In this document: positions 1 to 64,000 of the stretch, in pieces
How positions within the stretch are numbered: the stretch's first letter is position 1
How the letters are laid out: each line of letters begins with the position of its first letter
Translations under genes and position numbers: made by a program
NCBI GenBank assembly: GCA_022496805.1
Contig: CM040085.1
Location: forward strand, 22,659,811 to 22,723,810
Direction: 5' to 3'
DNA length: 64,000 nt
Origin: Pohlia nutans
Lineage: Eukaryota; Streptophyta; Bryopsida; Bryales; Mniaceae
Notes under the pieces: generated by a model
Told to the model about the DNA's origin: nothing
The model's input: the letters and a program-made list of their open reading frames with translations, nothing else
The model's database searches: none

Positions 1-1829
1 AGTCCAAGTGTCTAACGATGTCGACGAAATCCACAAATATCGTCGAACATTCATACAACTTAGTACAAGCTTTACAAATTCCTGTCTTTCCACTGGATCA
101 TTAAGTATCAAAGAAATACCTCGTGTGGAAGACGACCAAGTTCAGCCATGAACACATCGCAGACTTGCTTGTATGTTGAAACCGGGCACTTGTCCAACAT
201 AGATGCCCGCATGATTTTTACATACTCCTCAGGCAACAGGTAATCCTGCAAAGATAGTTAGGGTAGTTGAGAAACCCCAAATGACTTTCCCAATAATTTA
301 ACTTGAATTCCTTCTTCAATACCATTGAAACTTGCAAGGAATCGATACCCGTTAATAACATAGTTTTCACAAACAAGAAAATTCCGGATAAAAGTACCGA
401 ATTATAAGAAAATTCAACGAAGTATAGATTCACGCACCAATTGACCAATGTGCTGACCGAGCTTGATGTAAATCCCTCCATTCTTGAAACACAAGGCTTG
501 CAACCTATTGGCGCAGCGCACATGTGCTTCATGCTTAGCTAGTTCTCGCTCAGCGCTCCCCTCCGCAAGACCATACAATGAATACTTGTAATCTGCCAAA
601 AACATGTAAATTGGAGCTCCATGTGCTTCATGCAAAATTTCCCATTCGCTAGGAACATCTACAGAAATGAAACAAAAGTTTGCAGAAAACAGCAAGTAAT
701 AAAACTACTAACGGGATCATTGCACGAAGCTATCGGAACCACCAATTTGATATTATGATATTAGGACCTTAAACCCTAATATTTTATTCAATCTTAAACA
801 GAACGGCCAAGCCCTACTCGCTCCGCTCCGTAGGGTTTATGATTTCTAAAGGTGATTTACAAACAATTTTAAAAAATGGTGGAAGTCCGTATATATGAAA
901 AATAGTAACTTATACACCGCAAGAAGCTATCGGAACCGCTAATTTGATAATTATGACACGGTGATTCTAACTGTGATTCTAGATGCAGCATTTCTCGAAA
1001 TAGCTTCAAAAGACCTAGAAGGCTAGAACTACAGCCAGAAAAAAAAAAAGTACACCGTAGACGCATTGTACTTGTTCCATCAACCCGGGGCGAACGAAAA
1101 AAATACACAAACAAGTAGAACGCGCTAGACGATTAGAAAGCAAACCAAATATGGAATCGCGTCAGTTCAAACATACCAAGGAGCTCCCAACCTTAGTAAA
1201 TGAAAAGCTCCACATCTACCGCAATTCACAGCTTTAACAAAAATATTTTGTTCCCCTAAACCTCCAGAATGAATTTATCAGGTCATCTAACCTGAAATCA
1301 TCGCAACGGCAGTGGTCACGTCACGCGCCAAGCGCACGGGAATGGTATACAACATGGTGGCCCTCCGGACCGGGTGTTCTCCACTGGCAATCCAAGCCGC
1401 AGCTCCCACCAGCCCCGTGCCAACTGCAAGATTCCCCAGCCTCCTTGGCCATCCTCTCCTCGCCACTACAACCGGTGTAGTAGTGGCAGTCGTGGCAAAC
1501 CCCCGGCTCCTCCCAAAGGCCTGCTCAGCTCGAGAAACCTCGAAAATTCCCTTGGAAAACTCGGGAGAAATCACAGCGGAGGACGGACCGCGCACCGCTC
1601 TGCCCGCCAGTGCCGCCAGGCGGCGCCGCGCTTGAATCATCGCTGCGGCAAAGCTCGAGAAACCCCTGTTGCTGTGTTGCAATCCTACTGTATGAAGCTC
1701 AAGTGCCCTGGCTTGGGTGCTAAACCCTAAAAGAGCGAGGTGGAGAAGACGAAGGTGACGTGGTCGAGCCTGAGTCGCGGGAAAACCGGTCGTTGGTAGT
1801 TGACAGTTGGTGTCCACGGTGGCATCCAT
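1..1829 (-). CDS. ABC1/UbiB (ADCK1-like) atypical kinase, 5' part only
   Basis: Three exons are visible: 1829-1292, 592-438 and 245-120. They join in phase (1, 0, 0) through GT-AG introns, and the gene runs off the left edge. The joined protein continues ISDYKYSLYGLAEGS, then GIYIKLGQHIGQL and DYLLPEEYVKIM. The KxGQ motif (IKLGQ) and the following PEEY are signatures of the ABC1/ADCK family; the order resembles animal ADCK1 and its plant mitochondrial relatives. The catalytic half lies outside the window. The N-terminus is rich in Arg, Ala and Ser with a hydrophobic stretch (LVGAAAWIA), which fits a mitochondrial presequence followed by a membrane anchor. Known members are inner-membrane proteins linked to quinone or lipid homeostasis; that role is inferred here. 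The start may be 1829 or the internal Met before IQARRRLAAL. Sure of the family, less sure of the start. Confidence 0.85.
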
Positions 1830-2392
1830 TCCCCTCTTTTACGGTAGATTGCCCCCATAACCGCCCACCCCCAATTCTGGTCTTGTTGGTGTTCTCAACA
1901 ATTGCCACCCAAGCAATCTAAATCCAAGCACTTGTATCGTAATGTACCTAAGGCTTAAGTTCGGCAAAATATAAATATTTTACACTGAACCAAATTAACT
2001 TGTAAATTATTATAAGCATCAACCGAAAATAGATAAATGAACATTGCAACTACACTACTTTTTGCTAATAGTATTAATTCCAAAAGCCAAAATTTACACC
2101 CAATCATTTGTTTACTCTAAAAGCAACAATCCATTGCATATTGACACACAATAAAAGGTTTACTTCACTACTAGAAAATCTTGTGACCGTAGTACCATGT
2201 TGATCGTGGCAGTTGATTGGGACGAGTTGTCCCGAACATTTTCCAACCGAAATGATAATTTACACACACACACAGACATATATGAAACTTGCCCGAATAT
2301 TTTTTTGGCATGCGCGGAAAAAAAAAGTAGATTGCCTAGGAAAAAGTCGTTGCCCTGAAAATTTTGGCTGCCCCCAAGAAAATTCGGCAACC

Positions 2393-2532
2393 AAGTCTAA
2401 CGACTAGGGTTGCCGGAAACACCACCGGGAGGTCTACCACAGCCTACCCGGGCTCCATCGCCAGCAGTTGGAATCAAACACAAGACCTTCTAACTCCTAA
2501 CCAAGTACTAAACCACCATACCACATAAGAAT
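2393..2532 (-). mobile_element. tRNA-derived SINE-like sequence
   Basis: Read on the minus strand, the stretch starts GTGGTATGGTGGTTTAGTA and later has GTTTGATTCC. These resemble RNA polymerase III A and B boxes at about tRNA spacing. It does not fold into a complete tRNA, so a SINE head or tRNA relic is more likely. Confidence 0.45.
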
Positions 2533-4141
2533 CTTTGTGCAAGTCAATGATTTTTTTAATAATTATAAATGAACGTAACCATTGGTGATTTTTTTGCCAT
2601 GTAAATTTTATTTTATTTCCATTTTTTTGCACTAGATCATGCATGATTTTTTCTATATTAAAATAAATTAGTTTATTTTTATTTTTATTTTTATTTTTTG
2701 ACAAAATCGTAAAGGCTGATAGGGATTGGTTTTTTCATCAGACTTTGGATATTTTTAGTGATTAAATAAAACCTTTTTTCCAAACTCTTTTTTGAACTAG
2801 ATCATGGAGGCCTTTTCTATATCCAAAAAAAAAATTCAAAAAAATGATTTTGATTTTTGACGAATCTATGATGGCTGAGAGGTTTTCTTTTTTCAATTTG
2901 CATACTTTTAGTGATGGTAAAAAAATTTATTTTCCAATTTATTTTATGTATGGATTAGAAATATCCGTAAAGTCTGAGAATCTATGGATTCCCATATTGT
3001 GTCAGTCAAAAGTCCAGTACGAGGTATAAGAAAGGTAGGGCATCTCCAATGTCAAAAATAAAAACCAATTGAGTTTTGTTTCCGGAAAGCAAACTTGGGT
3101 GACTGAGTTTGCTTCCGAAAAAATAGCACGTTGCGTGGATGGTGCACGTACAAGAATTGTAGGGAGCGTGAGAATCAAAATAGAAAGTTGGAATTGAAAG
3201 TATGAGGCATTGGTCAGTTGGATACAATGCCGTTGGGAGTCTTGGATTCAGTGAGGGAGAGCTAGACTCGGATGAGATGAGTTCTTATAGAGTCTTCGGA
3301 GGGCTAGTTGGCCATCCTTCCACTTTTATTTTAAAACTCTTGATTTCTAGTTTTGCTCTATTTTTGAGCCAACACTCCTAATTTACCTCAAATCTCACCA
3401 TCTCCATAAATTTTCATTTCTCTCAATTTGATTGAATGGGAGATCAAATTCAAGAGCAGTCAAGGAGAGACTTTGCGAATTTCTCTATTAAGAATTTTTT
3501 CTTTAAAGTCACATTTGGGTTTCATTTATTTCTTTGTAGAAGTCACCACTATGCTTCTTCTCTTCTTTTCAAATACAGTATTTCAATCCTTTTGTAGGGT
3601 TTAAACTTCAACAAACCTATCAATAAATAAATCTTAATTTAAATAACCCCAAGGTTTAATTTTTTGAAATTTATAACTTCAATGCTCATTTTTTTTTAAA
3701 TTGGAGTTGCCGTCTCTTGCTTGCAAATGTAACTATTAAATTGAACATCTCAATTATCTACAAAAATGTGACTATAAGTCATAACATACAATCTTATGAT
3801 ATGGCTAAAATAGGTCTTATTGTGGAAAAAGAGCCTATATTTCACTTAATCTATATGAACAAAGTCTATACTTTACTTAATCTATATGAAAAGGACCTAT
3901 ACTTCGCTTAATCTTAACATGTCTTGTATAGGCCTTTTTCATATGATAAAAGCTTCTATAACACCCAATTTGAGAAATTAAAATAAAATAAGTTTTAATA
4001 GATCATTGATCGAGTTGCCATTCCAAATAAAATAAAATAAAAATAGATCAAAAATTCAAATGCAATCTAGAAAAGAATTGACACATGTTCGATGTGGGCA
4101 AAGAGAGGTTATAAATCAAACTACACAATGACTTACAACTA

Positions 4142-4356
4142 CAGAACGTTCTTTAGAGGGGTACTGTTGCATTTGGGGCACTTGAAAGATCTGCATCTAC
4201 AGTGTCTTGGAATCACAAGCATCTTGGAGGATCTACAATAACTTCAATTGGGCCAAGCAACCATGATTGAAGAGTTGAATTATTTTATTAGTACTTTACA
4301 CTGCAGTAGCATTGTATAGAAAGGGTGTGGTCCAGCAAGGGCTGAAGATCGTTATG
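4142..4356. mobile_element. Diverged MITE of the ACATAACATTC-terminus family
   Basis: The ends (ACAGAACGTTCTTTAGAG and, at the right, GATCGTTATGTA) and the GGGTGTG motif near the right end resemble the better preserved element at 26012-26263. The match is partial. Confidence 0.35.
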
Positions 4357-4712
4357 TATCTAGAAACCAAAATAAAATTGCAACATATACAATCAATGAT
4401 ACCAAAATATAGTTTTGTAGTTTCTAGTTTAGCAATAAGTTGAGCCTTTTTTCACACTCTTCAATCTTTGTATATGTACTTACAACTTAAAACAAAGTAA
4501 GGTACCGTAGTATCTCCATTCTTGTGTGTTTCCACTACTATAATAAGTGTATTTCCTATTATTAAAAAAAGAAAGCAATTGTGAATCTTGTTCCCATTTT
4601 GAAGAAGATTACACCACGCTAAAATTCGTCAATGTTATTCAAGTCCTATACGTTACAAGTATTTGAAGTTTTGCTTATGGATTTCCCTAGAGCTGTTGAG
4701 CAATACATTTAA

Positions 4713-5838
4713 TTAACTCCTAGACATCCTCATCCCTCTTCAAATTTGGAGAATATCAAAGATGTCTTATAAAATGTAACTAATAGGGATATTTTGAACT
4801 TGATGTATGAATAAAAGTTGAACATTATGAATTTTTGATACTATCCATACAATTAGATCTATGATTGTTGTCCCTAATATTTTTGTATGAAATTTGAAAC
4901 TTAAAATTCAAAATTCTTTTGTAATTTGATTACGAATAAGATATTGAGATTTTGTACATGAAATTTGTTGCGATTGGTTGAAATGTAATTATCTTAGTGC
5001 AGTGATTTTTGGAGATTTTTTGGTTGTTGAATTTTATGAGTTGACATTTTTAACCCTTTAACGTTCCATTCCTTTGTAGAATAGTCAAACTACACTTTTA
5101 TATACAGTTCGGCTTTCAAGATTTGTTAAATATATTTTTAAATATTTTTCATGCATGAAATTGTATGTTTCCTATTAGTCCTAAAATTTTCCGATTTTCT
5201 TGACACAAAATGAACTTTTTACAATTTTTTAGGTCAAATACTTCAAGAAATTCATATTAATTACAAAAAATCTTCAAAAAATATAAAATTTCTAGAACAT
5301 GTGCAAAAGACAATGGAGAATCACATGATATATTTTATGTAGATTTTTTTAATTTAAATTTTAAAATTCAAAAGGTGAACATCCTATGCAGTGTAATTTA
5401 GACCTTGAGCTACATAGCTTGCAATAAAAATAAAATATTCAATACTTGAAAATTTTATAATCCGAAAAGTGAAGTGAAAACTAGATTCGATAGACTTCAT
5501 TTTCTCAAGTGAAAGCAATAGCAAAAAACTTCATCTCAAGGTCAAAATTGACTTTGACCAACAAACATCCACTATTTGGATGCACGGTCCTTAAAGGGTT
5601 AAGAACACTTTTACAGTCAAATCTTTGAAATTTTGGGTGAATCACTACAACATGAAATGATGCATAATTTTTTCACAAATCATCCCCTTTCTAATCGGAT
5701 CACATATGCATGAAGTTAACTTCCCATCAAATATTTAGTAAAAAAATCCACATTGCAAGAAGTCAATGACGGATGAGAAATCTGTGTTTGATTCTATACA
5801 TCGTTCACATTCTAGACAGTTAGACGTTTAGGAGTTAA
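4713..5838 (+). mobile_element. piggyBac-like MITE, family B (copy B1), split by a nested element
   Basis: The left end TTAACTCCTAGACATCCTCA and the right end TAGACGTTTAGGAGTTAA are imperfect terminal inverted repeats with TTAA at both outer edges. The interior matches copies at 20811-21337, 47605-48043 and 55471-56047. Without the nested insert (5050-5602) the length is about 575 bp, like the intact 55471 copy. There is no coding capacity. Confidence 0.75.
5050..5602 (+). mobile_element. piggyBac-like MITE, family A-type ends, nested in B1
   Basis: It begins TTAACCCTTTAACGTTCC and ends TTAAAGGGTTAA. It interrupts B1 exactly at a TTAA that is uninterrupted in the related copy at 20811 (site 21141-21144). 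The interior is non-coding and only partly like the other A copies. Confidence 0.8.
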
Positions 5839-6208
5839 CTACGAATTTAGCCTACCGATGGGAATGGAGAAACAAGGTTACAAGTTTCAAAACTAATTTA
5901 AAAGAACGCAGTCCAAGGCAATTAAAATTTTGTGAGAATGAGAGTATTCCGTTGTCCATTAACTCTGGAATGCCAGTAAAGACATTAAATGTCTTTTGCA
6001 TGAAAAAAAAGGGGACAAAAAGTGCTTTGGAAATTGTTTTTTCTTCATCCATTTTGTCGATGAAGCATGTAGTTGCTATTTATATTGACAACTTTTGCAT
6101 GTAATGTACAAAGTGTCAATATTGGGTCTCAATTGCTAATTGAGTAGTAAAAATGCACCATGGTGTAGTGTATTTTAAGTTTTGAGGATCTTTTTACCAA
6201 AACTCAAT

Positions 6209-6755
6209 TTAACCCTTTAACGTCCCAATTCAACACTGTTTTCAAAGTTTTGTTATAAAATGTTTGATGAAAAATAAAATTGGAGTTGATGTACAAAACA
6301 AAGTTGTAAATGTTAATGTGAAGATAACATCTGTACGGTTGAATTCATCATATTTATTATTAATATTTTTTAATTAATTTTGCAAGGTTTTCTCTTGAAA
6401 TTCAATTTAAAGTTCAAAATCAATACAAAAAATCAAAAAATATTGTAATGTAATTGGAATAACATGCACTACAAGATGGTATGGTTTCCATTATTTGATT
6501 CTACTTATTATGGAAAATCATGTTTAAGGTCTCACTTTTTGAACTAAGAATGAAACTTGACATAACCCACTTTTGTTATTTTTTCAAAAATTCACATCAT
6601 CTTATTTTGAAGATCCATACTGTACAAATAGTAGTCAACTAGCACAAGAATCAAGAGAATTTTGGATGGTGAAAAAGATCACCGTATGTGGTGAAAGGAC
6701 GCGTTAGAAATCATTCAGCGTCCAAAATATGGACGTTGGGGCATCAAAGGGTTAA
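6209..6755 (+). mobile_element. piggyBac-like MITE, family A
   Basis: TTAACCCTTTAACGTCCC is at the left and GGACGTTGGGGCATCAAAGG followed by GTTAA at the right. It is 547 bp long, non-coding and homologous to the copies at 29579 and 54918. Confidence 0.8.
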
Positions 6756-6995
6756 ACCATTAAAATGATGTGTTTTGAATTTGAGCATTACTAGCAATAT
6801 AAAGTTTACGAAATCTAGTATCTACTACTCTTTGATTTTTGAAATTTTTAAAGTTTTAATCTTTTTTTTACGGTCACAAGTTGAATATCCATTACCATGT
6901 GATGGTTATTTTTGCTAATTTTACGATCACAGTAAAAAAAATTCTACCATGATGATCTTCATTGTGATTTACACCCATGGTAGAAAATTTGGCGT

Positions 6996-7001
<6 letters not shown>

Positions 7002-7053
<52 letters not shown>
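7002..7053. repeat. (TA)n microsatellite
   Basis: About 26 uninterrupted TA units. Confidence 0.95.
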
Positions 7054-7056
<3 letters not shown>

Positions 7057-7586
7057 AATTGATATGATTTTCATTAGCATTCACTTTTAAAATTTACAAT
7101 AATTACAATTTTTCACCATATGTATGGATACTTTTTGACATGTATTGTACACCAATGGTGAGCGTATATGGCATCTTTTGCATGAAATGAACCCAAACTA
7201 AACAATGTTCTACACTGTACTGTACTTCCAGATGAACATTCATTTATTATTACTTATTTATATTAGATACACATGCCTTCATCTACTAAAATTATAATAT
7301 TGAACTTTAATGTTAATTACAGTACCAAAATAAATTGTGGAATGTGATGCTAATTCCATGGTAATTCCATGGTGTCCTGTAGGAGTTAACGTTGCATACT
7401 GATAAGAAACATATTGTATACAAGTGATCAAACACAAATTACAAAATCTACCCTATGTCGTGGTTAGTTTTGACATAAATAAATTATTTTTTTGTCAAAA
7501 AGCGCCACATGTCATCTTGTGGCAGGTTCAGGGTGACGTGGATCCTCAAAATCTGACGTGGAAACTCAATTTCAACACCAAGCAAT

Positions 7587-7757
7587 CTGAATCTGACGGT
7601 ATATACCGTATATGTATTATACATCGACACAAACTAGAATTCTGCACTCAGCAGGACAATACAACTAACCTGTACTGAATCTGACGGTATATATACGTAT
7701 TATACATTGACACACATCATAATTCTGCACTCAGCAGGACAATACAACTCACAGAAA
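7587..7757. repeat. Tandem duplication (~85 bp x 2) downstream of the dioxygenase
   Basis: Two direct copies start CTGAATCTGACGGTATATA at 7587 and 7675 and both run through TCTGCACTCAGCAGGACAAT. The pair lies 50-220 bp beyond the dioxygenase stop codon, so it is probably in or near that gene's 3' UTR. Confidence 0.85.
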
Positions 7758-7809
7758 AGATTCCATAGTTTTGAATGTTCCATGTTGTCAAAATGAGAGA
7801 AGTAGTTGG

Positions 7810-10800
7810 TCACTGCTGTGAGTCTGGGAGTTCCAGGTACTTCAAACCATCCATGGGCACTTCACGTCCCACATAATGCGCCCGGTATTCATTCACAGTG
7901 AAGGGCCGGTACTTGAGCGGCCGCTCTTTGGTTACCAGCTCCGGTGGCACTTTGAGCGGCACCGTGTTGTCTATACCGTAGAAGTAGATGGTAGCATACC
8001 GAGATCTGGTTGTGTTTAATGCCACTCGGTGGGCTGCACTGTGCAGTATACCATTTGTGATGGCCTGCACCCATCCCCCATCAAAAACAAAATACTTAAA
8101 TCTTTGACTGGAAAACTCCAAAATATAGCTGCCAACATAAGGAAGAATTTAAGAATTCAAGGAATCAGGGTGTTTAAGATGCTCCAAATCTCTGACATCT
8201 TGCCAAATCCTCTCACATCTTGACTCGTCCAAGAATGACAGTGTTGATACTCAACCAACAAGTCTAGGTACTCCCAGCCACAATGAAAAGAGATACTACT
8301 CTTGAATGTTATGTGAATCATTCAAGGAAGGTTGGACTCTGATGAAAAGTTTGGTAACGCCGATGAAGCAGTTTTCTGACTGTCGTCTTACAATTGGGTA
8401 CACAAAAAAAATCCTGGTGAGAGGGGTTACCAACCTGGACAATGAACTCAAGCGGATTTCATTGCAAAACTTGCTTACAATTAGGTGTAACAAGACAGAT
8501 TCAACACAAAAAGGTGATGAACATCGTTGAAAGGTTTGAAGATTCAAATCCTGGTGAGAGTGGTTACCAACCTGGAAAGTGAATGATGGAAATGTTTTTC
8601 TTGATAATGCAAATTACCAGGACAGTGACGGTTGGACTCTGATGTTTTTATCGTTTTTGAGTAATGCAAATGAAGCAGATTTCATTGCAAAATCTGACTG
8701 TCCTCTTACTTACGATTTGGGTGTAACAAGACAGACTCAACATAAAAGGTGATGATCACTGATGACATCACAATATTGGCAAGTCACGTTTCTTCTGCGA
8801 TGTTTTACACATGCACATACAATAACAATACGTTAAACATACGATAAACGCACATGAATCCTAAGTTTTACGAATATTAAACATAATCACCCTTGTTGAT
8901 CCTGGCGAGGGAGAGGGGTGACACAGGAAACCCTCACAGTTTGACTCCCGGGCCAAACTTGGGGTGGGGGGTAAAAATGAGGGATTTTTACCCCAGGGCA
9001 GTTTTTTTTAACCCCACGCCCGTCAAAAGCACCATGGTTTTACCCCGGTAAAGGTTCCAGAAAGGGAGTCAAAGTTTGACCCCCGACTCCCAATCTACAC
9101 TTTCGGTCACATTGCTAAATGGGGTAAAAAATGAGGCCAAACTATCCACTTTTTACCCCGGCGAAAATGTCTGGGACCCAGGCTGTGTGACAAAGCAAAT
9201 TACACACCTGGAAAGTGTCGCCGAGGTTGCATACGAAGGTGGAATCATCTGGGCGGATGTCGATCCAGTTGCCATCCTTGAGCACTTGCAAGCCTCCCAC
9301 CTCGTCTTGGTAGAGGATGGACAACATCTGGGGGTCGGTGTGCGCCGGGATGCCGAACACCTTGGATGGGTCCGGGCAGGGCGGGTAATGGTTCACCCGG
9401 GCCGTGCTGATGGCGTTGGGCGTCTCCAGCTTTGTGAACGTGTCCGGGCTCAGCCCCAAGCTCTCACTCAGGCACTCCACCATCAGCCGTGCCAGCTCCC
9501 TCATTGTGCCGAAGTAGTCCATTAAATCCGCTCTAATCACAATTCCATGAGTTCAGCAAATATCAAGAGTCGAGGACCAAGATTTCATGGTTTCAAAACA
9601 CAGGGTCCCAGACATTTTTGCCGGGGTAAAAAGTGGATAGTTTGGTCTCATTTTTTACCCCATTTAGCACTGTAACCGAAAGTGCAGATTGGGAGTCGGG
9701 GGTCAAACTTTGACTCCCTTTCTCGAACCTTTATCGAGGTAAAACATGGTTTACTAGGGTAAAACCATGGTGCTTTTGACGGACGTGGGGGCAAAAAAGA
9801 ACTTCCCTGGGGTAAAAATCCCTCATTTTTACCCCCCCACCCAAGTTTGGCCCCGGAGTCAAATTGTGAGGGTTCCCCATGAAATGACCAAATTCATTTT
9901 GAAAAATGCAATTCAGACAGGGCCTAATATTATATTACGAACATTGTACATGTCCAAAAACAAATAGAAACTGAGTAATAGTAGTAGTGATATGGACCAA
10001 GATTTCCTCGTTTCAAAATGACCAAATTCGTTGTGAAAAATGTAATTCTTACAGGACCAAATATTATATTACCAGAATCAGTGCACATGTTGGCCCAAAA
10101 GCAAATAGAAACTGAACAAAAGAATGACCCCACAACAAAAGACCAGAATTTCATGGTCTTAAAATGACCGATTTGATTTACCGTAATGTACAGAATATTT
10201 TTGAGTAATAGTAGTAGTGACACGGCACCTTTTGAGGACAATGCCAACTAAGGGTTCTTTAAAGATAAATCATGCCAAATTAAAGCTCTGAACATACTTT
10301 CACGATGGCTAATTGGCATGGGGAGCTCTCCCTTGGCACAACTTTGCAAACCAAGGTGCATGAGAATCTTGTCAATCCAGAGAGGGTTCTCTAGAATGTT
10401 ATGGTAATTCACACAAGGCCAAGATTTTTTGTCACCGAAGAACATTGCACACGTTAGTCAAAAAATAAATTAAAATTTGAACAGAAGAAAATCCCCATAT
10501 GACCCACTCAAAAGTGCTTAACCCCTAAAGGACCACGAGGCCACCACGTGGCTTCCGGAACTAGAAAGTAAGGAATTTCGAGTTGTTGAACCGTGAATTG
10601 TAAAGTGAGCAACAAAGAGACCCTAGTTCTTTTTGAGAGTTGAATCCGTGAGTACTTCTTGATTGAAATTTCATGAAGTGTGCAATTTTTGGTGATTTTT
10701 TTGAGTCGCACGGTGGGTATTTTGGCGTCACTTCAGACCCTCATATCTTCTTCCTCGCACCTCCAAATCACTTGAAATTTTTTCCACATTTTTAAAATGA

Positions 10801-12683
10801 TGATTTCTACTCACAGTAAAAATTTCAGATTTTTTGGAGCACTTTTGATCAATCCGATTTCAGCATGTGTACAAAATACCCTGAACAAGTTCCATCAATC
10901 TTCTCAACGGTGGCATTTTCTCAAAAATTGTGCGATTTTGTCGATCTTTTCTTCATACAAAAGCTATGTAAGTCTTCTTTGATTTTAACGGTGCCGATTG
11001 TCAAAATTATCCCACACCAACGAGGAATTGAGCTTGTTATAAGAGCTAGTCAAGAAAACAAGAGCTAAGCTAAAAAACCCCCCGGTCCTTTAGGGGTTAA
11101 AAAACACGTAAGGTCCAATTAGGTTAGGTGGGAAATGTGATTCAAGCGATTCAAGGACGAAGATCCTGATCAATTGCATTTGTTGATTTGAAGATGAAAG
11201 CTGAGCATTGTTGCATGATGCTGCGAGTGAGTAGATTGTTTGCTTACTTGAATTCCTGAGCAAACGGGATCCTCAGACCGGACGTGTGTCACCATGTTGG
11301 TTATTATTTCCTCTTGAACCTGCAACGCCAAAATCACGGGAGACAAAACACAATCCGCTGAATTGTCATGGAACAAATTTACAATCTGCAAATAAAGGTA
11401 TGCCTGCATTGCATTGAATCAACCCCTACCATGGTTTGCAAATTCAATTGTGAAAAATATAACTCAGATGGGGCCAAATTTTATTGAACACCAGGAACAT
11501 TGCATGTGCTGGTAAAATTGGACAAAAGCAAGTTCCTATATGACCTACTTAAATTGGTAACAAAAACACAAGGAGCTCACTTTCATATGCAGTCCCTCCA
11601 TCCACCATCGGTAGCGCCAGCTGACGGGAGATCCCCCAACGTAACCAAACGCGAAGTTGGACGCTTTCACCATCAATTTCTTCTCCATGGGCAAATCGAA
11701 GAACTTCTTCACATTCCGCTCTGCTTTCTTCACCTGCCATCAACCCTCACATCGCGTTATCCACATTTTCACACATGTCCCAAGCCTTCCATTTGGCAGG
11801 TACCGTGGCTTTGAATTGCCCAATTTGCCATGGAGAGAATATGATGTTTTAAAGAGACACTTGCATTGGGATAGAGACTTACATGTGCACAATATGATGT
11901 TCTAAAGAGAGACTTGCACATGTGCACAATATGATGTTCTAGAGAGAGACTTGCATAGAGAGAGACTTGCACATGTGCATAAGTGCATCAACCCTCACAC
12001 CGCATTAGCCACATTTTCACACATGTTCCAAGCCTTGCATTTGACAGGTACCGTGGCTTTGAATTGCCCAATTTGCCATGGAGATAACATGGTGTTCTAG
12101 AGAGACACTTGCATTGGGATAGAGACTAGATATAGACACTTACACGTGCACAATATGATGTTCTAGAGAGAGACTTGCATAGAGAGAGACTTGCACATGT
12201 GAACAATGTCCACTCTCGAGATAGAGATAATATCGGTGCCATTGCTGTGAGTCCTGCAGTAAGTTCATGAAAATTTGAGATACTAACTGCGACATGGAGC
12301 TAGCCAGGCATTGGATAGATAGTTAGTGTGCACAGTACCACTTCCAATGCGATGCCGTGGTTTCGGATCTTGAAGAACCCCCACGTCTTACAGGCTTCCA
12401 ACATGAGGGCGAGGTTGGCGTCGCGAGCCTCCTTGTCATTTCCAAGCAACGCCACGACGTCGATCACGGGCAGCGCTTCATCTTGCTCGAAAACATTGTG
12501 CGGCACATTGGGCTTGTCAGTCCCAGAAACTTCAAAGTCCTTCAACGACAACTTCCCGTTCCATAACTGTTGCATTGTGTACAACGGAACCTCAGGCTCT
12601 GCCACCGCAACTCCCGGAACAATTACTTTCGCATCATCATCGCCATGGCCATGATCCTCTTGAAGAATACCCGTCGCCCCCAT
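7810..12683 (-). CDS. 2-oxoglutarate/Fe(II)-dependent dioxygenase (DOXC class, GA-oxidase-like)
   Basis: Five exons: 12683-12339, 11733-11581, 11319-11248, 9532-9208 and 8064-7810 (stop), about 383 residues, the usual family length. Exon 1 carries the N-terminal DIOX_N region (LPVIDVVALL, EACKTWGFFKIRNHGI). Exon 2 has FFDLPMEKK and SPVS. Exon 4 has the iron ligands in AHTD of FGIPAHTDPQMLSIL and GGLQVLKDGNWIDI. Exon 5 has the third ligand in HSAAHRV. The 2OG-binding R-x-S motif reads RYA instead. Family members are soluble enzymes that hydroxylate or oxidise hormones and specialised metabolites; the substrate here is unknown, and the gibberellin-oxidase likeness is only overall. Exon 3 ends in phase 0 at its good donor (gtaagc), while the only exon 4 acceptors need phase 2 or 1. 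Either a weaker donor at 11278 is used, or the gene is damaged. The exon 1 donor could be 12342 instead. Confidence 0.82.
8328..8750. repeat. Imperfect direct repeats in dioxygenase intron 4
   Basis: GGTTGGACTCTGATG recurs about 300 bp apart, each followed by related stretches containing GAAGCAG, CTGACTGTC and AGGTGATGA. It is a degraded tandem duplication with no coding signal. Confidence 0.5.
8929..9880. repeat. Long inverted repeat (~250-bp arms) enclosing dioxygenase exon 4
   Basis: The left arm (about 8929-9185) and right arm (about 9600-9880) are reverse complements with only scattered differences and one ~20-bp indel. Outer ends read GGAAACCCTCACA and TGTGAGGGTTCC; inner ends read GTCTGGGACCC and GGGTCCCAGAC. 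The ~415-bp loop contains the whole of exon 4 (9208-9532). Confidence 0.9.
9890..10517. other. Intron 3 DNA with family-C-derived fragments
   Basis: The motif AAATGACCAAATTC, with a following stretch like the interior of family C elements, recurs near 9885 and 10015, and a weaker version near 10165. It looks like degenerate, partly tandem MITE debris inside the dioxygenase intron. Confidence 0.45.
10518..11100 (+). mobile_element. piggyBac-like MITE, family-C ends with a different interior
   Basis: TTAACCCCTAAAGGACCACG is at the left and CCGGTCCTTTAGGGGTTAA at the right, 583 bp in all. The ends match family C but the interior does not match the 230-bp C copies. It lies in the dioxygenase intron between exons 3 and 4. 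Confidence 0.75.
11737..12215. repeat. Tandem duplication (~248 bp x 2) in dioxygenase intron 1
   Basis: CATCAACCCTCACA...CCACATTTTCACACATGT occurs at about 11739 and 11987. Both copies run on through GGTACCGTGGCTTTGAATTG and a smaller repeat, TTCTAGAGAGAGACTTGCA. The first copy starts directly against the exon 2 acceptor. Confidence 0.85.
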
Positions 12684-14121
12684 CAAGAATTCAAACCCCA
12701 AACGCAAGCTCAAGCTCGTGTAAGAGCAGATGAAATTGAAGCCCAAGTTACCGATTCAAAAACTAGCAAAATTTGAGACCACTCGACCACTCGACTTATA
12801 ATTTCCTGGCTAACACTCGGGACCGAAATCGACTTCATGTGAGCAAAATTCTCAAGGACTGCAATGTCCTGTCGAGACAGCCAAGCTGCAGGAGAGGTGC
12901 ATTCCTCGTGGTCACTGTTTCTGGGGTGGTACTGTAACTTAGTATCTTGGGTTTTTGGTGTGGGAAATTTCAAGTGTCAGTGCATGACATCTGTACTCCA
13001 AAAACCCAACAGAAAGCCAATTCCATGAAGTTGTGGGGATGCTAAAAATATCAGTTCTTTTGCCATCGTGCTAACTCTACTCTCTGCTCTTGTTCCGGGC
13101 GCAGGCCATTCTAATTGTATGCAATTAATCTTCTTTCATTTGCGTAATTTTTTCAAGAAAACTCCAAAAAGAAACATCACGCTACTGCCGAGGTAGTGAC
13201 AATAATCTGCTGCTGATGAGAGTTCAATTACCCCGGTAGAATCGTTGACCCGAGGTAGGGATGTTGATTCTCTGGCATGCGGGACTTGCGGAGCTTTGAT
13301 TTTTAATTTTTTCTTTTTGGATACAAATGGAACAAATTTTTATTCCACTGCAAAAAGAGAAACACTTGTACTGTAGCCAATCAAGGCATCAAACCCATTG
13401 CAACAGAAAAAAGCCAAGATCTTCGATCAGGATGCTATCGTGCGAGAAGGGGTTCGCTAGCTACTGAACCCGAGATGATTCTTCATGTCAATTACCGTCA
13501 ATTCGGACATGCAAGCTCATAGAGTACGCAATCGAGGTACATTTTTTAATTTTTTTGACACAAATGAAACAGAATTTCATTCCAGAAAGAAAGATACAAA
13601 ACCCACCCAGCCACACACTGAATCGAGAACCATCGTTCCCTTTTGAGCATTTCAGGTCAAAAAAACTTCAAACGTCGCTTGAAATGAATTGACGGTATCC
13701 ATAGGCGAAAGCTTCAACATGTGAGTGAGAGCATTCGATTTAGGGTTTTGGTGATTATTTTATTTCCTCCCATAAAGTCAGTTGGGCTACCATTTTGCCT
13801 TTAGTTTCTTCGATCGAGTGATTGCAGCCATCAATAATTGATTTCTTCGCGGCATTGGGGCGTTTTTTTTAGGTTTTTAGGTTTTGGGCATCGAGGATCC
13901 ACTGCACACACCCTATGAATCGTTTTCTTTGTAGCTCAAGTACACTTATTGTGAGTGAATTGGAACCATCAATGGTGAGGGAGTGCGTCTGTCAATCCGT
14001 TGCTTGTGTGCTGGTTTGAGTAACTCGCAATTAGGTTACGAATTCTTGGGATGCAGAATTGGTGGGGTTACATTGGATGAGTGGAATTCATGCGCTGTAA
14101 GGAAGAATTAAGCGAGCAATC
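12684..14121. promoter_or_regulatory. Shared upstream region of the divergent dioxygenase and MATE genes
   Basis: A 1.4-kb gap between two divergent start codons must hold both promoters and 5' leaders. I see no clear TATA box. Two similar T-rich stretches (about 13300-13370 and 13545-13600, with ACAAATG(G)AACA and TTATTCCA/TTCATTCCA) look like reversed retroelement tails. Confidence 0.4.
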
Positions 14122-17100
14122 ATGCAGAGTATGGTGGGCGTTCAGTTTTCTCGACCTCCAAGCCCTGCGTCGCGATGTATTGCAATCGGGTCATGCCAAA
14201 GCTACGCACGGAATGCCAAGCTTGGCTATTATCCAAGCCTTCACTTCCTGGTATACCCCAAGTTCAACTCCTTCAGGAAACTGACCAAATTGGTTCCTGC
14301 CAATGCCAGCCACTCCGAGTATGCTGCAGGGGAAGAGCTCATCAGTCTTAAGGTCCGAAATTTTCACTCATTTTTTGTTTATCCTTTACGTGAATTGAAA
14401 TGGAATTTTCATTCTCTTAAGGCTGATGATAGAAATTGAAAAGTTGCATGGGATTCTCATTACTTGGGGAGCTCTGAACACCCTTGGAATCAATGAACAA
14501 TGAGCCAAGATTCTTTTTCTCCGTTTGCAGTTGGGGGAGGATTCGACTTCGAACGCTCCAGATTCAGCTTCCTCGCAAGGTTCAACTTCAGAAACCGAAG
14601 CGAGGAGTACGTACATCTTTACCATTTAAACCCTAAAGGACCAAGAAGCCCAAATTGAGTCTCATTTTTTTTTTATAGCAGTTTTGAGTACGTCCTATGT
14701 GGTTTTTTTTGGTTTCGAAATTATTTGGTTTTTGATCAACACATGCAATGCTCCACTGGTTATGGAGGTACAAAATTTGAATTATCTTTTTCACAATATG
14801 ATTGATTGAATTTGTCATTTTAAAACTATGAATCCTTGGTCCTTCAGGGGTTAAACCCCTACGAAGCTCAAATTAGGTCTGCTTTTTAAAAATAAAAAGT
14901 AAACACTTTTGAATAGATCATATGGGGACTTTCAATTATTTTTTGACCAACACATGCACTGATTCCAGTCCGGTGATTTAGAATTTGACCCCATCTGAAT
15001 CAGATGTTTCACAATATGATCAATCAAGCTGGTTGTTTTAAACCATGAATCCTTGGTCTTTTTAGGGGTTAATGCTTCAGTATCTAGGTTTGAATAATTG
15101 TACAGGGTCATCTTAATTACTGAAGTTTCCCATTGATTATTTGATGTCATGGTTCTATTTTGGACACGATGTTGTATACTTTTCGGTTCATGGATCTCTG
15201 CTTTGGATTCTCTAGGATTTGTGTTCCGGAGTTTGGTTCTGAATAGCAAGCTTTCTTGCTTTCTTGGTCAAGCAGGTCGGATAGCAGAGGATGAGGAAGA
15301 AAGTGTATTGAAGAGCATCGTGAATCTGGCTCTACCTGCTCTTGGCGCTGTGTAAGCCTCATTTTGTCCTCTTCATTGATGTTAACCCCTAAAGGACCAA
15401 GAAGCCCAAATTGGACCTCATTTTTTAGCATTTTTGAGTAGGTCATATGTAGAGTTTCCTTTGCTCAAATTTATTTATTTTTTAACCAACACATGCAATG
15501 TTCTTCGCTGATTCCAGTGATACAAAATTTGGTCCCATCTGAATTTTGATTTTCACAATATGATCAATTGAATTCGTCATTTTAAAACCATGAATCCTTG
15601 GTCCTTCAGGGGTTAAGTCTATTTATGGTGTCCTATAAATAATTTTCTTCTTCTTGTGAGAATGTTCGGCATCCTACTTTCAAATTTAGCAATCCATGGA
15701 AATGAATCAACTTGTCAAGTTAATATCCTAATGGCAGATTATCGGATCCAATCATGAGCCTGATTGACACTGGCTGCGTGGGCCAAGTGAGCTCAGTCGA
15801 TCTTGCTGCACTTGGTCCGAACACGTCTATTTTCAACTTTATATTCCAGGTATGATCGTAAAAGACGACTGCCAACCTCATGGACACGAATGACTCTTAG
15901 CAACTTATTGCTTTATTGTTTCCTTTTTCACTAGCCATATGACGTTCTAGTCCTCCAGAATCAGTCAATGGCCGGATGCATTCTCTGAATTCGTTTAGTA
16001 GTATTTGCAACTTCAGCTCTCAGCCTGTAATTACCATGAATTACACGTCCCTGCCATTTCCGGAGGGTTTGTTGCAACGTTTTGAAAGTGTGCGTTATGA
16101 AAGCAACTCTTTAGCATCATCCAGTTTTTCATTGATGTGGCAGCTCTTTACGTTTCTGGGATCTGCGACATGTAATTTGTTGGCTGGCATTAGTACGCGT
16201 GCTTCCTCTATTGAAGAACAGAAAACTCAACAACACCAGGTACTCTGAAATAGGATCTTGCAATAGTGCTTTAATATGGAGAACTTGGCTGATGACCTTG
16301 CTAAAGAGGCCAAAGGTGATGGTATTTGGATTTCAGTTTTCACTCTCTTTGATGTTTCACGATGTCTGTTGGATCATCCACTTTGCATACCAGAATTTAT
16401 TACCGTGTAACATTTGTGCACAGGCATCACAGCTCCTCAACCACGCTCTTTTCTTAGCTGTGACTTTTGGAGTGGCAGTTTGTGTCTTCATGGAGGCCTT
16501 AGCTCCTCGACTCTTATCACTCATGGGCACAGGCCCAGAGTATTTGAAACCTGCTCTTGTGTACCTTCGAATTCGAGCACTTTCTGGTACAACACTAGTC
16601 TAGAAGTTCTCTTCTCCAAAACCTAAACAGTATTGATGATTCTTAGTTCATATTTTCAAGCGAGCTCCTTGGTATCCCTGCTTCCTAACATTTTCTGAAT
16701 CCTGGTGGTTTAGATGATTTTAGAAACTCTTGTGATTGTGGCTCTTATTCAATTGTTGAGCTTCTACCCTAGTTGCTTAGTCTCTACTTTTTTTGAATTC
16801 TTTTCTTTTCTATCCCATATTTTCGTTAGCATATGGATCTGATGATTACGGGTGTTTTCTGTTTTTGCAGCCCCAGCTGTCCTTATTCTAATCGTGGGGC
16901 AAGGGGCCTGTTTGGGGCGTCAAGATGCAACCACTCCTCTGCAAGTCAACACCATGGCAGCTGCCTTCAATCTCATTGGAGACGCCATGTTCACCCTTTA
17001 TCTTGGCTGGTAAAACATCATTCAAAACTATCTGAATCTTTCAAATCTCTGAGCACATCTCAGTTGCTCCTTATATCCATTAATTTTTGGTTACTTTACA

Positions 17101-19970
17101 TTGAAAAGTCCTTGTTGAATCGACCTATTCATATGTTCAAAAAGGAGACACTATTTTGTTAACGTACACCACACAAGATCATATTTCTTTTTAACCCCAA
17201 GTGCCCAAAAGTGACCGCTTCCATATCTGAAATGAAAGTTAATAAATGTATCATTAGAAAGAATAAATCATGTACTACACTTTTGATGACAGAAATTTGT
17301 TTTGAAAGTTACTAGGATCGACTATTAGCTTCCAAAGTAGACATTCTGTTTTTAGTTTGGGGTTAACCCCCTAAAGGACCAAGAAGCCCAAATTGGGCCC
17401 TCGTTTTTTTTTAGCATTTTTGAGTAGGTTCTATGAGGACTTCTTTTTGTTTCTTTTCCAACATATGCAATGTTCGTCATTGATTCCGATGATATAAAAT
17501 TTGGTCGCATTTCAATTATTGATTTCTCATAATATGATCGATTGAATTTGTCATTTTAAAACCTTGAATCCTTGGTCTTTTAGAGGTTAAGCTGCACATA
17601 ATGCACATGTTTTCTTTTACCAATCCTGCATTAGGCAAGATCTACCAAACCTAAGCCATCAGGTTGTTTAGGTTTCGGATTTGTCTCGTCTTCCAGATGT
17701 TTTAGCTAATGACCTAGTGTGTTGACATGCGCAGGGGAGTTGCAGGAGCTGCGTGGGCAACCCTCATTTCGCAGTGTGTGGCGGTCATACTCTTGGTGAG
17801 GAAGTTGACAGGAAATTCTATGCAGCAGCAGCAAACTGAAAGCGAAGTGGACTTATCAAAGGCTCTACCTCTCAAGCTGGGATGGTATGGACTGCCAACA
17901 TTACAAGTTCTTGGGCCTTTTCTGGCTCTGGCAGGCCCTTTGGTAGTAAGGTGTGCTCTTGGCATGGTATGTGTGTTTACTGAGCTCACAAACTCCCACT
18001 TGAGGATCATTTTTCCATTTCCGCATTCAACATTTCGGTTGCAGTCAAGGAGAGCTCGTCATCACTCCCCCGTTAATTATACACGGTTTTGGCTAAAGGA
18101 CAAAGAAGCCCAAATCGGGCCTCATGTTTTTCTTGGTAGTTTTGGGTAGGTCTTATGTGAAGTTCCTTAGGTTCAAACTTATTTGTTTTTTTTATCAACA
18201 CATGCAATGTTCTTCATTGATTCTGGTGATATAAAATTTGGTCTCATCTGAATTGTATTTTTCACAATATGATTGATTGAATTTGTCATTTTAAAATCAT
18301 GAATCCTTGGTCCTTTAGGGGTTAAGAACCACTAGGAATTGTAGATTGTGTGTACGCTTGAACTCTGCTAATCCAGGTAGTATCTTATGGAAACCCATAT
18401 TACAGTAATTTTTCCTTCAGGTTTCTCCTACGTTAGTTTTACTACAGTTGAGATTAAGGATCACAGATTACATGATATTTGTCGATTTAGAATATTGGTT
18501 TACTAATGTAAATTCATCTGTCGGATGGCAGACCGTCTACACGCTTACTACAAAGGGAGCTGCTGAATTTGGAACTCTGAGCGTCGCAGCACACCAAGTG
18601 GCTTTGCAAGTATGTAGAATTCCGCGTCTTTATCTCATATTTGTAAATAGTGGTAGAATTCGCTTTTTATGAGTTGTTTGAAGGATGAAGTGAACTGCCT
18701 ACTGGGTAAATAAATAGCTAGAGCTACGTCCTTGTCATATTTGACCTCACTTTGAGTGAAACTGGCTTGTTTGAAATGCTAATAAATTTTTGTGGCAGGT
18801 GTTCTGGACATTAAGCTACTTCCCCGAGTCTTTGTCAATTGCGGCTCAATCATTGGTTGCACGAGATGTGAAATCCAAGCCACAGGTGCATGAGATGGCT
18901 TTATGTGTTGAGAGTTCCTTCCTTTTTGAGTGACGTACTTCTATATATCATTATTCATCTTACATAACAATAAAAAATGTTAAATCAACTTTGATTTATT
19001 TAAAATAAAATAAAAAATTGGTTATGAAACGTGTGTCCTTGCTTCTGCAGAGAGCGCAAAAATTGGCACGGATGCTGTTAGGCTTTGGGACACTGCTGGG
19101 CGTTGCTTTAATGGGCGTTGTTGCCTCCGTGCACTATCTCGGATCGTCATGGCTTACAGCAGACCCGAATGTGCAACATCTGGTGCAGTCTGTGACTTTG
19201 CAAAATATGCTTTGTGAATTACTCTGCGCAGTTGCACTTGTGATTGAAGGGACTGCCATAGCAGCTGGTGAGAAAATTTACTTCTAAAGATCTACTTTCA
19301 AATTCATAAGCAAAAGTCATCCTTTCAAAATAAGTATCTAGTATTAACATGTATACAAATTATGTTGTTTTCTTTTCTGGATGGTACCATGCTTACCTAT
19401 TATGGTTTTTATTAGATATTCTAGCGTATTCTTAATCCCTAAGTGCTTAAGCTAAAAGTAAAAATTCTCCTTTAGTCGTAGTAACTTTCAAAACATATTT
19501 CTATCAATCAAAAATGTATGGTATGACATATTTCTATTGATACATTTTGTTACTTTCCTTGAATGATCTTTTCAGCTCCGAAAGATATGGGAGTGGCCAC
19601 TTTTGGCCATTTGGGGTTAACCGCATCAAGAATTATAACTTTGGATGCTTGAAAACCACAGCGAATGTTTTGATTAAATGTTTTGGTGAGCGCAGGTGAT
19701 TTCGCTTATCTGCCGAAAATGCAGTTTCTGAACCTCGGCGGTGTCCTCTTAGCCCTTTGGCTAACATTCCGAAACAACTGGGGATTGGGAGGCATCTGGT
19801 GGTGCCTTGTGTTCTACTTCGGATTTCGCGTTGTTTTCCATTTCTGTTACATTGCCTTCCATTGGAAGACTCATGTGAGCTCTCTTTATTTCTCCCTCCC
19901 CTCCCAGTTGCTTGGCTCAACCGTAGGATATTTCAACCAACTTGAATTTATTAGCACCTACAAATTTTGA
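14122..19970 (+). CDS. MATE efflux transporter, plastid-type (EDS5/DTX-like)
   Basis: Twelve exons join in phase to 593 codons: 14122-14352, 14531-14606, 15276-15351, 15738-15849, 16144-16239, 16424-16586, 16871-17009, 17735-17966, 18532-18609, 18799-18885, 19051-19267, 19696-19970. MATE hallmarks include LSDPIMSLIDTGCVG, SSVDLAALGPNTSIFNF, GQGACLGRQDATTPL, GTLSVAAHQVALQV and TAIAAGDFAYL. About twelve hydrophobic segments are expected. The first ~100 residues are basic and Ser-rich and then acidic, with no membrane segment, as in plastid-envelope MATEs such as EDS5 and DTX45/46. MATE proteins export organic compounds by cation antiport; for EDS5 the cargo is salicylate or a precursor, but the cargo here is unknown. 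Introns 2, 3, 7, 8 and 11 carry TTAA-type MITEs. The last exon reads past the usual end to a stop at 19968. Family sure, subtype likely. Confidence 0.88.
14626..14854 (+). mobile_element. piggyBac-like MITE, family C (C1), in MATE intron 2
   Basis: TTAAACCCTAAAGGACCAAG is at the left and CCTTGGTCCTTCAGGGGTTAA at the right, length 229 bp. The interior contains CACATGCAATG and CACAATATGATTGATTGAA, shared by all C copies. Confidence 0.85.
14851..15072 (+). mobile_element. piggyBac-like MITE, family C (C2), abutting C1
   Basis: It starts on the same TTAA that ends C1 (14851-14854) and ends TTTAGGGGTTAA. The left end is more diverged (CCCCTACGAAGCTCAAAT). Confidence 0.8.
15382..15616 (+). mobile_element. 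piggyBac-like MITE, family C (C3), in MATE intron 3
   Basis: TTAACCCCTAAAGGACCAAG is at the left, GGTCCTTCAGGGGTTAA at the right. At 235 bp it is one of the cleanest copies and makes up over half of the intron. Confidence 0.87.
17191..17366 (+). mobile_element. piggyBac-like MITE, family E (E1), in MATE intron 7
   Basis: TTAACCCCAAGTGCCC is at the left and TTTGGGGTTAA at the right, 176 bp. The interior (ATGTATCATTAGAAAGAA, AAAGTTACTAGGA) differs from families A-D and is related to 19432-19620. Confidence 0.7.
17363..17590 (+). mobile_element. piggyBac-like MITE, family C (C4), abutting E1
   Basis: TTAACCCCCTAAAGGACCAAG begins on the same TTAA that ends E1. The right end CCTTGGTCTTTTAGAGGTTAA is at 17590. 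Length 228 bp. Confidence 0.83.
18091..18325 (+). mobile_element. piggyBac-like MITE, family C (C5), left end eroded, in MATE intron 8
   Basis: The interior and the right end (GGTCCTTTAGGGGTTAA) match family C. The left side starts at GGCTAAAGGACAAAGAAGCC, with the outermost CCCC and TTAA lost. Confidence 0.75.
19432..19620 (-). mobile_element. piggyBac-like MITE, family E (E2), in MATE intron 11
   Basis: TTAATCCCTAAGTGCTTAAG is at the left and GGCCATTTGGGGTTAA at the right. The interior shares AGTAACTTTCAAAACA and similar motifs with E1 in the opposite orientation. Confidence 0.65.
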
Positions 19971-20810
19971 ATCGTTCAGGGTTCCTCAATAGTAAGATTA
20001 CAAAGTTGGTTGCACTTTTTTTTTGGGCCCCTTGCCTGAGTTTGAAACTTTCTGAAAATGCTCAAAATGCAAAGTTTAGTCTAACATGAATTTGGCAGTT
20101 GTGTATATGGGGGTGTTAGCTTATTATTTCAGGAGTTAGATTTTTCACCTTTGCATGATTGTATCTTTTGATCTATACATCACTTGCGTACGCAAATTAC
20201 CATCCCATCTTTGTTACAAAGAATAGAATCACCACAAAAAATCTCAAAAATTGAGGATCAATACTCATTCCACATTGAGCTGACCGAACTTGGAAAATCA
20301 GCCTCGGTCCTTTAGGGATTAACTTAACGTTTTTTTTTTTTTTTTTTTTGACCGTCTCAGTACTCGAAAAATGGTCTATATTTAATAGTAGCATGTAGTT
20401 CTTGTGACTCTCTCATTGTCCGCCCCATTTGAAGTGGACAAGGCTCTCATTTGAAGTATAAAGCATAGGACAAATATCGCAATTTTTTTTTTTTTTTAAA
20501 TGCCAAAAACTAGGACAATTATTGCTGACGTTGGGGGATTGGTTTACAACTTGCTGGTAGGTGCTTGGAGGGGGTTTGCCATCGCCAACTCCTGGTGAGG
20601 AAGCCCAAGCTTTTCTTGCAACATGAGCAGAATCTCAGCAGGCAAGCGTCAAAGGTTGCCATTGTATTATCCTGTAGTGTAGTGCATTTTTGGAAGTCAT
20701 TATATTATTCCATTGGATATTAGGCATTTTTGCATTTATATTCAATTGAACTCAATTGTACAAGACTCTGCAATTCACCGACATTGACCCAACAAAGGTG
20801 GCAATACTCC
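19971..20810. other. 3' flank of MATE and intergenic DNA
   Basis: This holds the presumed MATE 3' UTR, a lone family-C-like end (CGGTCCTTTAGGGATTAA near 20305), a run of 20 T at 20330-20349 and a second T run near 20485. No gene seen. Confidence 0.5.
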
Positions 20811-21337
20811 TTAACCCATAAACGTCCTCACCCCTCTCCAGATTTGGAGAATTTCAAAGATGTCTTATAAAATGTAACTAAGAGCGATATTTTTAAACTT
20901 GATATATGAATAAAAGTTGTACATTATGAAATTTTTGATTCTATCCATACGGTTAGATCTATGATTGTTGTCACCAATATAAAATTTGAAACCTAAAATT
21001 CAAAATTCTTTTGTAATTTGATTATGAATAAGATATTGACAATTTGTACATGAAATTTGTTGTGATTGGTTGAAATGTAATACTCTAAGTGTAGTGATTT
21101 TTGGAGATTTTTTGGTTGCTTAATTTGATGAGTTGACTTTTTAAGAGCACTTTTACACTGAAATCTTTGAAATTTTGGGTGAATCACTACAACATGAAAT
21201 GAGGCATAAAAATTTCACAAATCACCCCTTTCTAATCGGATCGCACATGCATGAAGTTGAATTCCCATAAAATATGTAGTTAAAATTCCACACTGCAAAA
21301 AGTCCACTTTCTGGACAGTTGGACGTTTAGGCGTTAA
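20811..21337 (+). mobile_element. piggyBac-like MITE, family B (B2), intact
   Basis: TTAACCCATAAACGTCCTCA is at the left and GGACGTTTAGGCGTTAA at the right, 527 bp. It carries the uninterrupted TTAA (21141-21144) that is filled by a nested element in B1. Confidence 0.85.
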
Positions 21338-21916
21338 CATACACTGTTTGCAAGAACCCTTTTTATTTATTTATTTATTTTTATTTTTATTTTTTTTCAT
21401 ACTTTGGGAGTGTTCAATAGCATGTCCTTCAGAGGCTAACCTCAAGGAACAAGCAGAGGCTGTCACTGTAGCTCTAGTTTGCTTTCCCAGGAGCTATCTA
21501 AAGTAAGGGGTACAATTGCCGTTAGTTTAAGCATTTCAACCTACATGGAGCACTGATTTTCAATGATAAAAAATTGTAGCACATAAAACTTTGGGTTTAA
21601 TAACCAAGCTCAATTTTTAATTAATTTTTTCACAATGTATGATTTTGTTATAAATTTTCAAGCTTAATATGGATAGACCACTATTGATGTTAGTAGGTGT
21701 AGCAATAACTGTCTTTCATTTCTAGTCCAATCAGATTGCTAACTTGGTATTCATAATTAATGCTTGTGATAACTAGATTGGGAAGTCTTGAAGTTGAAAC
21801 ATGTGCTTTTATAGGTGACCACAATTGGTACCTAATAGTTTCTGGTGCTTCTACCTTACTGTACTGGAATTTCCTCACATTCATTGTACAGTACTGAAGA
21901 ATGTAAATGTAGCCAA
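21338..21916. other. Intergenic DNA between two B elements
   Basis: T-rich low-complexity run near 21360-21400; otherwise AT-rich unique-looking sequence. No gene seen. Confidence 0.5.
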
Positions 21917-22618
21917 TTAACCCGTAACTACCTAAGCGTTCATTTTTTGAACGATTTACAGATTTCATCCATAATTTCTCATCCGCCATGCACTTTTAGC
22001 AGTGTGGAATTTTTACTGTAGATTCTATGGGAAGTTAGCTTCATGCATATGTGATCTGATTAGAAAAGGGATGATTTGTGAAATTTTTATGCCTCATTTC
22101 ATGTTGTAGTGATGTGATCTGATTAGAAAGGGGATGATTTGTGAAATTTTTATGCCTCATTTTATGTTGTAGTGATGTGATCTGATTAGAAAGGGGATGA
22201 TTTGTGAAATTTTTATGCCTCATTTCATGTTATAGTGATTCACCCAAAATAATGAAGATTTTAGTGTAAAAGTGCTCTAAAAAAAGTCAACTCATATAAT
22301 TAAGCAACCAAAAAATCTCCAAAAATCACTACACTTAGAGTATTACATTTCAACCAATCACAAAAAATTTCATCCGTAGATTGTCAATATCTTATTCGTA
22401 ATTGAATTACAAAATAATTTTGAATTTCACGTTTCAAATTTTATACAAAATTATTGGTAATAACAATCATAGATCTAACCGTATGGATAGAATCTAAAAT
22501 TCATAATGTACAACTTTTATTGATATATCAAGTTCAAAATATCCCTCTAAGTTGCATTTTATAATGCATCTTTGCAAAACTGCCGAATTTGGAGAGGGCT
22601 CTAGGCATTTAGGGGTTA
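21917..22618 (-). mobile_element. piggyBac-like MITE, family B (B3), inverted, internally expanded
   Basis: The left end TTAACCCGTAACTACCTAAG matches the right end of the 55471 copy in reverse, and the right end is CTCTAGGCATTTAGGGGTTA followed by T. It is longer than other B copies because of an internal 63-bp tandem triplication (22051-22239). Confidence 0.8.
22051..22239. repeat. 63-bp tandem repeat, three copies, inside B3
   Basis: GTGATCTGATTAGAAA starts units at 22051, 22114 and 22177. The units are nearly identical. Confidence 0.92.
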
Positions 22619-22877
22619 TAGTTCTGTGATAGAGGTTTCAAAAAACAAGATTACACACTTGAAAATTTACACATTTACAGCTCATTCAACCTATGTATAG
22701 AATATCCCCTTCAATTGAGATATTCTTTCTTTTGCCATATGTGGCCTAGCATCAGTAGAAGGGGTGATCTTTGGACATCAAGGAATAGTGTTAGAGTTGG
22801 TGCCCATTGCACCTAAAACCAACAATGCCTCAATATGGACACTATGTTTTTTTCTAACAACACTCATCGTGGTTTAT
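22619..22877. other. Short intergenic spacer
   Basis: AT-rich spacer between B3 and D2. No gene or repeat recognised. Confidence 0.4.
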
Positions 22878-23678
22878 TTAACCCTTTACTGCTCAATAAA
22901 CCAGATAATGGTCATTGCAATGTCGGAAATGCAAATAATAGAAAATCTGTGAAGAATTTGATTTTGAATTGTGAAGTTCTGATTTGGAGATTTATAATAC
23001 ACATCTTCTTGAAAAAGAAAATTTCAATTTGGAGTTGTGCAACTATCAAAATACTTGTGAACAAAATGCAAAAATATTGCAAATACTTGATAATACAGTA
23101 AATACTTACAAATATAACACATGTATTATGCGGTATTTCTTGTGTTTGGAAGTTTGTTATCTTGTTTTATTCTTTTGGATGGTGTTCTCTTGTTCATGTT
23201 CCATTAGTGTATGTATTCCGATCTTGATCCATGTACCAACTCCTTTCATATTTTGATGTATAAATTTTTGTCCTAAACCATACATGGACAAGTCACTCCT
23301 ACTTATAAAATTCACAATATTTATGTGTGAGTCTATTCAAAGATTGCAATGGAGAGGTGTTGACATAGGTCATTGTTGAACCTCTTTACTTTCATTTTTG
23401 AAAATTTAACCTTAATTCTATTTAACTTTGAAGTCAGACACCCTCCAAAATCTCATTTTTGAGTGTGTATTATACAGTTCAAAAACATACTATGATCTTC
23501 CAATCCCATCATTGGATGATTCTCTAATTTTGGCAAAATGTCCCCACTCCAATTGAGAATACAATTGTTTGGTTACTTTCTAATTGAATTCACTCTATTT
23601 TTGGTAGTATCAATCGTAGTGGAAAACCCAGTGAAATCCAATGAACCTAGCTATAGTACCATGAGGGGTAAAGGATTA
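22878..23678 (-). mobile_element. piggyBac-like MITE, family D (D2)
   Basis: The left end is TTAACCCTTTACTGCTCAA, the right end ATGAGGGGTAAAGGATTA (outer TTAA eroded). The interior is homologous, in the opposite orientation, to 44939-45745: both contain TTCTTGTGTTTGGAAGTTTG and GTTCATGTTCCATTAGTGTA or their complements. Confidence 0.72.
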
Positions 23679-23777
23679 GGTATCAGTCTACTATCCATTA
23701 TTGTACAATCTTAAATTTAACTTTTGAGATAAATATCTCCTCATTTTAGGGATTGAGTTGAGTTTGGATTGAGTTGA

Positions 23778-24022
23778 TACTACTAGAGAAATGGGGTTCC
23801 TAACCCGCACAAAATCAACAGAAATTCTGTTGGTTCTGTGCGGGTTAGGAACAGTTGATTCCGAAAAATCAACAGGAACTTGTTGGTTCCAAGAGAAAAC
23901 TTGTTGGTTCTGTGCAGATGACTAAATGTTTGCTACGTTAAACCCATTCTCTGTTGGTTCCAACAGATGTGTCTTGGTTTTGTCTTGGTTTTGTCTTGGT
24001 TTTTACGCACTCTCTAGTAGTG
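23778..24022. mobile_element. CACTA-type MITE with TGA target duplication
   Basis: Termini are TACTACTAGAGAAATGG (first C mutated) and CTCTCTAGTAGTG. The 3-bp TGA flanks both sides (23775-23777 and 24023-24025). The interior has an inverted repeat around CTAACCCGCAC and GTGCGGGTTAG. Confidence 0.75.
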
Positions 24023-24136
24023 TGAGAATTCAACCCAATTCTTCCAATTTAAGGGATTGCATCAAGTGTGAGCTTATACCTAGACAAGCAATTGGATTCA
24101 ATATTCGGTGGTTGGGGATGAGGAGCTGAAGAGAGG

Positions 24137-24504
24137 GTTGGGTTGAGTTGGATTTGGATTGAATTTTTCTACTGGGTTGAATGTTTTCAATGAAATTCAA
24201 CCCAACGTAGGGTTGCATAAGGGGTTTGGTTGGGTTGAATTGAGTTTGGATTGAATTTTTCAACTGGGTTGAACGTTCTCAACAAAATTCAACCCAACTA
24301 AGGGTTGCATAAGAGGTTGTTGAATCGGGTTGACTTTAGATTGAATTTCTCCATTGGGTTGAACGTTTTCAACCAACACAACTCAATTGAGGATTGCATA
24401 AGGGGTTGGGTTGGGTTGAATTGAGTTTGGATTGAATTTTCAACTGGGTTGAACGTTTTTAACAAAATTCAACCCAACCGAGGGTCGCATAAGGGGTTGG
24501 GTTG
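24137..24504. repeat. ~92-bp tandem repeat, four copies
   Basis: Each unit contains TTTGGATTGAATTTTT (or a close variant), GGGTTGAACGTT, AACCCAAC and GGGTTGCATAAGGGG. Units are 85-95% alike by eye. Confidence 0.85.
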
Positions 24505-25387
24505 AGTCAAATGGTGGGGGAGAAATATTGTTGAATACAATTATAGTGGAAATTTTCAACCAAGGGAGGAGGAACTATCAAAACCCAGCTTCGGTCGACA
24601 TGGCCAAATGCAAGTCGGAAGGCCATTGGAATTTGAATATCTCTTGAAATCTACAACTGGACTAGAAGTCACGGAATCGATAATACAGAGGTGAATGCAT
24701 GAATCAATTTGAATTGTCATCCAAATTCATCCAAATTTATCCAAATTTAAATGATTCTAGAATTAAAATGGATGAAATATTATGAATTTGGACAATTAAT
24801 TATCTTAAATTAATTCAAAATTAATCCAAAACATGTATTATATCCAAAGTTCATCATTCTTTGGATCCATTATCACATCTTATTATACATTATATTTTAC
24901 ATCTTGCTGTAATTTTTAACTTGAAACCAATTTTTTGGATGCATCAAGGACTAAATCATACATGACATTATACGAACTAATCTACATTAGAAAAAAAAAT
25001 TAGGCCTCCAAATAGCTGCTAATTCAGCCAAACTGCCATGCAAATTTAAAAAAAATAAAATCCAGTATGACGTGGCCGAACTCACGTGCCACGTCAGAAT
25101 TTATTTTTAAAATATTATTTTGTAATTTATTTTTGTAATTTTGTAATTTTGTAATTTTATTGTTATATTATATTATTGAGTTAGTAGCCTTTTGGAGACT
25201 TGAAATTTTTTCAATTTTTTTTTAAATAAGTTAAAAATTATCCCTTTAATTCAAACTTACAACAAAAGGTAAAAAGTCTTATTGAAATCACCTTGAATCA
25301 AAATAATTCCACTAAAAAATGTATACTCTGAAGTTTTTATCATTACACTTTCCAATATGACATTCCAATATTAGCACAAAATATTTG
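24505..25387. other. AT-rich intergenic DNA
   Basis: No gene seen. It includes short iterations such as ATCCAAATT (near 24720-24745) and TTTTGTAATTTTG (near 25130). Confidence 0.45.
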
Positions 25388-25815
25388 TTAACTCCTAAAT
25401 GCTTACAGCCCTCTCCAAATTTGAAGAATTGCAAAGATGCATTATAAAATGCAACGAAGAGGGATATTTTGAACTTTATGTATAAATAAAAGTTGTACAT
25501 TATGAATTTTAGATTCTATCCATATGGTTAGATTTATAATTGCTATCACCAATATTTTTGTATAAAATTTGAAACTCAAATTCAAAATTCTTTTGTAATT
25601 CGATTACAAATAAGATATTGACAATTTGTGGATGAATTTTTTTGTCATTGGTTGAATGTAATACTTGAAGTGTAGTGATTTTGTATCCTATGTGAACTTC
25701 CTTTTGTTTTAATTTTATTTACTTTATGACCAACGTTCTTCACTAATTTCAGTGATATAAAATTAGTCTCATCTAAATTATATCTTTCATAATATGATTG
25801 ACTGAATTTGTTATT
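25388..25815 (+). mobile_element. Chimeric MITE fragment: family B left end joined to family C interior
   Basis: It begins as a B element (TTAACTCCTAAATGCTTACA) and follows family B to about 25683. It then switches abruptly to C-type interior (CCTATGTGAACTTCCTTTTG), ending where C6 starts at 25816. Confidence 0.7.
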
Positions 25816-26304
25816 TTAACCCCTAAAGGACCAAAGATTTGTGGTTTTAAAATGACAAATTTAGTTAATTATATTGCAAAAAATATAGTCCATATGGGAC
25901 CAAATTTAATTCTACTGGGATTAGTGAAGAACATTGCATGTTATGGTCAAAAATAAAATAAATTTAAACTAGTACAAATCCACGTAGGAACTACTCAAAA
26001 CTGCTTTAAAATACATAACATTCTTTTGTAGCCCCATTATTCACCCTTGGGAATCATTCAACATCGCAAGCCATAATTATTACAGGAATTGAAATCTTAT
26101 GGAGAATCAAAGCCATCTTTAGCTAAAGATGGCTTGGGAGCTCAACAAACTTATGAATTTTAATAGTTTCTACATGTTCCACATCATCAATTCCTTGGGC
26201 AAATGCTGATTCTCTGCACAAGCCAAAGGGTGTGCTACAGCACTAGCTAAAGAATGTTATGTACATGAGACCCAATTTGGGCTTCTTGGTCTTCTAGGAG
26301 TTAA
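25816..26304 (-). mobile_element. piggyBac-like MITE, family C (C6), carrying a nested element
   Basis: TTAACCCCTAAAGGACCAAAG is at the left and GGGCTTCTTGGTCTTCTAGG then AGTTAA at the right, in reverse orientation to C1-C5. It is 489 bp instead of ~230 because another element (26012-26263) is inserted. Confidence 0.78.
26012..26263. mobile_element. MITE with TACATAACATTCTTT termini, nested in C6
   Basis: Terminal inverted repeats TACATAACATTCTTT and AAAGAATGTTATGTA bound 252 bp that are absent from other C copies. Relatives are at 39181 and 41901. The superfamily is uncertain because I see no clear target duplication. It holds a perfect 26-bp palindrome at 26110-26135. Confidence 0.7.
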
Positions 26305-26398
26305 AATCATGATTCCTTGAGTCAAATTTGAAGCTATTGGGTTCTCCCTCCCTGTCTTGTGTAGCTGTTGTGCAAATAGGTGGGAGCTTGTGTCAAAG

Positions 26399-26582
26399 CA
26401 CTACAAGCAAAGGCATCATTTCTCACTTTGGAGGATCATATTCATTGTCGCATTTTCAGTGTATACGCTTGTCCTACGTGACGAATCGCACTCACTAAGT
26501 CCAACCAAATAATTGGTGAGTGCGAAGTGGCGCCGTTTGACTCACAAAAGGAGTGAAAAGCGATGCCTTCTCCTTGTAAGTG
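26399..26582. mobile_element. CACTA-type MITE (184 bp), AAG target duplication
   Basis: Termini CACTACAAGCAAAGGCATC and CTCCTTGTAAGTG are flanked by AAG on both sides (26396-26398 and 26583-26585). It is the same family as 62644-62825 and 62972-63156. It lies about 0.6-0.8 kb upstream of the peroxiredoxin start. Confidence 0.88.
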
Positions 26583-27221
26583 AAGTGTGCCAACATGCAC
26601 AGACCATGAAATGAAGTAGGCAAACTAACAGTCACAATAATAGATATTTCAAGGCCGGGAGTGAGTGACATGATCGACAAGTTAGGGCGAGTGAAATTAG
26701 TGGAAACAATGGAAACACAACAGCAGTCCCAGCCAGCTCTTTTTGCATGAAATGAGGCTGTGTAGTTGCCTTAATTCCCAGCCACTTGGCAATGACCCCA
26801 TAACCGGCACTTGGCATGTCTTCATGCACATGACCACCCCATGGCCGTCCCTTGCCTTCCACACTAGCTCTTCAGTTCGCCGTTCTTATTTCCCTCACCG
26901 CCCCTCTCCTTTCCCAATTCTATTGCTCTCTTTCTCCTTCAGCCTTCAATCTCGTTTCTCGCTCTCTTGTTGAATTGAAGGTGCGTCGTTCTGTTGTTTT
27001 AGTGCTTTTCTTGCTTGTTATGGTGGCTGCATGCTTGAAGGGAGATATACTTTCGATCTTGGTTTTTGGAAACATAATGCTCTTTTAAAAGTACAATCTC
27101 TTACAGTGGTTTTGTACTTTCTTGAGGGTTCGGAGGTTTTGGGTTTCACATGTTCTTGAACTGTCGGTTTGTTTTTCAGAGGTGCCCATTGTGTTAAGTT
27201 TTCTTTGCGCTATATATCACA
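26583..27221 (+). promoter_or_regulatory. Promoter and 5' leader of the 1-Cys peroxiredoxin, with probable 5'-UTR intron
   Basis: A pyrimidine-rich stretch (about 26880-26970, CCTCACCGCCCCTCTCCTTT) looks like a plant core-promoter or leader Y patch. A likely 5'-UTR intron spans 26981-27179: donor GAAG/gtgcgt, acceptor tttttcag/AGG. No TATA box is obvious; the TATATAT at 27211 is too close to the ATG. Confidence 0.55.
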
Positions 27222-28831
27222 ATGGGCGGTGGAATTGCTTTGGGAGAGTTGGTGCCGGACATTGAGGCCGACTCCACTATGGGACACATCAAGGTTCGCG
27301 ACTACTGCAAGGATGGCTGGACCATCATCTTCTCTCACCCTGGTAATTATGTGACATCAGTTTTCTATCTTCTGTGTATATATGTTGATTAGTGGTAATA
27401 ATACAGAATTAGCTCATCGATATATCGTGGTTTGGAGTTTTCTTGAGTTTCTTGAATCTTTGTTACAGGTGATTACACACCCGTGTGCACCACCGAGCTG
27501 GGAAAGATCGCATCGTATAACGGAGAATTCGAGAAGCGTGGGGTGAAGCTCTTGGGACTCTCCACTGACTCCGTGGAGGATCATCAGGGCTGGATTAAGG
27601 ACATTGAATCTTACACGGTATGAAGAAGACCTAATTTGCGCAATCTATATGAAGGTGTTATTCTCTTTGGTACATGAAAACACGACTTAATATGGCTATG
27701 AGTTTTTTGAATGATACACTGCTGTAGCACTAATGGAGAAAGTGTGTTTTGAGTAGCCGGGCGCACCAGTGCTGTACCCCATTCTTGCTGACCCGGACCG
27801 CAAGATTACTGTGGCGCTCAACATGATGGATCCTGATGAGAAAGACTCTAATGGACGACCTCTTGCTTCTCGTGCCTTGCACATCATCGGCCCCGACTGC
27901 AAGGTATACATGAATGCTTACCTCATAATTACCTTCTCTTGTATTGATACTTTCACATTCGCTTACCTTATATCTTTGATTGCTTTGATCCGATTTTCGG
28001 GACTTTTACACCTTCGATCTATCATTCTTAAAGCCAAGTTCCATGGATTTGAGAAGTTACCCATGGAAGTACGCAATAGAAGCGGAAAAGTGGAACTTGG
28101 GGTTTGTCTCATACCCGGCCATGGAGTTGTGCATGAGGTGAAACATGAACAAATTTGATTGGTGAGATGAAACATGAACAAAATTGATTGGTTAGGGAGA
28201 AGTTGCCATGGAGTCTTACAAGGAACCCTGACCATATTACCAGGCAGTAATGGGTACAAGATTGATGGTAAATTCTTGGTAATCATTTGCTAAATTGAAC
28301 AACCACTTGCAAAACTTGTTATAAACAGCAGTTTGGCAGTAACGTTTACTTCCCAGTGAATTGGATAAAGTTCCCTGTGGCTTGGGCTTGTCTTGGGCTA
28401 TGAAGAGAACCTCCATACTTCATCCACCACTTTTTTCTCAAAAGTGTATTTGAAATGTGGAACTTGGTCCTTGGAAGTCCCTAAAAACTTGTCTTTTAGT
28501 GAGGAACTTGTATATAAGATGCATGAAAGTGCATAATTATATAGTGATGATTAAGGCTGTTGTGATGTGGGACTGTGTACAGCTGAAGCTGAGTTTCCTG
28601 TACCCCGGCACCACGGGACGCAACTTCGATGAGGTGCTCCGTGTGATTGACTCGCTGCAACTGGCATCTCGGCACAAGATTGCCACTCCAGCGAACTGGC
28701 AGAAGGGTGAGCCGGTGGTGATCTCTCCTTCCGTTTCGGATGAGAAGGCCAAGGCCATGTTTCCCCAGGGCTGGGACACTGTGACCCTGCCCTCCGGCCA
28801 GCCCTACCTCCGCATGACTATTGTGGAATAG
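27222..28831 (+). CDS. PER1: 1-Cys peroxiredoxin
   Basis: Four exons, 27222-27342, 27469-27617, 27757-27903 and 28583-28831, join in phase to 221 residues, the normal length for the family. The peroxidatic cysteine is in PVCTTE ([16 protein letters not shown]), followed by [15 protein letters not shown]. The C-terminal half has [22 protein letters not shown] and FPQGW, which mark the 1-Cys (Prx6) group rather than 2-Cys enzymes. The enzyme reduces hydrogen peroxide and lipid or alkyl hydroperoxides, with its single cysteine sulfenic acid reduced by an outside thiol. Plant members are mostly nuclear or cytosolic and tied to desiccation-tolerant tissues; that is family knowledge. Introns are small except the last (679 bp). 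The gene is GC-richer than its surroundings and looks intact. The symbol is by family only. Confidence 0.95.
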
Positions 28832-29578
28832 ATCCATCCATCCCGGCATGATTTTTATCAGTCTTTCTTTCGTCAGACAGGATCAAAACTAGTTCCACTC
28901 TCATTGCATGATACATAGACTCGTTGTTACAGTGCAGTAAGTTGCTTTGAATTGTACAAATTTTCCAGACTGATCTGTGATAATACAATGTGCAGTTGCT
29001 TGAAAAATCAGTTACGTTGTGTGTGTGATTTGAAGCTGTAAGTTCTTTGCTTTTGGAATGTGGCTATGGAATGAGCCCTGTTAGTGAAATTGCAAATAGA
29101 GATGCATCAGATGTGAGAGTTGTGATTGACCTAGAGTTAGAGTATGAAAGTTGTATGAGAATTGATGGGAAAAAAATATGTCACAAATTGTTTGATGCAA
29201 ATCATTTATTCAATTTGAAATTGTTGCTTTATAGATTCTAACAAAGCAAAATCACAAGATGTGCATATGAAGTGCATTTTGTTTGCGAAGCTTGTCTTTG
29301 CTCATGTGTGGAACCCTATAACTATTGTAATCACCTACTTTCGTAGTTTCAAAAGTATTACAATCACCATAATTATAATGTTGTAAACTCAAGAAAGCCT
29401 TATTCAAAACTTGGGTTGACATGCACTAGTAGGAATTTGGTCCTTTTAAACTAATCCCTTGTAACTTAAATGGTCCCTTGTGACACAATTCTTATCCCTT
29501 GTGACCATTTAAATCACGAAAAGATCAATTTAAACAAACCACATTTCTACAACTACTCTGAAATAGAAACTTACTGTA
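28832..29578. other. 3' UTR and downstream DNA of the peroxiredoxin
   Basis: The 3' UTR probably ends within ~200 bases of the stop. A lone CACTA-like start (CACTAGTAGGAATTTGG) is at 29424. No further gene seen. Confidence 0.5.
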
Positions 29579-30126
29579 TTAACCTTTTGACATGCGTGTG
29601 TCCATGTAATGGACGACGAACAGATTGCAACCTTTCTCTTGACTACATCTTGTACAGTTTTTCATCCATCCAAATTTCTCTTGGTTCTTGTTCTAGTTGA
29701 CTATCATTTGTATGGTATGGATCTTCAAAATAAGATATTGTGATTTTTTGAAAAATAACACAATTGGTTTATGTCAAGTTTCATTCTTAGTTCAAAAAGT
29801 GAGACCTTAAACATGATTTTCCAAAATAAGTAGAATCAAATAATGGAAACCATACCATCTTGTAGTGCATGTTATTCCAATTTCATTACAATAAGTTTTA
29901 TTTATTTTTGGTTAATTTTGGATTTTTAATTGGATTTCAAGAGAACACGTTGCAAAATTAATTAAAAAATGTTAATAAAAAAAATGATGAATCCAACCGT
30001 ACAGATGTGATCTTCACATTGACATTTACAACTTTGCTATGTACATCAACTCCATTTTCGTTTTTCATCAAACATTTTATAACGAATCTTTGAAAACAGT
30101 GTTGAATCAGGATGTTAAAGGGTTAA
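29579..30126 (+). mobile_element. piggyBac-like MITE, family A
   Basis: TTAACCTTTTGACATGCGTG is at the left and GGATGTTAAAGGGTTAA at the right, 548 bp. It closely matches 54918-55465 and, in reverse, 6209-6755. Confidence 0.82.
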
Positions 30127-30177
30127 GAGATTTGATGAAATCATTTATTTTTTTATTTTTTCAAAAGCATCATCTAT

Positions 30178-30195
30178 TATGGGACGGAGGGAGTA
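30178..30195. mobile_element. Stowaway-like (Tc1/mariner) MITE terminus
   Basis: TATGGGACGGAGGGAGTA is the classic plant Stowaway end with a TA target edge. The opposite end is missing nearby, so it is a truncated element. Confidence 0.6.
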
Positions 30196-30641
30196 TGTTC
30201 AAGAATATACTTTAGAAATAGTCTTCTTCAAGACGGGTTCTAGCTACTCTTGTAGACTATGGAACTAAGGGCCAAGCAGAAAGAAAAAGCCAGAAAGGAG
30301 GTAGCGCTTTGGAAGCTTCAAACTGAGCGTAAGAAGGAAAGTGTGCAATTGAAAAGCAATGTAAAAAGCCAAGAAGCTTCAAAGAGCCAGTGATGCGCGT
30401 GCTAAATTAGTCTTATAGCTCGGATGGCCACTATGCAAAAAGTAGAAAACCACGTGAGTTAAACTATAGGGTCCTTTTTATTCATTAAAATATCCTCTTA
30501 ACGAACGTCATTACACTGAATACATGCTCGAGTCTTTCAGCAGAAATGGACTATAAAGCTATTCGAGAGGCATGAGAGCACATGTAGTGGTTTGTGAAGA
30601 ATACATTTGCTCTACCTCCTAGTACCTATGGCACACCCTCA

Positions 30642-30930
30642 TCACAAACTTGGCAGTCATGTTTTTGCAATGTTTTACATATGTTGTTGAGATGAACACC
30701 GGTGATTATGTTCGACATACGTTTTACGTATGTTTATCATATATAAAATGTACAAACGACATATTAATTACAAACATGAAAAAGCACATCATGATAAAAT
30801 TTACATGTTTGTAATATGTCCTTCGTACGTTCTTTTTATGATAAACATACGTAAAACGTGTGTCGAATGTAATCACCCATGTTCATCTCAACAACACACG
30901 TAGAACATTGCAAAAACACGACTTTCCAAG
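30642..30930. repeat. Foldback element (~100-bp arms) next to the receptor kinase 3' end
   Basis: Arms 30642-30745 and about 30833-30930 are reverse complements at roughly 88% by eye. Both contain TGTTTTTGCAATGTT and GTTGTTGAGATGAACA or their complements. The stop codon of the receptor kinase is only 19 bp away, so its transcript probably contains the hairpin. Confidence 0.85.
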
Positions 30931-30948
30931 TTTGAAGGTTACGCTTTC

Positions 30949-33915
30949 CTATCGCTGATCAGAAGTGCCTGAGTACGACGATGGGGCGATGGTACTCAAA
31001 ATCTCGGACTCAGCAAAAGCGTAGGGCGTTGGAGGCTTGGTGGCTGGAAGGGGAGGCAAGGCTGCAGCATCGCCGGTCTGAAACATCTGCTTCACGAGCC
31101 GCATGGACGGTCGTTTACTTGGATTTAGCAGGCAACACAAGAGCCCTAACCGGAGGATATCTTGCACGGAATTCGGCCTTGAAACCCTAAACGGCCCTGA
31201 ACCCAGTTCCTCATATTCCAGTGCCTCGTTGGAGATTTGAGCTGACAAGGTTGCGATATGATCATGTGTGCCCAACCTGGAGTCAGCCATGCTCACCAAA
31301 TCTCCAGCCTCGTGAGCGCGCCAGACGCAATCCAAAAGCACCACATCGTCGGCGCTGCGTGCACGCATGTTCAGTGGCTTCCTGCCGCACACAACCTCAA
31401 GCAGTGATTTTTATTTTTTGTCAGGCTCAAACAGTTTAGCATTTTTGCTACTTTTCCATGGACTAACTTAGGTAATTCAAAAGCAGGCAAGACTATGGGG
31501 TAAGGTGGATGACCCAATAACCGACGTGTACTATAAACCAACAATGGTATTCATTGAGAGCTTCTAATTCTATACCAGTACTAGATTTGCGTGAAAAGCT
31601 TAAAGCGTCGGTTTGTGGGCCATCCACTATATAGCCGCAAGTCAGGACCTACTGAGTCACAGCAGTGGCGAGCGACGTACTGGCCTGCAATTGTCTCCCA
31701 TAGTCTTGCCTACTTTTGAATTACCAGAAATAATCTCAATGCAAGTCACTTCGAGACATTGGATCTCAAGATCAATGTCAAGATCAATGTGATAATTAAA
31801 CAAGAAAGCAAAGAAAAAGTGAAGTTGAGCATGCATGTAGAATCCAAATAGTGAGTGGTCATGCTTGCTTCTTGGTGAAGATTTAATGCTACCTGCTAAG
31901 AAGCTAATGCTCTCGAGCATTATCAGTTCTAATCCCTCTCCTCTAGTCTTATGCTATCTAAGTGACACAATGACAAGAAGAGGCTGCATTAATTGAGATT
32001 ATTGTTTGAAGAGCAATCTAGGCTCCTTGGATGCTCTTTTCATTTTAAGATAAAGGTAATATCAGGATAATACGTACACATGTGCTACTTAGGCAATACA
32101 TGGGTGATACCTAGGTTCAAAGAGGCTACACATCTTGAGTCCATGAAGAAAATCTGGATATTATTCGTTTTCTTTTTCAGAAATTAGTCGGCCCAAATTT
32201 TATGTAGCAATTTACAAAAGAAATCCACTGACCTCAAGAATCAACACTCCGAAGCTGTAGACATCGGATTCCTTGGTGGCTTTGCCTGTGTAATACATCT
32301 CGGGGGCCATGTAGCCCAGGGTGCCGGCCATCTCGGTGGTCTTCTCCGCCTTGCGGTGGTCAATCAGGCGCGCCAGCCCAAAATCCCCCAAATGGGCATT
32401 GAACTCGCCATCCAACATCACGTTGCTGGCCTTCATGTCTCGATGGAGCACACATTGCTGCCATTCCTCGTGCAGGTACGCGAGTGCTGCAGCCACTCCT
32501 GCGAGAATGTTGTACCGCAACTCCCAGGTCAGAATCCCATGTATTTCCCTGTTGAAAAGCCATTCATCCAGGCTTCGGTTGGGCATGTAGTCATACACCA
32601 GTAGCAATTGGCCTCTCTCTTGGCACCATCCCTGCAACTGCACGAGATTTCGGTGCCGAATCTGGCTGATGCTCGTTGCCTCCGCCACGAAGCCTTCTTC
32701 CGCATGCGCCTTGTCAGGCCTGCTGCACCGTTTCACAGCCACCAACGCGCCGGAGGGCTGCAATGTGCCCTTGTAAACGGCTCCGAATCCGCCCGACCCG
32801 ATCAGCACACTGTCGCTGAATTCTTTCGTCGCCTTGCTCAGCTCCCTGTAGGTGAAAATTCGAGGCCCCATGAGATGCAGCTTGAGACTCAATGAATCTT
32901 TACCTTGATTGAACTTCTTTCGACGTCGACTGAGTATGAATATGCTCCCTAGAACCATGATCGTTGCTCCCAAAATCCCAGATACGATACCCGAAATGAG
33001 CCCAACATTATTGTTTGATCTGCTTGCTATTGCCTCTGGAGCAGGAGACAATGCCGGTTGTGGAGATGGAGAGCTAGACTGTAAGCCGCTGCTGCTGAAG
33101 CTCCACGATAAGATTCTGTGAACCTCCTTGTAATCCCCAAAGCTGCCACTGAAGCCAACATACGTGAACTCGTTGAGCTCTAAGCGTAAGTTCGGCGCCG
33201 CAACAATAATCGGCGCCGCCGGCTTGAACGCGTCTAACCCGGAAGAGAATCGCACTTCGATAACCGTCCCATCGTAATCAACCCAAACCGTGAAAGGCCC
33301 CGGATTATTTGCAAAGTAGCCACAATAACTGGTGTTGCCACGAGAATCCTGGCACAGATTGTGAACATATTCTGGGAAGAGCCATGAGTGGACCGCGCTG
33401 TTGAGGTCGATGGCAATGTGACTGTCACTGAGGTCATTATCATCAGGGGTAAGCCAGGTGTCGATCTCCACTGCAAAGATTCGCGTGTCGGCAAAGGTTT
33501 TGGTGTTGCACAGAATCTCGCCCGTGGCGTCCACAGTGGTGGTGTCGGGAGTGATTGTGAAGGCGAACCCGTCTCCGTTCATGTATGTTCCGTCCACGGC
33601 GTTGACAGCGCGGTGGAGCATGATCTCGAATGTGAAGGAGGTGTTGAATGATGCCACTTGACCCGTTGGGGGATCATACATCCTCACACTGTCCGGGTAC
33701 ATGAACCTCCCGCAAGAATGTGATACATTGTATGTGTAATACTTGTTGTTCAAATACATGGAAGAGTCCATGGAAGCGGCGTCGCCCAGCATGATGAATC
33801 GCGGGTCCGTGCTGTTGAAACTCGGAAAGCTGAAGTTCGTGTTCTGACACGCAACATGTCGAACCAGAATGATCAGCAGCAAGCAGCAGATTTGAACATG
33901 GCCTGCATTTGACAT
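30949..33915 (-). CDS. L-type (legume) lectin receptor-like kinase
   Basis: Two exons, 33915-32233 and 31395-30949, joined in phase 0 after LILE, give 709 residues. In order: signal peptide (about 1-24, CLLLIILVRHVACQ); legume-lectin domain (about 27-275) with DGFAFTI, FAVEIDTW and SHIAIDLNS; a Ser/Pro-rich linker; one membrane helix (about 305-327, GIVSGILGATIMVLGSIFIL) with a basic RRRKK stop; and a Ser/Thr kinase with GSGGFGAVYKG, VAVKR, HRDMKASN, DFGLAR, APE and DVYSFGVLILE. All core kinase residues are present and it is an RD kinase. Such proteins sit in the plasma membrane and sense cell-wall or extracellular ligands in defence or development; the ligand is unknown. The intron (837 bp) is unusual because its 3' end (CTGCTTGAG) lacks a strong pyrimidine tract. 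It contains a MITE at 31471-31725. Confidence 0.93.
31471..31725. mobile_element. MITE with GGTAATTCAAAAG termini, in receptor kinase intron
   Basis: Left GGTAATTCAAAAGCAGGCAA and right TTGCCTACTTTTGAATTACC are inverted repeats of about 29 bp that include GACTATGGG. A second copy is at 34354-34470. The superfamily is not clear. Confidence 0.75.
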
Positions 33916-33977
33916 CGTGCACTAGTATACTGCAACAACCAGCTTTGAGTTTCTTACGATGCACGTCTTGTCCAATA

Positions 33978-33987
33978 ATATATAACA
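33978..33987 (-). promoter_or_regulatory. Candidate TATA box of the receptor kinase gene
   Basis: On the minus strand the sequence reads GTTATATATT, about 65-70 bases upstream of the ATG. The distance suits a short 5' leader. Confidence 0.45.
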
Positions 33988-34353
33988 ATTTCTGTCCGAT
34001 CGATCTGCACGAAAATAATAGGTCTAGAAATGGTCACTTGCAAAGCAATGAGAGTGAAATAGCTAGTACTAGCACAACAGATTCAACATATGTCGTCTCG
34101 AAACATACAAGAAAGACCCGGGTTTTGTGGGTATTAATTGCACTGAACATTTCAAATTCATAAATTGAACAATCTTCGTCGACACAACTATTTCTCGTAC
34201 AGATCTTCGTATACCACTCTGGCAGCTACTCTTCATATATACCGACAGAAAGCATGAGCAAGTTGTGCAAACTGTATATATACATGACATTCAAGATGTT
34301 TCACCTTTGTAGTTACTAATTAGTCAACCTGTGTGAAGTAAATTATAGGACTA

Positions 34354-34470
34354 GGTAATTCAAAGACTATGGGGTATAACCGCAGGTCAGGACCTACCAA
34401 GCCACGGCAGTGGCGAGGGAGGTACTGGCCTGTAATCGTCTCCCATAGTCTTGCCTGCTTTTGAACTTCC
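34354..34470. mobile_element. Shortened copy of the GGTAATTC MITE
   Basis: GGTAATTCAAAGACTATGGG and CCCATAGTCTTGCCTGCTTT match the ends of 31471-31725. Similarity continues outside the right end (TTTCAATGCAAGTCACTT), so the shared unit is larger than the inverted repeats. Confidence 0.65.
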
Positions 34471-36058
34471 GGACATAATTTCAATGCAAGTCACTTTGAG
34501 CCATTGGATCTCAAGATCACATTGGACCACATTGATCTTGAGATTCAATGACTCGAAGTGATATAGGACAAGTTGTGGCATTATATGTTCCATTGTGGTT
34601 CAATCTAGATAGCATTATATGTTCTAATTCCTCTCTTCTAGTCTAATGGCAATATATAAGAGGCTGCATTGAGAGTATGACAAGCCTACTAAGAGAATTT
34701 TGGATAAACCCTCAATATATTGCAGGTGTCTGAAATATGTAAATTGCATATTATTTTGTGCAATCTTTAGTTCAGACTCAACACAAAAGTAGATGTTGGA
34801 TAATTCCTGTAATTGCTCTTCATTTCGCAATATACAAGCTACACTTTTCATACTATTTAGTGTATGATACACTATTTTGTAACATTAATGCTAATTCAAA
34901 CCTCATGGAATAGTGTTGCTATTGAGGTCAAACACCATATATTTACTTGCAGCTTTGGACTTCATGATGGCAACGTGAGTCATTGAAAACCTTCAAGATG
35001 GTAATTCCAAAGCATAAATTTGCTCTATCACACATTAATGTGACATTACATTAAATCAGAGATGACACTAGATAGAATCTAAGTTTTTTCCTCATGCAGA
35101 AACGGTGAAGCTTACCACAATAATTGTGAAGCGCAACAGCCCAGGAAATATACCAGTGTCTTCCGTGCGAGTTTTGGGTGTACATATATCAAAATGGTTG
35201 CACGTTGAACTGCTCAATCTCTGCAATCGTGTCCACGTGTGTTGCACACTGCTACATTTCATTTATGTCTGCACAAACTAACCCTAGTGTGAAACTAGGG
35301 TTTGTTTCCATCCCCACATATGTACATAACATCAAGAGTCGGTGAAAACACAAACTTAACGATAACCTCAACGAAACTCACTTTGTTCAAAAGGATGTAT
35401 CATGTGATCAGGGATGCTTAGTAATTTATTTAAGTGGCAAGGTAACCCAACTACCGTGATCACCACACACAGTTTGCCACCTTGTAAACAAAACCCTCAC
35501 CGACAAACTCAAAATTTTGAGCTGATTTCTCTCAGTGCATCCCACGGTCAGAAAGCACTCAAAATATGTCACAGGAACAATAGAAACAAGTCAACCCCAA
35601 CAGCTTATAACATAACTCCCTAAATATCCCACCCTATACCGGCATTTGCTCATATAATACTGAAATACAATGATGTATTTAAATATGTTATATTCTCAAA
35701 TTCAATAGCTTACATAAATATAACTTTATGTAGTGAAATACGACGACAATCACATGCTTGTAAAAAAAAACAAATGCAAAAATACAAAGTCAGAGAGGGC
35801 CTTTGGGATGTATACATTTCACAGAACTTTCAAGCACAGCAACAGTGTCGGTAAGGAGAGTTAAACCTCACCCATGAGGCACTTTCATCTTCACAGGCAA
35901 TGCCGCTCCGTGCTCAGTCAAAGCTGAGAACTGTTAGTAGCTGAATTTTGGTTTGATACGGACCTGGATTTAGTATTTTTGAGGTTGCAAGCAACGCATA
36001 CAAGAGGGTGGGTATGGGGTGGGTATTTACTAAGGGGAAGTACCTATTACCATCCATT
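34471..36058. other. Intergenic DNA, no gene seen
   Basis: AT-rich sequence with short ORFs only. The first ~130 bases continue the duplication shared with the kinase intron and include a small inverted repeat around GATCTCAAGATCACATTG. Confidence 0.4.
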
Positions 36059-36250
36059 TTAACACTTTAACGTCCATATCCACCACCGATTTCAAAGATG
36101 TGTTATAAAATGTTTGATGAATCACAAAAATGGAGTTGATATATAAATAGAAGTTGTGAATCTCAATGTGTAGATGAGTGGATCACATGTGTATGGTTGG
36201 ATTTATCATATTTTTATTAGTAGTTTTTAATTAATTTTGCAAAAGGTTAA
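36059..36250 (+). mobile_element. Truncated piggyBac-like MITE, family A
   Basis: TTAACACTTTAACGTCCATA and the next ~170 bases follow family A to TTTTGCAAA. The rest is missing. Confidence 0.6.
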
Positions 36251-38175
36251 GCAATCTGGATATCTTGGAGGATATATATAGTGTGTCGCAAATTTTTAAG
36301 GAAAAACCTTAGTAGAGTTGAATCCAAGCGAAATTATATTTTTTCGATAAAATTTGTTATTTCTATGAATTTTCACAATAGTCTGCCTTGAAAATTCAAA
36401 ACCATCCCTAAGTGAGGGCCATGAGCATTCCAAAAATGTTCTATAATCATTCCACATCAACCTATACCTGATAGAGAAGTTACCTTAATCCTTGAAGGAC
36501 ATAGGTTTTTGGTCATTTTTGAGCAACATTTTCTTTACATCTTTTTGTGAAATTGTTTATAGCACATTATAGTTAACACCAAAATGAAGCAAGAGATGTG
36601 ATTTCTTATTCCAATTGACCACATTAACAAAATAATTGTTATTAAAAACTAGGACATCAAAAATGCTTCCAGGACTAGATTTTTGTTTAATTTTCTTAAA
36701 CTTGAATGACAGGATCAAACTAAAATTAGATTCTTTTGGAACAAAATATATAAATATTCATTCAACACACTTTGAAAAAAATAACAATATAATTGAACAA
36801 AATCTCATGGATTTTTAGATGGTCAAAGTAAAGTTGACTTTATAATACACAAATGTGTTTGATGTGTATTTCTCACTTTATATTGACTATTTTTCTTGGG
36901 GGAGATGACCGACCGGAAAGAAGAAACTACGTGAGAACAACTTTTTAATCATTGTCCAAAAAAATTATATAAACTTTGGATCTACCATAGTTTACTTAAA
37001 TTGCAAAATGTGTGATTATATATAATTTAGCATACTAGAAATTCCTCTACTTTAGGTTTGAAGTAGAAAAAAATTAGTATGACAAAAAATTGAGAAGGAA
37101 TTTTAAAATAAAATAGAATGAGTATATTCACAACTACTACATGTAAAATGAATGATTTTTTTATGATGGGGGGTCAAACTGTGGACGAAGACTTAAAGTG
37201 CTAGTGTCCAGGCCGTGCGTATGTCATTGGCAATGTAGTAGTATGTTCATTGATCATGTTTAGTTCTTGCTCTTGTCATCGACCTCATTTCAGCTGCATT
37301 GTTTGTAGACTAGCCTTTAGGTTTCAAAATTCTAGACCAATACTTACCTTAGATGCATGGCATGCACTAGTTATAATGTGTACACTCCTTTTAGCAGTAC
37401 ATATAAATGTGGGTATACGCCAAGCTAAATTGGAGTTTTAAATTAACTTTGTCTTCACAAGGAACTAGTAAATCAAAAATTTATAAGTAATTTAGCATCA
37501 TTTAAAATAGTTTGGATTTTCATTTATAATTACCTATAGGGTGCTGAATATTATGTTGAAGTAGCTTTTTTTTTACTTAAAGGGTGCCCTAAAATTCAAA
37601 GGAGGAGGTAAATAGCCTTTATAAAAATACCCTTTGTACGCACGTGGTTATATAACATAAAGGGGAGTAATCCCCCCAAGTTATTTTTGCAAATGGAAAA
37701 CTCCAATAGATGACTTGAACAATTTTGGGGGAGTTACTTTTTTGAAGATTTGCCAAAATATCAATTTCAACTTCAGTTTGGAAGCCAAAAGCCTTGTCAA
37801 AGCCTCTATGTCCTTTAAGAATTAAACCGCCTCATTTACACCCAATTCCATCCATTTGAATACCTCATGAATCTACCCAATTGTCATACTAAATTGCTTC
37901 CTTCATCATTTAATTTGCAATCAAAAATCAAACAAGAATGCATATAATACACACTCTCAAAGAATAACAAAAGCATGTCAATGAACATAATTTTTAGGAA
38001 CCCACTTCCCATGTGACCGTATGAAAATTTAACTATAAATGCTCACTCAATATTTAAGTCATGATGTTCTTGGTCTCACTATGACCATTGCTAACAAGTA
38101 GCATCAAAGTTTAAGTTTTTTTTTTTTTTTTTTTTTTTAAATTATTTTATTATTTTTAAGTGGCCCCTCAAGATT
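36251..38175. other. AT-rich intergenic DNA, no gene seen
   Basis: No coding similarity. A run of 22 T lies near 38118-38139. Confidence 0.4.
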
Positions 38176-38384
38176 TAGGGCCGACTTCCATGCAAGGGGG
38201 GCAGTGGGTGGTCGGTCCTCCAAAGGAGGAAGTTCCACCGATATGGGTGGAAACAGGAGGATTCTAGAGTATAAATTTCCTTTGTACCGAAATGGGTGGA
38301 GCATCGGTGGTTCTTGAGACCTCAATTCTTGTCTTCTAGTGCCTTCCACCCACCACCCACTCACATGGAAGTCCGCCCTTAAAC
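38176..38384. repeat. Inverted-repeat element (~40-bp arms)
   Basis: TTAGGGCCGACTTCCATG and GGCAGTGGGTGG at the left pair with CCACCCACTCACATGGAAGT and CCGCCCTTAA at the right. The long T run just before it is adjacent. Probably a MITE of unknown type. Confidence 0.6.
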
Positions 38385-38673
38385 CATTGTGACTATGCCA
38401 CGACATTGGAGTTTGGCTCTAAGTAGCCGGAAAAAAATCCTTGGGTAGCAAGAAAAACTGAAAGATACATTGAGCAGAATTGAAGCAAATGACGATTCAC
38501 AATTCATTCCTATGGAAATTGATATCAATCTGGAGCTCAGGTGAGGCCCATGGAACAAGCCATTGGGAGGGAGTCTTAATGTTGTTGAGCTAACTACAAG
38601 GGCTCCTGTGTGAAGATCATGAAGTTTTTGCACATACTGCAAGTGCAATCTTTGCATTGCATCACACTACAAG

Positions 38674-38893
38674 TACTATAAGAAAACTTGGAAAAAAAAA
38701 CCGCAGCTGAATTCAACTGCGGTTCGTTTGATCTCATTCTGTTGTAGTTGCTAAACGACTGCAAGATTGTTTTTTCAATATGCAGCCTGTATTTAAAAAA
38801 AATTAGGGCGTATAATATACTGTTGGAAAGGTCTTCAAATGAATCGCAGCTGAATTCAGCTGTGGTTTTTTTTACCAAATTTTCTTACAGTGA
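38674..38893. mobile_element. Eroded CACTA-type MITE
   Basis: Ends ACTATAAGAAAACTTGG and CCAAATTTTCTTACAGTG are inverted. Internal arms CCGCAGCTGAATTCAACTGC and CGCAGCTGAATTCAGCTGTG recall the GGCTGCGGTTC motif of the element at 43127. Confidence 0.6.
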
Positions 38894-39180
38894 AGGAAAC
38901 TGGTCGCTTCTCATTGCTATTTTGAGCCATTCCAAAGTTGGTGAGTACTTTTTGTCACATAGGACAAGACTTTCCTCAATTGCAGTCAGTGAAAGGCGAC
39001 GGGTTTACTTGTAGTGTCAGCTTTTGGTGGCATCTACAGGTCTACAATTCATAGATATGATAAGGTGATCAATTAACTAGCTACACATCAAGCATATCAA
39101 TTAGAATGTCATACACTGTGGATCCAAGCTTAGTGGACCAACTCTAATTCAGAAATCATTTGCAATCATCCGAAGTCCCT

Positions 39181-39335
39181 ACATAACATTCCGTAGCCTT
39201 CATGCTCACTGCCTTTCCTTCATGCACTTTGCTCATCACCTTAAGCCTCCACCTGGCTAGAATATACCACACCATCTATTGTTGAGCCAAAGTAGGGACA
39301 GTGCATGCTACTGAATATTATATAGTAGAACATGG
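39181..39335. mobile_element. Diverged MITE of the ACATAACATTC family
   Basis: ACATAACATTCCGTAGCC is at the left and GCTACTGAATATTATAT at the right. It is related to 41901-42220. Confidence 0.45.
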
Positions 39336-39642
39336 TGTCGTTTTTTAGCACATAAAGCAGTGGAAGGGCGCCACAATTCGCTAAAACTGGACTATCAGCT
39401 AGGTTTTCTAGATTTTCTAGGTCTGCTCAGTGAGGTTACTCCCAACAAGACAAAGGTTCCCATCTTTTCCCCATTTTAGGGGTGAAATGCAACGAAGTTT
39501 CTAGTAGTGAGTGGTAACCCGGATTCGTACAAACATATAGATAGGAAAACGATGGAGGAGATGAACAGCAACTGCAGCTCAATAATGTTGATATATGGCT
39601 CCTTCATGGGGAAAATCAGATAACTTTAAGATGCACACATGT

Positions 39643-39659
39643 TTAGGGTTTAGGGTTAA
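39643..39659. repeat. Short interstitial telomere-like motif
   Basis: GTTTAGGGTTTAGGGTTA holds two plant telomere-type TTTAGGG units. It may be chance. Confidence 0.5.
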
Positions 39660-39944
39660 GATTAAGGGCAACAAAAATCAAAAGATGTATCGAACTTCTA
39701 CTTGTTGAAGATAATAGATAGATAGATAGATAGATATGAACTCCGGTCCTCTTCCGAGGCCGGCGTGAATAAAGTGTCTATTCGTTTTGACAATGAGCCA
39801 GTGCCCACCGGACAGAGGTCCATTGGTACAAGATTACTCACCTCTTTCGAGAATAGACACTTTAGTGACCAGAGATAAATACTAGTAACACTAGTAAAAT
39901 TCATTAGTTAAAACTAGCGCGAGTATACATTGGTGTTTGTTTTG

Positions 39945-40045
39945 CTGGTGGTCGCCAAGTCATGGTTCCAAGGTTGGTTGGAGAAGGGCGTTTATGTTAC
40001 AATTGTACGGTCCGGGTTCGATTCCCGTTCGGTCCGTCTGAGCGT
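39945..40045 (+). mobile_element. tRNA-derived SINE head
   Basis: GGTCCGGGTTCGATTCCCG is a near-perfect B box and GGTCGCCAAGTCATGG upstream fits a degenerate A box. No 7-bp acceptor stem forms, so it is not a working tRNA. Confidence 0.5.
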
Positions 40046-40464
40046 TTATTGTGATATACATAACTTGGTGCTGCTAGTGATTTAATCATAGGCAGGAAAG
40101 TTTGTACCAACCAACCGGCCCCGTCCCATCTACCTGAGACAAGTGTGTACTTTGAGCTATAAACAAAAGAATACAAAAGAAATAAGTAGTGGTCTTCACC
40201 ATTACCCTCCTTTTCTTTGGTAGTTTTGTTTTATTCAGTAGTCTATTGGTAGTGGCTGGTTATTTTCTATTTTTCTTTTATGTAGAATAATTGATCCGGC
40301 GTGATGTATGGCAATGGTATTTATTTCTTTAAATGTGGTTTTAATGGCGGTTTCTGGTAATTTAAATTTTCTTTCGAGAATTTTCATCGAGGGACCATGT
40401 GTAGTGCCTGGAATTGGTTCCTAACATGTTCTGGTGCTTCTATCTTAAAGCCATGCCCCTTTTT

Positions 40465-40584
40465 CACTAGTAGAAAAGGTGACGCTCCCCACGGACATGC
40501 CCAGGAAAAATCACTGTGCATGCGTGAAATTGGGCACTACTTGCATGGGCATCTCCCTCGGCAGTGCCACCTTTTCTACTAGTG
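40465..40584. mobile_element. CACTA-type MITE (120 bp), TTT target duplication
   Basis: CACTAGTAGAAAAGGTG and CACCTTTTCTACTAGTG are perfect 17-bp inverted ends, flanked on both sides by TTT. Confidence 0.88.
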
Positions 40585-40681
40585 TTTTGCATTGTGTTCC
40601 TTTCTATCATGAGTTAGAATAATTTCTAATTGCGCATTTTATATTTCTTGGTTGACAACAGATTCCCCTAAAAGTGACCTG

Positions 40682-42600
40682 ACGCATGCATGCGGCAGCA
40701 TTGGTGTATGTGAATGGGCCATCATCCACAGGCAGTTGTAATGTAGTCATGCAACTCAAATCTGAGTTGTGGAGTCTAAAGTACATGCATCCTTCACTAG
40801 TTCTACATCTACATATGCATGTACAGTACGGTTTTCCACAATGGAGCTCCAGATAATTTGCGTACGTGGCATAAGCGCAGAGGCCAATAGATGAGACCAG
40901 GGACGAATAACCTGCGAAAGCAAATTAAGGACTGGTGCCATTCATGTTGAAGCTATGGTTTGACCTTTTCAAGTAGGAATGCACAGGTCCAAAGAATACA
41001 GCAACATGAGCAAAGATTCTCATATGGTAGAAATAGTCATCAGCAAGCTTGCCCTGACCCAATAATTATGAAGTCCTGCAAATATTACTGCAAGCTCATT
41101 GGTTGAGGTTGGCAACTTCAAAAGGAGCCAATTCAGGAGGAGTCTGGTAAGTTGCATGGTGAGACCTCGAGAACCTGAAACGAAACTTCCAGATGCATGA
41201 ATAGAGAGCTAACGTGGCCACAACTGAAGCCAGTTCAAGGTCAGCTGGAATAATAAGGAAACTGAAAGGTTCACTGGATCACTGCCTGTTGTCATCAATT
41301 TCAATTTTTTTTAAATTAAAAATAATAAAATTAACAAGCAGCTACGCTACGAGGAGCACTGACTGAAATAGCATGGATGAAGGACGAGAATGCATTTTAG
41401 TGGACGTATTTGCTACAGTTGTTTTTAGCCAAGAAAATGGGTGTCCTTGCAATGTCTCTTCCCTACGGTTAGAGCCAATAAAATTAATTCACTGATGTGA
41501 TGGTCCATTTACACAGATGGCCCATTCAAACTAAGAAGCTCCAGCACTTGCGTTGCGTTCCTGGAATGTTGTATGGTAAATTTCGAAAATAATATACAAT
41601 TTCTTGCGGTGTTAGAGCCTTGTGTCTTCCTACTTTTGGCCAACGCATGTGTGTTGATGGAGCGCAAATTTCTTGTAGCACCAAAAATGCGTTGGAGCAG
41701 CTTCTTACATGCGACATGTTAAGAAAATAAATTTTACATGAGCACACTATAGCTACTAAAAACTTACTTGATGAACGCATATTCTTTGTCGCAGTGGTGT
41801 TGAGTGACGTGTGAATGGGCTATGAGTCACTAATTATGGCCCATTCACATACACCAATGTTGCCGCATGCATGCATGCATGCCTCACGTAACTTTGAGGG
41901 ACATAACATTCAGTAGCCTCTGTGACTGCTGCCTTCCTTCAACAGAATGATGTGGAATATCCCACATCATTTCATCCCCCAATGAAATGATGTGGGATAT
42001 TCCACATCACATCAGTAGCTATAGGGGCAAGTGGCATTAAGCAAGAGCAATCAACCATGGTGAATAGTAATCAAAAGCACTCACTCAATCACAATTCAAC
42101 AATGTTTTGTAATTCTTTATTTGATTCAATAGTCCATTCAATTACAAATCACTGGTCACTTCATATATAAAGGCGGATGAAACTAAAAGGCACCCTCTTG
42201 GAAAGCTACTGAATGTTATGGAATCTGTTGTCAACCAAGAAATATAAAACACACAATTAGAAATTACTCTAACACATGAGAGGAAGGAATGTAACTCAAA
42301 AAAGGAGCATGGCTCTACTTGCGGCACCTTAATGTAGTTGCACACTACTTGAACAGTAGTTGCAGCAAGAAAAGACAAGACTTTGAATTTTTATTTTTTT
42401 TCTTGGATTTACCTTCATTTCGCAGATGCAAGTGCGGCAGGGGCTTGGTGTGAATGGGCCTTGAGTCCTCCGTCGACAGGAGCTGTTATTGACAGTACTT
42501 TGCAACTGAACTGGCTTCTGGAGCCACTAACTTAGAGGTGCATGCATCTCCCTCACAGTTCTGCTGAACTAGCTTCGCTCTTTATATATTTGTGCATCTC
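40682..42600. repeat. Cluster of diverged segmental repeats
   Basis: A ~120-bp unit with GGTGT(A/G)TGTGAATGGGCC, a CAGTTGTAATG-like stretch and GCATGCATC occurs at about 40690-40810 and 42424-42570. Part of it recurs inverted at 41815-41880 (GGCCCATTCACATACACC). No gene seen. Confidence 0.6.
41901..42220. mobile_element. MITE of the ACATAACATTC family with a central hairpin
   Basis: ACATAACATTCAGTAGCC is at the left and GCTACTGAATGTTAT at the right. A perfect 27-bp inverted repeat with a 6-bp loop lies inside (41949-42008). Confidence 0.65.
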
Positions 42601-43126
42601 AAATTTTCATCGCTTGTTCCAATGTATAAATAATCAAAGATAAATATAATTAATTAATTAATAGAGCTCTTATATTTGTGCATCATGAGCAGATCTCTCG
42701 GAAGTTACAGGCATACTGATGTGACTTCTTTGGTTTCCCAAAAAAAACAAAAAAAAACACAAATCAAATACCGGTATACGTGCAGCTCTAACTTCCTTTA
42801 ACTTCCTTTGAAATGGGATTGTCAGTCACTCAGGCCCCGCCTTCTGTCAGTTGGGTACAATAATGTGTGCACTCAGCCCTATCAAACAACACTGCCTCTA
42901 CCTAACAAATGAGGTTCTAAGCTTCTACCAACCTATTACTACCAATGTTTCCAATATCGATAGTAGACATATTTGGTTTGGAATGTACAATACACGACAC
43001 CACCAAAATATGAGGGTGGAATTGGAAACATGGTGGTATTAATCGTTTGTAAGTAGAACTACTTCTTCCAATTTCATTGAAAATTTGCAAGCTGTGAAGC
43101 ATGAATCAACGTAAGGTTTGTCACTA

Positions 43127-43459
43127 CACTAGTAGAAAACTATGTAGAAAAGAACCGCAACCGAAATCGGCTGCGGTTCTTTTGACCAGCCTCATCTGCA
43201 CTCGATTGCTAAACGACTACATATTTTTCTTTTTCGTTTTGCGACTACAATTTTGAGAATTTTGGGGCGTGTAATATACCATTGGAAAGGTATTTTCAAG
43301 ACCTTTCCAACGGTATATTATACACCACAAAATTCCTAGAATTGCAGTCGTAAATTAAAAAAACAAACCTGCAATCGTTTAGCGACTGCTGATCAGGCTG
43401 GTTAAAAATACCGCACCGATTTCGGCTACGGTTCCTTTTGGCATAGTTTTCTACTAGTG
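43127..43459. mobile_element. CACTA-type MITE (333 bp), CTA target duplication
   Basis: Perfect 18-bp inverted ends (CACTAGTAGAAAACTATG and its complement) are flanked by CTA at 43124-43126 and 43460-43462. Subterminal arms carry GGCTGCGGTTC-type repeats, and the centre folds around ACCATTGGAAAGGT. Confidence 0.93.
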
Positions 43460-43651
43460 CTAGTGTTCATTAAGTGGGTTTTGAACCTTAGCTATAATAG
43501 CAACATAGGCCAGTGTAGTCTTTCTAAAATGGTGATAAACTTTAGTAGATTAGTTATCCGAAAAGTCAAGGAGGGGTAACCTCTCTGCAACACTGAGTTT
43601 TCAAGCTTCAATTAGAAATCGCAGAGATTGTCAGTCACAATGAGCCAAACG

Positions 43652-43815
43652 CTTTCTTTAGACAAGCATGTAGATTGGTGTGGGGGCACGTGTAGATTCC
43701 ATGGTGGGAACTTGAGTGTGCATTGGGGGTGCTTATCTAGTTTTGGGAAGGTGCGATGTTCAAATCTCCCTGACCACAAAGTGCGTTTTGAATTTTTGAT
43801 TGGTAAAAAAAAAAA
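43652..43815 (+). mobile_element. SINE with A-tail and 9-bp target duplication
   Basis: A 164-bp body ends in 11 A (43805-43815). It is flanked by exact GAGCCAAAC direct repeats at 43643-43651 and 43816-43824. GATGTTCAAATCTCC resembles a B box. This is a clean retroposed insertion. Confidence 0.85.
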
Positions 43816-43824
43816 GAGCCAAAC

Positions 43825-44938
43825 TTGTTTTTGACACAAATACTAGTTATGCCTGGTCTTTCCTCTTGTGAAAATATTTTGCTCAACTTTATGGATAACT
43901 CTATTGTTAAAAATAATTATGACATTTACAAGAATTTCAACAAAATATCAATAGTTTCCAAAATTTACAAAAGTTCTTACCTTTAACTCATTGCATATAC
44001 GTTGATCTAAACTATAATTCACCAAATATAGAGATGTAAAACTAGGCTAAAATTACTTCAAACTTTGCTCTAATTTCTTTAGTTTTTATTGTTGGATGAT
44101 ATTTTGTAAGAAAAAACTAAATTCAGCCACTTTGATTTAGATTGTCTTGCACCCATAGTGTTTTATAAGAGAGGGTTGAGTGCATTGTTTCAGATGGGTA
44201 CTCATGCAATGGGTGAGTGGTAGTTCTACGTGTGTACTTCCGAAGTACGCGTAGGCTCTACAGTGTAAACTTCACCCTAATTTGTGCTTGAATAGAACCC
44301 CTACTTCCAATGGCAAAGCCATTTATACTAACTTAGATAGAACATACATAGAAAGTACACGTGTTGAAAAGATCACTTTAGATAATGGGACATTTGAGGC
44401 CACTTTACATGATAGGCCAAGGCCAATTTGCAGCTATGACATGCGAGAATCCTTGTATGTGATTGAACTATTCCACAAAATCAACCCCAAGGCCTTTACA
44501 TGATGGAGTCAAGAACATTCCCTAAAATCCATATTCTAATGGGTTGAAATTATATTCTAATGCACTAAAAACAAACTTTGACACGTCTTAAGAAAGAGAA
44601 TTGGGTTGTACCAAAATGGAAACCCAATTTACTTCCCTTGGGCCGTGTCAGAGCTCTCTCCCTTCTTAGCCCGAGCCACTACTTTTTCGTGAATTAGTTT
44701 TGGCCTTGGCCTGTCATGTAAAGCGGCTCTCATTATGGCCGAAACAGGCTGGCTACATGGACATGCAAATTTGAGCTGACTTGGCCTATCAAGGTGTCCA
44801 CGGAGGATCAGTGACATGCATTTCCTGAACATGCTGGCATTGGACATTCAGTTAGTTTTGACTGTCTGTTTGATTGTCATCACCAGGGTGGTTCCAGTCG
44901 GAACTGTCTTACGGTTTGTTGACTGTTGAAAGAATGTT
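43825..44938. other. Intergenic DNA, no gene seen
   Basis: Two short stretches share TTTACATGA(T/C)AGGCCAAGGCC in opposite orientations (about 44406 and 44700), a small inverted duplication. No recognisable coding sequence. Confidence 0.4.
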
Positions 44939-45745
44939 TTAACCCTTTAGTGCCTAGAGTGGTTATGAAGAAACCACAGTTTTTTGGGTGATGTTTTTTT
45001 AAAACTTTCTATGTTGAAATTCAGAATACCATTAATAGTATTCAACCATATAAATGTAAACATAGCTTAATGAAACAAGTGTCGGTTAAATCTTGGTAAG
45101 ATCGGACCGTTGGATTGGAAGATTATAGTATGTCTTTGAACCGTATAGTGCACACTCAAAAATGAGATTTTGGGGGTGTGTGACTTCAAGGTTAAATAGA
45201 ATTTGAGTTAAATTTTCTAAAATGAAAGTGAAGATGTTCAGCAATGACTTGTGTCAACACCTCTCCATTCCAATCTTTCATGTCAAGAACAGACTCATAC
45301 ATAATTATTGTGAATTTTATAAGTGAGAGTGACTTATCCATGTACGGTTTAGGACAAAGTTTATACGTTAAAATAATAAAGGAGTTGGTACATTGATCAA
45401 GATCGGACTACATACACTAATGGAACATGAACAAGAGAACAGAATCCCAAAAAAGAATACAAGATAACAAACTTCCAAACACAAGAAATATCACAAAGTA
45501 CATGTGTTGTGTTTGTAAGTATTTGTTGTCTTTTGAGGCATTTGCAGTATTTTGGTGTTTTGTACATAGATATTTGGATAGTTAAGAAAGTCAGATTCCA
45601 AATTTTCTTTTTGCATCATCTACAGAATCAAAAGTTACAGTTTTGAACTTCAAACATCAGACTGAGATGGTTCACGGATTTTACGACATTTCATTTCTAG
45701 TGATCTAGTGACCACTTAGTGGTTACCTAGGCACTAAAGAGTTAA
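44939..45745 (+). mobile_element. piggyBac-like MITE, family D (D1), intact
   Basis: TTAACCCTTTAGTGCCTAGAG is at the left and CCTAGGCACTAAAGAGTTAA at the right, 807 bp. Subterminal arms GTGGTTATGAAGAAACCAC and ACCACTTAGTGGTTACC extend the inverted repeat. No transposase ORF. Confidence 0.82.
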
Positions 45746-46493
45746 GGCACTTTCTATTGGAAAGGTACTTGAAAACTCTTCTAACAATCAAAGATTGTCT
45801 CAAAGTGGAAACTCTTGTGAAGTCACGTGTGAAGTATCGTGAAGTCTCAGCACGTATAGTTCCTTGAAATTTTTTCAAGACTTTCATAGAAGGAAAAGAT
45901 GTTAGGATTGTATGTGAAAGATGGAAGCTCAAAGAACAAGTTATAGAAGGGAGGTTTTAATTTTTTTCCTTTTTTTTTTTTTTTTCCTATGTACAAACTT
46001 ATGCCCAAATCGCACTTTCAACAATGAAACATAAAAAAGTGGGATAATTTCAACACTTTCTTGGAAAAAGATGAGGAGATGAATACTAGCAGTCCGATGA
46101 GTTAGGGTGTATCGCTCTACCAAAGGAAAAAAAATATAAAAAATAGACTGCTCCAAATCCTGGGCTTCGATTTTGTAGCTCATAAAATTTTGAATCTTCA
46201 TCCAAATTTTGTGACGATTGTGGAGAATGATCTGATATGAATAAAAACTTAGAATAAAAATAAAAATCGCTGAAGATCAAGCTGCGCGCATTGGGCAGGG
46301 ATTGTGAGGTCAAGTCGGTTTGTAGAAGACAACTCACTGCTTGATTTGAAACGCTTAGCAGGTAGTGTGTATATTATTAGTTTTCAATTTGACGGTTGCG
46401 GTGATCAATTGCAAGAAAGAAAAATCTTCAACAAAGACAAAATCAACACAATCGAAATTTGCATTTTCGCTTGGAAAGACACCAACAGTGATG

Positions 46494-46975
46494 TATGAAC
46501 ATTATCCAAATGATATGAGACATGCATTTCATATGATGTAAAAGCATATAATAATATACAAAGGCCATACTTATATATAAAATGCCATTGGTAATAAATG
46601 GGCATCATCTAAATCACATTCAGAGACATGTGTTTCATATGATATAAGGGCATGTTAGAAAATACAAAAGCCATAGTTATTTATAAAATGCCAATAGTAA
46701 GATGTGATATCATCCAAATAATATGAAACATGCGTTTGATATGTTATGAAGGCATATAATAATATACGTAGGCCATAGTTAATTACAAAAAGCACGGGTC
46801 AACTATTGGCATCATCCAGATAATGTGAGACATATGTTTCATTTGATATAAAGGCATATAATAATATATAGAGGCCATAGTTACATATAAAACGCCATGA
46901 GCAATGTGTGAGCATCATCCGAATAATATGAGACATGCATTTCATAGGATATAAAGGCATATAATAATATATTAG
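46494..46975. repeat. ~105-bp tandem repeat, about 4.6 copies
   Basis: Each unit has CATCATCC(A/G)AATAATATGA or a variant, GACATGCATTTCATATGAT, AAAGGCATATAATAATATA and GGCCATAGTTA. Units are diverged, so the array is old. Confidence 0.88.
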
Positions 46976-47440
46976 CCACAACATACTAGATCTTCTATAA
47001 AATTCACAAGGAAAAGAGTAAATTGGTCAAAATTTGTACATAGTTTCTACATTATATAAGACATTTTGATGTAAGTTTTTGGGAGCATTGGATGCTTTTA
47101 TAGCTTTTGACATTTTTTGGGTTGTGCAAATCCTCCACCAATAAAAATAAAATTATTTGAGTCCTTTTTTCAATATTCATGTGTTCATTTAGTATTATTA
47201 TAATTTTAGAAATATTTTGGATGATTTTTTGAATCAACATGTGAGTTTTAATGTGAGATTTAGTACGTTGTGACTAATGTGACTAATGCCCTAAGAGGGC
47301 ATTAGCCACATTAGTCACAACATAGTAGATCTTCCATAAAATTCACAGGGAAAGGCATAATTTTTTCAAAATATGTAAACAGTTTCTACATTATATAAGA
47401 CACTTTGATGTAAATTTCTGTGAGCATTGGACACTTTTAT
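46968..47440. repeat. Direct repeat with a central near-perfect hairpin
   Basis: About 150 bp (ATTAGCCACAACATACTAGA ... TTCTACATTATATAAGACA) recurs at 47308. Between the copies, 47268-47320 folds on itself: two 26-bp arms reading GTGACTAATG and GACTAATGCCCT, one mismatch and a 3-bp loop. Confidence 0.75.
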
Positions 47441-47604
47441 AACTTTTAACAATTTGTCTTTCTCAAGGATTTTAATATTTTATTGGGTGCAGTCCAAAAC
47501 TAAAAACTGGCCTCTTTTTCCGGCGAGCGTGTGTTTATTGGCTCCGATTTGTAGGTTGAAGATTTTGTGCCATTTACTCTGTTGCAACTAGAATGTTGAT
47601 GTTT

Positions 47605-48043
47605 TTAACCCCTAAACGTCCTCATCTCTCCCCGAATTTGGAGAATTTTAAAGATGTCTTATAAAATGTAACTAAGAGGGATATTTAATATTTTGAGCTT
47701 GATATGTGAATAAAAGTTGTACATTATGAATTTTAGATTTTATCCATATGGTAGATCTATGATTATTGTCACCAATATTTTTGTATAAAATTTGAAACTT
47801 AAAATTCAATTTTTTTTCGTAATTTGATTACAAATAGGATATTGACAATTTGTACATGAGATTTGTTGTGATTGGTTGAAATGTAATACTCTAAGTGTAG
47901 TGTTTTTTTGGAGATTTTTTGGTTGCTTAATTTTATGAGTTGACTTTTTAAAAAGCACTTTTACATTGAAATCTTTGAAATTTTGGGTGAATCATTACAA
48001 TATGAAATGAGGCATAAATATTTTACAAATCATCCCTTTTCTA
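47605..48043 (+). mobile_element. Truncated piggyBac-like MITE, family B (B5)
   Basis: TTAACCCCTAAACGTCCTCA is at the left. The interior follows family B to AATCATCCCTTTTCT; the right end is missing. Confidence 0.75.
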
Positions 48044-48178
48044 TATTATCCTTACTAGGTGAAAGAGTGAATTGAAGTCTAGGTTAACTCTATACTTTCG
48101 TGTCAGAAGGGTCCGACACGACATGACTAGCACAACATGGCATGACACGACATGATCAACATGATGAACATCCTTGGT

Positions 48179-48361
48179 GAGTTGCATGTAGAGAGAGTAA
48201 CTGAGCGTGAATGAAGAGTTTGTTAGGGAAGTGTTGCGTGAGTTGCATGTAGAGAGAGTAACTGAGCGTGGATGAAGAGTTTGTTAGGGAAGTGTTGCGT
48301 GAGTTGTATGTAGAGAGAGTAACTGAGCGTGGATGAAGAGTTTGTTAGGGAAGTGTTGCCA
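48179..48361. repeat. 61-bp tandem repeat, three copies
   Basis: GAGTTGCATGTAGAGAGAGT starts the first two units; the third differs by one base. The end of the unit (AGAGTTTGTTAGGGAAGTGT) reappears inverted near 60085. Confidence 0.93.
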
Positions 48362-49054
48362 ACTTGGCCACCCGGACCAAATTCGCAAATGCTACCCTTA
48401 AGAGTTGCATGTACAAATGGTCCAATGCATGTTCGATCTGGGAGGGGAATCTTGTGAGGGATCAAATTCTAGCTTTGCTGGAGTTTGGGTCTCATGTCGA
48501 TCCCCTACAGAAGCTAGTACGTACGGCGTGCAGGAGACTGACTGTACAGTACAGTAAGCAGGCCAGGTTCACGTAATGAACTTGACCGTGAAGTTCTCCG
48601 AAGTTGTTGGTGGAACCAGCCTACCGATCGAACCGGATTCATCTCGATCAGATACATCTCCCCTTAGCACCAACACTTAGTTCCTCTACTATACACAACC
48701 TTGGAAGCGAAACCCCAAAGCAGGAATCATATACACAAGTCAGAAGTAGGACCAACTTCCACGACAACAATATATGCCGGCCAAATCATAAGAGTCGATC
48801 ATAACAGGCCTAGTGGAATCTGCGTGCGCCATGGATCGGTTAGTGTACTTCCTGATTCTGTACTAGGATGTTCCCATACTTCTTTCTGTCTTACTTACAT
48901 TTCTGAGTATTCTTGCAAGAGCAAGTGCTTCAAAATGTTGTTGAAGAAGTGTACGTGTTGACCCGGCGATTGCTCGATGGTTCCAGACCACTCGATCGCG
49001 TTCAATCTGTGAAGAAACATAGTTACATAGATACATATCGGACGATTACATACG
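48362..49054 (+). other. Upstream region of the first small membrane-protein ORF
   Basis: Less AT-rich than the surrounding DNA and free of recognised transposons. It probably holds the promoter and 5' leader, but no TATA box or splice signal is certain. Confidence 0.35.
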
Positions 49055-49273
49055 ATGTATGATAATGGCAGCAGAGCGGGGCAGCGGTGGGACAACAGCG
49101 TGGTGGTGTCGTTGCTGGTGATGCAGGCGTACGCTGTGTCGCTTCTGCTGCTTGCGTCGGTGTTGGTATGGACTGTGGGCGACGCGTGGATGCAGTACGT
49201 CTCCTACTCTCCGGAAAGCGCCTACAATCACGACAACAACTTCACGGTTCTAGACTTCGCTCCCACCCTGTAA
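49055..49273 (+). CDS. Small one-helix membrane protein, unknown family (paralogue 1)
   Basis: A 72-residue ORF that I do not recognise. It has a polar N-terminus (MYDNGSRAGQRWDN), one hydrophobic segment (about 17-42: QAYAVSLLLLASVLVW), the motif WTVGDAW, then a polar tail with a potential glycosylation site (NNFT). The core AY-x-VSLLLLA-x-VL-x-WT-x-GDA is shared with the ORF at 58378. Over the 21 codons from GCGTAC to GATGCG/TGC, I count 7 silent and 5 amino-acid-changing codon differences, more silent than chance would give. Both ORFs start in a similar context (ACGATG). It could be a signal-anchored peptide or one exon of a larger gene. Real protein likely, function unknown. Confidence 0.6.
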   Translation: MYDNGSRAGQRWDNSVVVSLLVMQAYAVSLLLLASVLVWTVGDAWMQYVSYSPESAYNHDNNFTVLDFAPTL

Positions 49274-50706
49274 GAATCGATCTCCCCCGACCCGACCCGG
49301 CAAGTATGCATGCATGCGGCGATATTTAGAACGACGGTTCCTTCAAGTCCACGTTTAATTTGTGCAGTACGTCAAGCATCGCCACTGACCGTATACGTAC
49401 ATCAAGCTTCGATCTCCCGACACGCAACAACCGGGCACAACATCGTCAAGCTAGTCAAAGAGCACGTCACACGGAGACCAGGAAGACCAGCTTGACAGTA
49501 GACAACGTCGGAGATCGACTGTTTTGCAAGTGGGGGGATCGATCATCTGCTCCATGATACATACAATCCCTTTGAAGTGAGCGATTTGGGGGTAGATTAT
49601 TAATTCTCAATGTAACCTGTATAATTAATAAAATACGATCCACAACAAAGAGGGGCTATGAGTACCTATGTTGCATCATAACAAGAGGCAGATACGTGAG
49701 TTAAAATTTGCCATTTTTCTTGTTTTGTAAGGATCAGCAAACTGTATGAATAGATGATCCTGCATGCTGCTTAATTAATTTACAGCAGCATTCTTTGTTT
49801 CAGAGGTTGAATTCCCAATCCTCCATGTATACGAAATATGATCTCAATTAATGTCACAGTTAATAATGCTTTGACATCACGGCGATTCATGTACATTCAT
49901 GAATTATGCCAAGTGAATATATATATATAGATAGATCAGCTGGATCTTGTTTATATGTAGAGCTACTCTTACATGAATTGAATAACCTGTATCTGTTCAT
50001 GCATGCGTTTTTGTTTTGTTCAGAGGAACTGCATGAATGGTGATTTGAAATGTTGAAAACAGAAGTTCTAAGTAATGGAAACTTGGAAAGGAGGTTTCAG
50101 TTCTACTTATGTATTTTTTATTGCCTGTACAGTACAGTACAACAAAGTTGTGCTTAGGTTCACGCATTGAAACATGTCACTATGCCATTGTTTGATGTTC
50201 AAATCAAACGCATTTAAGAGCAAATTAACGCATGTGATTACGTCTATGCCATTAGTCCCTCTTGCATCCTCTGCACTGAACGGATATCTGGAAATAACAT
50301 AGCCATATTCTGTTAAAATGGCCAAGTTGTAAGATAACATCTAGCAGGGATTGTTGCAAGTTAACATCTGGAACAACATCTGCACTATTGCACGGTGAAA
50401 CTCACACGGAGAAATTATAGCTCTATATTTGAACTGAAGAGCCCTTCAAGACTTCAACTTAAAGTTCCCCACCCTCACACACCAAACGTGTTCACTAAAT
50501 GGTCAATAGTCCAATCACATGTAAAATGTAGGATACATTCAACTAAACTTAGATTGATGAGCCATTTAGTGAATTGAAGCCTGCATGAATGCTGCTAGAT
50601 TACGGAGCTATGAGGCATGTTTTTGAGAAGGGCTTTCATCTAGGAAATAGGAAACCTAGAGCATTTTGAGATGTCCATTTGGCATTAGAGGGGCTTGAGA
50701 AACTCG
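49274..50706. other. Downstream and intergenic DNA, no gene seen
   Basis: The first ~300 bases are less AT-rich and may be the 3' UTR or further exons of the small gene. The remainder is AT-rich without recognised features. Confidence 0.35.
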
Positions 50707-50708
50707 TA

Positions 50709-50841
50709 AAACACATTTCGTTAAAACTGGACTACTAGACTGAAAAAGTGATAGGAAGTGCTGCCCAGCCTGCCCTTTTCAATAGAGATAGGTCCCCAAT
50801 TTTTCCAGTCTGGTAGTCCAGTTTTAACAAAATGTGTGTTT
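50709..50841. mobile_element. Short MITE with TTAAAACTGGACTAC inverted ends
   Basis: AAACACATTTCGTTAAAACT and its near complement AGTTTTAACAAAATGTGTGTT bound 133 bp; the arms extend through GGACTAC(T/C)AGACTG. A related end lies at 39375. Confidence 0.75.
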
Positions 50842-51984
50842 CATATGAAAACTCAATCTACACCTATTCTAGCTTTGATCAAAGTTTCAGTTTGGCAACC
50901 AAAAACCCATCTAAGCACTCGGAAACACTAATTTTTAGGACTTGAATGTCACATTTACACCAAGGTTGTCTTACTCAACCATTAGATAAAGTGTCAAATA
51001 TGACGTCAAAGGCATCTAGTAGACCTCCCTGTATGTTAGACTACTATACTCATAGAATATACCTGGACTATTCTAGAACATTCTAAAATATTTTTGGATG
51101 TTCGAAAATATTTCAACCAAGTTATGAGTTATTTAACAAATTTAACACTTGTCTAAACAGACATTGAACGTCAAATGTCTAATACGACATCAATTTGGAA
51201 AATAATGTCAGATATGACAACCCTGATTTACACACGCTCAAATTTGCCAAATATCCCAAATAACAAATATAGGGTTCTTCCTAATGTTCAGCAATATCCT
51301 CAAAAGCTAGGTGGAGAAAGAGATAACATGTTCTTTGGACTGTATTGAAATTTTGTTAATCAATCATCTTAGTCGGACACCAAAAGAATTAGAGAAGGGA
51401 ATTTATGTTATTCTAGCCAGTTAGTCTTGAATTATCATGAACACTAATTTGGAAATAATAACCATATTTTGTTAAAATGGTCATTTCTTTCTTGCGGAGA
51501 AATCAAAGTTAAGCGCGCACTTTAATTTGTAGAGACAAACAGATAGAGGCTGAAACAAATCAAAATTAAAAATTGACTTGAAACAAGTCAATCAATCCAA
51601 AAATGTTTCGAAACGATCCAAAAATGCTCCAAAACAACTTAGAATGAGTCAAAATAACTATGAAAGATTAAGGCTTGAGCCTTGATTTCTCACTTACATT
51701 TTGTCAATAGATTGATATGGTCATTATTTCTAAATATCCGTTCATGAACACTCGAGGTTCAAAATATCAAATCTTGAATGTGGACAAACCTTTCACTACA
51801 TTAAAATTGTGATTTAATGTCCAGGACATTATTTTTCAACACATACACTATTTGACTTTTAGGAGATTAGTGACCCTTGTAAAAAAAAAAATTACTGTAA
51901 ATTTTTAAGCGATAAAAACTTCAATCTTTGTCACTTGATGGCAAGACATCAAACCATAAAAATGTGTCAGTCCAATAGAGTTAT
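50842..51984. other. AT-rich intergenic DNA, no gene seen
   Basis: Short repeated phrases (for example AATACGACATCAATTTGG and relatives) only; no coding signal. Confidence 0.35.
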
Positions 51985-52215
51985 CCGAAAACATAAGAGG
52001 AGTTCAAGAGGAGTTTGTTCTCTATATTAATTACAATTTGAACTGACAAGCATTGTTCATGAATAGTACCGATGGTCGAGTCTCTTGGCTTGAGGAAACT
52101 TGTGGAAAATCTCCTTTAGCATTGTGGAGGTCACAAGTTCCACACCCCATGGCGGCACAAAGCCTTGCTTTGATTATTCTTCAACTCACCATAAACTAGT
52201 TTTGCAATCTTTTTT
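51985..52215 (+). mobile_element. SINE-like element, family S (copy 1)
   Basis: It shares GGCTTGAGG, CCTTTAGCATTG, GAGGTCACAAGTTCCAC and CTCACCATA(A/G)ACTAGTTTTG with 56580-56772 and 62080-62312. GTCACAAGTTCCACACCCC resembles a B box, and the 3' end is T-rich. Confidence 0.65.
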
Positions 52216-52250
52216 AACATAGCCTATGAAATATGACCTATTAGTACACA

Positions 52251-52552
52251 TTAAAATTAACCAAAGTACAAAATAATAGTTAATATTAGCTAATTAGATA
52301 ATGGTAGGGTGCCAAAAAAATAGGCAAGAGAGAAATAACTTCCCCAGTTTCAATTTTTTTAATACCTCATTGTCACACAATCATGTCCCCAGGTTATATT
52401 TTAAAATTAACCAAAGTACAAAATTATAGTTGGTATTAGCTAATTCGATAATGGTAGGGTGCCAAAAAATAGGCAAGAGAGAAATAACTCCCCCAGTTTT
52501 AATTTTTTTAATACCTCATTGTCACACAATCATGTCCCCAGGTTATATTTTA
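52251..52552. repeat. 150-bp tandem duplication
   Basis: TTAAAATTAACCAAAGTACA starts copies at 52251 and 52401. The copies are about 95% identical, so the duplication is recent. Confidence 0.93.
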
Positions 52553-53501
52553 TGACGAGTGACCTCCCTAAGCACCGTACATACTCATTCTGTTCTCTGA
52601 TTGGCCGCCCTTCGGCCCCAGATTGAACTTGTGCTCTCCTCTTTGTTTTTTAATTGACCTAGTTCCTTTTTTCAGACTTAAAAAATAAAATAAAATAAAA
52701 AGACCTGCACAAAACATATGAAAATTGGGATTCAAATTTTCTATTAATTTTTTCAACCCAAAAACCATTTGTTAACAACTTCAACTTGTGTTGAAAATGA
52801 GACAAGCCCAAAATGAACTCCCATCTCCAAGCCACAATTTTCTCTTCTTGTCTTCAAGTCAACCCAGGTTGTTAAAAACGAACTCAACTCCATACACATT
52901 CCCAAGCAACAAGTTGAGGCAGGTACCCGCTAATAATGCAGAGTCATGTTGTGGGGGAGCCTGCCTGGTCTGTCAGTGGGCCAAGTAATTGGACCAAGTG
53001 AGATGCATCCCATGGCAATGTCGGTGACCAAGCTGACTGTTAATGTCATTCAAGGATTTTGAGTATCAACATGTATCAGACTCATTCTTGGGAGTGAAGA
53101 AAATGGGAGGCAACTCTATCTATTTAATTTTTATAGTACTATCTTATGGGGCCTCTAAACAATATATCTTTTGATGTAGATGGAATTAGAAAGTTAAATT
53201 GCTATTATTAGAATTGCATTTAAAAACTAAATACAATAGACCCAAAAAAATCTTGATTTGAACATTCGATGACCAAGATAAACCCCATTAAAAATTAGCT
53301 AACTTTAAAAAAAAGTAGAGGGCTCTTCAAATATAGTGTAATTTTTTTTAGAGGACTAATGGCATGACAAATGTGGCATGTTTTGTTTTGTTTTGGGCTT
53401 AGAGGGCCCTCTTTCGCCTTTTTTTTTCAAAGCTCCTCTAAATTAGCACACATTTGATTGGATGTGTCTAAATCACACAATGTCCAAACCCAAATTTTCT
53501 C

Positions 53502-53503
<2 letters not shown>
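52553..53503. other. AT-rich intergenic DNA, no gene seen
   Basis: Only short ORFs with no recognisable family. Confidence 0.35.
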
Positions 53504-53594
<91 letters not shown>

Positions 53595-53612
53595 CATATA
53601 TACATATATAAT
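53504..53612. repeat. (TA)n microsatellite with ATACAT variants
   Basis: About 35 TA units followed by interrupted TATACATATA units. Confidence 0.95.
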
Positions 53613-53990
53613 TTTTATTTTATTTTATTTTTGAAACAAATAGATGTTTTATTTCCATTGCACAACATTACAAACATCACACTGTGAACTAAGAGAGCAC
53701 ATACCAATGCTCTCCTGCAGGTGATATTCTTAGGATTTTTCTTCCTACAATATCTAATCTAGACATAATGCTCCTAATCATTTTCAACTAAGAGCGACGC
53801 CCCCACCATAACAAGTAACATGAGGCTCGGGAGCAATTCCCATTATGCTCAGGGTTCCTATCAAGTAAGGAAGTATTAGCCCTCATGGCATGCATCTGAC
53901 CAGAATCAAACTGCCGCCCTCGTTGGTGCAAATAGCACTTCTAAGGGGAACCCACCTCTCCACTATCACCTAGGTCATTCCGGACCATTC
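53613..53990 (-). mobile_element. Probable retroposon remnant with tRNA-like head
   Basis: On the minus strand a tRNA-like head (GATAGTGGAGAGGTGGGTTC, then GGCAGTTTGATTCTGG) is followed about 300 bp later by a tail ending AAAATAAAATAAAAAT. The order head-to-A-rich tail fits a SINE. Confidence 0.45.
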
Positions 53991-54917
53991 ACGAAGGATT
54001 TTCTTAATGCACTTCTATGATCTTTTTAATAATTTGTTATATATTAAAAAATATTTTTTAATATTTGGGGGCTCTTTTAGAGACTCCATTGAGGATGCTC
54101 TTACAGTTGAAGAATCAAGTTTTAATACAAACTGTTACTTATTAACCCCTAGAGGGTACTGTGTATTTGTTGTAGTGTAGGAAAACCAGACTCCATTGCT
54201 GCATATCATTTGTTTGTGTTGAAATGACATTGGTTTGACACGATCGAAATTGTTGATCATGTAGTAAAGAAAAAGAGCTCTAAAATGATATATTGCAATC
54301 AAAAACCCGAGATAAATGAGAAAATGTCAGCGTTGCAATTTGCAAAGTCAATGATGCAGATGGCCATATTGGGCATTTTGGTCCTTTAGGGATGAAGGCA
54401 CTCAAAAACACCCAAGAATTAATATGGTCCCAAAGTTTTAGTAATTATATTTAGCCATTATTTTGGGATTTTGGAAATCTAAGAGATAGTAGAGAAATTC
54501 ACAAAGTCTCTGGATCACCCATCTTGACTTGTAAGGTTCTACTTTTCTTATCCTGCGGACCACAATCTTGACTCACACAGTACGAGAACCCAGAAATTTC
54601 ATGACTTTATGAGTTTCTGTAGTAGAGTTATCAAATCCTGATTTCAATGTGAAGTTCCAATGTTTAGGGTATTCACAAGATATTAAGATGATTAAATATA
54701 AATCAAGATCCAAATGATGATGGAAACAGTCAAACAGTATAAGCTGCGTAGCTTGTGATTTGATTGAGAAATATTTGGTGGAATATACACATCACGTCTG
54801 TGGCAAGTTGCCCGGAACACTTGAGGTGGTACCGGAACAAAATTGATTGAATATCTTTTATATAGAAAAATATTGAATGATGATATGTTATTAACATTGT
54901 ACTGATCTATGGTAACA
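53991..54917. other. Intergenic DNA, no gene seen
   Basis: A possible old family-C-type pair of ends (TTAACCCCTAGAGGGTACTG at 54141 and TTTTGGTCCTTTAGGGATGA near 54378) bounds about 250 bp; the interior is unlike family C. Confidence 0.4.
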
Positions 54918-55465
54918 CTAACCCTTTGAGGCGCCTGCGTACACATAGTGGACGCTGAACAGATTCAAACTGTTCGAATTCCATTCAAATTGGACAGTTT
55001 TCATCCACCAAAATTTCTCATGGTTCTTGTGCAAGTTGACTATCCTTTGTACAGTTTGGATCTTCAAAATAGGTTATTATGATTTTTGGAAAAACAACAC
55101 AAGTGGTTTATGTCAAGTTTCATTCTTAGTTCAAAAAGTGAGACCTTAAAGATGATTTTCCAAAATAAGTAGAATCAAATAATGGAAACCATATCATCTT
55201 GTAGTGCATGTTATTTCAATTTCATTACAATTTTTTTATTTTAAATTCCGTTAATTCATGATTTTTAATTGATTTTCAAGAGATAACCTTGCAAAATTAA
55301 TTGAAAAATATTAAAGAAATATATGATTAATCCATCCGTACAAATGTGATCTTCACATTGACATTTACAACTTTTCTTTGTACATCAACTCCATTTTTGG
55401 TTTTCATCAAACATTCTATAACGAATCTTTGAAAACAGTGTTGAACTGGGACGTTAAAGGGTTAA
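54918..55465 (+). mobile_element. piggyBac-like MITE, family A, adjacent to B6
   Basis: CTAACCCTTTGAGGCGCCTG is at the left (first T of TTAA mutated), GGGACGTTAAAGGGTTAA at the right, 548 bp. It ends 5 bp before the family B copy at 55471. Confidence 0.82.
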
Positions 55466-55470
55466 CCCGC

Positions 55471-56047
55471 TTAACCCCTAAATGCCTAGAGTCCTCTCCA
55501 AATTCGGCAGTTTTGCAAAGATGCATTATAAAATGCAACCTAAAGGGATATTTTGAACTTGATATATGAATAAAAGTTGTACATTATGAATTTTAGATTC
55601 TATCCATACGGTTAGATCTATAATTGCTATTACCAATAATTTTGTATAAAATTTGAAACGTGAAATTCAAAATTATTTTGTAATTCAATTACAAATAAGA
55701 TATTGATAATCTACGGATGAAATTCAATGTGATTGGTTGAAATGTAATACTCTACGTGTAGTGATTTTTGGGGATTTTTTGATTGCTTAATTTTATGAGT
55801 TGACTTTTTTTAGAGCACTTTTACACTGAAATCTTCAAAATTTTGGGTGAATCACTACAATATGAAACGAGGCATAAAAAAATTGCAAATCATCCCCTTT
55901 CTAATTGGATCACATATGCATGAAGCTAACTTCCCATAGAATCTACAGTAAAAATTCCACACTACAAAAAGTGCATGACGGATGAGAAATTTTGGATGAA
56001 ATCTGTACATCGTCCAAAAAATGGACACTTAGGCAGTTAGGGGTTAA
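55471..56047 (+). mobile_element. piggyBac-like MITE, family B (B6), full length
   Basis: TTAACCCCTAAATGCCTAGAG is at the left and ACTTAGGCAGTTAGGGGTTAA at the right, 577 bp, the best complete B copy. Confidence 0.85.
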
Positions 56048-56579
56048 ACGACTTTGCAAGCTCCATGGGCTTGTTAGTATTTTGGGAGAATTTATTCATA
56101 ACTTCTACTCCGTTGCATCAAATGGGATTTTTAAATATGAAATCAAGCATCTTCGAGGGATCTATGTTTCTTTAGAATAGAACCACAGTAAATTAGAAAG
56201 AGGATCATGTTTAAAATAGAGTTTAAAAGTATCACAACATCAAGTAATGCACACTACAAAACTCTTATAGAATCCTACCCACCTCCTCATTTAAAGATTT
56301 ACAAAGATTCATTATAAATTACGACTTGAAGGAATAATTTGATCTTTACATGTAAACAAATGTTGTAAATTTTGAATTGCAGATTATATCCAACTATCTG
56401 AGTGTACAGTTATATGTATGATTTTTGTATTCAATATTTTAATGAAATAATTAGAAATTGGAGATGCAATTAATGTACACTTGCATAAATTTGTATGTAT
56501 TATGAATCCCTAAATGAAAGTACCCAATCCCAATCATACTACATGATGTACATAAAAGGGAGTCTCTGCCCCAATAATG
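56048..56579. other. AT-rich intergenic DNA, no gene seen
   Basis: The stretch at about 56280-56420 resembles diverged family B interior (GATTCATTATAAATTACGAC, GTAAACAAATGTTGTAAATT). No coding signal. Confidence 0.4.
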
Positions 56580-56772
56580 TCACTATCTGACATGGCTTAT
56601 TCATGAACAGTTCCTTGGACCCTTCATGAATAGCCCCTTAGGCTTTGAGAAACTTGTGGGAACTCTCTTTTAGCATTAGGGATGTCACGAGTTCCATTCC
56701 CACTGGCGGTGTAGGGTCTTGCTTTAGATTATTCTCCAACTCACCATAGACTAGTTTTGCCATTTTTTTTAA
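56580..56772 (+). mobile_element. SINE-like element, family S (copy 2)
   Basis: GTGGGAACTCTCTTTTAGCA, GATGTCACGAGTTCCATTCC and CTCACCATAGACTAGTTTTG match the other S copies. Confidence 0.6.
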
Positions 56773-56819
56773 CTCTAATGCCCTAAAGCAGTTATCAAGC
56801 ATGCGGTGAATAAGTACAG

Positions 56820-56895
56820 TTGGAAATCATGGTTTTATTTTGGGACAAACTTTAAGTCGATATCATGGTCTTTATAAGGGACGGAGGGAGTACGA
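56820..56895. mobile_element. Truncated Stowaway-like MITE
   Basis: ATTTTGGGACAAACTTTAAG and the terminus AAGGGACGGAGGGAGTA are typical of Stowaway ends. The left terminus is missing. Confidence 0.55.
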
Positions 56896-58377
56896 CATAT
56901 GGGGTTTTTTTACATTTGCACAAATAAAGCTTTATCATTTTAACAGAAAGTTGTCAAATCCCTTGTAGACTTTCATTAAGTCAAAGCAGTCCTCTATCAC
57001 GGTGAAATAAATTGTCGGGGAAAAAAAGTAGGTCCACTAGAAATACCGTGGCCCACACTAATAGAGCGATCATGCACCGGGGCACTGTAGAATCATTCTG
57101 CAAATTAAGCCACAGTGATATGGGACACCGCATGTGCATGCACGGGAATAAAATCATCCCATGCATGATGACGTCAGCCAACAGGAAGGGAGGCACTAGT
57201 GGGGGGTGGCCTTTACTCAACTTCCCAGAACTTGTAGGTGGCCGTTTCTTGAACTTCACTCTCAACTGTAGCCCTGCATGTACATCACTGTACGTCCATC
57301 ACGATACAGATCCCTTGGACCGACTTCAACAACAGCTTCCAATACTAACTTCCTGTACTAACTTAATCACAGGTTAAGTTAATGAACTTAAGATTTTATT
57401 CTGGCATGCAGGGCCACTTGCACCCCAAACAGTAATCCTGCACCACTTGGACTCGGCATATCATGCACACCTCCGCCCGCCCAGAAATCCAGAATCCCCC
57501 AGTTTAGCAACTTGCGGCTAATTTCGGATCCATTATATTGGCAAACGAACTCCCGCTGAACCACTTGGTACTTACCGGTACTCCGACAGGTGCATTAATA
57601 GTCTGGCTTCGAACAAGCAATAGTCAAAATCTAGCTAGGCTTCAAGCAAGATTTCGAGCAAGTGCCAGTTACGGCGCAGGTGCAGGTCACCAAGCGGCTG
57701 TGCAAGTTGATACCAGTTGGTACACTATTTTCCATGTACTAAAACAATTCAACCTAGCTAGCTATGTACAGCTAGTCGTCTACAGCTTCGTTGATGAACC
57801 ATATAATCTCTGTGTCTTGTGTCGGACCACAGAGCCTCTAATTAACAGCAGTATATCATTCCACACCAGGGAACTTACGATTGTTTTCCAATAAGTTAGC
57901 TAGTACCGTTTCGGAGTTGAAAGTTAGGGCTAAGTTCATATCTTCGGTCGAGTACGTAGTGCAATTGAATTCTATGATCTAGTTGTTAGTTCTCAACTGA
58001 TCAGCGCTCTGATTTTCTCATCGATACATCGAAGCTGCTTTTTGAAAGTCGAGGGTGACTAACGTTGTTTTAGTGTTAGTGAAGACTAGATATATATTGT
58101 ACGTACTATCACGAATTGACAATCATTACTAATATATATGTGTCTTGTTGCTAGTACTAAGAGTTTTCTGTGTGAGCATAGTTACTACTATCGTTGATTA
58201 CCGAAAGAGGTACATAGTTAGAATATGAGATCAAGTAGTCTGGCTTTGAGAGTTCAGTTTCAACAATATAATGCTACGGCCAGTAGTCCACCGATGCAAC
58301 ATCATTTCAGGCTATGTCCTCCTCCAGAATTTCGTCCTCCCAGCTGCTTGTATTTCAAGCATCAGACGCATCCGACG
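56896..58377. other. Upstream region of the second small membrane-protein ORF
   Basis: From about 57380 the DNA is less AT-rich and shows no recognised transposons. It may carry the promoter and a long 5' leader or upstream exons. An open frame continues in phase upstream of 58378 (to 58225), but its translation does not match the paralogue. Confidence 0.35.
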
Positions 58378-58560
58378 ATGGAGGAGTACAAGATATGTTG
58401 CCAGTTTGATTCGTACCCTGAAGTCTCCATGCTGGTTTTCAAGGCGTACACTGTGTCGCTCCTCCTGCTTGCAACGGTCCTGCTGTGGACCGCCGGCGAT
58501 GCGTGCTTACACTACTGTTTCTCGTTGCTGAACTTCCGGTATCAACAGACGCTTGAATAA
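58378..58560 (+). CDS. Small one-helix membrane protein, unknown family (paralogue 2)
   Basis: A 60-residue ORF related to the one at 49055. It has a short polar N-terminus (MEEYKICCQFDSYPE), a hydrophobic segment (about 17-38: MLVFKAYTVSLLLLATVLLW), then WTAGDACLHY and a short tail. The similarity to paralogue 1 starts at the ATG (MEEY/MYDN, FDS/WDN) and is strongest from KAYTVSLLLL to GDA, about 70% identical over 20 residues. The tails differ. The open frame reaches back to 58225, but the paralogue supports 58378 as the start. Two extra cysteines are present here (ICC) and one after GDA. Function unknown; a signal-anchored small peptide is one possibility. Confidence 0.6.
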   Translation: MEEYKICCQFDSYPEVSMLVFKAYTVSLLLLATVLLWTAGDACLHYCFSLLNFRYQQTLE

Positions 58561-60636
58561 TTCATTTTCATACCTACGCTGCTGGCTAGCTTTGGATGAT
58601 CGATCAGTGACCCAGAGTTTGAATAAGTCCCGATTGTCGGTCAACTCTTTCAACTGGTGTTGAAGAAGCTTGGCCGATCATAATCTCTCGGGACACATCG
58701 TACTTCAAGTCTGGAGGGACCATCAATGGCATCTTTTTGTGCTCTTGCTGCACACTTTGATCTGCAGGAGATCGAGGATCCATTTATTATATACACTTGT
58801 GCAAGCAATGGTTCAAATTATCAAGCTAGCGCCGGGACTGGCAGGTTTATAAAGGCGTCGACTACGTATGGCCATATTGACCAAAGTTATTTCGACCAGG
58901 GTGCTACATTTGCCAACTGAATGGATCAGTGACACAAATTCTGCAGAGGAATTATGTCATCATTGATGACTTAAACTTGCTCAGGTATATTAATCTCCAA
59001 AACAGGCAATTACCCGAGAAGATCTGGCAATTACGGAGCGTCAGATGACGAATCTGATCAAGCATCGATATCATCAGGGCCTGTGGGCAACTGCATATTG
59101 AAGGTAGAAGCTGATCGACGGCGAATTGATTAACAAGTTAAGTACGTCTGGTATGAAATGAATGTCGTAGACAGAACGTAGAACGCTCTCATGTCTATAT
59201 ACTGTACTAGTAGATCGACATGTATATGTGATTCTTATACAGAACCAAGGCAAGTATGTATACACAGAATACAGATGACTATACTCTGGCATCGATTGAA
59301 ACTTAATGTTATTTTTTCTAGAGTATGATGCCGGTCAATTGTACACTGTTGGCAAGATATTTAGGACAATTTTCTCTAGGATTTTTGTGTACAGTATATC
59401 AGCTAGCATGTAGAATAGCGGACCTTTTATAAATCTTGAACCTTACGGAGTAGAGCAAGTAGAGTTTATGATAAGGGTTGTCTAGATTGTCCTGCTTCAT
59501 ACTGAATCCAAAAATTAGGGTTCAGGGTGCTTTTAGGGGTTGATCACATTAACCTTTGATTTTTATGAATGCACTGAGGTCTGGTACTCTGGTATTCGAG
59601 CTACATGTCTCATATTATATCCATGTGGTTGTAGGCAATGAATGTAATGTGTACGTGTATTCTACAACCATGTATCTAGCTTGCCCATCTTGGAAATGAT
59701 CAGCCATGGCCCTTCTGGGACACAATTTGTGCAGAGGAGGCGGACGTCCACCAGCATCTTGACAAGTCTCCGTAAGATGTTACTGAACATTAGATTCATG
59801 AATGGTTATTTGATGATATACAATATTTGTTGTTCAGTTAGTAATGTGTGTTTTACACATGTATTGTTAAACACGGATGGCATGTTTCTGAAGACCGGGC
59901 CACACAGTTCAGAAACAACGTTCCACAACAGAAGCTTGTAAAAAACAAGTGCCGGTTTGGACTAGTTTTACCGACTTGTACAAATTTCATTGTTTGAGTG
60001 GAGAAAAAGTTAAATGTTTAGATAAACATCGAGGCGGGTATTAAGGGTAGCATGCGTTGACTAGGTTTTGGTGGCCTAGTTGGCAGCACTTCCCCAACAA
60101 ACTCTTTATTCATGCTTATACATGGGGTCACAATTTTTCTCTCTCTCAAAACAAACAGTCAAACACTACATGTAATCTTGAGCCCTTTTTTTGTCTACTT
60201 AGATACAAAATAAATTTTACTTCATCCACTTTAACTCCTAAAGGATCATTGTCTGTTCGAGGGACAATTAAATTGAACGTTCAAGTGAATACCTTACTAC
60301 CTAGGATGTCAAATTTTAGTGTAATATTCTGAAAAAGAAAATTGAAGGTAGAGGAATGGATGAGTATTGTGAGATTATAGCTTTTTTTCAATTGGTGCTC
60401 AGGAGTAACAGTTATGTTGTGGACCCTTAGCACAATTTTGTCAACATTGGGCAACTACAAAAAAACATAAAAATGTTAAATAATTTTTAATTACTTTCTA
60501 TGGATTACGTATGTGTATGTGTCTACATATATATGTGGATGGAAAGCTTTTATTCAGTTCATTTGGATATAAGTGATGTGAAATTTATGAAAAGTCTTGT
60601 TTTGCAGGCAATTAAAACTTATTCTTCAAAAAAGAC
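58561..60636. other. Downstream and intergenic DNA, no certain gene
   Basis: The first ~500 bases have non-repetitive, less AT-rich sequence that could be 3' UTR. Around 60063-60115 an inverted stretch matches the end of the 61-bp repeat at 48179-48361. No recognised coding sequence. Confidence 0.35.
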
Positions 60637-60786
60637 ATGATGGAAATATTCGTTTAATTGGGACTTTCCACTATATTGGGACTCTTTGAAATCTACAACT
60701 GGCATAGATCTAGTGGCATAGATGTATGCCAGTTGTAAGAGTCCCAATATGGTGGAAGGTCCCAATTAAACAAATATTGCCATCAT
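60637..60786. mobile_element. Foldback MITE (~60-bp arms)
   Basis: ATGATGGAAATATTCGTTTA and the near complement TAAACAAATATTGCCATCAT bound 150 bp. The arms continue through AATTGGGAC, TATTGGGACTC and ACAACTGGCATA. Confidence 0.82.
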
Positions 60787-62079
60787 ATTATAAGATTTGA
60801 TTTTGAATTCAATTTTCACATTTTTCCAAAACATAAAGGTCATACAGTTTAGATTGCTTGCTACAATATTCTCACCGTTAGGATGGACATGTAACTGGGA
60901 ATCTCAAGGAATCATTGGGACTGTGCCACTCTGGACACTTTTGCATGGTGTATCAGAAGCTGTTATAAAATGTTATGTGATCGAGATCGAATGCACCAAG
61001 TTACAATAGTTTGGTTTAAAGATACTTCTTCCTTGGAGTAGTATCTTGGTTGCAAGATACAACTGGGAGTAGTAACTAATTATTGTAGTATGCAAGATAC
61101 AACTTGGAGTAGTACTGTAACTAACTATTGTTTACCAAGTAGGTTGTGATACTGTCAGAGCTGAAGCACTAAGTTGACAGAGATGTTACGGTAATGAATG
61201 TTTTCTTCACACAAGTGACTCAGGAGTCAGGAACTGCTATGCAAGGCAACCACAGAGCTGTAAATGAGGTACTGTATATACGTGCACCTATTATAATGGT
61301 CCTGGACAGAAAACCCCGACTCTAAATCCCCATTTGAAAAATTTTGAACTCTCCACAGGGCTGCCAGGAAGTGCCGAGAAGGACCCCCTGTGCATTACAT
61401 TTATTTTGCTTAGGGAACTTTTCCCCTATTTCTGCACTCCGTTACTTCCAAATGTCAGAGCCTTTATTCTCAAGTACTATTACTTAAAGTTGTGACAAGT
61501 GTTGTTTTGATATTTGTAAGCACCCCCAAAGCACCTTCCTCTGACAATTGAGGAATAGAAAACCGAAATATGCTTCTTGGAACTTCCGATATTCACACAA
61601 GGTGAATCTTTGTTTTGTCAAAAAATTCCCTCTTTTGAGTAGCTCACTAGGCTCCGGAAATAGACTGGCTTGTCAAAGGCTGGCAGCCCTTTGGAGAGTC
61701 CAAATTTTTTCTAATGCCCTCGACATTTATGCAAGAGGACAAAAACTACCCCCTAATTTGTGCATGTAGGGTCCCGCCTTGTAAAATAACCCCCTCTCCC
61801 AAGGGTTTAAAATACCCAAGGGGGCCCTCCTAGACTTACTTGGGGCCATAGGTCCCAAATTTGCAAAAAAAATTGCCTAAAAAAGACCCTAGGTGCCCAA
61901 AATGGAAATTTCAAAAAGTGGGGCCCATGGATGAATAGTGCTTGCATTAACGTCGAGGGGGGATTTAGAATCAGGGGACAGAAAAGGACCACAGTATGAC
62001 AGTATAGCTTTCACAAAGACCACAAAGACCCACCATACAGTCAACAATATAGTATAGTCTCTTGGCAGACACTTGAGTT
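60787..62079. other. Intergenic DNA, no gene seen
   Basis: A short direct repeat TATGCAAGATACAACTTGGA or a variant (about 61054 and 61089) is present. No gene recognised. Confidence 0.4.
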
Positions 62080-62312
62080 GGCTGAAAACAGAAGAGGAGT
62101 TGAAGAGGAGTTCCCTCTCTATAATTAAATTTTCTGACAACCATTGTTTATGAATAGTTCCCATGGTCGGGGCCCTTGGCTTGAGGGAGCGGATGGGAAC
62201 TCTCCTTTAGCATTGGGGAGGTCACAAGTTTCACGCCCCGTGATGGCGCAGGATCTTACTTGAAATTATTCTTCAATTCACCATAGACTAGTTTTACCGT
62301 CTTTTTGAACTC
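62080..62312 (+). mobile_element. SINE-like element, family S (copy 3)
   Basis: GCCCTTGGCTTGAGGGAGC, CTCCTTTAGCATTGGGGAGG, TCACAAGTTTCACGCCCCG and CACCATAGACTAGTTTTACC match copy 1, including ~100 bp upstream of the tRNA-like part. Confidence 0.65.
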
Positions 62313-62643
62313 AAAACGAGATGAAGGTGAGTATGAGGTAAGTTTCCACTTTGAGACACTCTTTTCGGTTAACTCTACTGATAAACCTAATCTCAGAAGG
62401 GGGGTTGCTAATGTAACATGCTCTAGTTCAAGTAGGCGACTTAGAAACTGTGTTATTTATAAGCATGGGCACCAATTTCTTGGAATTCCGCCAATATTGT
62501 GATTAAAGAATACAAGTTGAATTCTAGATAGAGTGATTACCTCCACTTATTCTGATCCATTTCGGAGGGCTTACGCTGAAGCTGAGTGATGGAATTCGAA
62601 TTCGAAGATTGCCGAAAATGAATGTCTCAACGTACCGTTGTGA

Positions 62644-62825
62644 CACTACAAGCAGAGGCGTCGTTTCTCACTTTGGAGGATCTTGTTCATTGTTGCTTTT
62701 TACTGTACATGTTTGTCCTGCGTAACGAATAGCACTCACCAAGTCCAACCAAAAAATTGGTGAGTGCGAAGTGGTGTTGTTTGACTCATAGAGGGAGTGA
62801 AAAGCTACGTCTTCTCCTTGTAGTG
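62644..62825. mobile_element. CACTA-type MITE (182 bp), TGA target duplication
   Basis: CACTACAAGCAGAGGCGTC and CTCCTTGTAGTG are flanked by TGA at 62641-62643 and 62826-62828. Same family and orientation as 26399-26582. Confidence 0.9.
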
Positions 62826-62971
62826 TGACTTGTGAGGTCGACAAATGGATCAATAATGCTGAAACGTCACCCACTAGAGCTGTTGTTAAATGAATTATGA
62901 ATATAATTCAATAGTAGCTCAAACTTTTTGGAGCTTACTTTTGGAACTACTATGTGGTTTGTATGACGTAG

Positions 62972-63156
62972 CACTACAAGGGGAAGGCGTCGCTTTTCAC
63001 TCCTTTGAGTCAAACGGCGCCACTTTGCACTAACCAATTTTTTTGTTGGACTTGGTGAGTGCGATTCGTCACGTAGGACAAGCTTGTACAGTGACAATGA
63101 AAAGCGACAATGAACGGGATCCTCCAGAGTGAGAAACGACGCCTCTGCTTGTAGTG
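62972..63156. mobile_element. CACTA-type MITE (185 bp), TAG target duplication, inverted
   Basis: CACTACAAGGGGAAGGCGTC and GACGCCTCTGCTTGTAGTG are flanked by TAG at 62969-62971 and 63157-63159. It is the reverse orientation of its neighbour at 62644. Confidence 0.9.
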
Positions 63157-63322
63157 TAGGATATTGCATTGTGGAGTTCTAATACAATTTTGATGGAATT
63201 CATTTATCAGGTTCGAGTCCCTCGTTCACAACCTCATCCTTCTATTCCATACAAACCAACGCCAGTGAGAGCGCCTTGTTTACGTTCCACTGAGCTTGCA
63301 ACAAACCAACTTACAACGGTTT

Positions 63323-63560
63323 TTAACCCCTACAAGACCAAGAAGCCCAAATTGGGCCTCATGTTTTTTTAGCATTTTTGAGTAGATTCTAAGTAGAGTT
63401 TCTTTTGTTCAATTTTATTCATGTTTTGATCAATGCATGCAATGTTCTTCACTGTTTTTGATGATATGAAATTTGGTCTCACTTCAATTATAATTTTCAA
63501 AATATGATCAATTGAATTTATCATTCCAAAACCATGAATCCTTGGTCCTTTAGGGGTTAA
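63323..63560 (+). mobile_element. piggyBac-like MITE, family C (C7)
   Basis: TTAACCCCTACAAGACCAAG is at the left and GGTCCTTTAGGGGTTAA at the right, 238 bp. Confidence 0.85.
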
Positions 63561-63865
63561 TTCGTGAATGGTTTCGTGCACACGGACGGACTCACTCACC
63601 ACACGGATGTATCAATCAGTTTCGTCATTATCCAATACACACTAGCAAGCACCCTGTACAACAACAGAACTTAGGTTTTCATCGTGAACTTTGGATGAGA
63701 AACTCGGATGATTTCGTGACATTGGTTGTGACGAATCATGTCACCTTAACGGATGAAAAACCGCATGAATAATGGATATGAAGAATGGATGTAAGTTCCC
63801 GGATTTAAAAACATGACCATTTTTGTGACAATGGGTAGTGACATCAGATCGTGACCATATGTACT

Positions 63866-64000
63866 TGACCCTAAATGCCTAAAGCCCTCTCCAAATTCGG
63901 CAGTTTTGCAAGGATGCATTATAAAATGCAACTAAGAGGGATATTTTGAACTTGATGTGTGAATAAAAGTTGTACACTATGAATTTTTGATTCCATCCAT
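63866..64000 (+). mobile_element. piggyBac-like MITE, family B (B7), cut by the window end
   Basis: TTGACCCTAAATGCCTAAAG followed by CCCTCTCCAAATTCGGCAGT is the family B left end, with TTAA changed to TTGA. Confidence 0.72.

What the first reader, a model, noticed from the sequence alone, without database searches (positions are those of the whole stretch)
4713..64000. A dense population of piggyBac-type MITEs (TTAA targets, CCC...GGG ends) in a plant genome
About 25 non-coding elements of at least five unrelated interiors (A ~548 bp, B ~577 bp, C ~230 bp, D ~805 bp, E ~180 bp) all start TTAA-CC(C/T) and end GGG-TTAA. Examples: 6209, 10518, 15382, 17191, 20811, 29579, 44939, 54918, 55471, 63323. 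A 4-bp palindromic TTAA target with CCC termini is the hallmark of the piggyBac superfamily, which is well known in animals and poorly documented in plants. PIF/Harbinger (3-bp TWA) fits less well because the two sides would not be direct repeats with symmetrical ends. Together the elements cover roughly 10 kb of 64 kb. The superfamily assignment is inference from termini; no transposase is in the window.
Basis: partly seen in the sequence, partly recalled or inferred. Interest (0 to 1): 0.8.

Follow-up and report, generated by a model that had tools for sequence, protein, structure and literature searches.

The report
piggyBac jumping genes crowd a moss
Many short repeated DNA pieces in this moss genome are stripped-down relatives of piggyBac, a jumping gene best known from insects, and the same genome carries longer copies with the matching enzyme, which matters because piggyBac is little described in plants.

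Summary
The window lies in the moss Pohlia nutans: two scaffold lengths equal those printed for its assembly. About 10.4 kb of 64 kb (16%) is short non-coding elements bounded by TTAA with CCC...GGG ends, many decayed. Of 20 sampled family A copies 20 have TTAA on the left and 19 on the right; 9 of 50 elements tested have a related empty site with one 4-bp copy. The genome gives 116 scored piggyBac transposase matches, E 3.1e-74 to 1.6e-81. In 14 of 20 transposase loci TTAA-CC ends lie on both sides, and four of seven short families match a transposase lineage. New here: the end upstream of the transposase carries a palindrome centred at bp 25 in 6 of 9 lineages, differing in sequence, the register bound by the C-terminal domain of insect piggyBac. 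These are non-autonomous piggyBac elements, presumably mobilised in trans: new families of a known superfamily. Host, scale and palindrome register are what is new. Present activity was not tested.

The parts
4713..5838 (+). Family B copy with decayed ends (TTAACTCCT...AGGAGTTAA), interrupted by element F
5050..5602 (.). Element F, 553 bp, nested in the B copy at a TTAA; LE-type palindrome at 5566-5582
   Evidence: TTAA at both ends; empty site 21072-21209 has one TTAA; palindrome
6209..6755 (+). Family A, 547 bp; LE at the right side with palindrome at 6719-6735
   Evidence: partner; weak empty site
10518..11100 (.). Element G, 583 bp; LE at the left with palindrome at 10538-10554
14625..14854 (+). 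Family C copy, left end decayed
14851..15072 (+). Family C copy abutting the previous one and sharing its TTAA
15382..15616 (+). Family C, 235 bp
17191..17366 (.). Element E, 176 bp, sharing its right TTAA with the next C copy
   Evidence: no clear partner
17363..17590 (+). Family C copy
18093..18325 (+). Family C copy, left end decayed
20811..21337 (+). Family B copy; holds the unoccupied TTAA (21141-21144) where F sits in the 4713 copy
21917..22618 (-). Family B copy with an internal 63-bp tandem expansion; TTAA at 22618 side mutated
22878..23677 (-). Family D copy, far end decayed (end approximate)
25388..26309 (.). Truncated B copy followed by C-type pieces (composite)
29579..30126 (-). 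Family A, 548 bp; LE palindrome at 29599-29615
   Evidence: empty site
36059..36250 (+). Short A-derived element
44939..45745 (.). Family D, 807 bp; LE-type palindrome at 45709-45725
47605..48043 (+). Family B copy, right part lost
54918..55465 (-). Family A, 548 bp; left TTAA mutated to CTAA, palindrome decayed
55471..56047 (+). Family B, 577 bp, intact ends; LE palindrome at 56011-56027
63323..63560 (+). Family C, 238 bp; LE palindrome at 63343-63359
63866..64000 (+). Family B copy cut by the window end

Best explanation
The elements are non-autonomous (MITE-type) members of the piggyBac superfamily in the moss Pohlia nutans. Transposases encoded elsewhere in the same genome recognise the CCC termini and, on one end only (LE, upstream of the transposase gene in full elements), a lineage-specific palindrome at about bp 17-33. 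By analogy with the solved insect enzyme, the C-terminal Cys-rich domains would bind that palindrome as a dimer, the ends would be excised through TTAA hairpins, and the element would reinsert at TTAA. Shown here: the TTAA duplication, shared ends with transposase-bearing elements, catalytic and zinc-finger residues, and the palindrome register in most lineages. Inferred: binding, excision route, and that these partners moved these copies.
For: TTAA on the left in 20 of 20 and on the right in 19 of 20 sampled A copies. Nine of 50 elements tested have a credible related empty site with one 4-bp copy. 116 scored PF13843 matches in the genome, 0 of 14 control genomes. In 14 of 20 fetched transposase loci TTAA-CC ends lie on both sides of the gene. 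Family A's right end matches the LE of a transposase element on C15 (50 bp, 80%) and its left end the RE (23 of 24 bp). B55471 scores best with L017, C and G with the L013/L016 lineage. Copies of full elements share sequence up to the TTAA borders and differ outside (L015/L027 95.7%, L013/L016 89.5%). DDD and C-terminal Cys/His residues invariant in 11 of 11 aligned; PDB match 6x67 E = 5.6e-35. LE dyad at bp 25: mean 0.70 over nine lineages against 0.25 in shuffles, 0 of 1000 shuffles as high at any centre scanned; Chen et al. 2020 place the CRD-bound palindrome at bp 17-33, centre about bp 25 (passages).
Against: No transposition was observed. Families D, E and F have no assigned partner (D was not scored); E has no palindrome either. 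The three window A copies find no clear partner among the 14 elements; the C15 partner was found afterwards and was not put into that scoring. Two of nine lineages (L017, L023) lack the bp-25 dyad (0.29) and L010 is weak (0.57); L020, checked later, peaks at 24.5 and scores 0.14 at 25. B's matched partner has a worse palindrome than B, so B's exact parent was probably not sampled. In five of the nine empty sites the tetranucleotide differs from TTAA by one base. Six of 20 loci show no pair of intact ends, and 7 of 20 further right-hand stretches no end at all. The Pfam zinc-finger model is below its cut-off.
Confidence: 0.96

Rival explanations
1. Kolobok MITEs, another superfamily that duplicates TTAA.
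For: TTAA duplication.
Against: Kolobok termini are 5'-RR...YY-3' (Kojima and Bao 2022, PMC9587614, passages read); these start CC and end GG. Elements with similar ends encode PF13843. Kolobok transposases were not searched for.
Confidence: 0.01
2. PIF/Harbinger (Tourist-like) MITEs with a 3-bp TWA duplication that only look TTAA-bounded.
For: TAA lies inside TTAA, and Harbinger MITEs are common in plants (passages).
Against: All four bases flank both sides in 19 of 20 A copies, with mixed bases outside; a 3-bp reading needs asymmetric ends. Joined flanks match empty sites with one 4-bp copy. Harbinger transposases were not searched for in the genome.
Confidence: 0.01
3. Real piggyBac elements, but fossils: the moss transposases no longer act, so the population is a relic of an older burst.
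For: Window A copies are 4.4, 11.1 and 15.3% from the column majority; 38 of 116 listed transposase matches hold stop codons (hand count), and the listed ones are the best-scoring of 1305 candidates.
Against: 78 of 116 matches are open over the domain (hand count); L014/L019 are 98.6% and L015/L027 95.7% alike over 6 kb (the left border of L014/L019 was not reached in the sequence held).
Confidence: 0.35

Closest known systems
piggyBac of Trichoplusia ni (PDB 6x67/6x68; Chen et al. 2020, PMC7351741, passages read)
   Same: TTAA target, CCC ends (recalled), DDD transposase with C-terminal Cys-rich domain, asymmetric ends, LE palindrome at bp 17-33
   Different: Several diverged lineages in one plant genome; palindrome sequence differs by lineage; full elements 4.7-7.6 kb; no copy of the palindrome found in the RE above background
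piggyBac elements and MITEs of animals (PMC10813416, passages read; MITEs recalled)
   Same: TTAA duplication and CCCTT-type termini; short forms mobilised in trans
   Different: Plant host; here matching transposase lineages are in the same genome
Kolobok (PMC9587614, passages read)
   Same: TTAA duplication
   Different: RR...YY termini
Tourist and Stowaway plant MITEs (PIF/Harbinger, Tc1/mariner; PMC10004981, passage read)
   Same: Short non-coding elements at high copy number
   Different: 3-bp or 2-bp duplications and other termini

Membership tests
piggyBac superfamily | 4-bp TTAA target duplication | tested here: met
   20 of 20 left, 19 of 20 right; L048 reads TTGA on the right; empty sites for 9 of 50 elements
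piggyBac superfamily | Termini CCY...RGG | tested here: met
   20 of 20 A copies start CCC; 18 of 20 end GGG and 2 of 20 AGG; 14 of 20 transposase loci; decayed in several window copies
piggyBac superfamily | Autonomous partner with DDE_Tnp_1_7 transposase and DDD triad sharing the ends | tested here: met
   partner lineage assigned for 4 of 7 families (A, B, C, G)
piggyBac superfamily | C-terminal Cys-rich zinc domain | tested here: met
   C529 C532 C542 C545 C555 H560 invariant in 11 of 11 aligned; Pfam zf-Tnp_2 only below cut-off, in 2 of 7 scanned
piggyBac superfamily | LE palindrome at bp 17-33 as in T. ni piggyBac (a feature of the type element; not known to me to define the superfamily) | tested here: inconclusive
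   6 of 9 lineages at 0.71 or more, 3 of 9 weaker; L020 at 24.5
piggyBac superfamily | Seamless excision through TTAA hairpins | not testable with these tools
   needs an excision assay
MITE | Short, non-coding, inverted termini, high copy number | tested here: met
   A: 547 bp, 1875 exact copies of a 22-bp end in the genome, 0 for the reversed control; 5881 first-look candidates, 40 scored
Kolobok | 5'-RR and YY-3' termini | tested here: not met
   20 of 20 A copies start CCC; definition from passages
PIF/Harbinger | 3-bp TWA duplication | tested here: not met
Sola3 | TTAA duplication with Sola transposase (recalled) | not tested
   No Sola search was made; matched partners are PF13843

The most novel reading that the evidence does not exclude
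One plant genome keeps several deeply diverged piggyBac lineages side by side, and each lineage addresses its own full and miniature elements through a private palindrome at a fixed distance (about bp 17-33) from the LE tip. The position is kept from insect to moss while the sequence changes, so the palindrome would act as an evolving recognition code that keeps the lineages apart. Some lineages would still be mobile, which would make them plant-native piggyBac systems.
Probability: 0.3. Interest if true: 0.75.

Novelty: new member of a known kind. Interest (0 to 1): 0.6.

Why it matters
A survey of MITEs in 207 plant genomes sorts them into five superfamilies without piggyBac (PMC12550479, passages read), so piggyBac elements like these could be misfiled. 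The Pohlia genome paper gives DNA transposons as 23.68% of the assembly and its main text does not contain the word piggyBac (PMC9247546, passages read; supplement not read). If the fixed-register palindrome is the recognition site in each lineage, the moss offers a natural set of transposase and end pairs for asking how piggyBac tells its own ends from others', and possibly piggyBac tools native to plants.

Tried and rejected
Kolobok and PIF/Harbinger were considered and rejected on termini and duplication length. A duplicate of the window region for clean presence/absence comparison was sought through the lectin-kinase gene: no close duplicate (best other matches 70-80% over part). A copy of the LE palindrome inside the RE was sought and not found above cross-lineage background. 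The protein searches (120 of 182 and 120 of 198 hits listed) showed almost only unnamed environmental proteins plus Leptopilina, Littorina and Patella, so host range and horizontal transfer could not be judged. The tree (FastTree, many long branches flagged) scatters the 20 Pohlia rows among unnamed rows (11 changes, 9 forced by starred branches). Empty-site hits dropped as artefacts of abutting repeats: window 10518, 14851, 55471, and L038. L043 (A inside A) was read from its flanks. In one search the B20811 row used a wrong right end (21387; the end is 21337) and was not used. Genome-wide counts of TTAA before the A end and of a general piggyBac end, and DNA searches with families B and C, were asked and never answered.
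Full report
What is there. The window holds many short non-coding repeats bounded by TTAA with CCC at one end and GGG at the other. TTAACCC is 17 against 4.5 expected and GGGTTAA 14 against 4.5; turned-round control words are not enriched. Pairs of facing, matching ends number 12, of which 8 are these elements, against 0-7 in 20 random sequences. Self-comparison defines families A, B, C and D, to which I add F and G; E is weak. Of 17 elements delimited, 13 have TTAA at both sides and 9 have TTAACCY and RGGTTAA at the two ends. My 21 intervals cover 10,371 bp, 16.2%, and no piggyBac transposase remnant was found in the window.

The host. The lectin receptor kinase at 32212-33921 has its best named relative in the moss Ceratodon purpureus (64%), followed by further Ceratodon and Sphagnum proteins; an unnamed protein is 97% identical. 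The genome held has 697.8 Mb (the paper prints 698.20). Two of its scaffold lengths, 52,153,166 and 30,709,574, equal the maximum scaffold and scaffold N50 printed for Pohlia nutans (PMC9247546, passages read). Taxonomy: Bryales, Mniaceae.

The target duplication. Twenty copies of family A at other places were fetched from the 41 best matches listed, so they lean to young copies. TTAA is on the left in 20 of 20 and on the right in 19 of 20; the other, L048, whose match stopped a base early, reads TTGA. Bases outside are mixed, with some lean (A in 12 of 20 just right of the element). L043 is an A copy inside the TTAA that lies within another A copy's terminus, with TTAA on both sides. Joined flanks of 50 elements were compared with all sequence held. 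Nine give a credible related empty site with a single tetranucleotide at the join, some with small gaps nearby: window F (91% over 139 bp), L017 (94% over 144 bp), and window 6209 and 29579, L012, L026, L029, L033 and L041 (71-81%). Four of the nine keep TTAA exactly (F, L026, L029, L033) and five differ by one base.

The enzyme. PF13843 gives 116 scored matches out of 1305 first-look candidates, E 3.1e-74 to 1.6e-81, and none in the 14 control genomes. By my hand count of that table 78 of 116 have no stop inside the match; these are the best-scoring ones. Transposases of 11 of the 20 fetched loci were aligned: D231, D317 and D434 (L014 numbering) and the C-terminal C-x2-C...C-x2-C...C...H are invariant in 11 of 11. 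L014 matches the solved T. ni piggyBac (6x67, E 5.6e-35) and piggyBat (9c0f, E 2.3e-21). That the three Asp are the insect triad rests on the alignment and on recall of its numbering.

The link between the short elements and the enzyme. Of 20 fetched transposase loci, 14 show TTAA-CC ends that I paired across the gene, 4.7-7.2 kb apart; of 20 further right-hand stretches 13 show a TTAA end and 7 none. Full elements in different places share sequence up to the TTAA and differ outside it (L015/L027, L013/L016; right border of L014/L019). Family A: left end 23 of 24 bp with the RE, and right end 80% over 50 bp with the LE, of one transposase element at C15:14797146-14804773, of which 441 bp in the middle were not fetched. 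B55471 scores 28 with L017 against 22 for the next element (L024, another lineage). C15382 scores 25 and 23 with L016 and L013 against 13 for the next, C63323 25 and 25 against 16, the decayed C18093 19 and 17 against 15; G 22 and 22 against 13, and G's right end is 93% over 28 bp with L068. F (15 against 13) and E (13 against 10) show no clear partner, nor do the three window A copies among these 14 elements, to which the C15 element did not belong; D was not scored.

The palindrome. A scan of 50 ends gave 14 with an inverted repeat at p of 0.05 or less by shuffling (2.5 expected), many at the same place in unrelated families. The follow-up scored nine lineage representatives that I picked, whose ends were among those already scanned. 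The score is the share of symmetric base pairs around a centre, leaving out the middle bases. The LE has mean 0.70 at position 29 from the first T, that is bp 25 of the element; the next best centre has 0.44; 0 of 1000 shuffles reach 0.70 at any centre from 20 to 49.5. The RE scores 0.17 there. By lineage: 1.0 L022 and L064, 0.86 L024 and L025, 0.71 L027 and L016, 0.57 L010, 0.29 L017 and L023. L020, read afterwards, peaks at 24.5 (0.75) and has 0.14 at 25. One end of families A, B, F, G, C and D scores 0.71-0.86 at bp 25, though for B, F and G other centres score as high or higher; E scores 0.43; these ends were picked. Of 23 family A copies, which are near relatives, 17 score 0.86, 4 score 0.71 and 2 less. 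Chen et al. (PMC7351741, passages read) report that a dimer of the C-terminal domain binds the palindrome at bp 17-33 of one LE, with the minor groove narrowed around bp 25. The register is therefore the same in most lineages, while the moss palindromes differ in sequence between them.

Amount. An exact 22-bp A end occurs 928 + 947 times in the genome, reversed control 0. Family A gave 5881 first-look candidates, of which 40 were scored. The 20 sampled copies differ by 4.6% on average.

Literature. The Pohlia paper reports 23.68% DNA transposons and has no occurrence of piggyBac in its main text. A related moss paper reports 29% terminal-inverted-repeat elements, CACTA the largest, and no occurrence of piggyBac (PMC11704416, passages). 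A survey of 207 plant genomes, four of them bryophytes, uses five superfamilies and has no occurrence of piggyBac. On the other side, trace piggyBac annotation exists in the fern Ceratopteris (1,230 copies; PMC6890710, passages), two reviews list piggyBac among plant elements, and one abstract says that piggyBac has been isolated from plants. Ten paper searches (several lists capped) listed no paper whose title or shown start of abstract describes piggyBac elements native to a moss; supplements were not read and most subscription papers are not held.

Verdict. It is a known kind of system in an unusual place and at unusual scale; whether it still moves is open.

Noticed in passing
window 17191-17590 and 18093-18325: Elements E and C lie between two open frames (16136-16603, Pfam MatE; 17718-18149, no Pfam match) that may be pieces of one transporter gene, so they may be intronic; another C copy overlaps the 3' end of the second frame.
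   Followed up: no
window 8926-9877: Inverted duplicate (8926-9179 / 9603-9877) overlapping or flanking a 2OG-Fe(II) oxygenase open frame at 9142-9552.
   Followed up: no
window 24135-24504, 46499-46971, 48177-48359, 22049-22239: Tandem arrays with units of 92, 102, 61 and 63 bp; the last lies inside a family B copy.
   Followed up: no
L010, L027, L025, 3' ends: Two CCGTG words about 30 bp apart in the RE, seen by eye; possibly a second protein site.
   Followed up: no
L009, L010, L012, L013: Stop-to-stop frames of 946-1104 aa; in the three scanned (L009, L010, L013) the transposase domain begins only at residue 457-626.
   Followed up: no
P0001, P0003, P0242 (environmental proteins): Unnamed relatives 69-74% identical to the moss transposase L014 over 49-75% of its length; host unknown.
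   Followed up: partly
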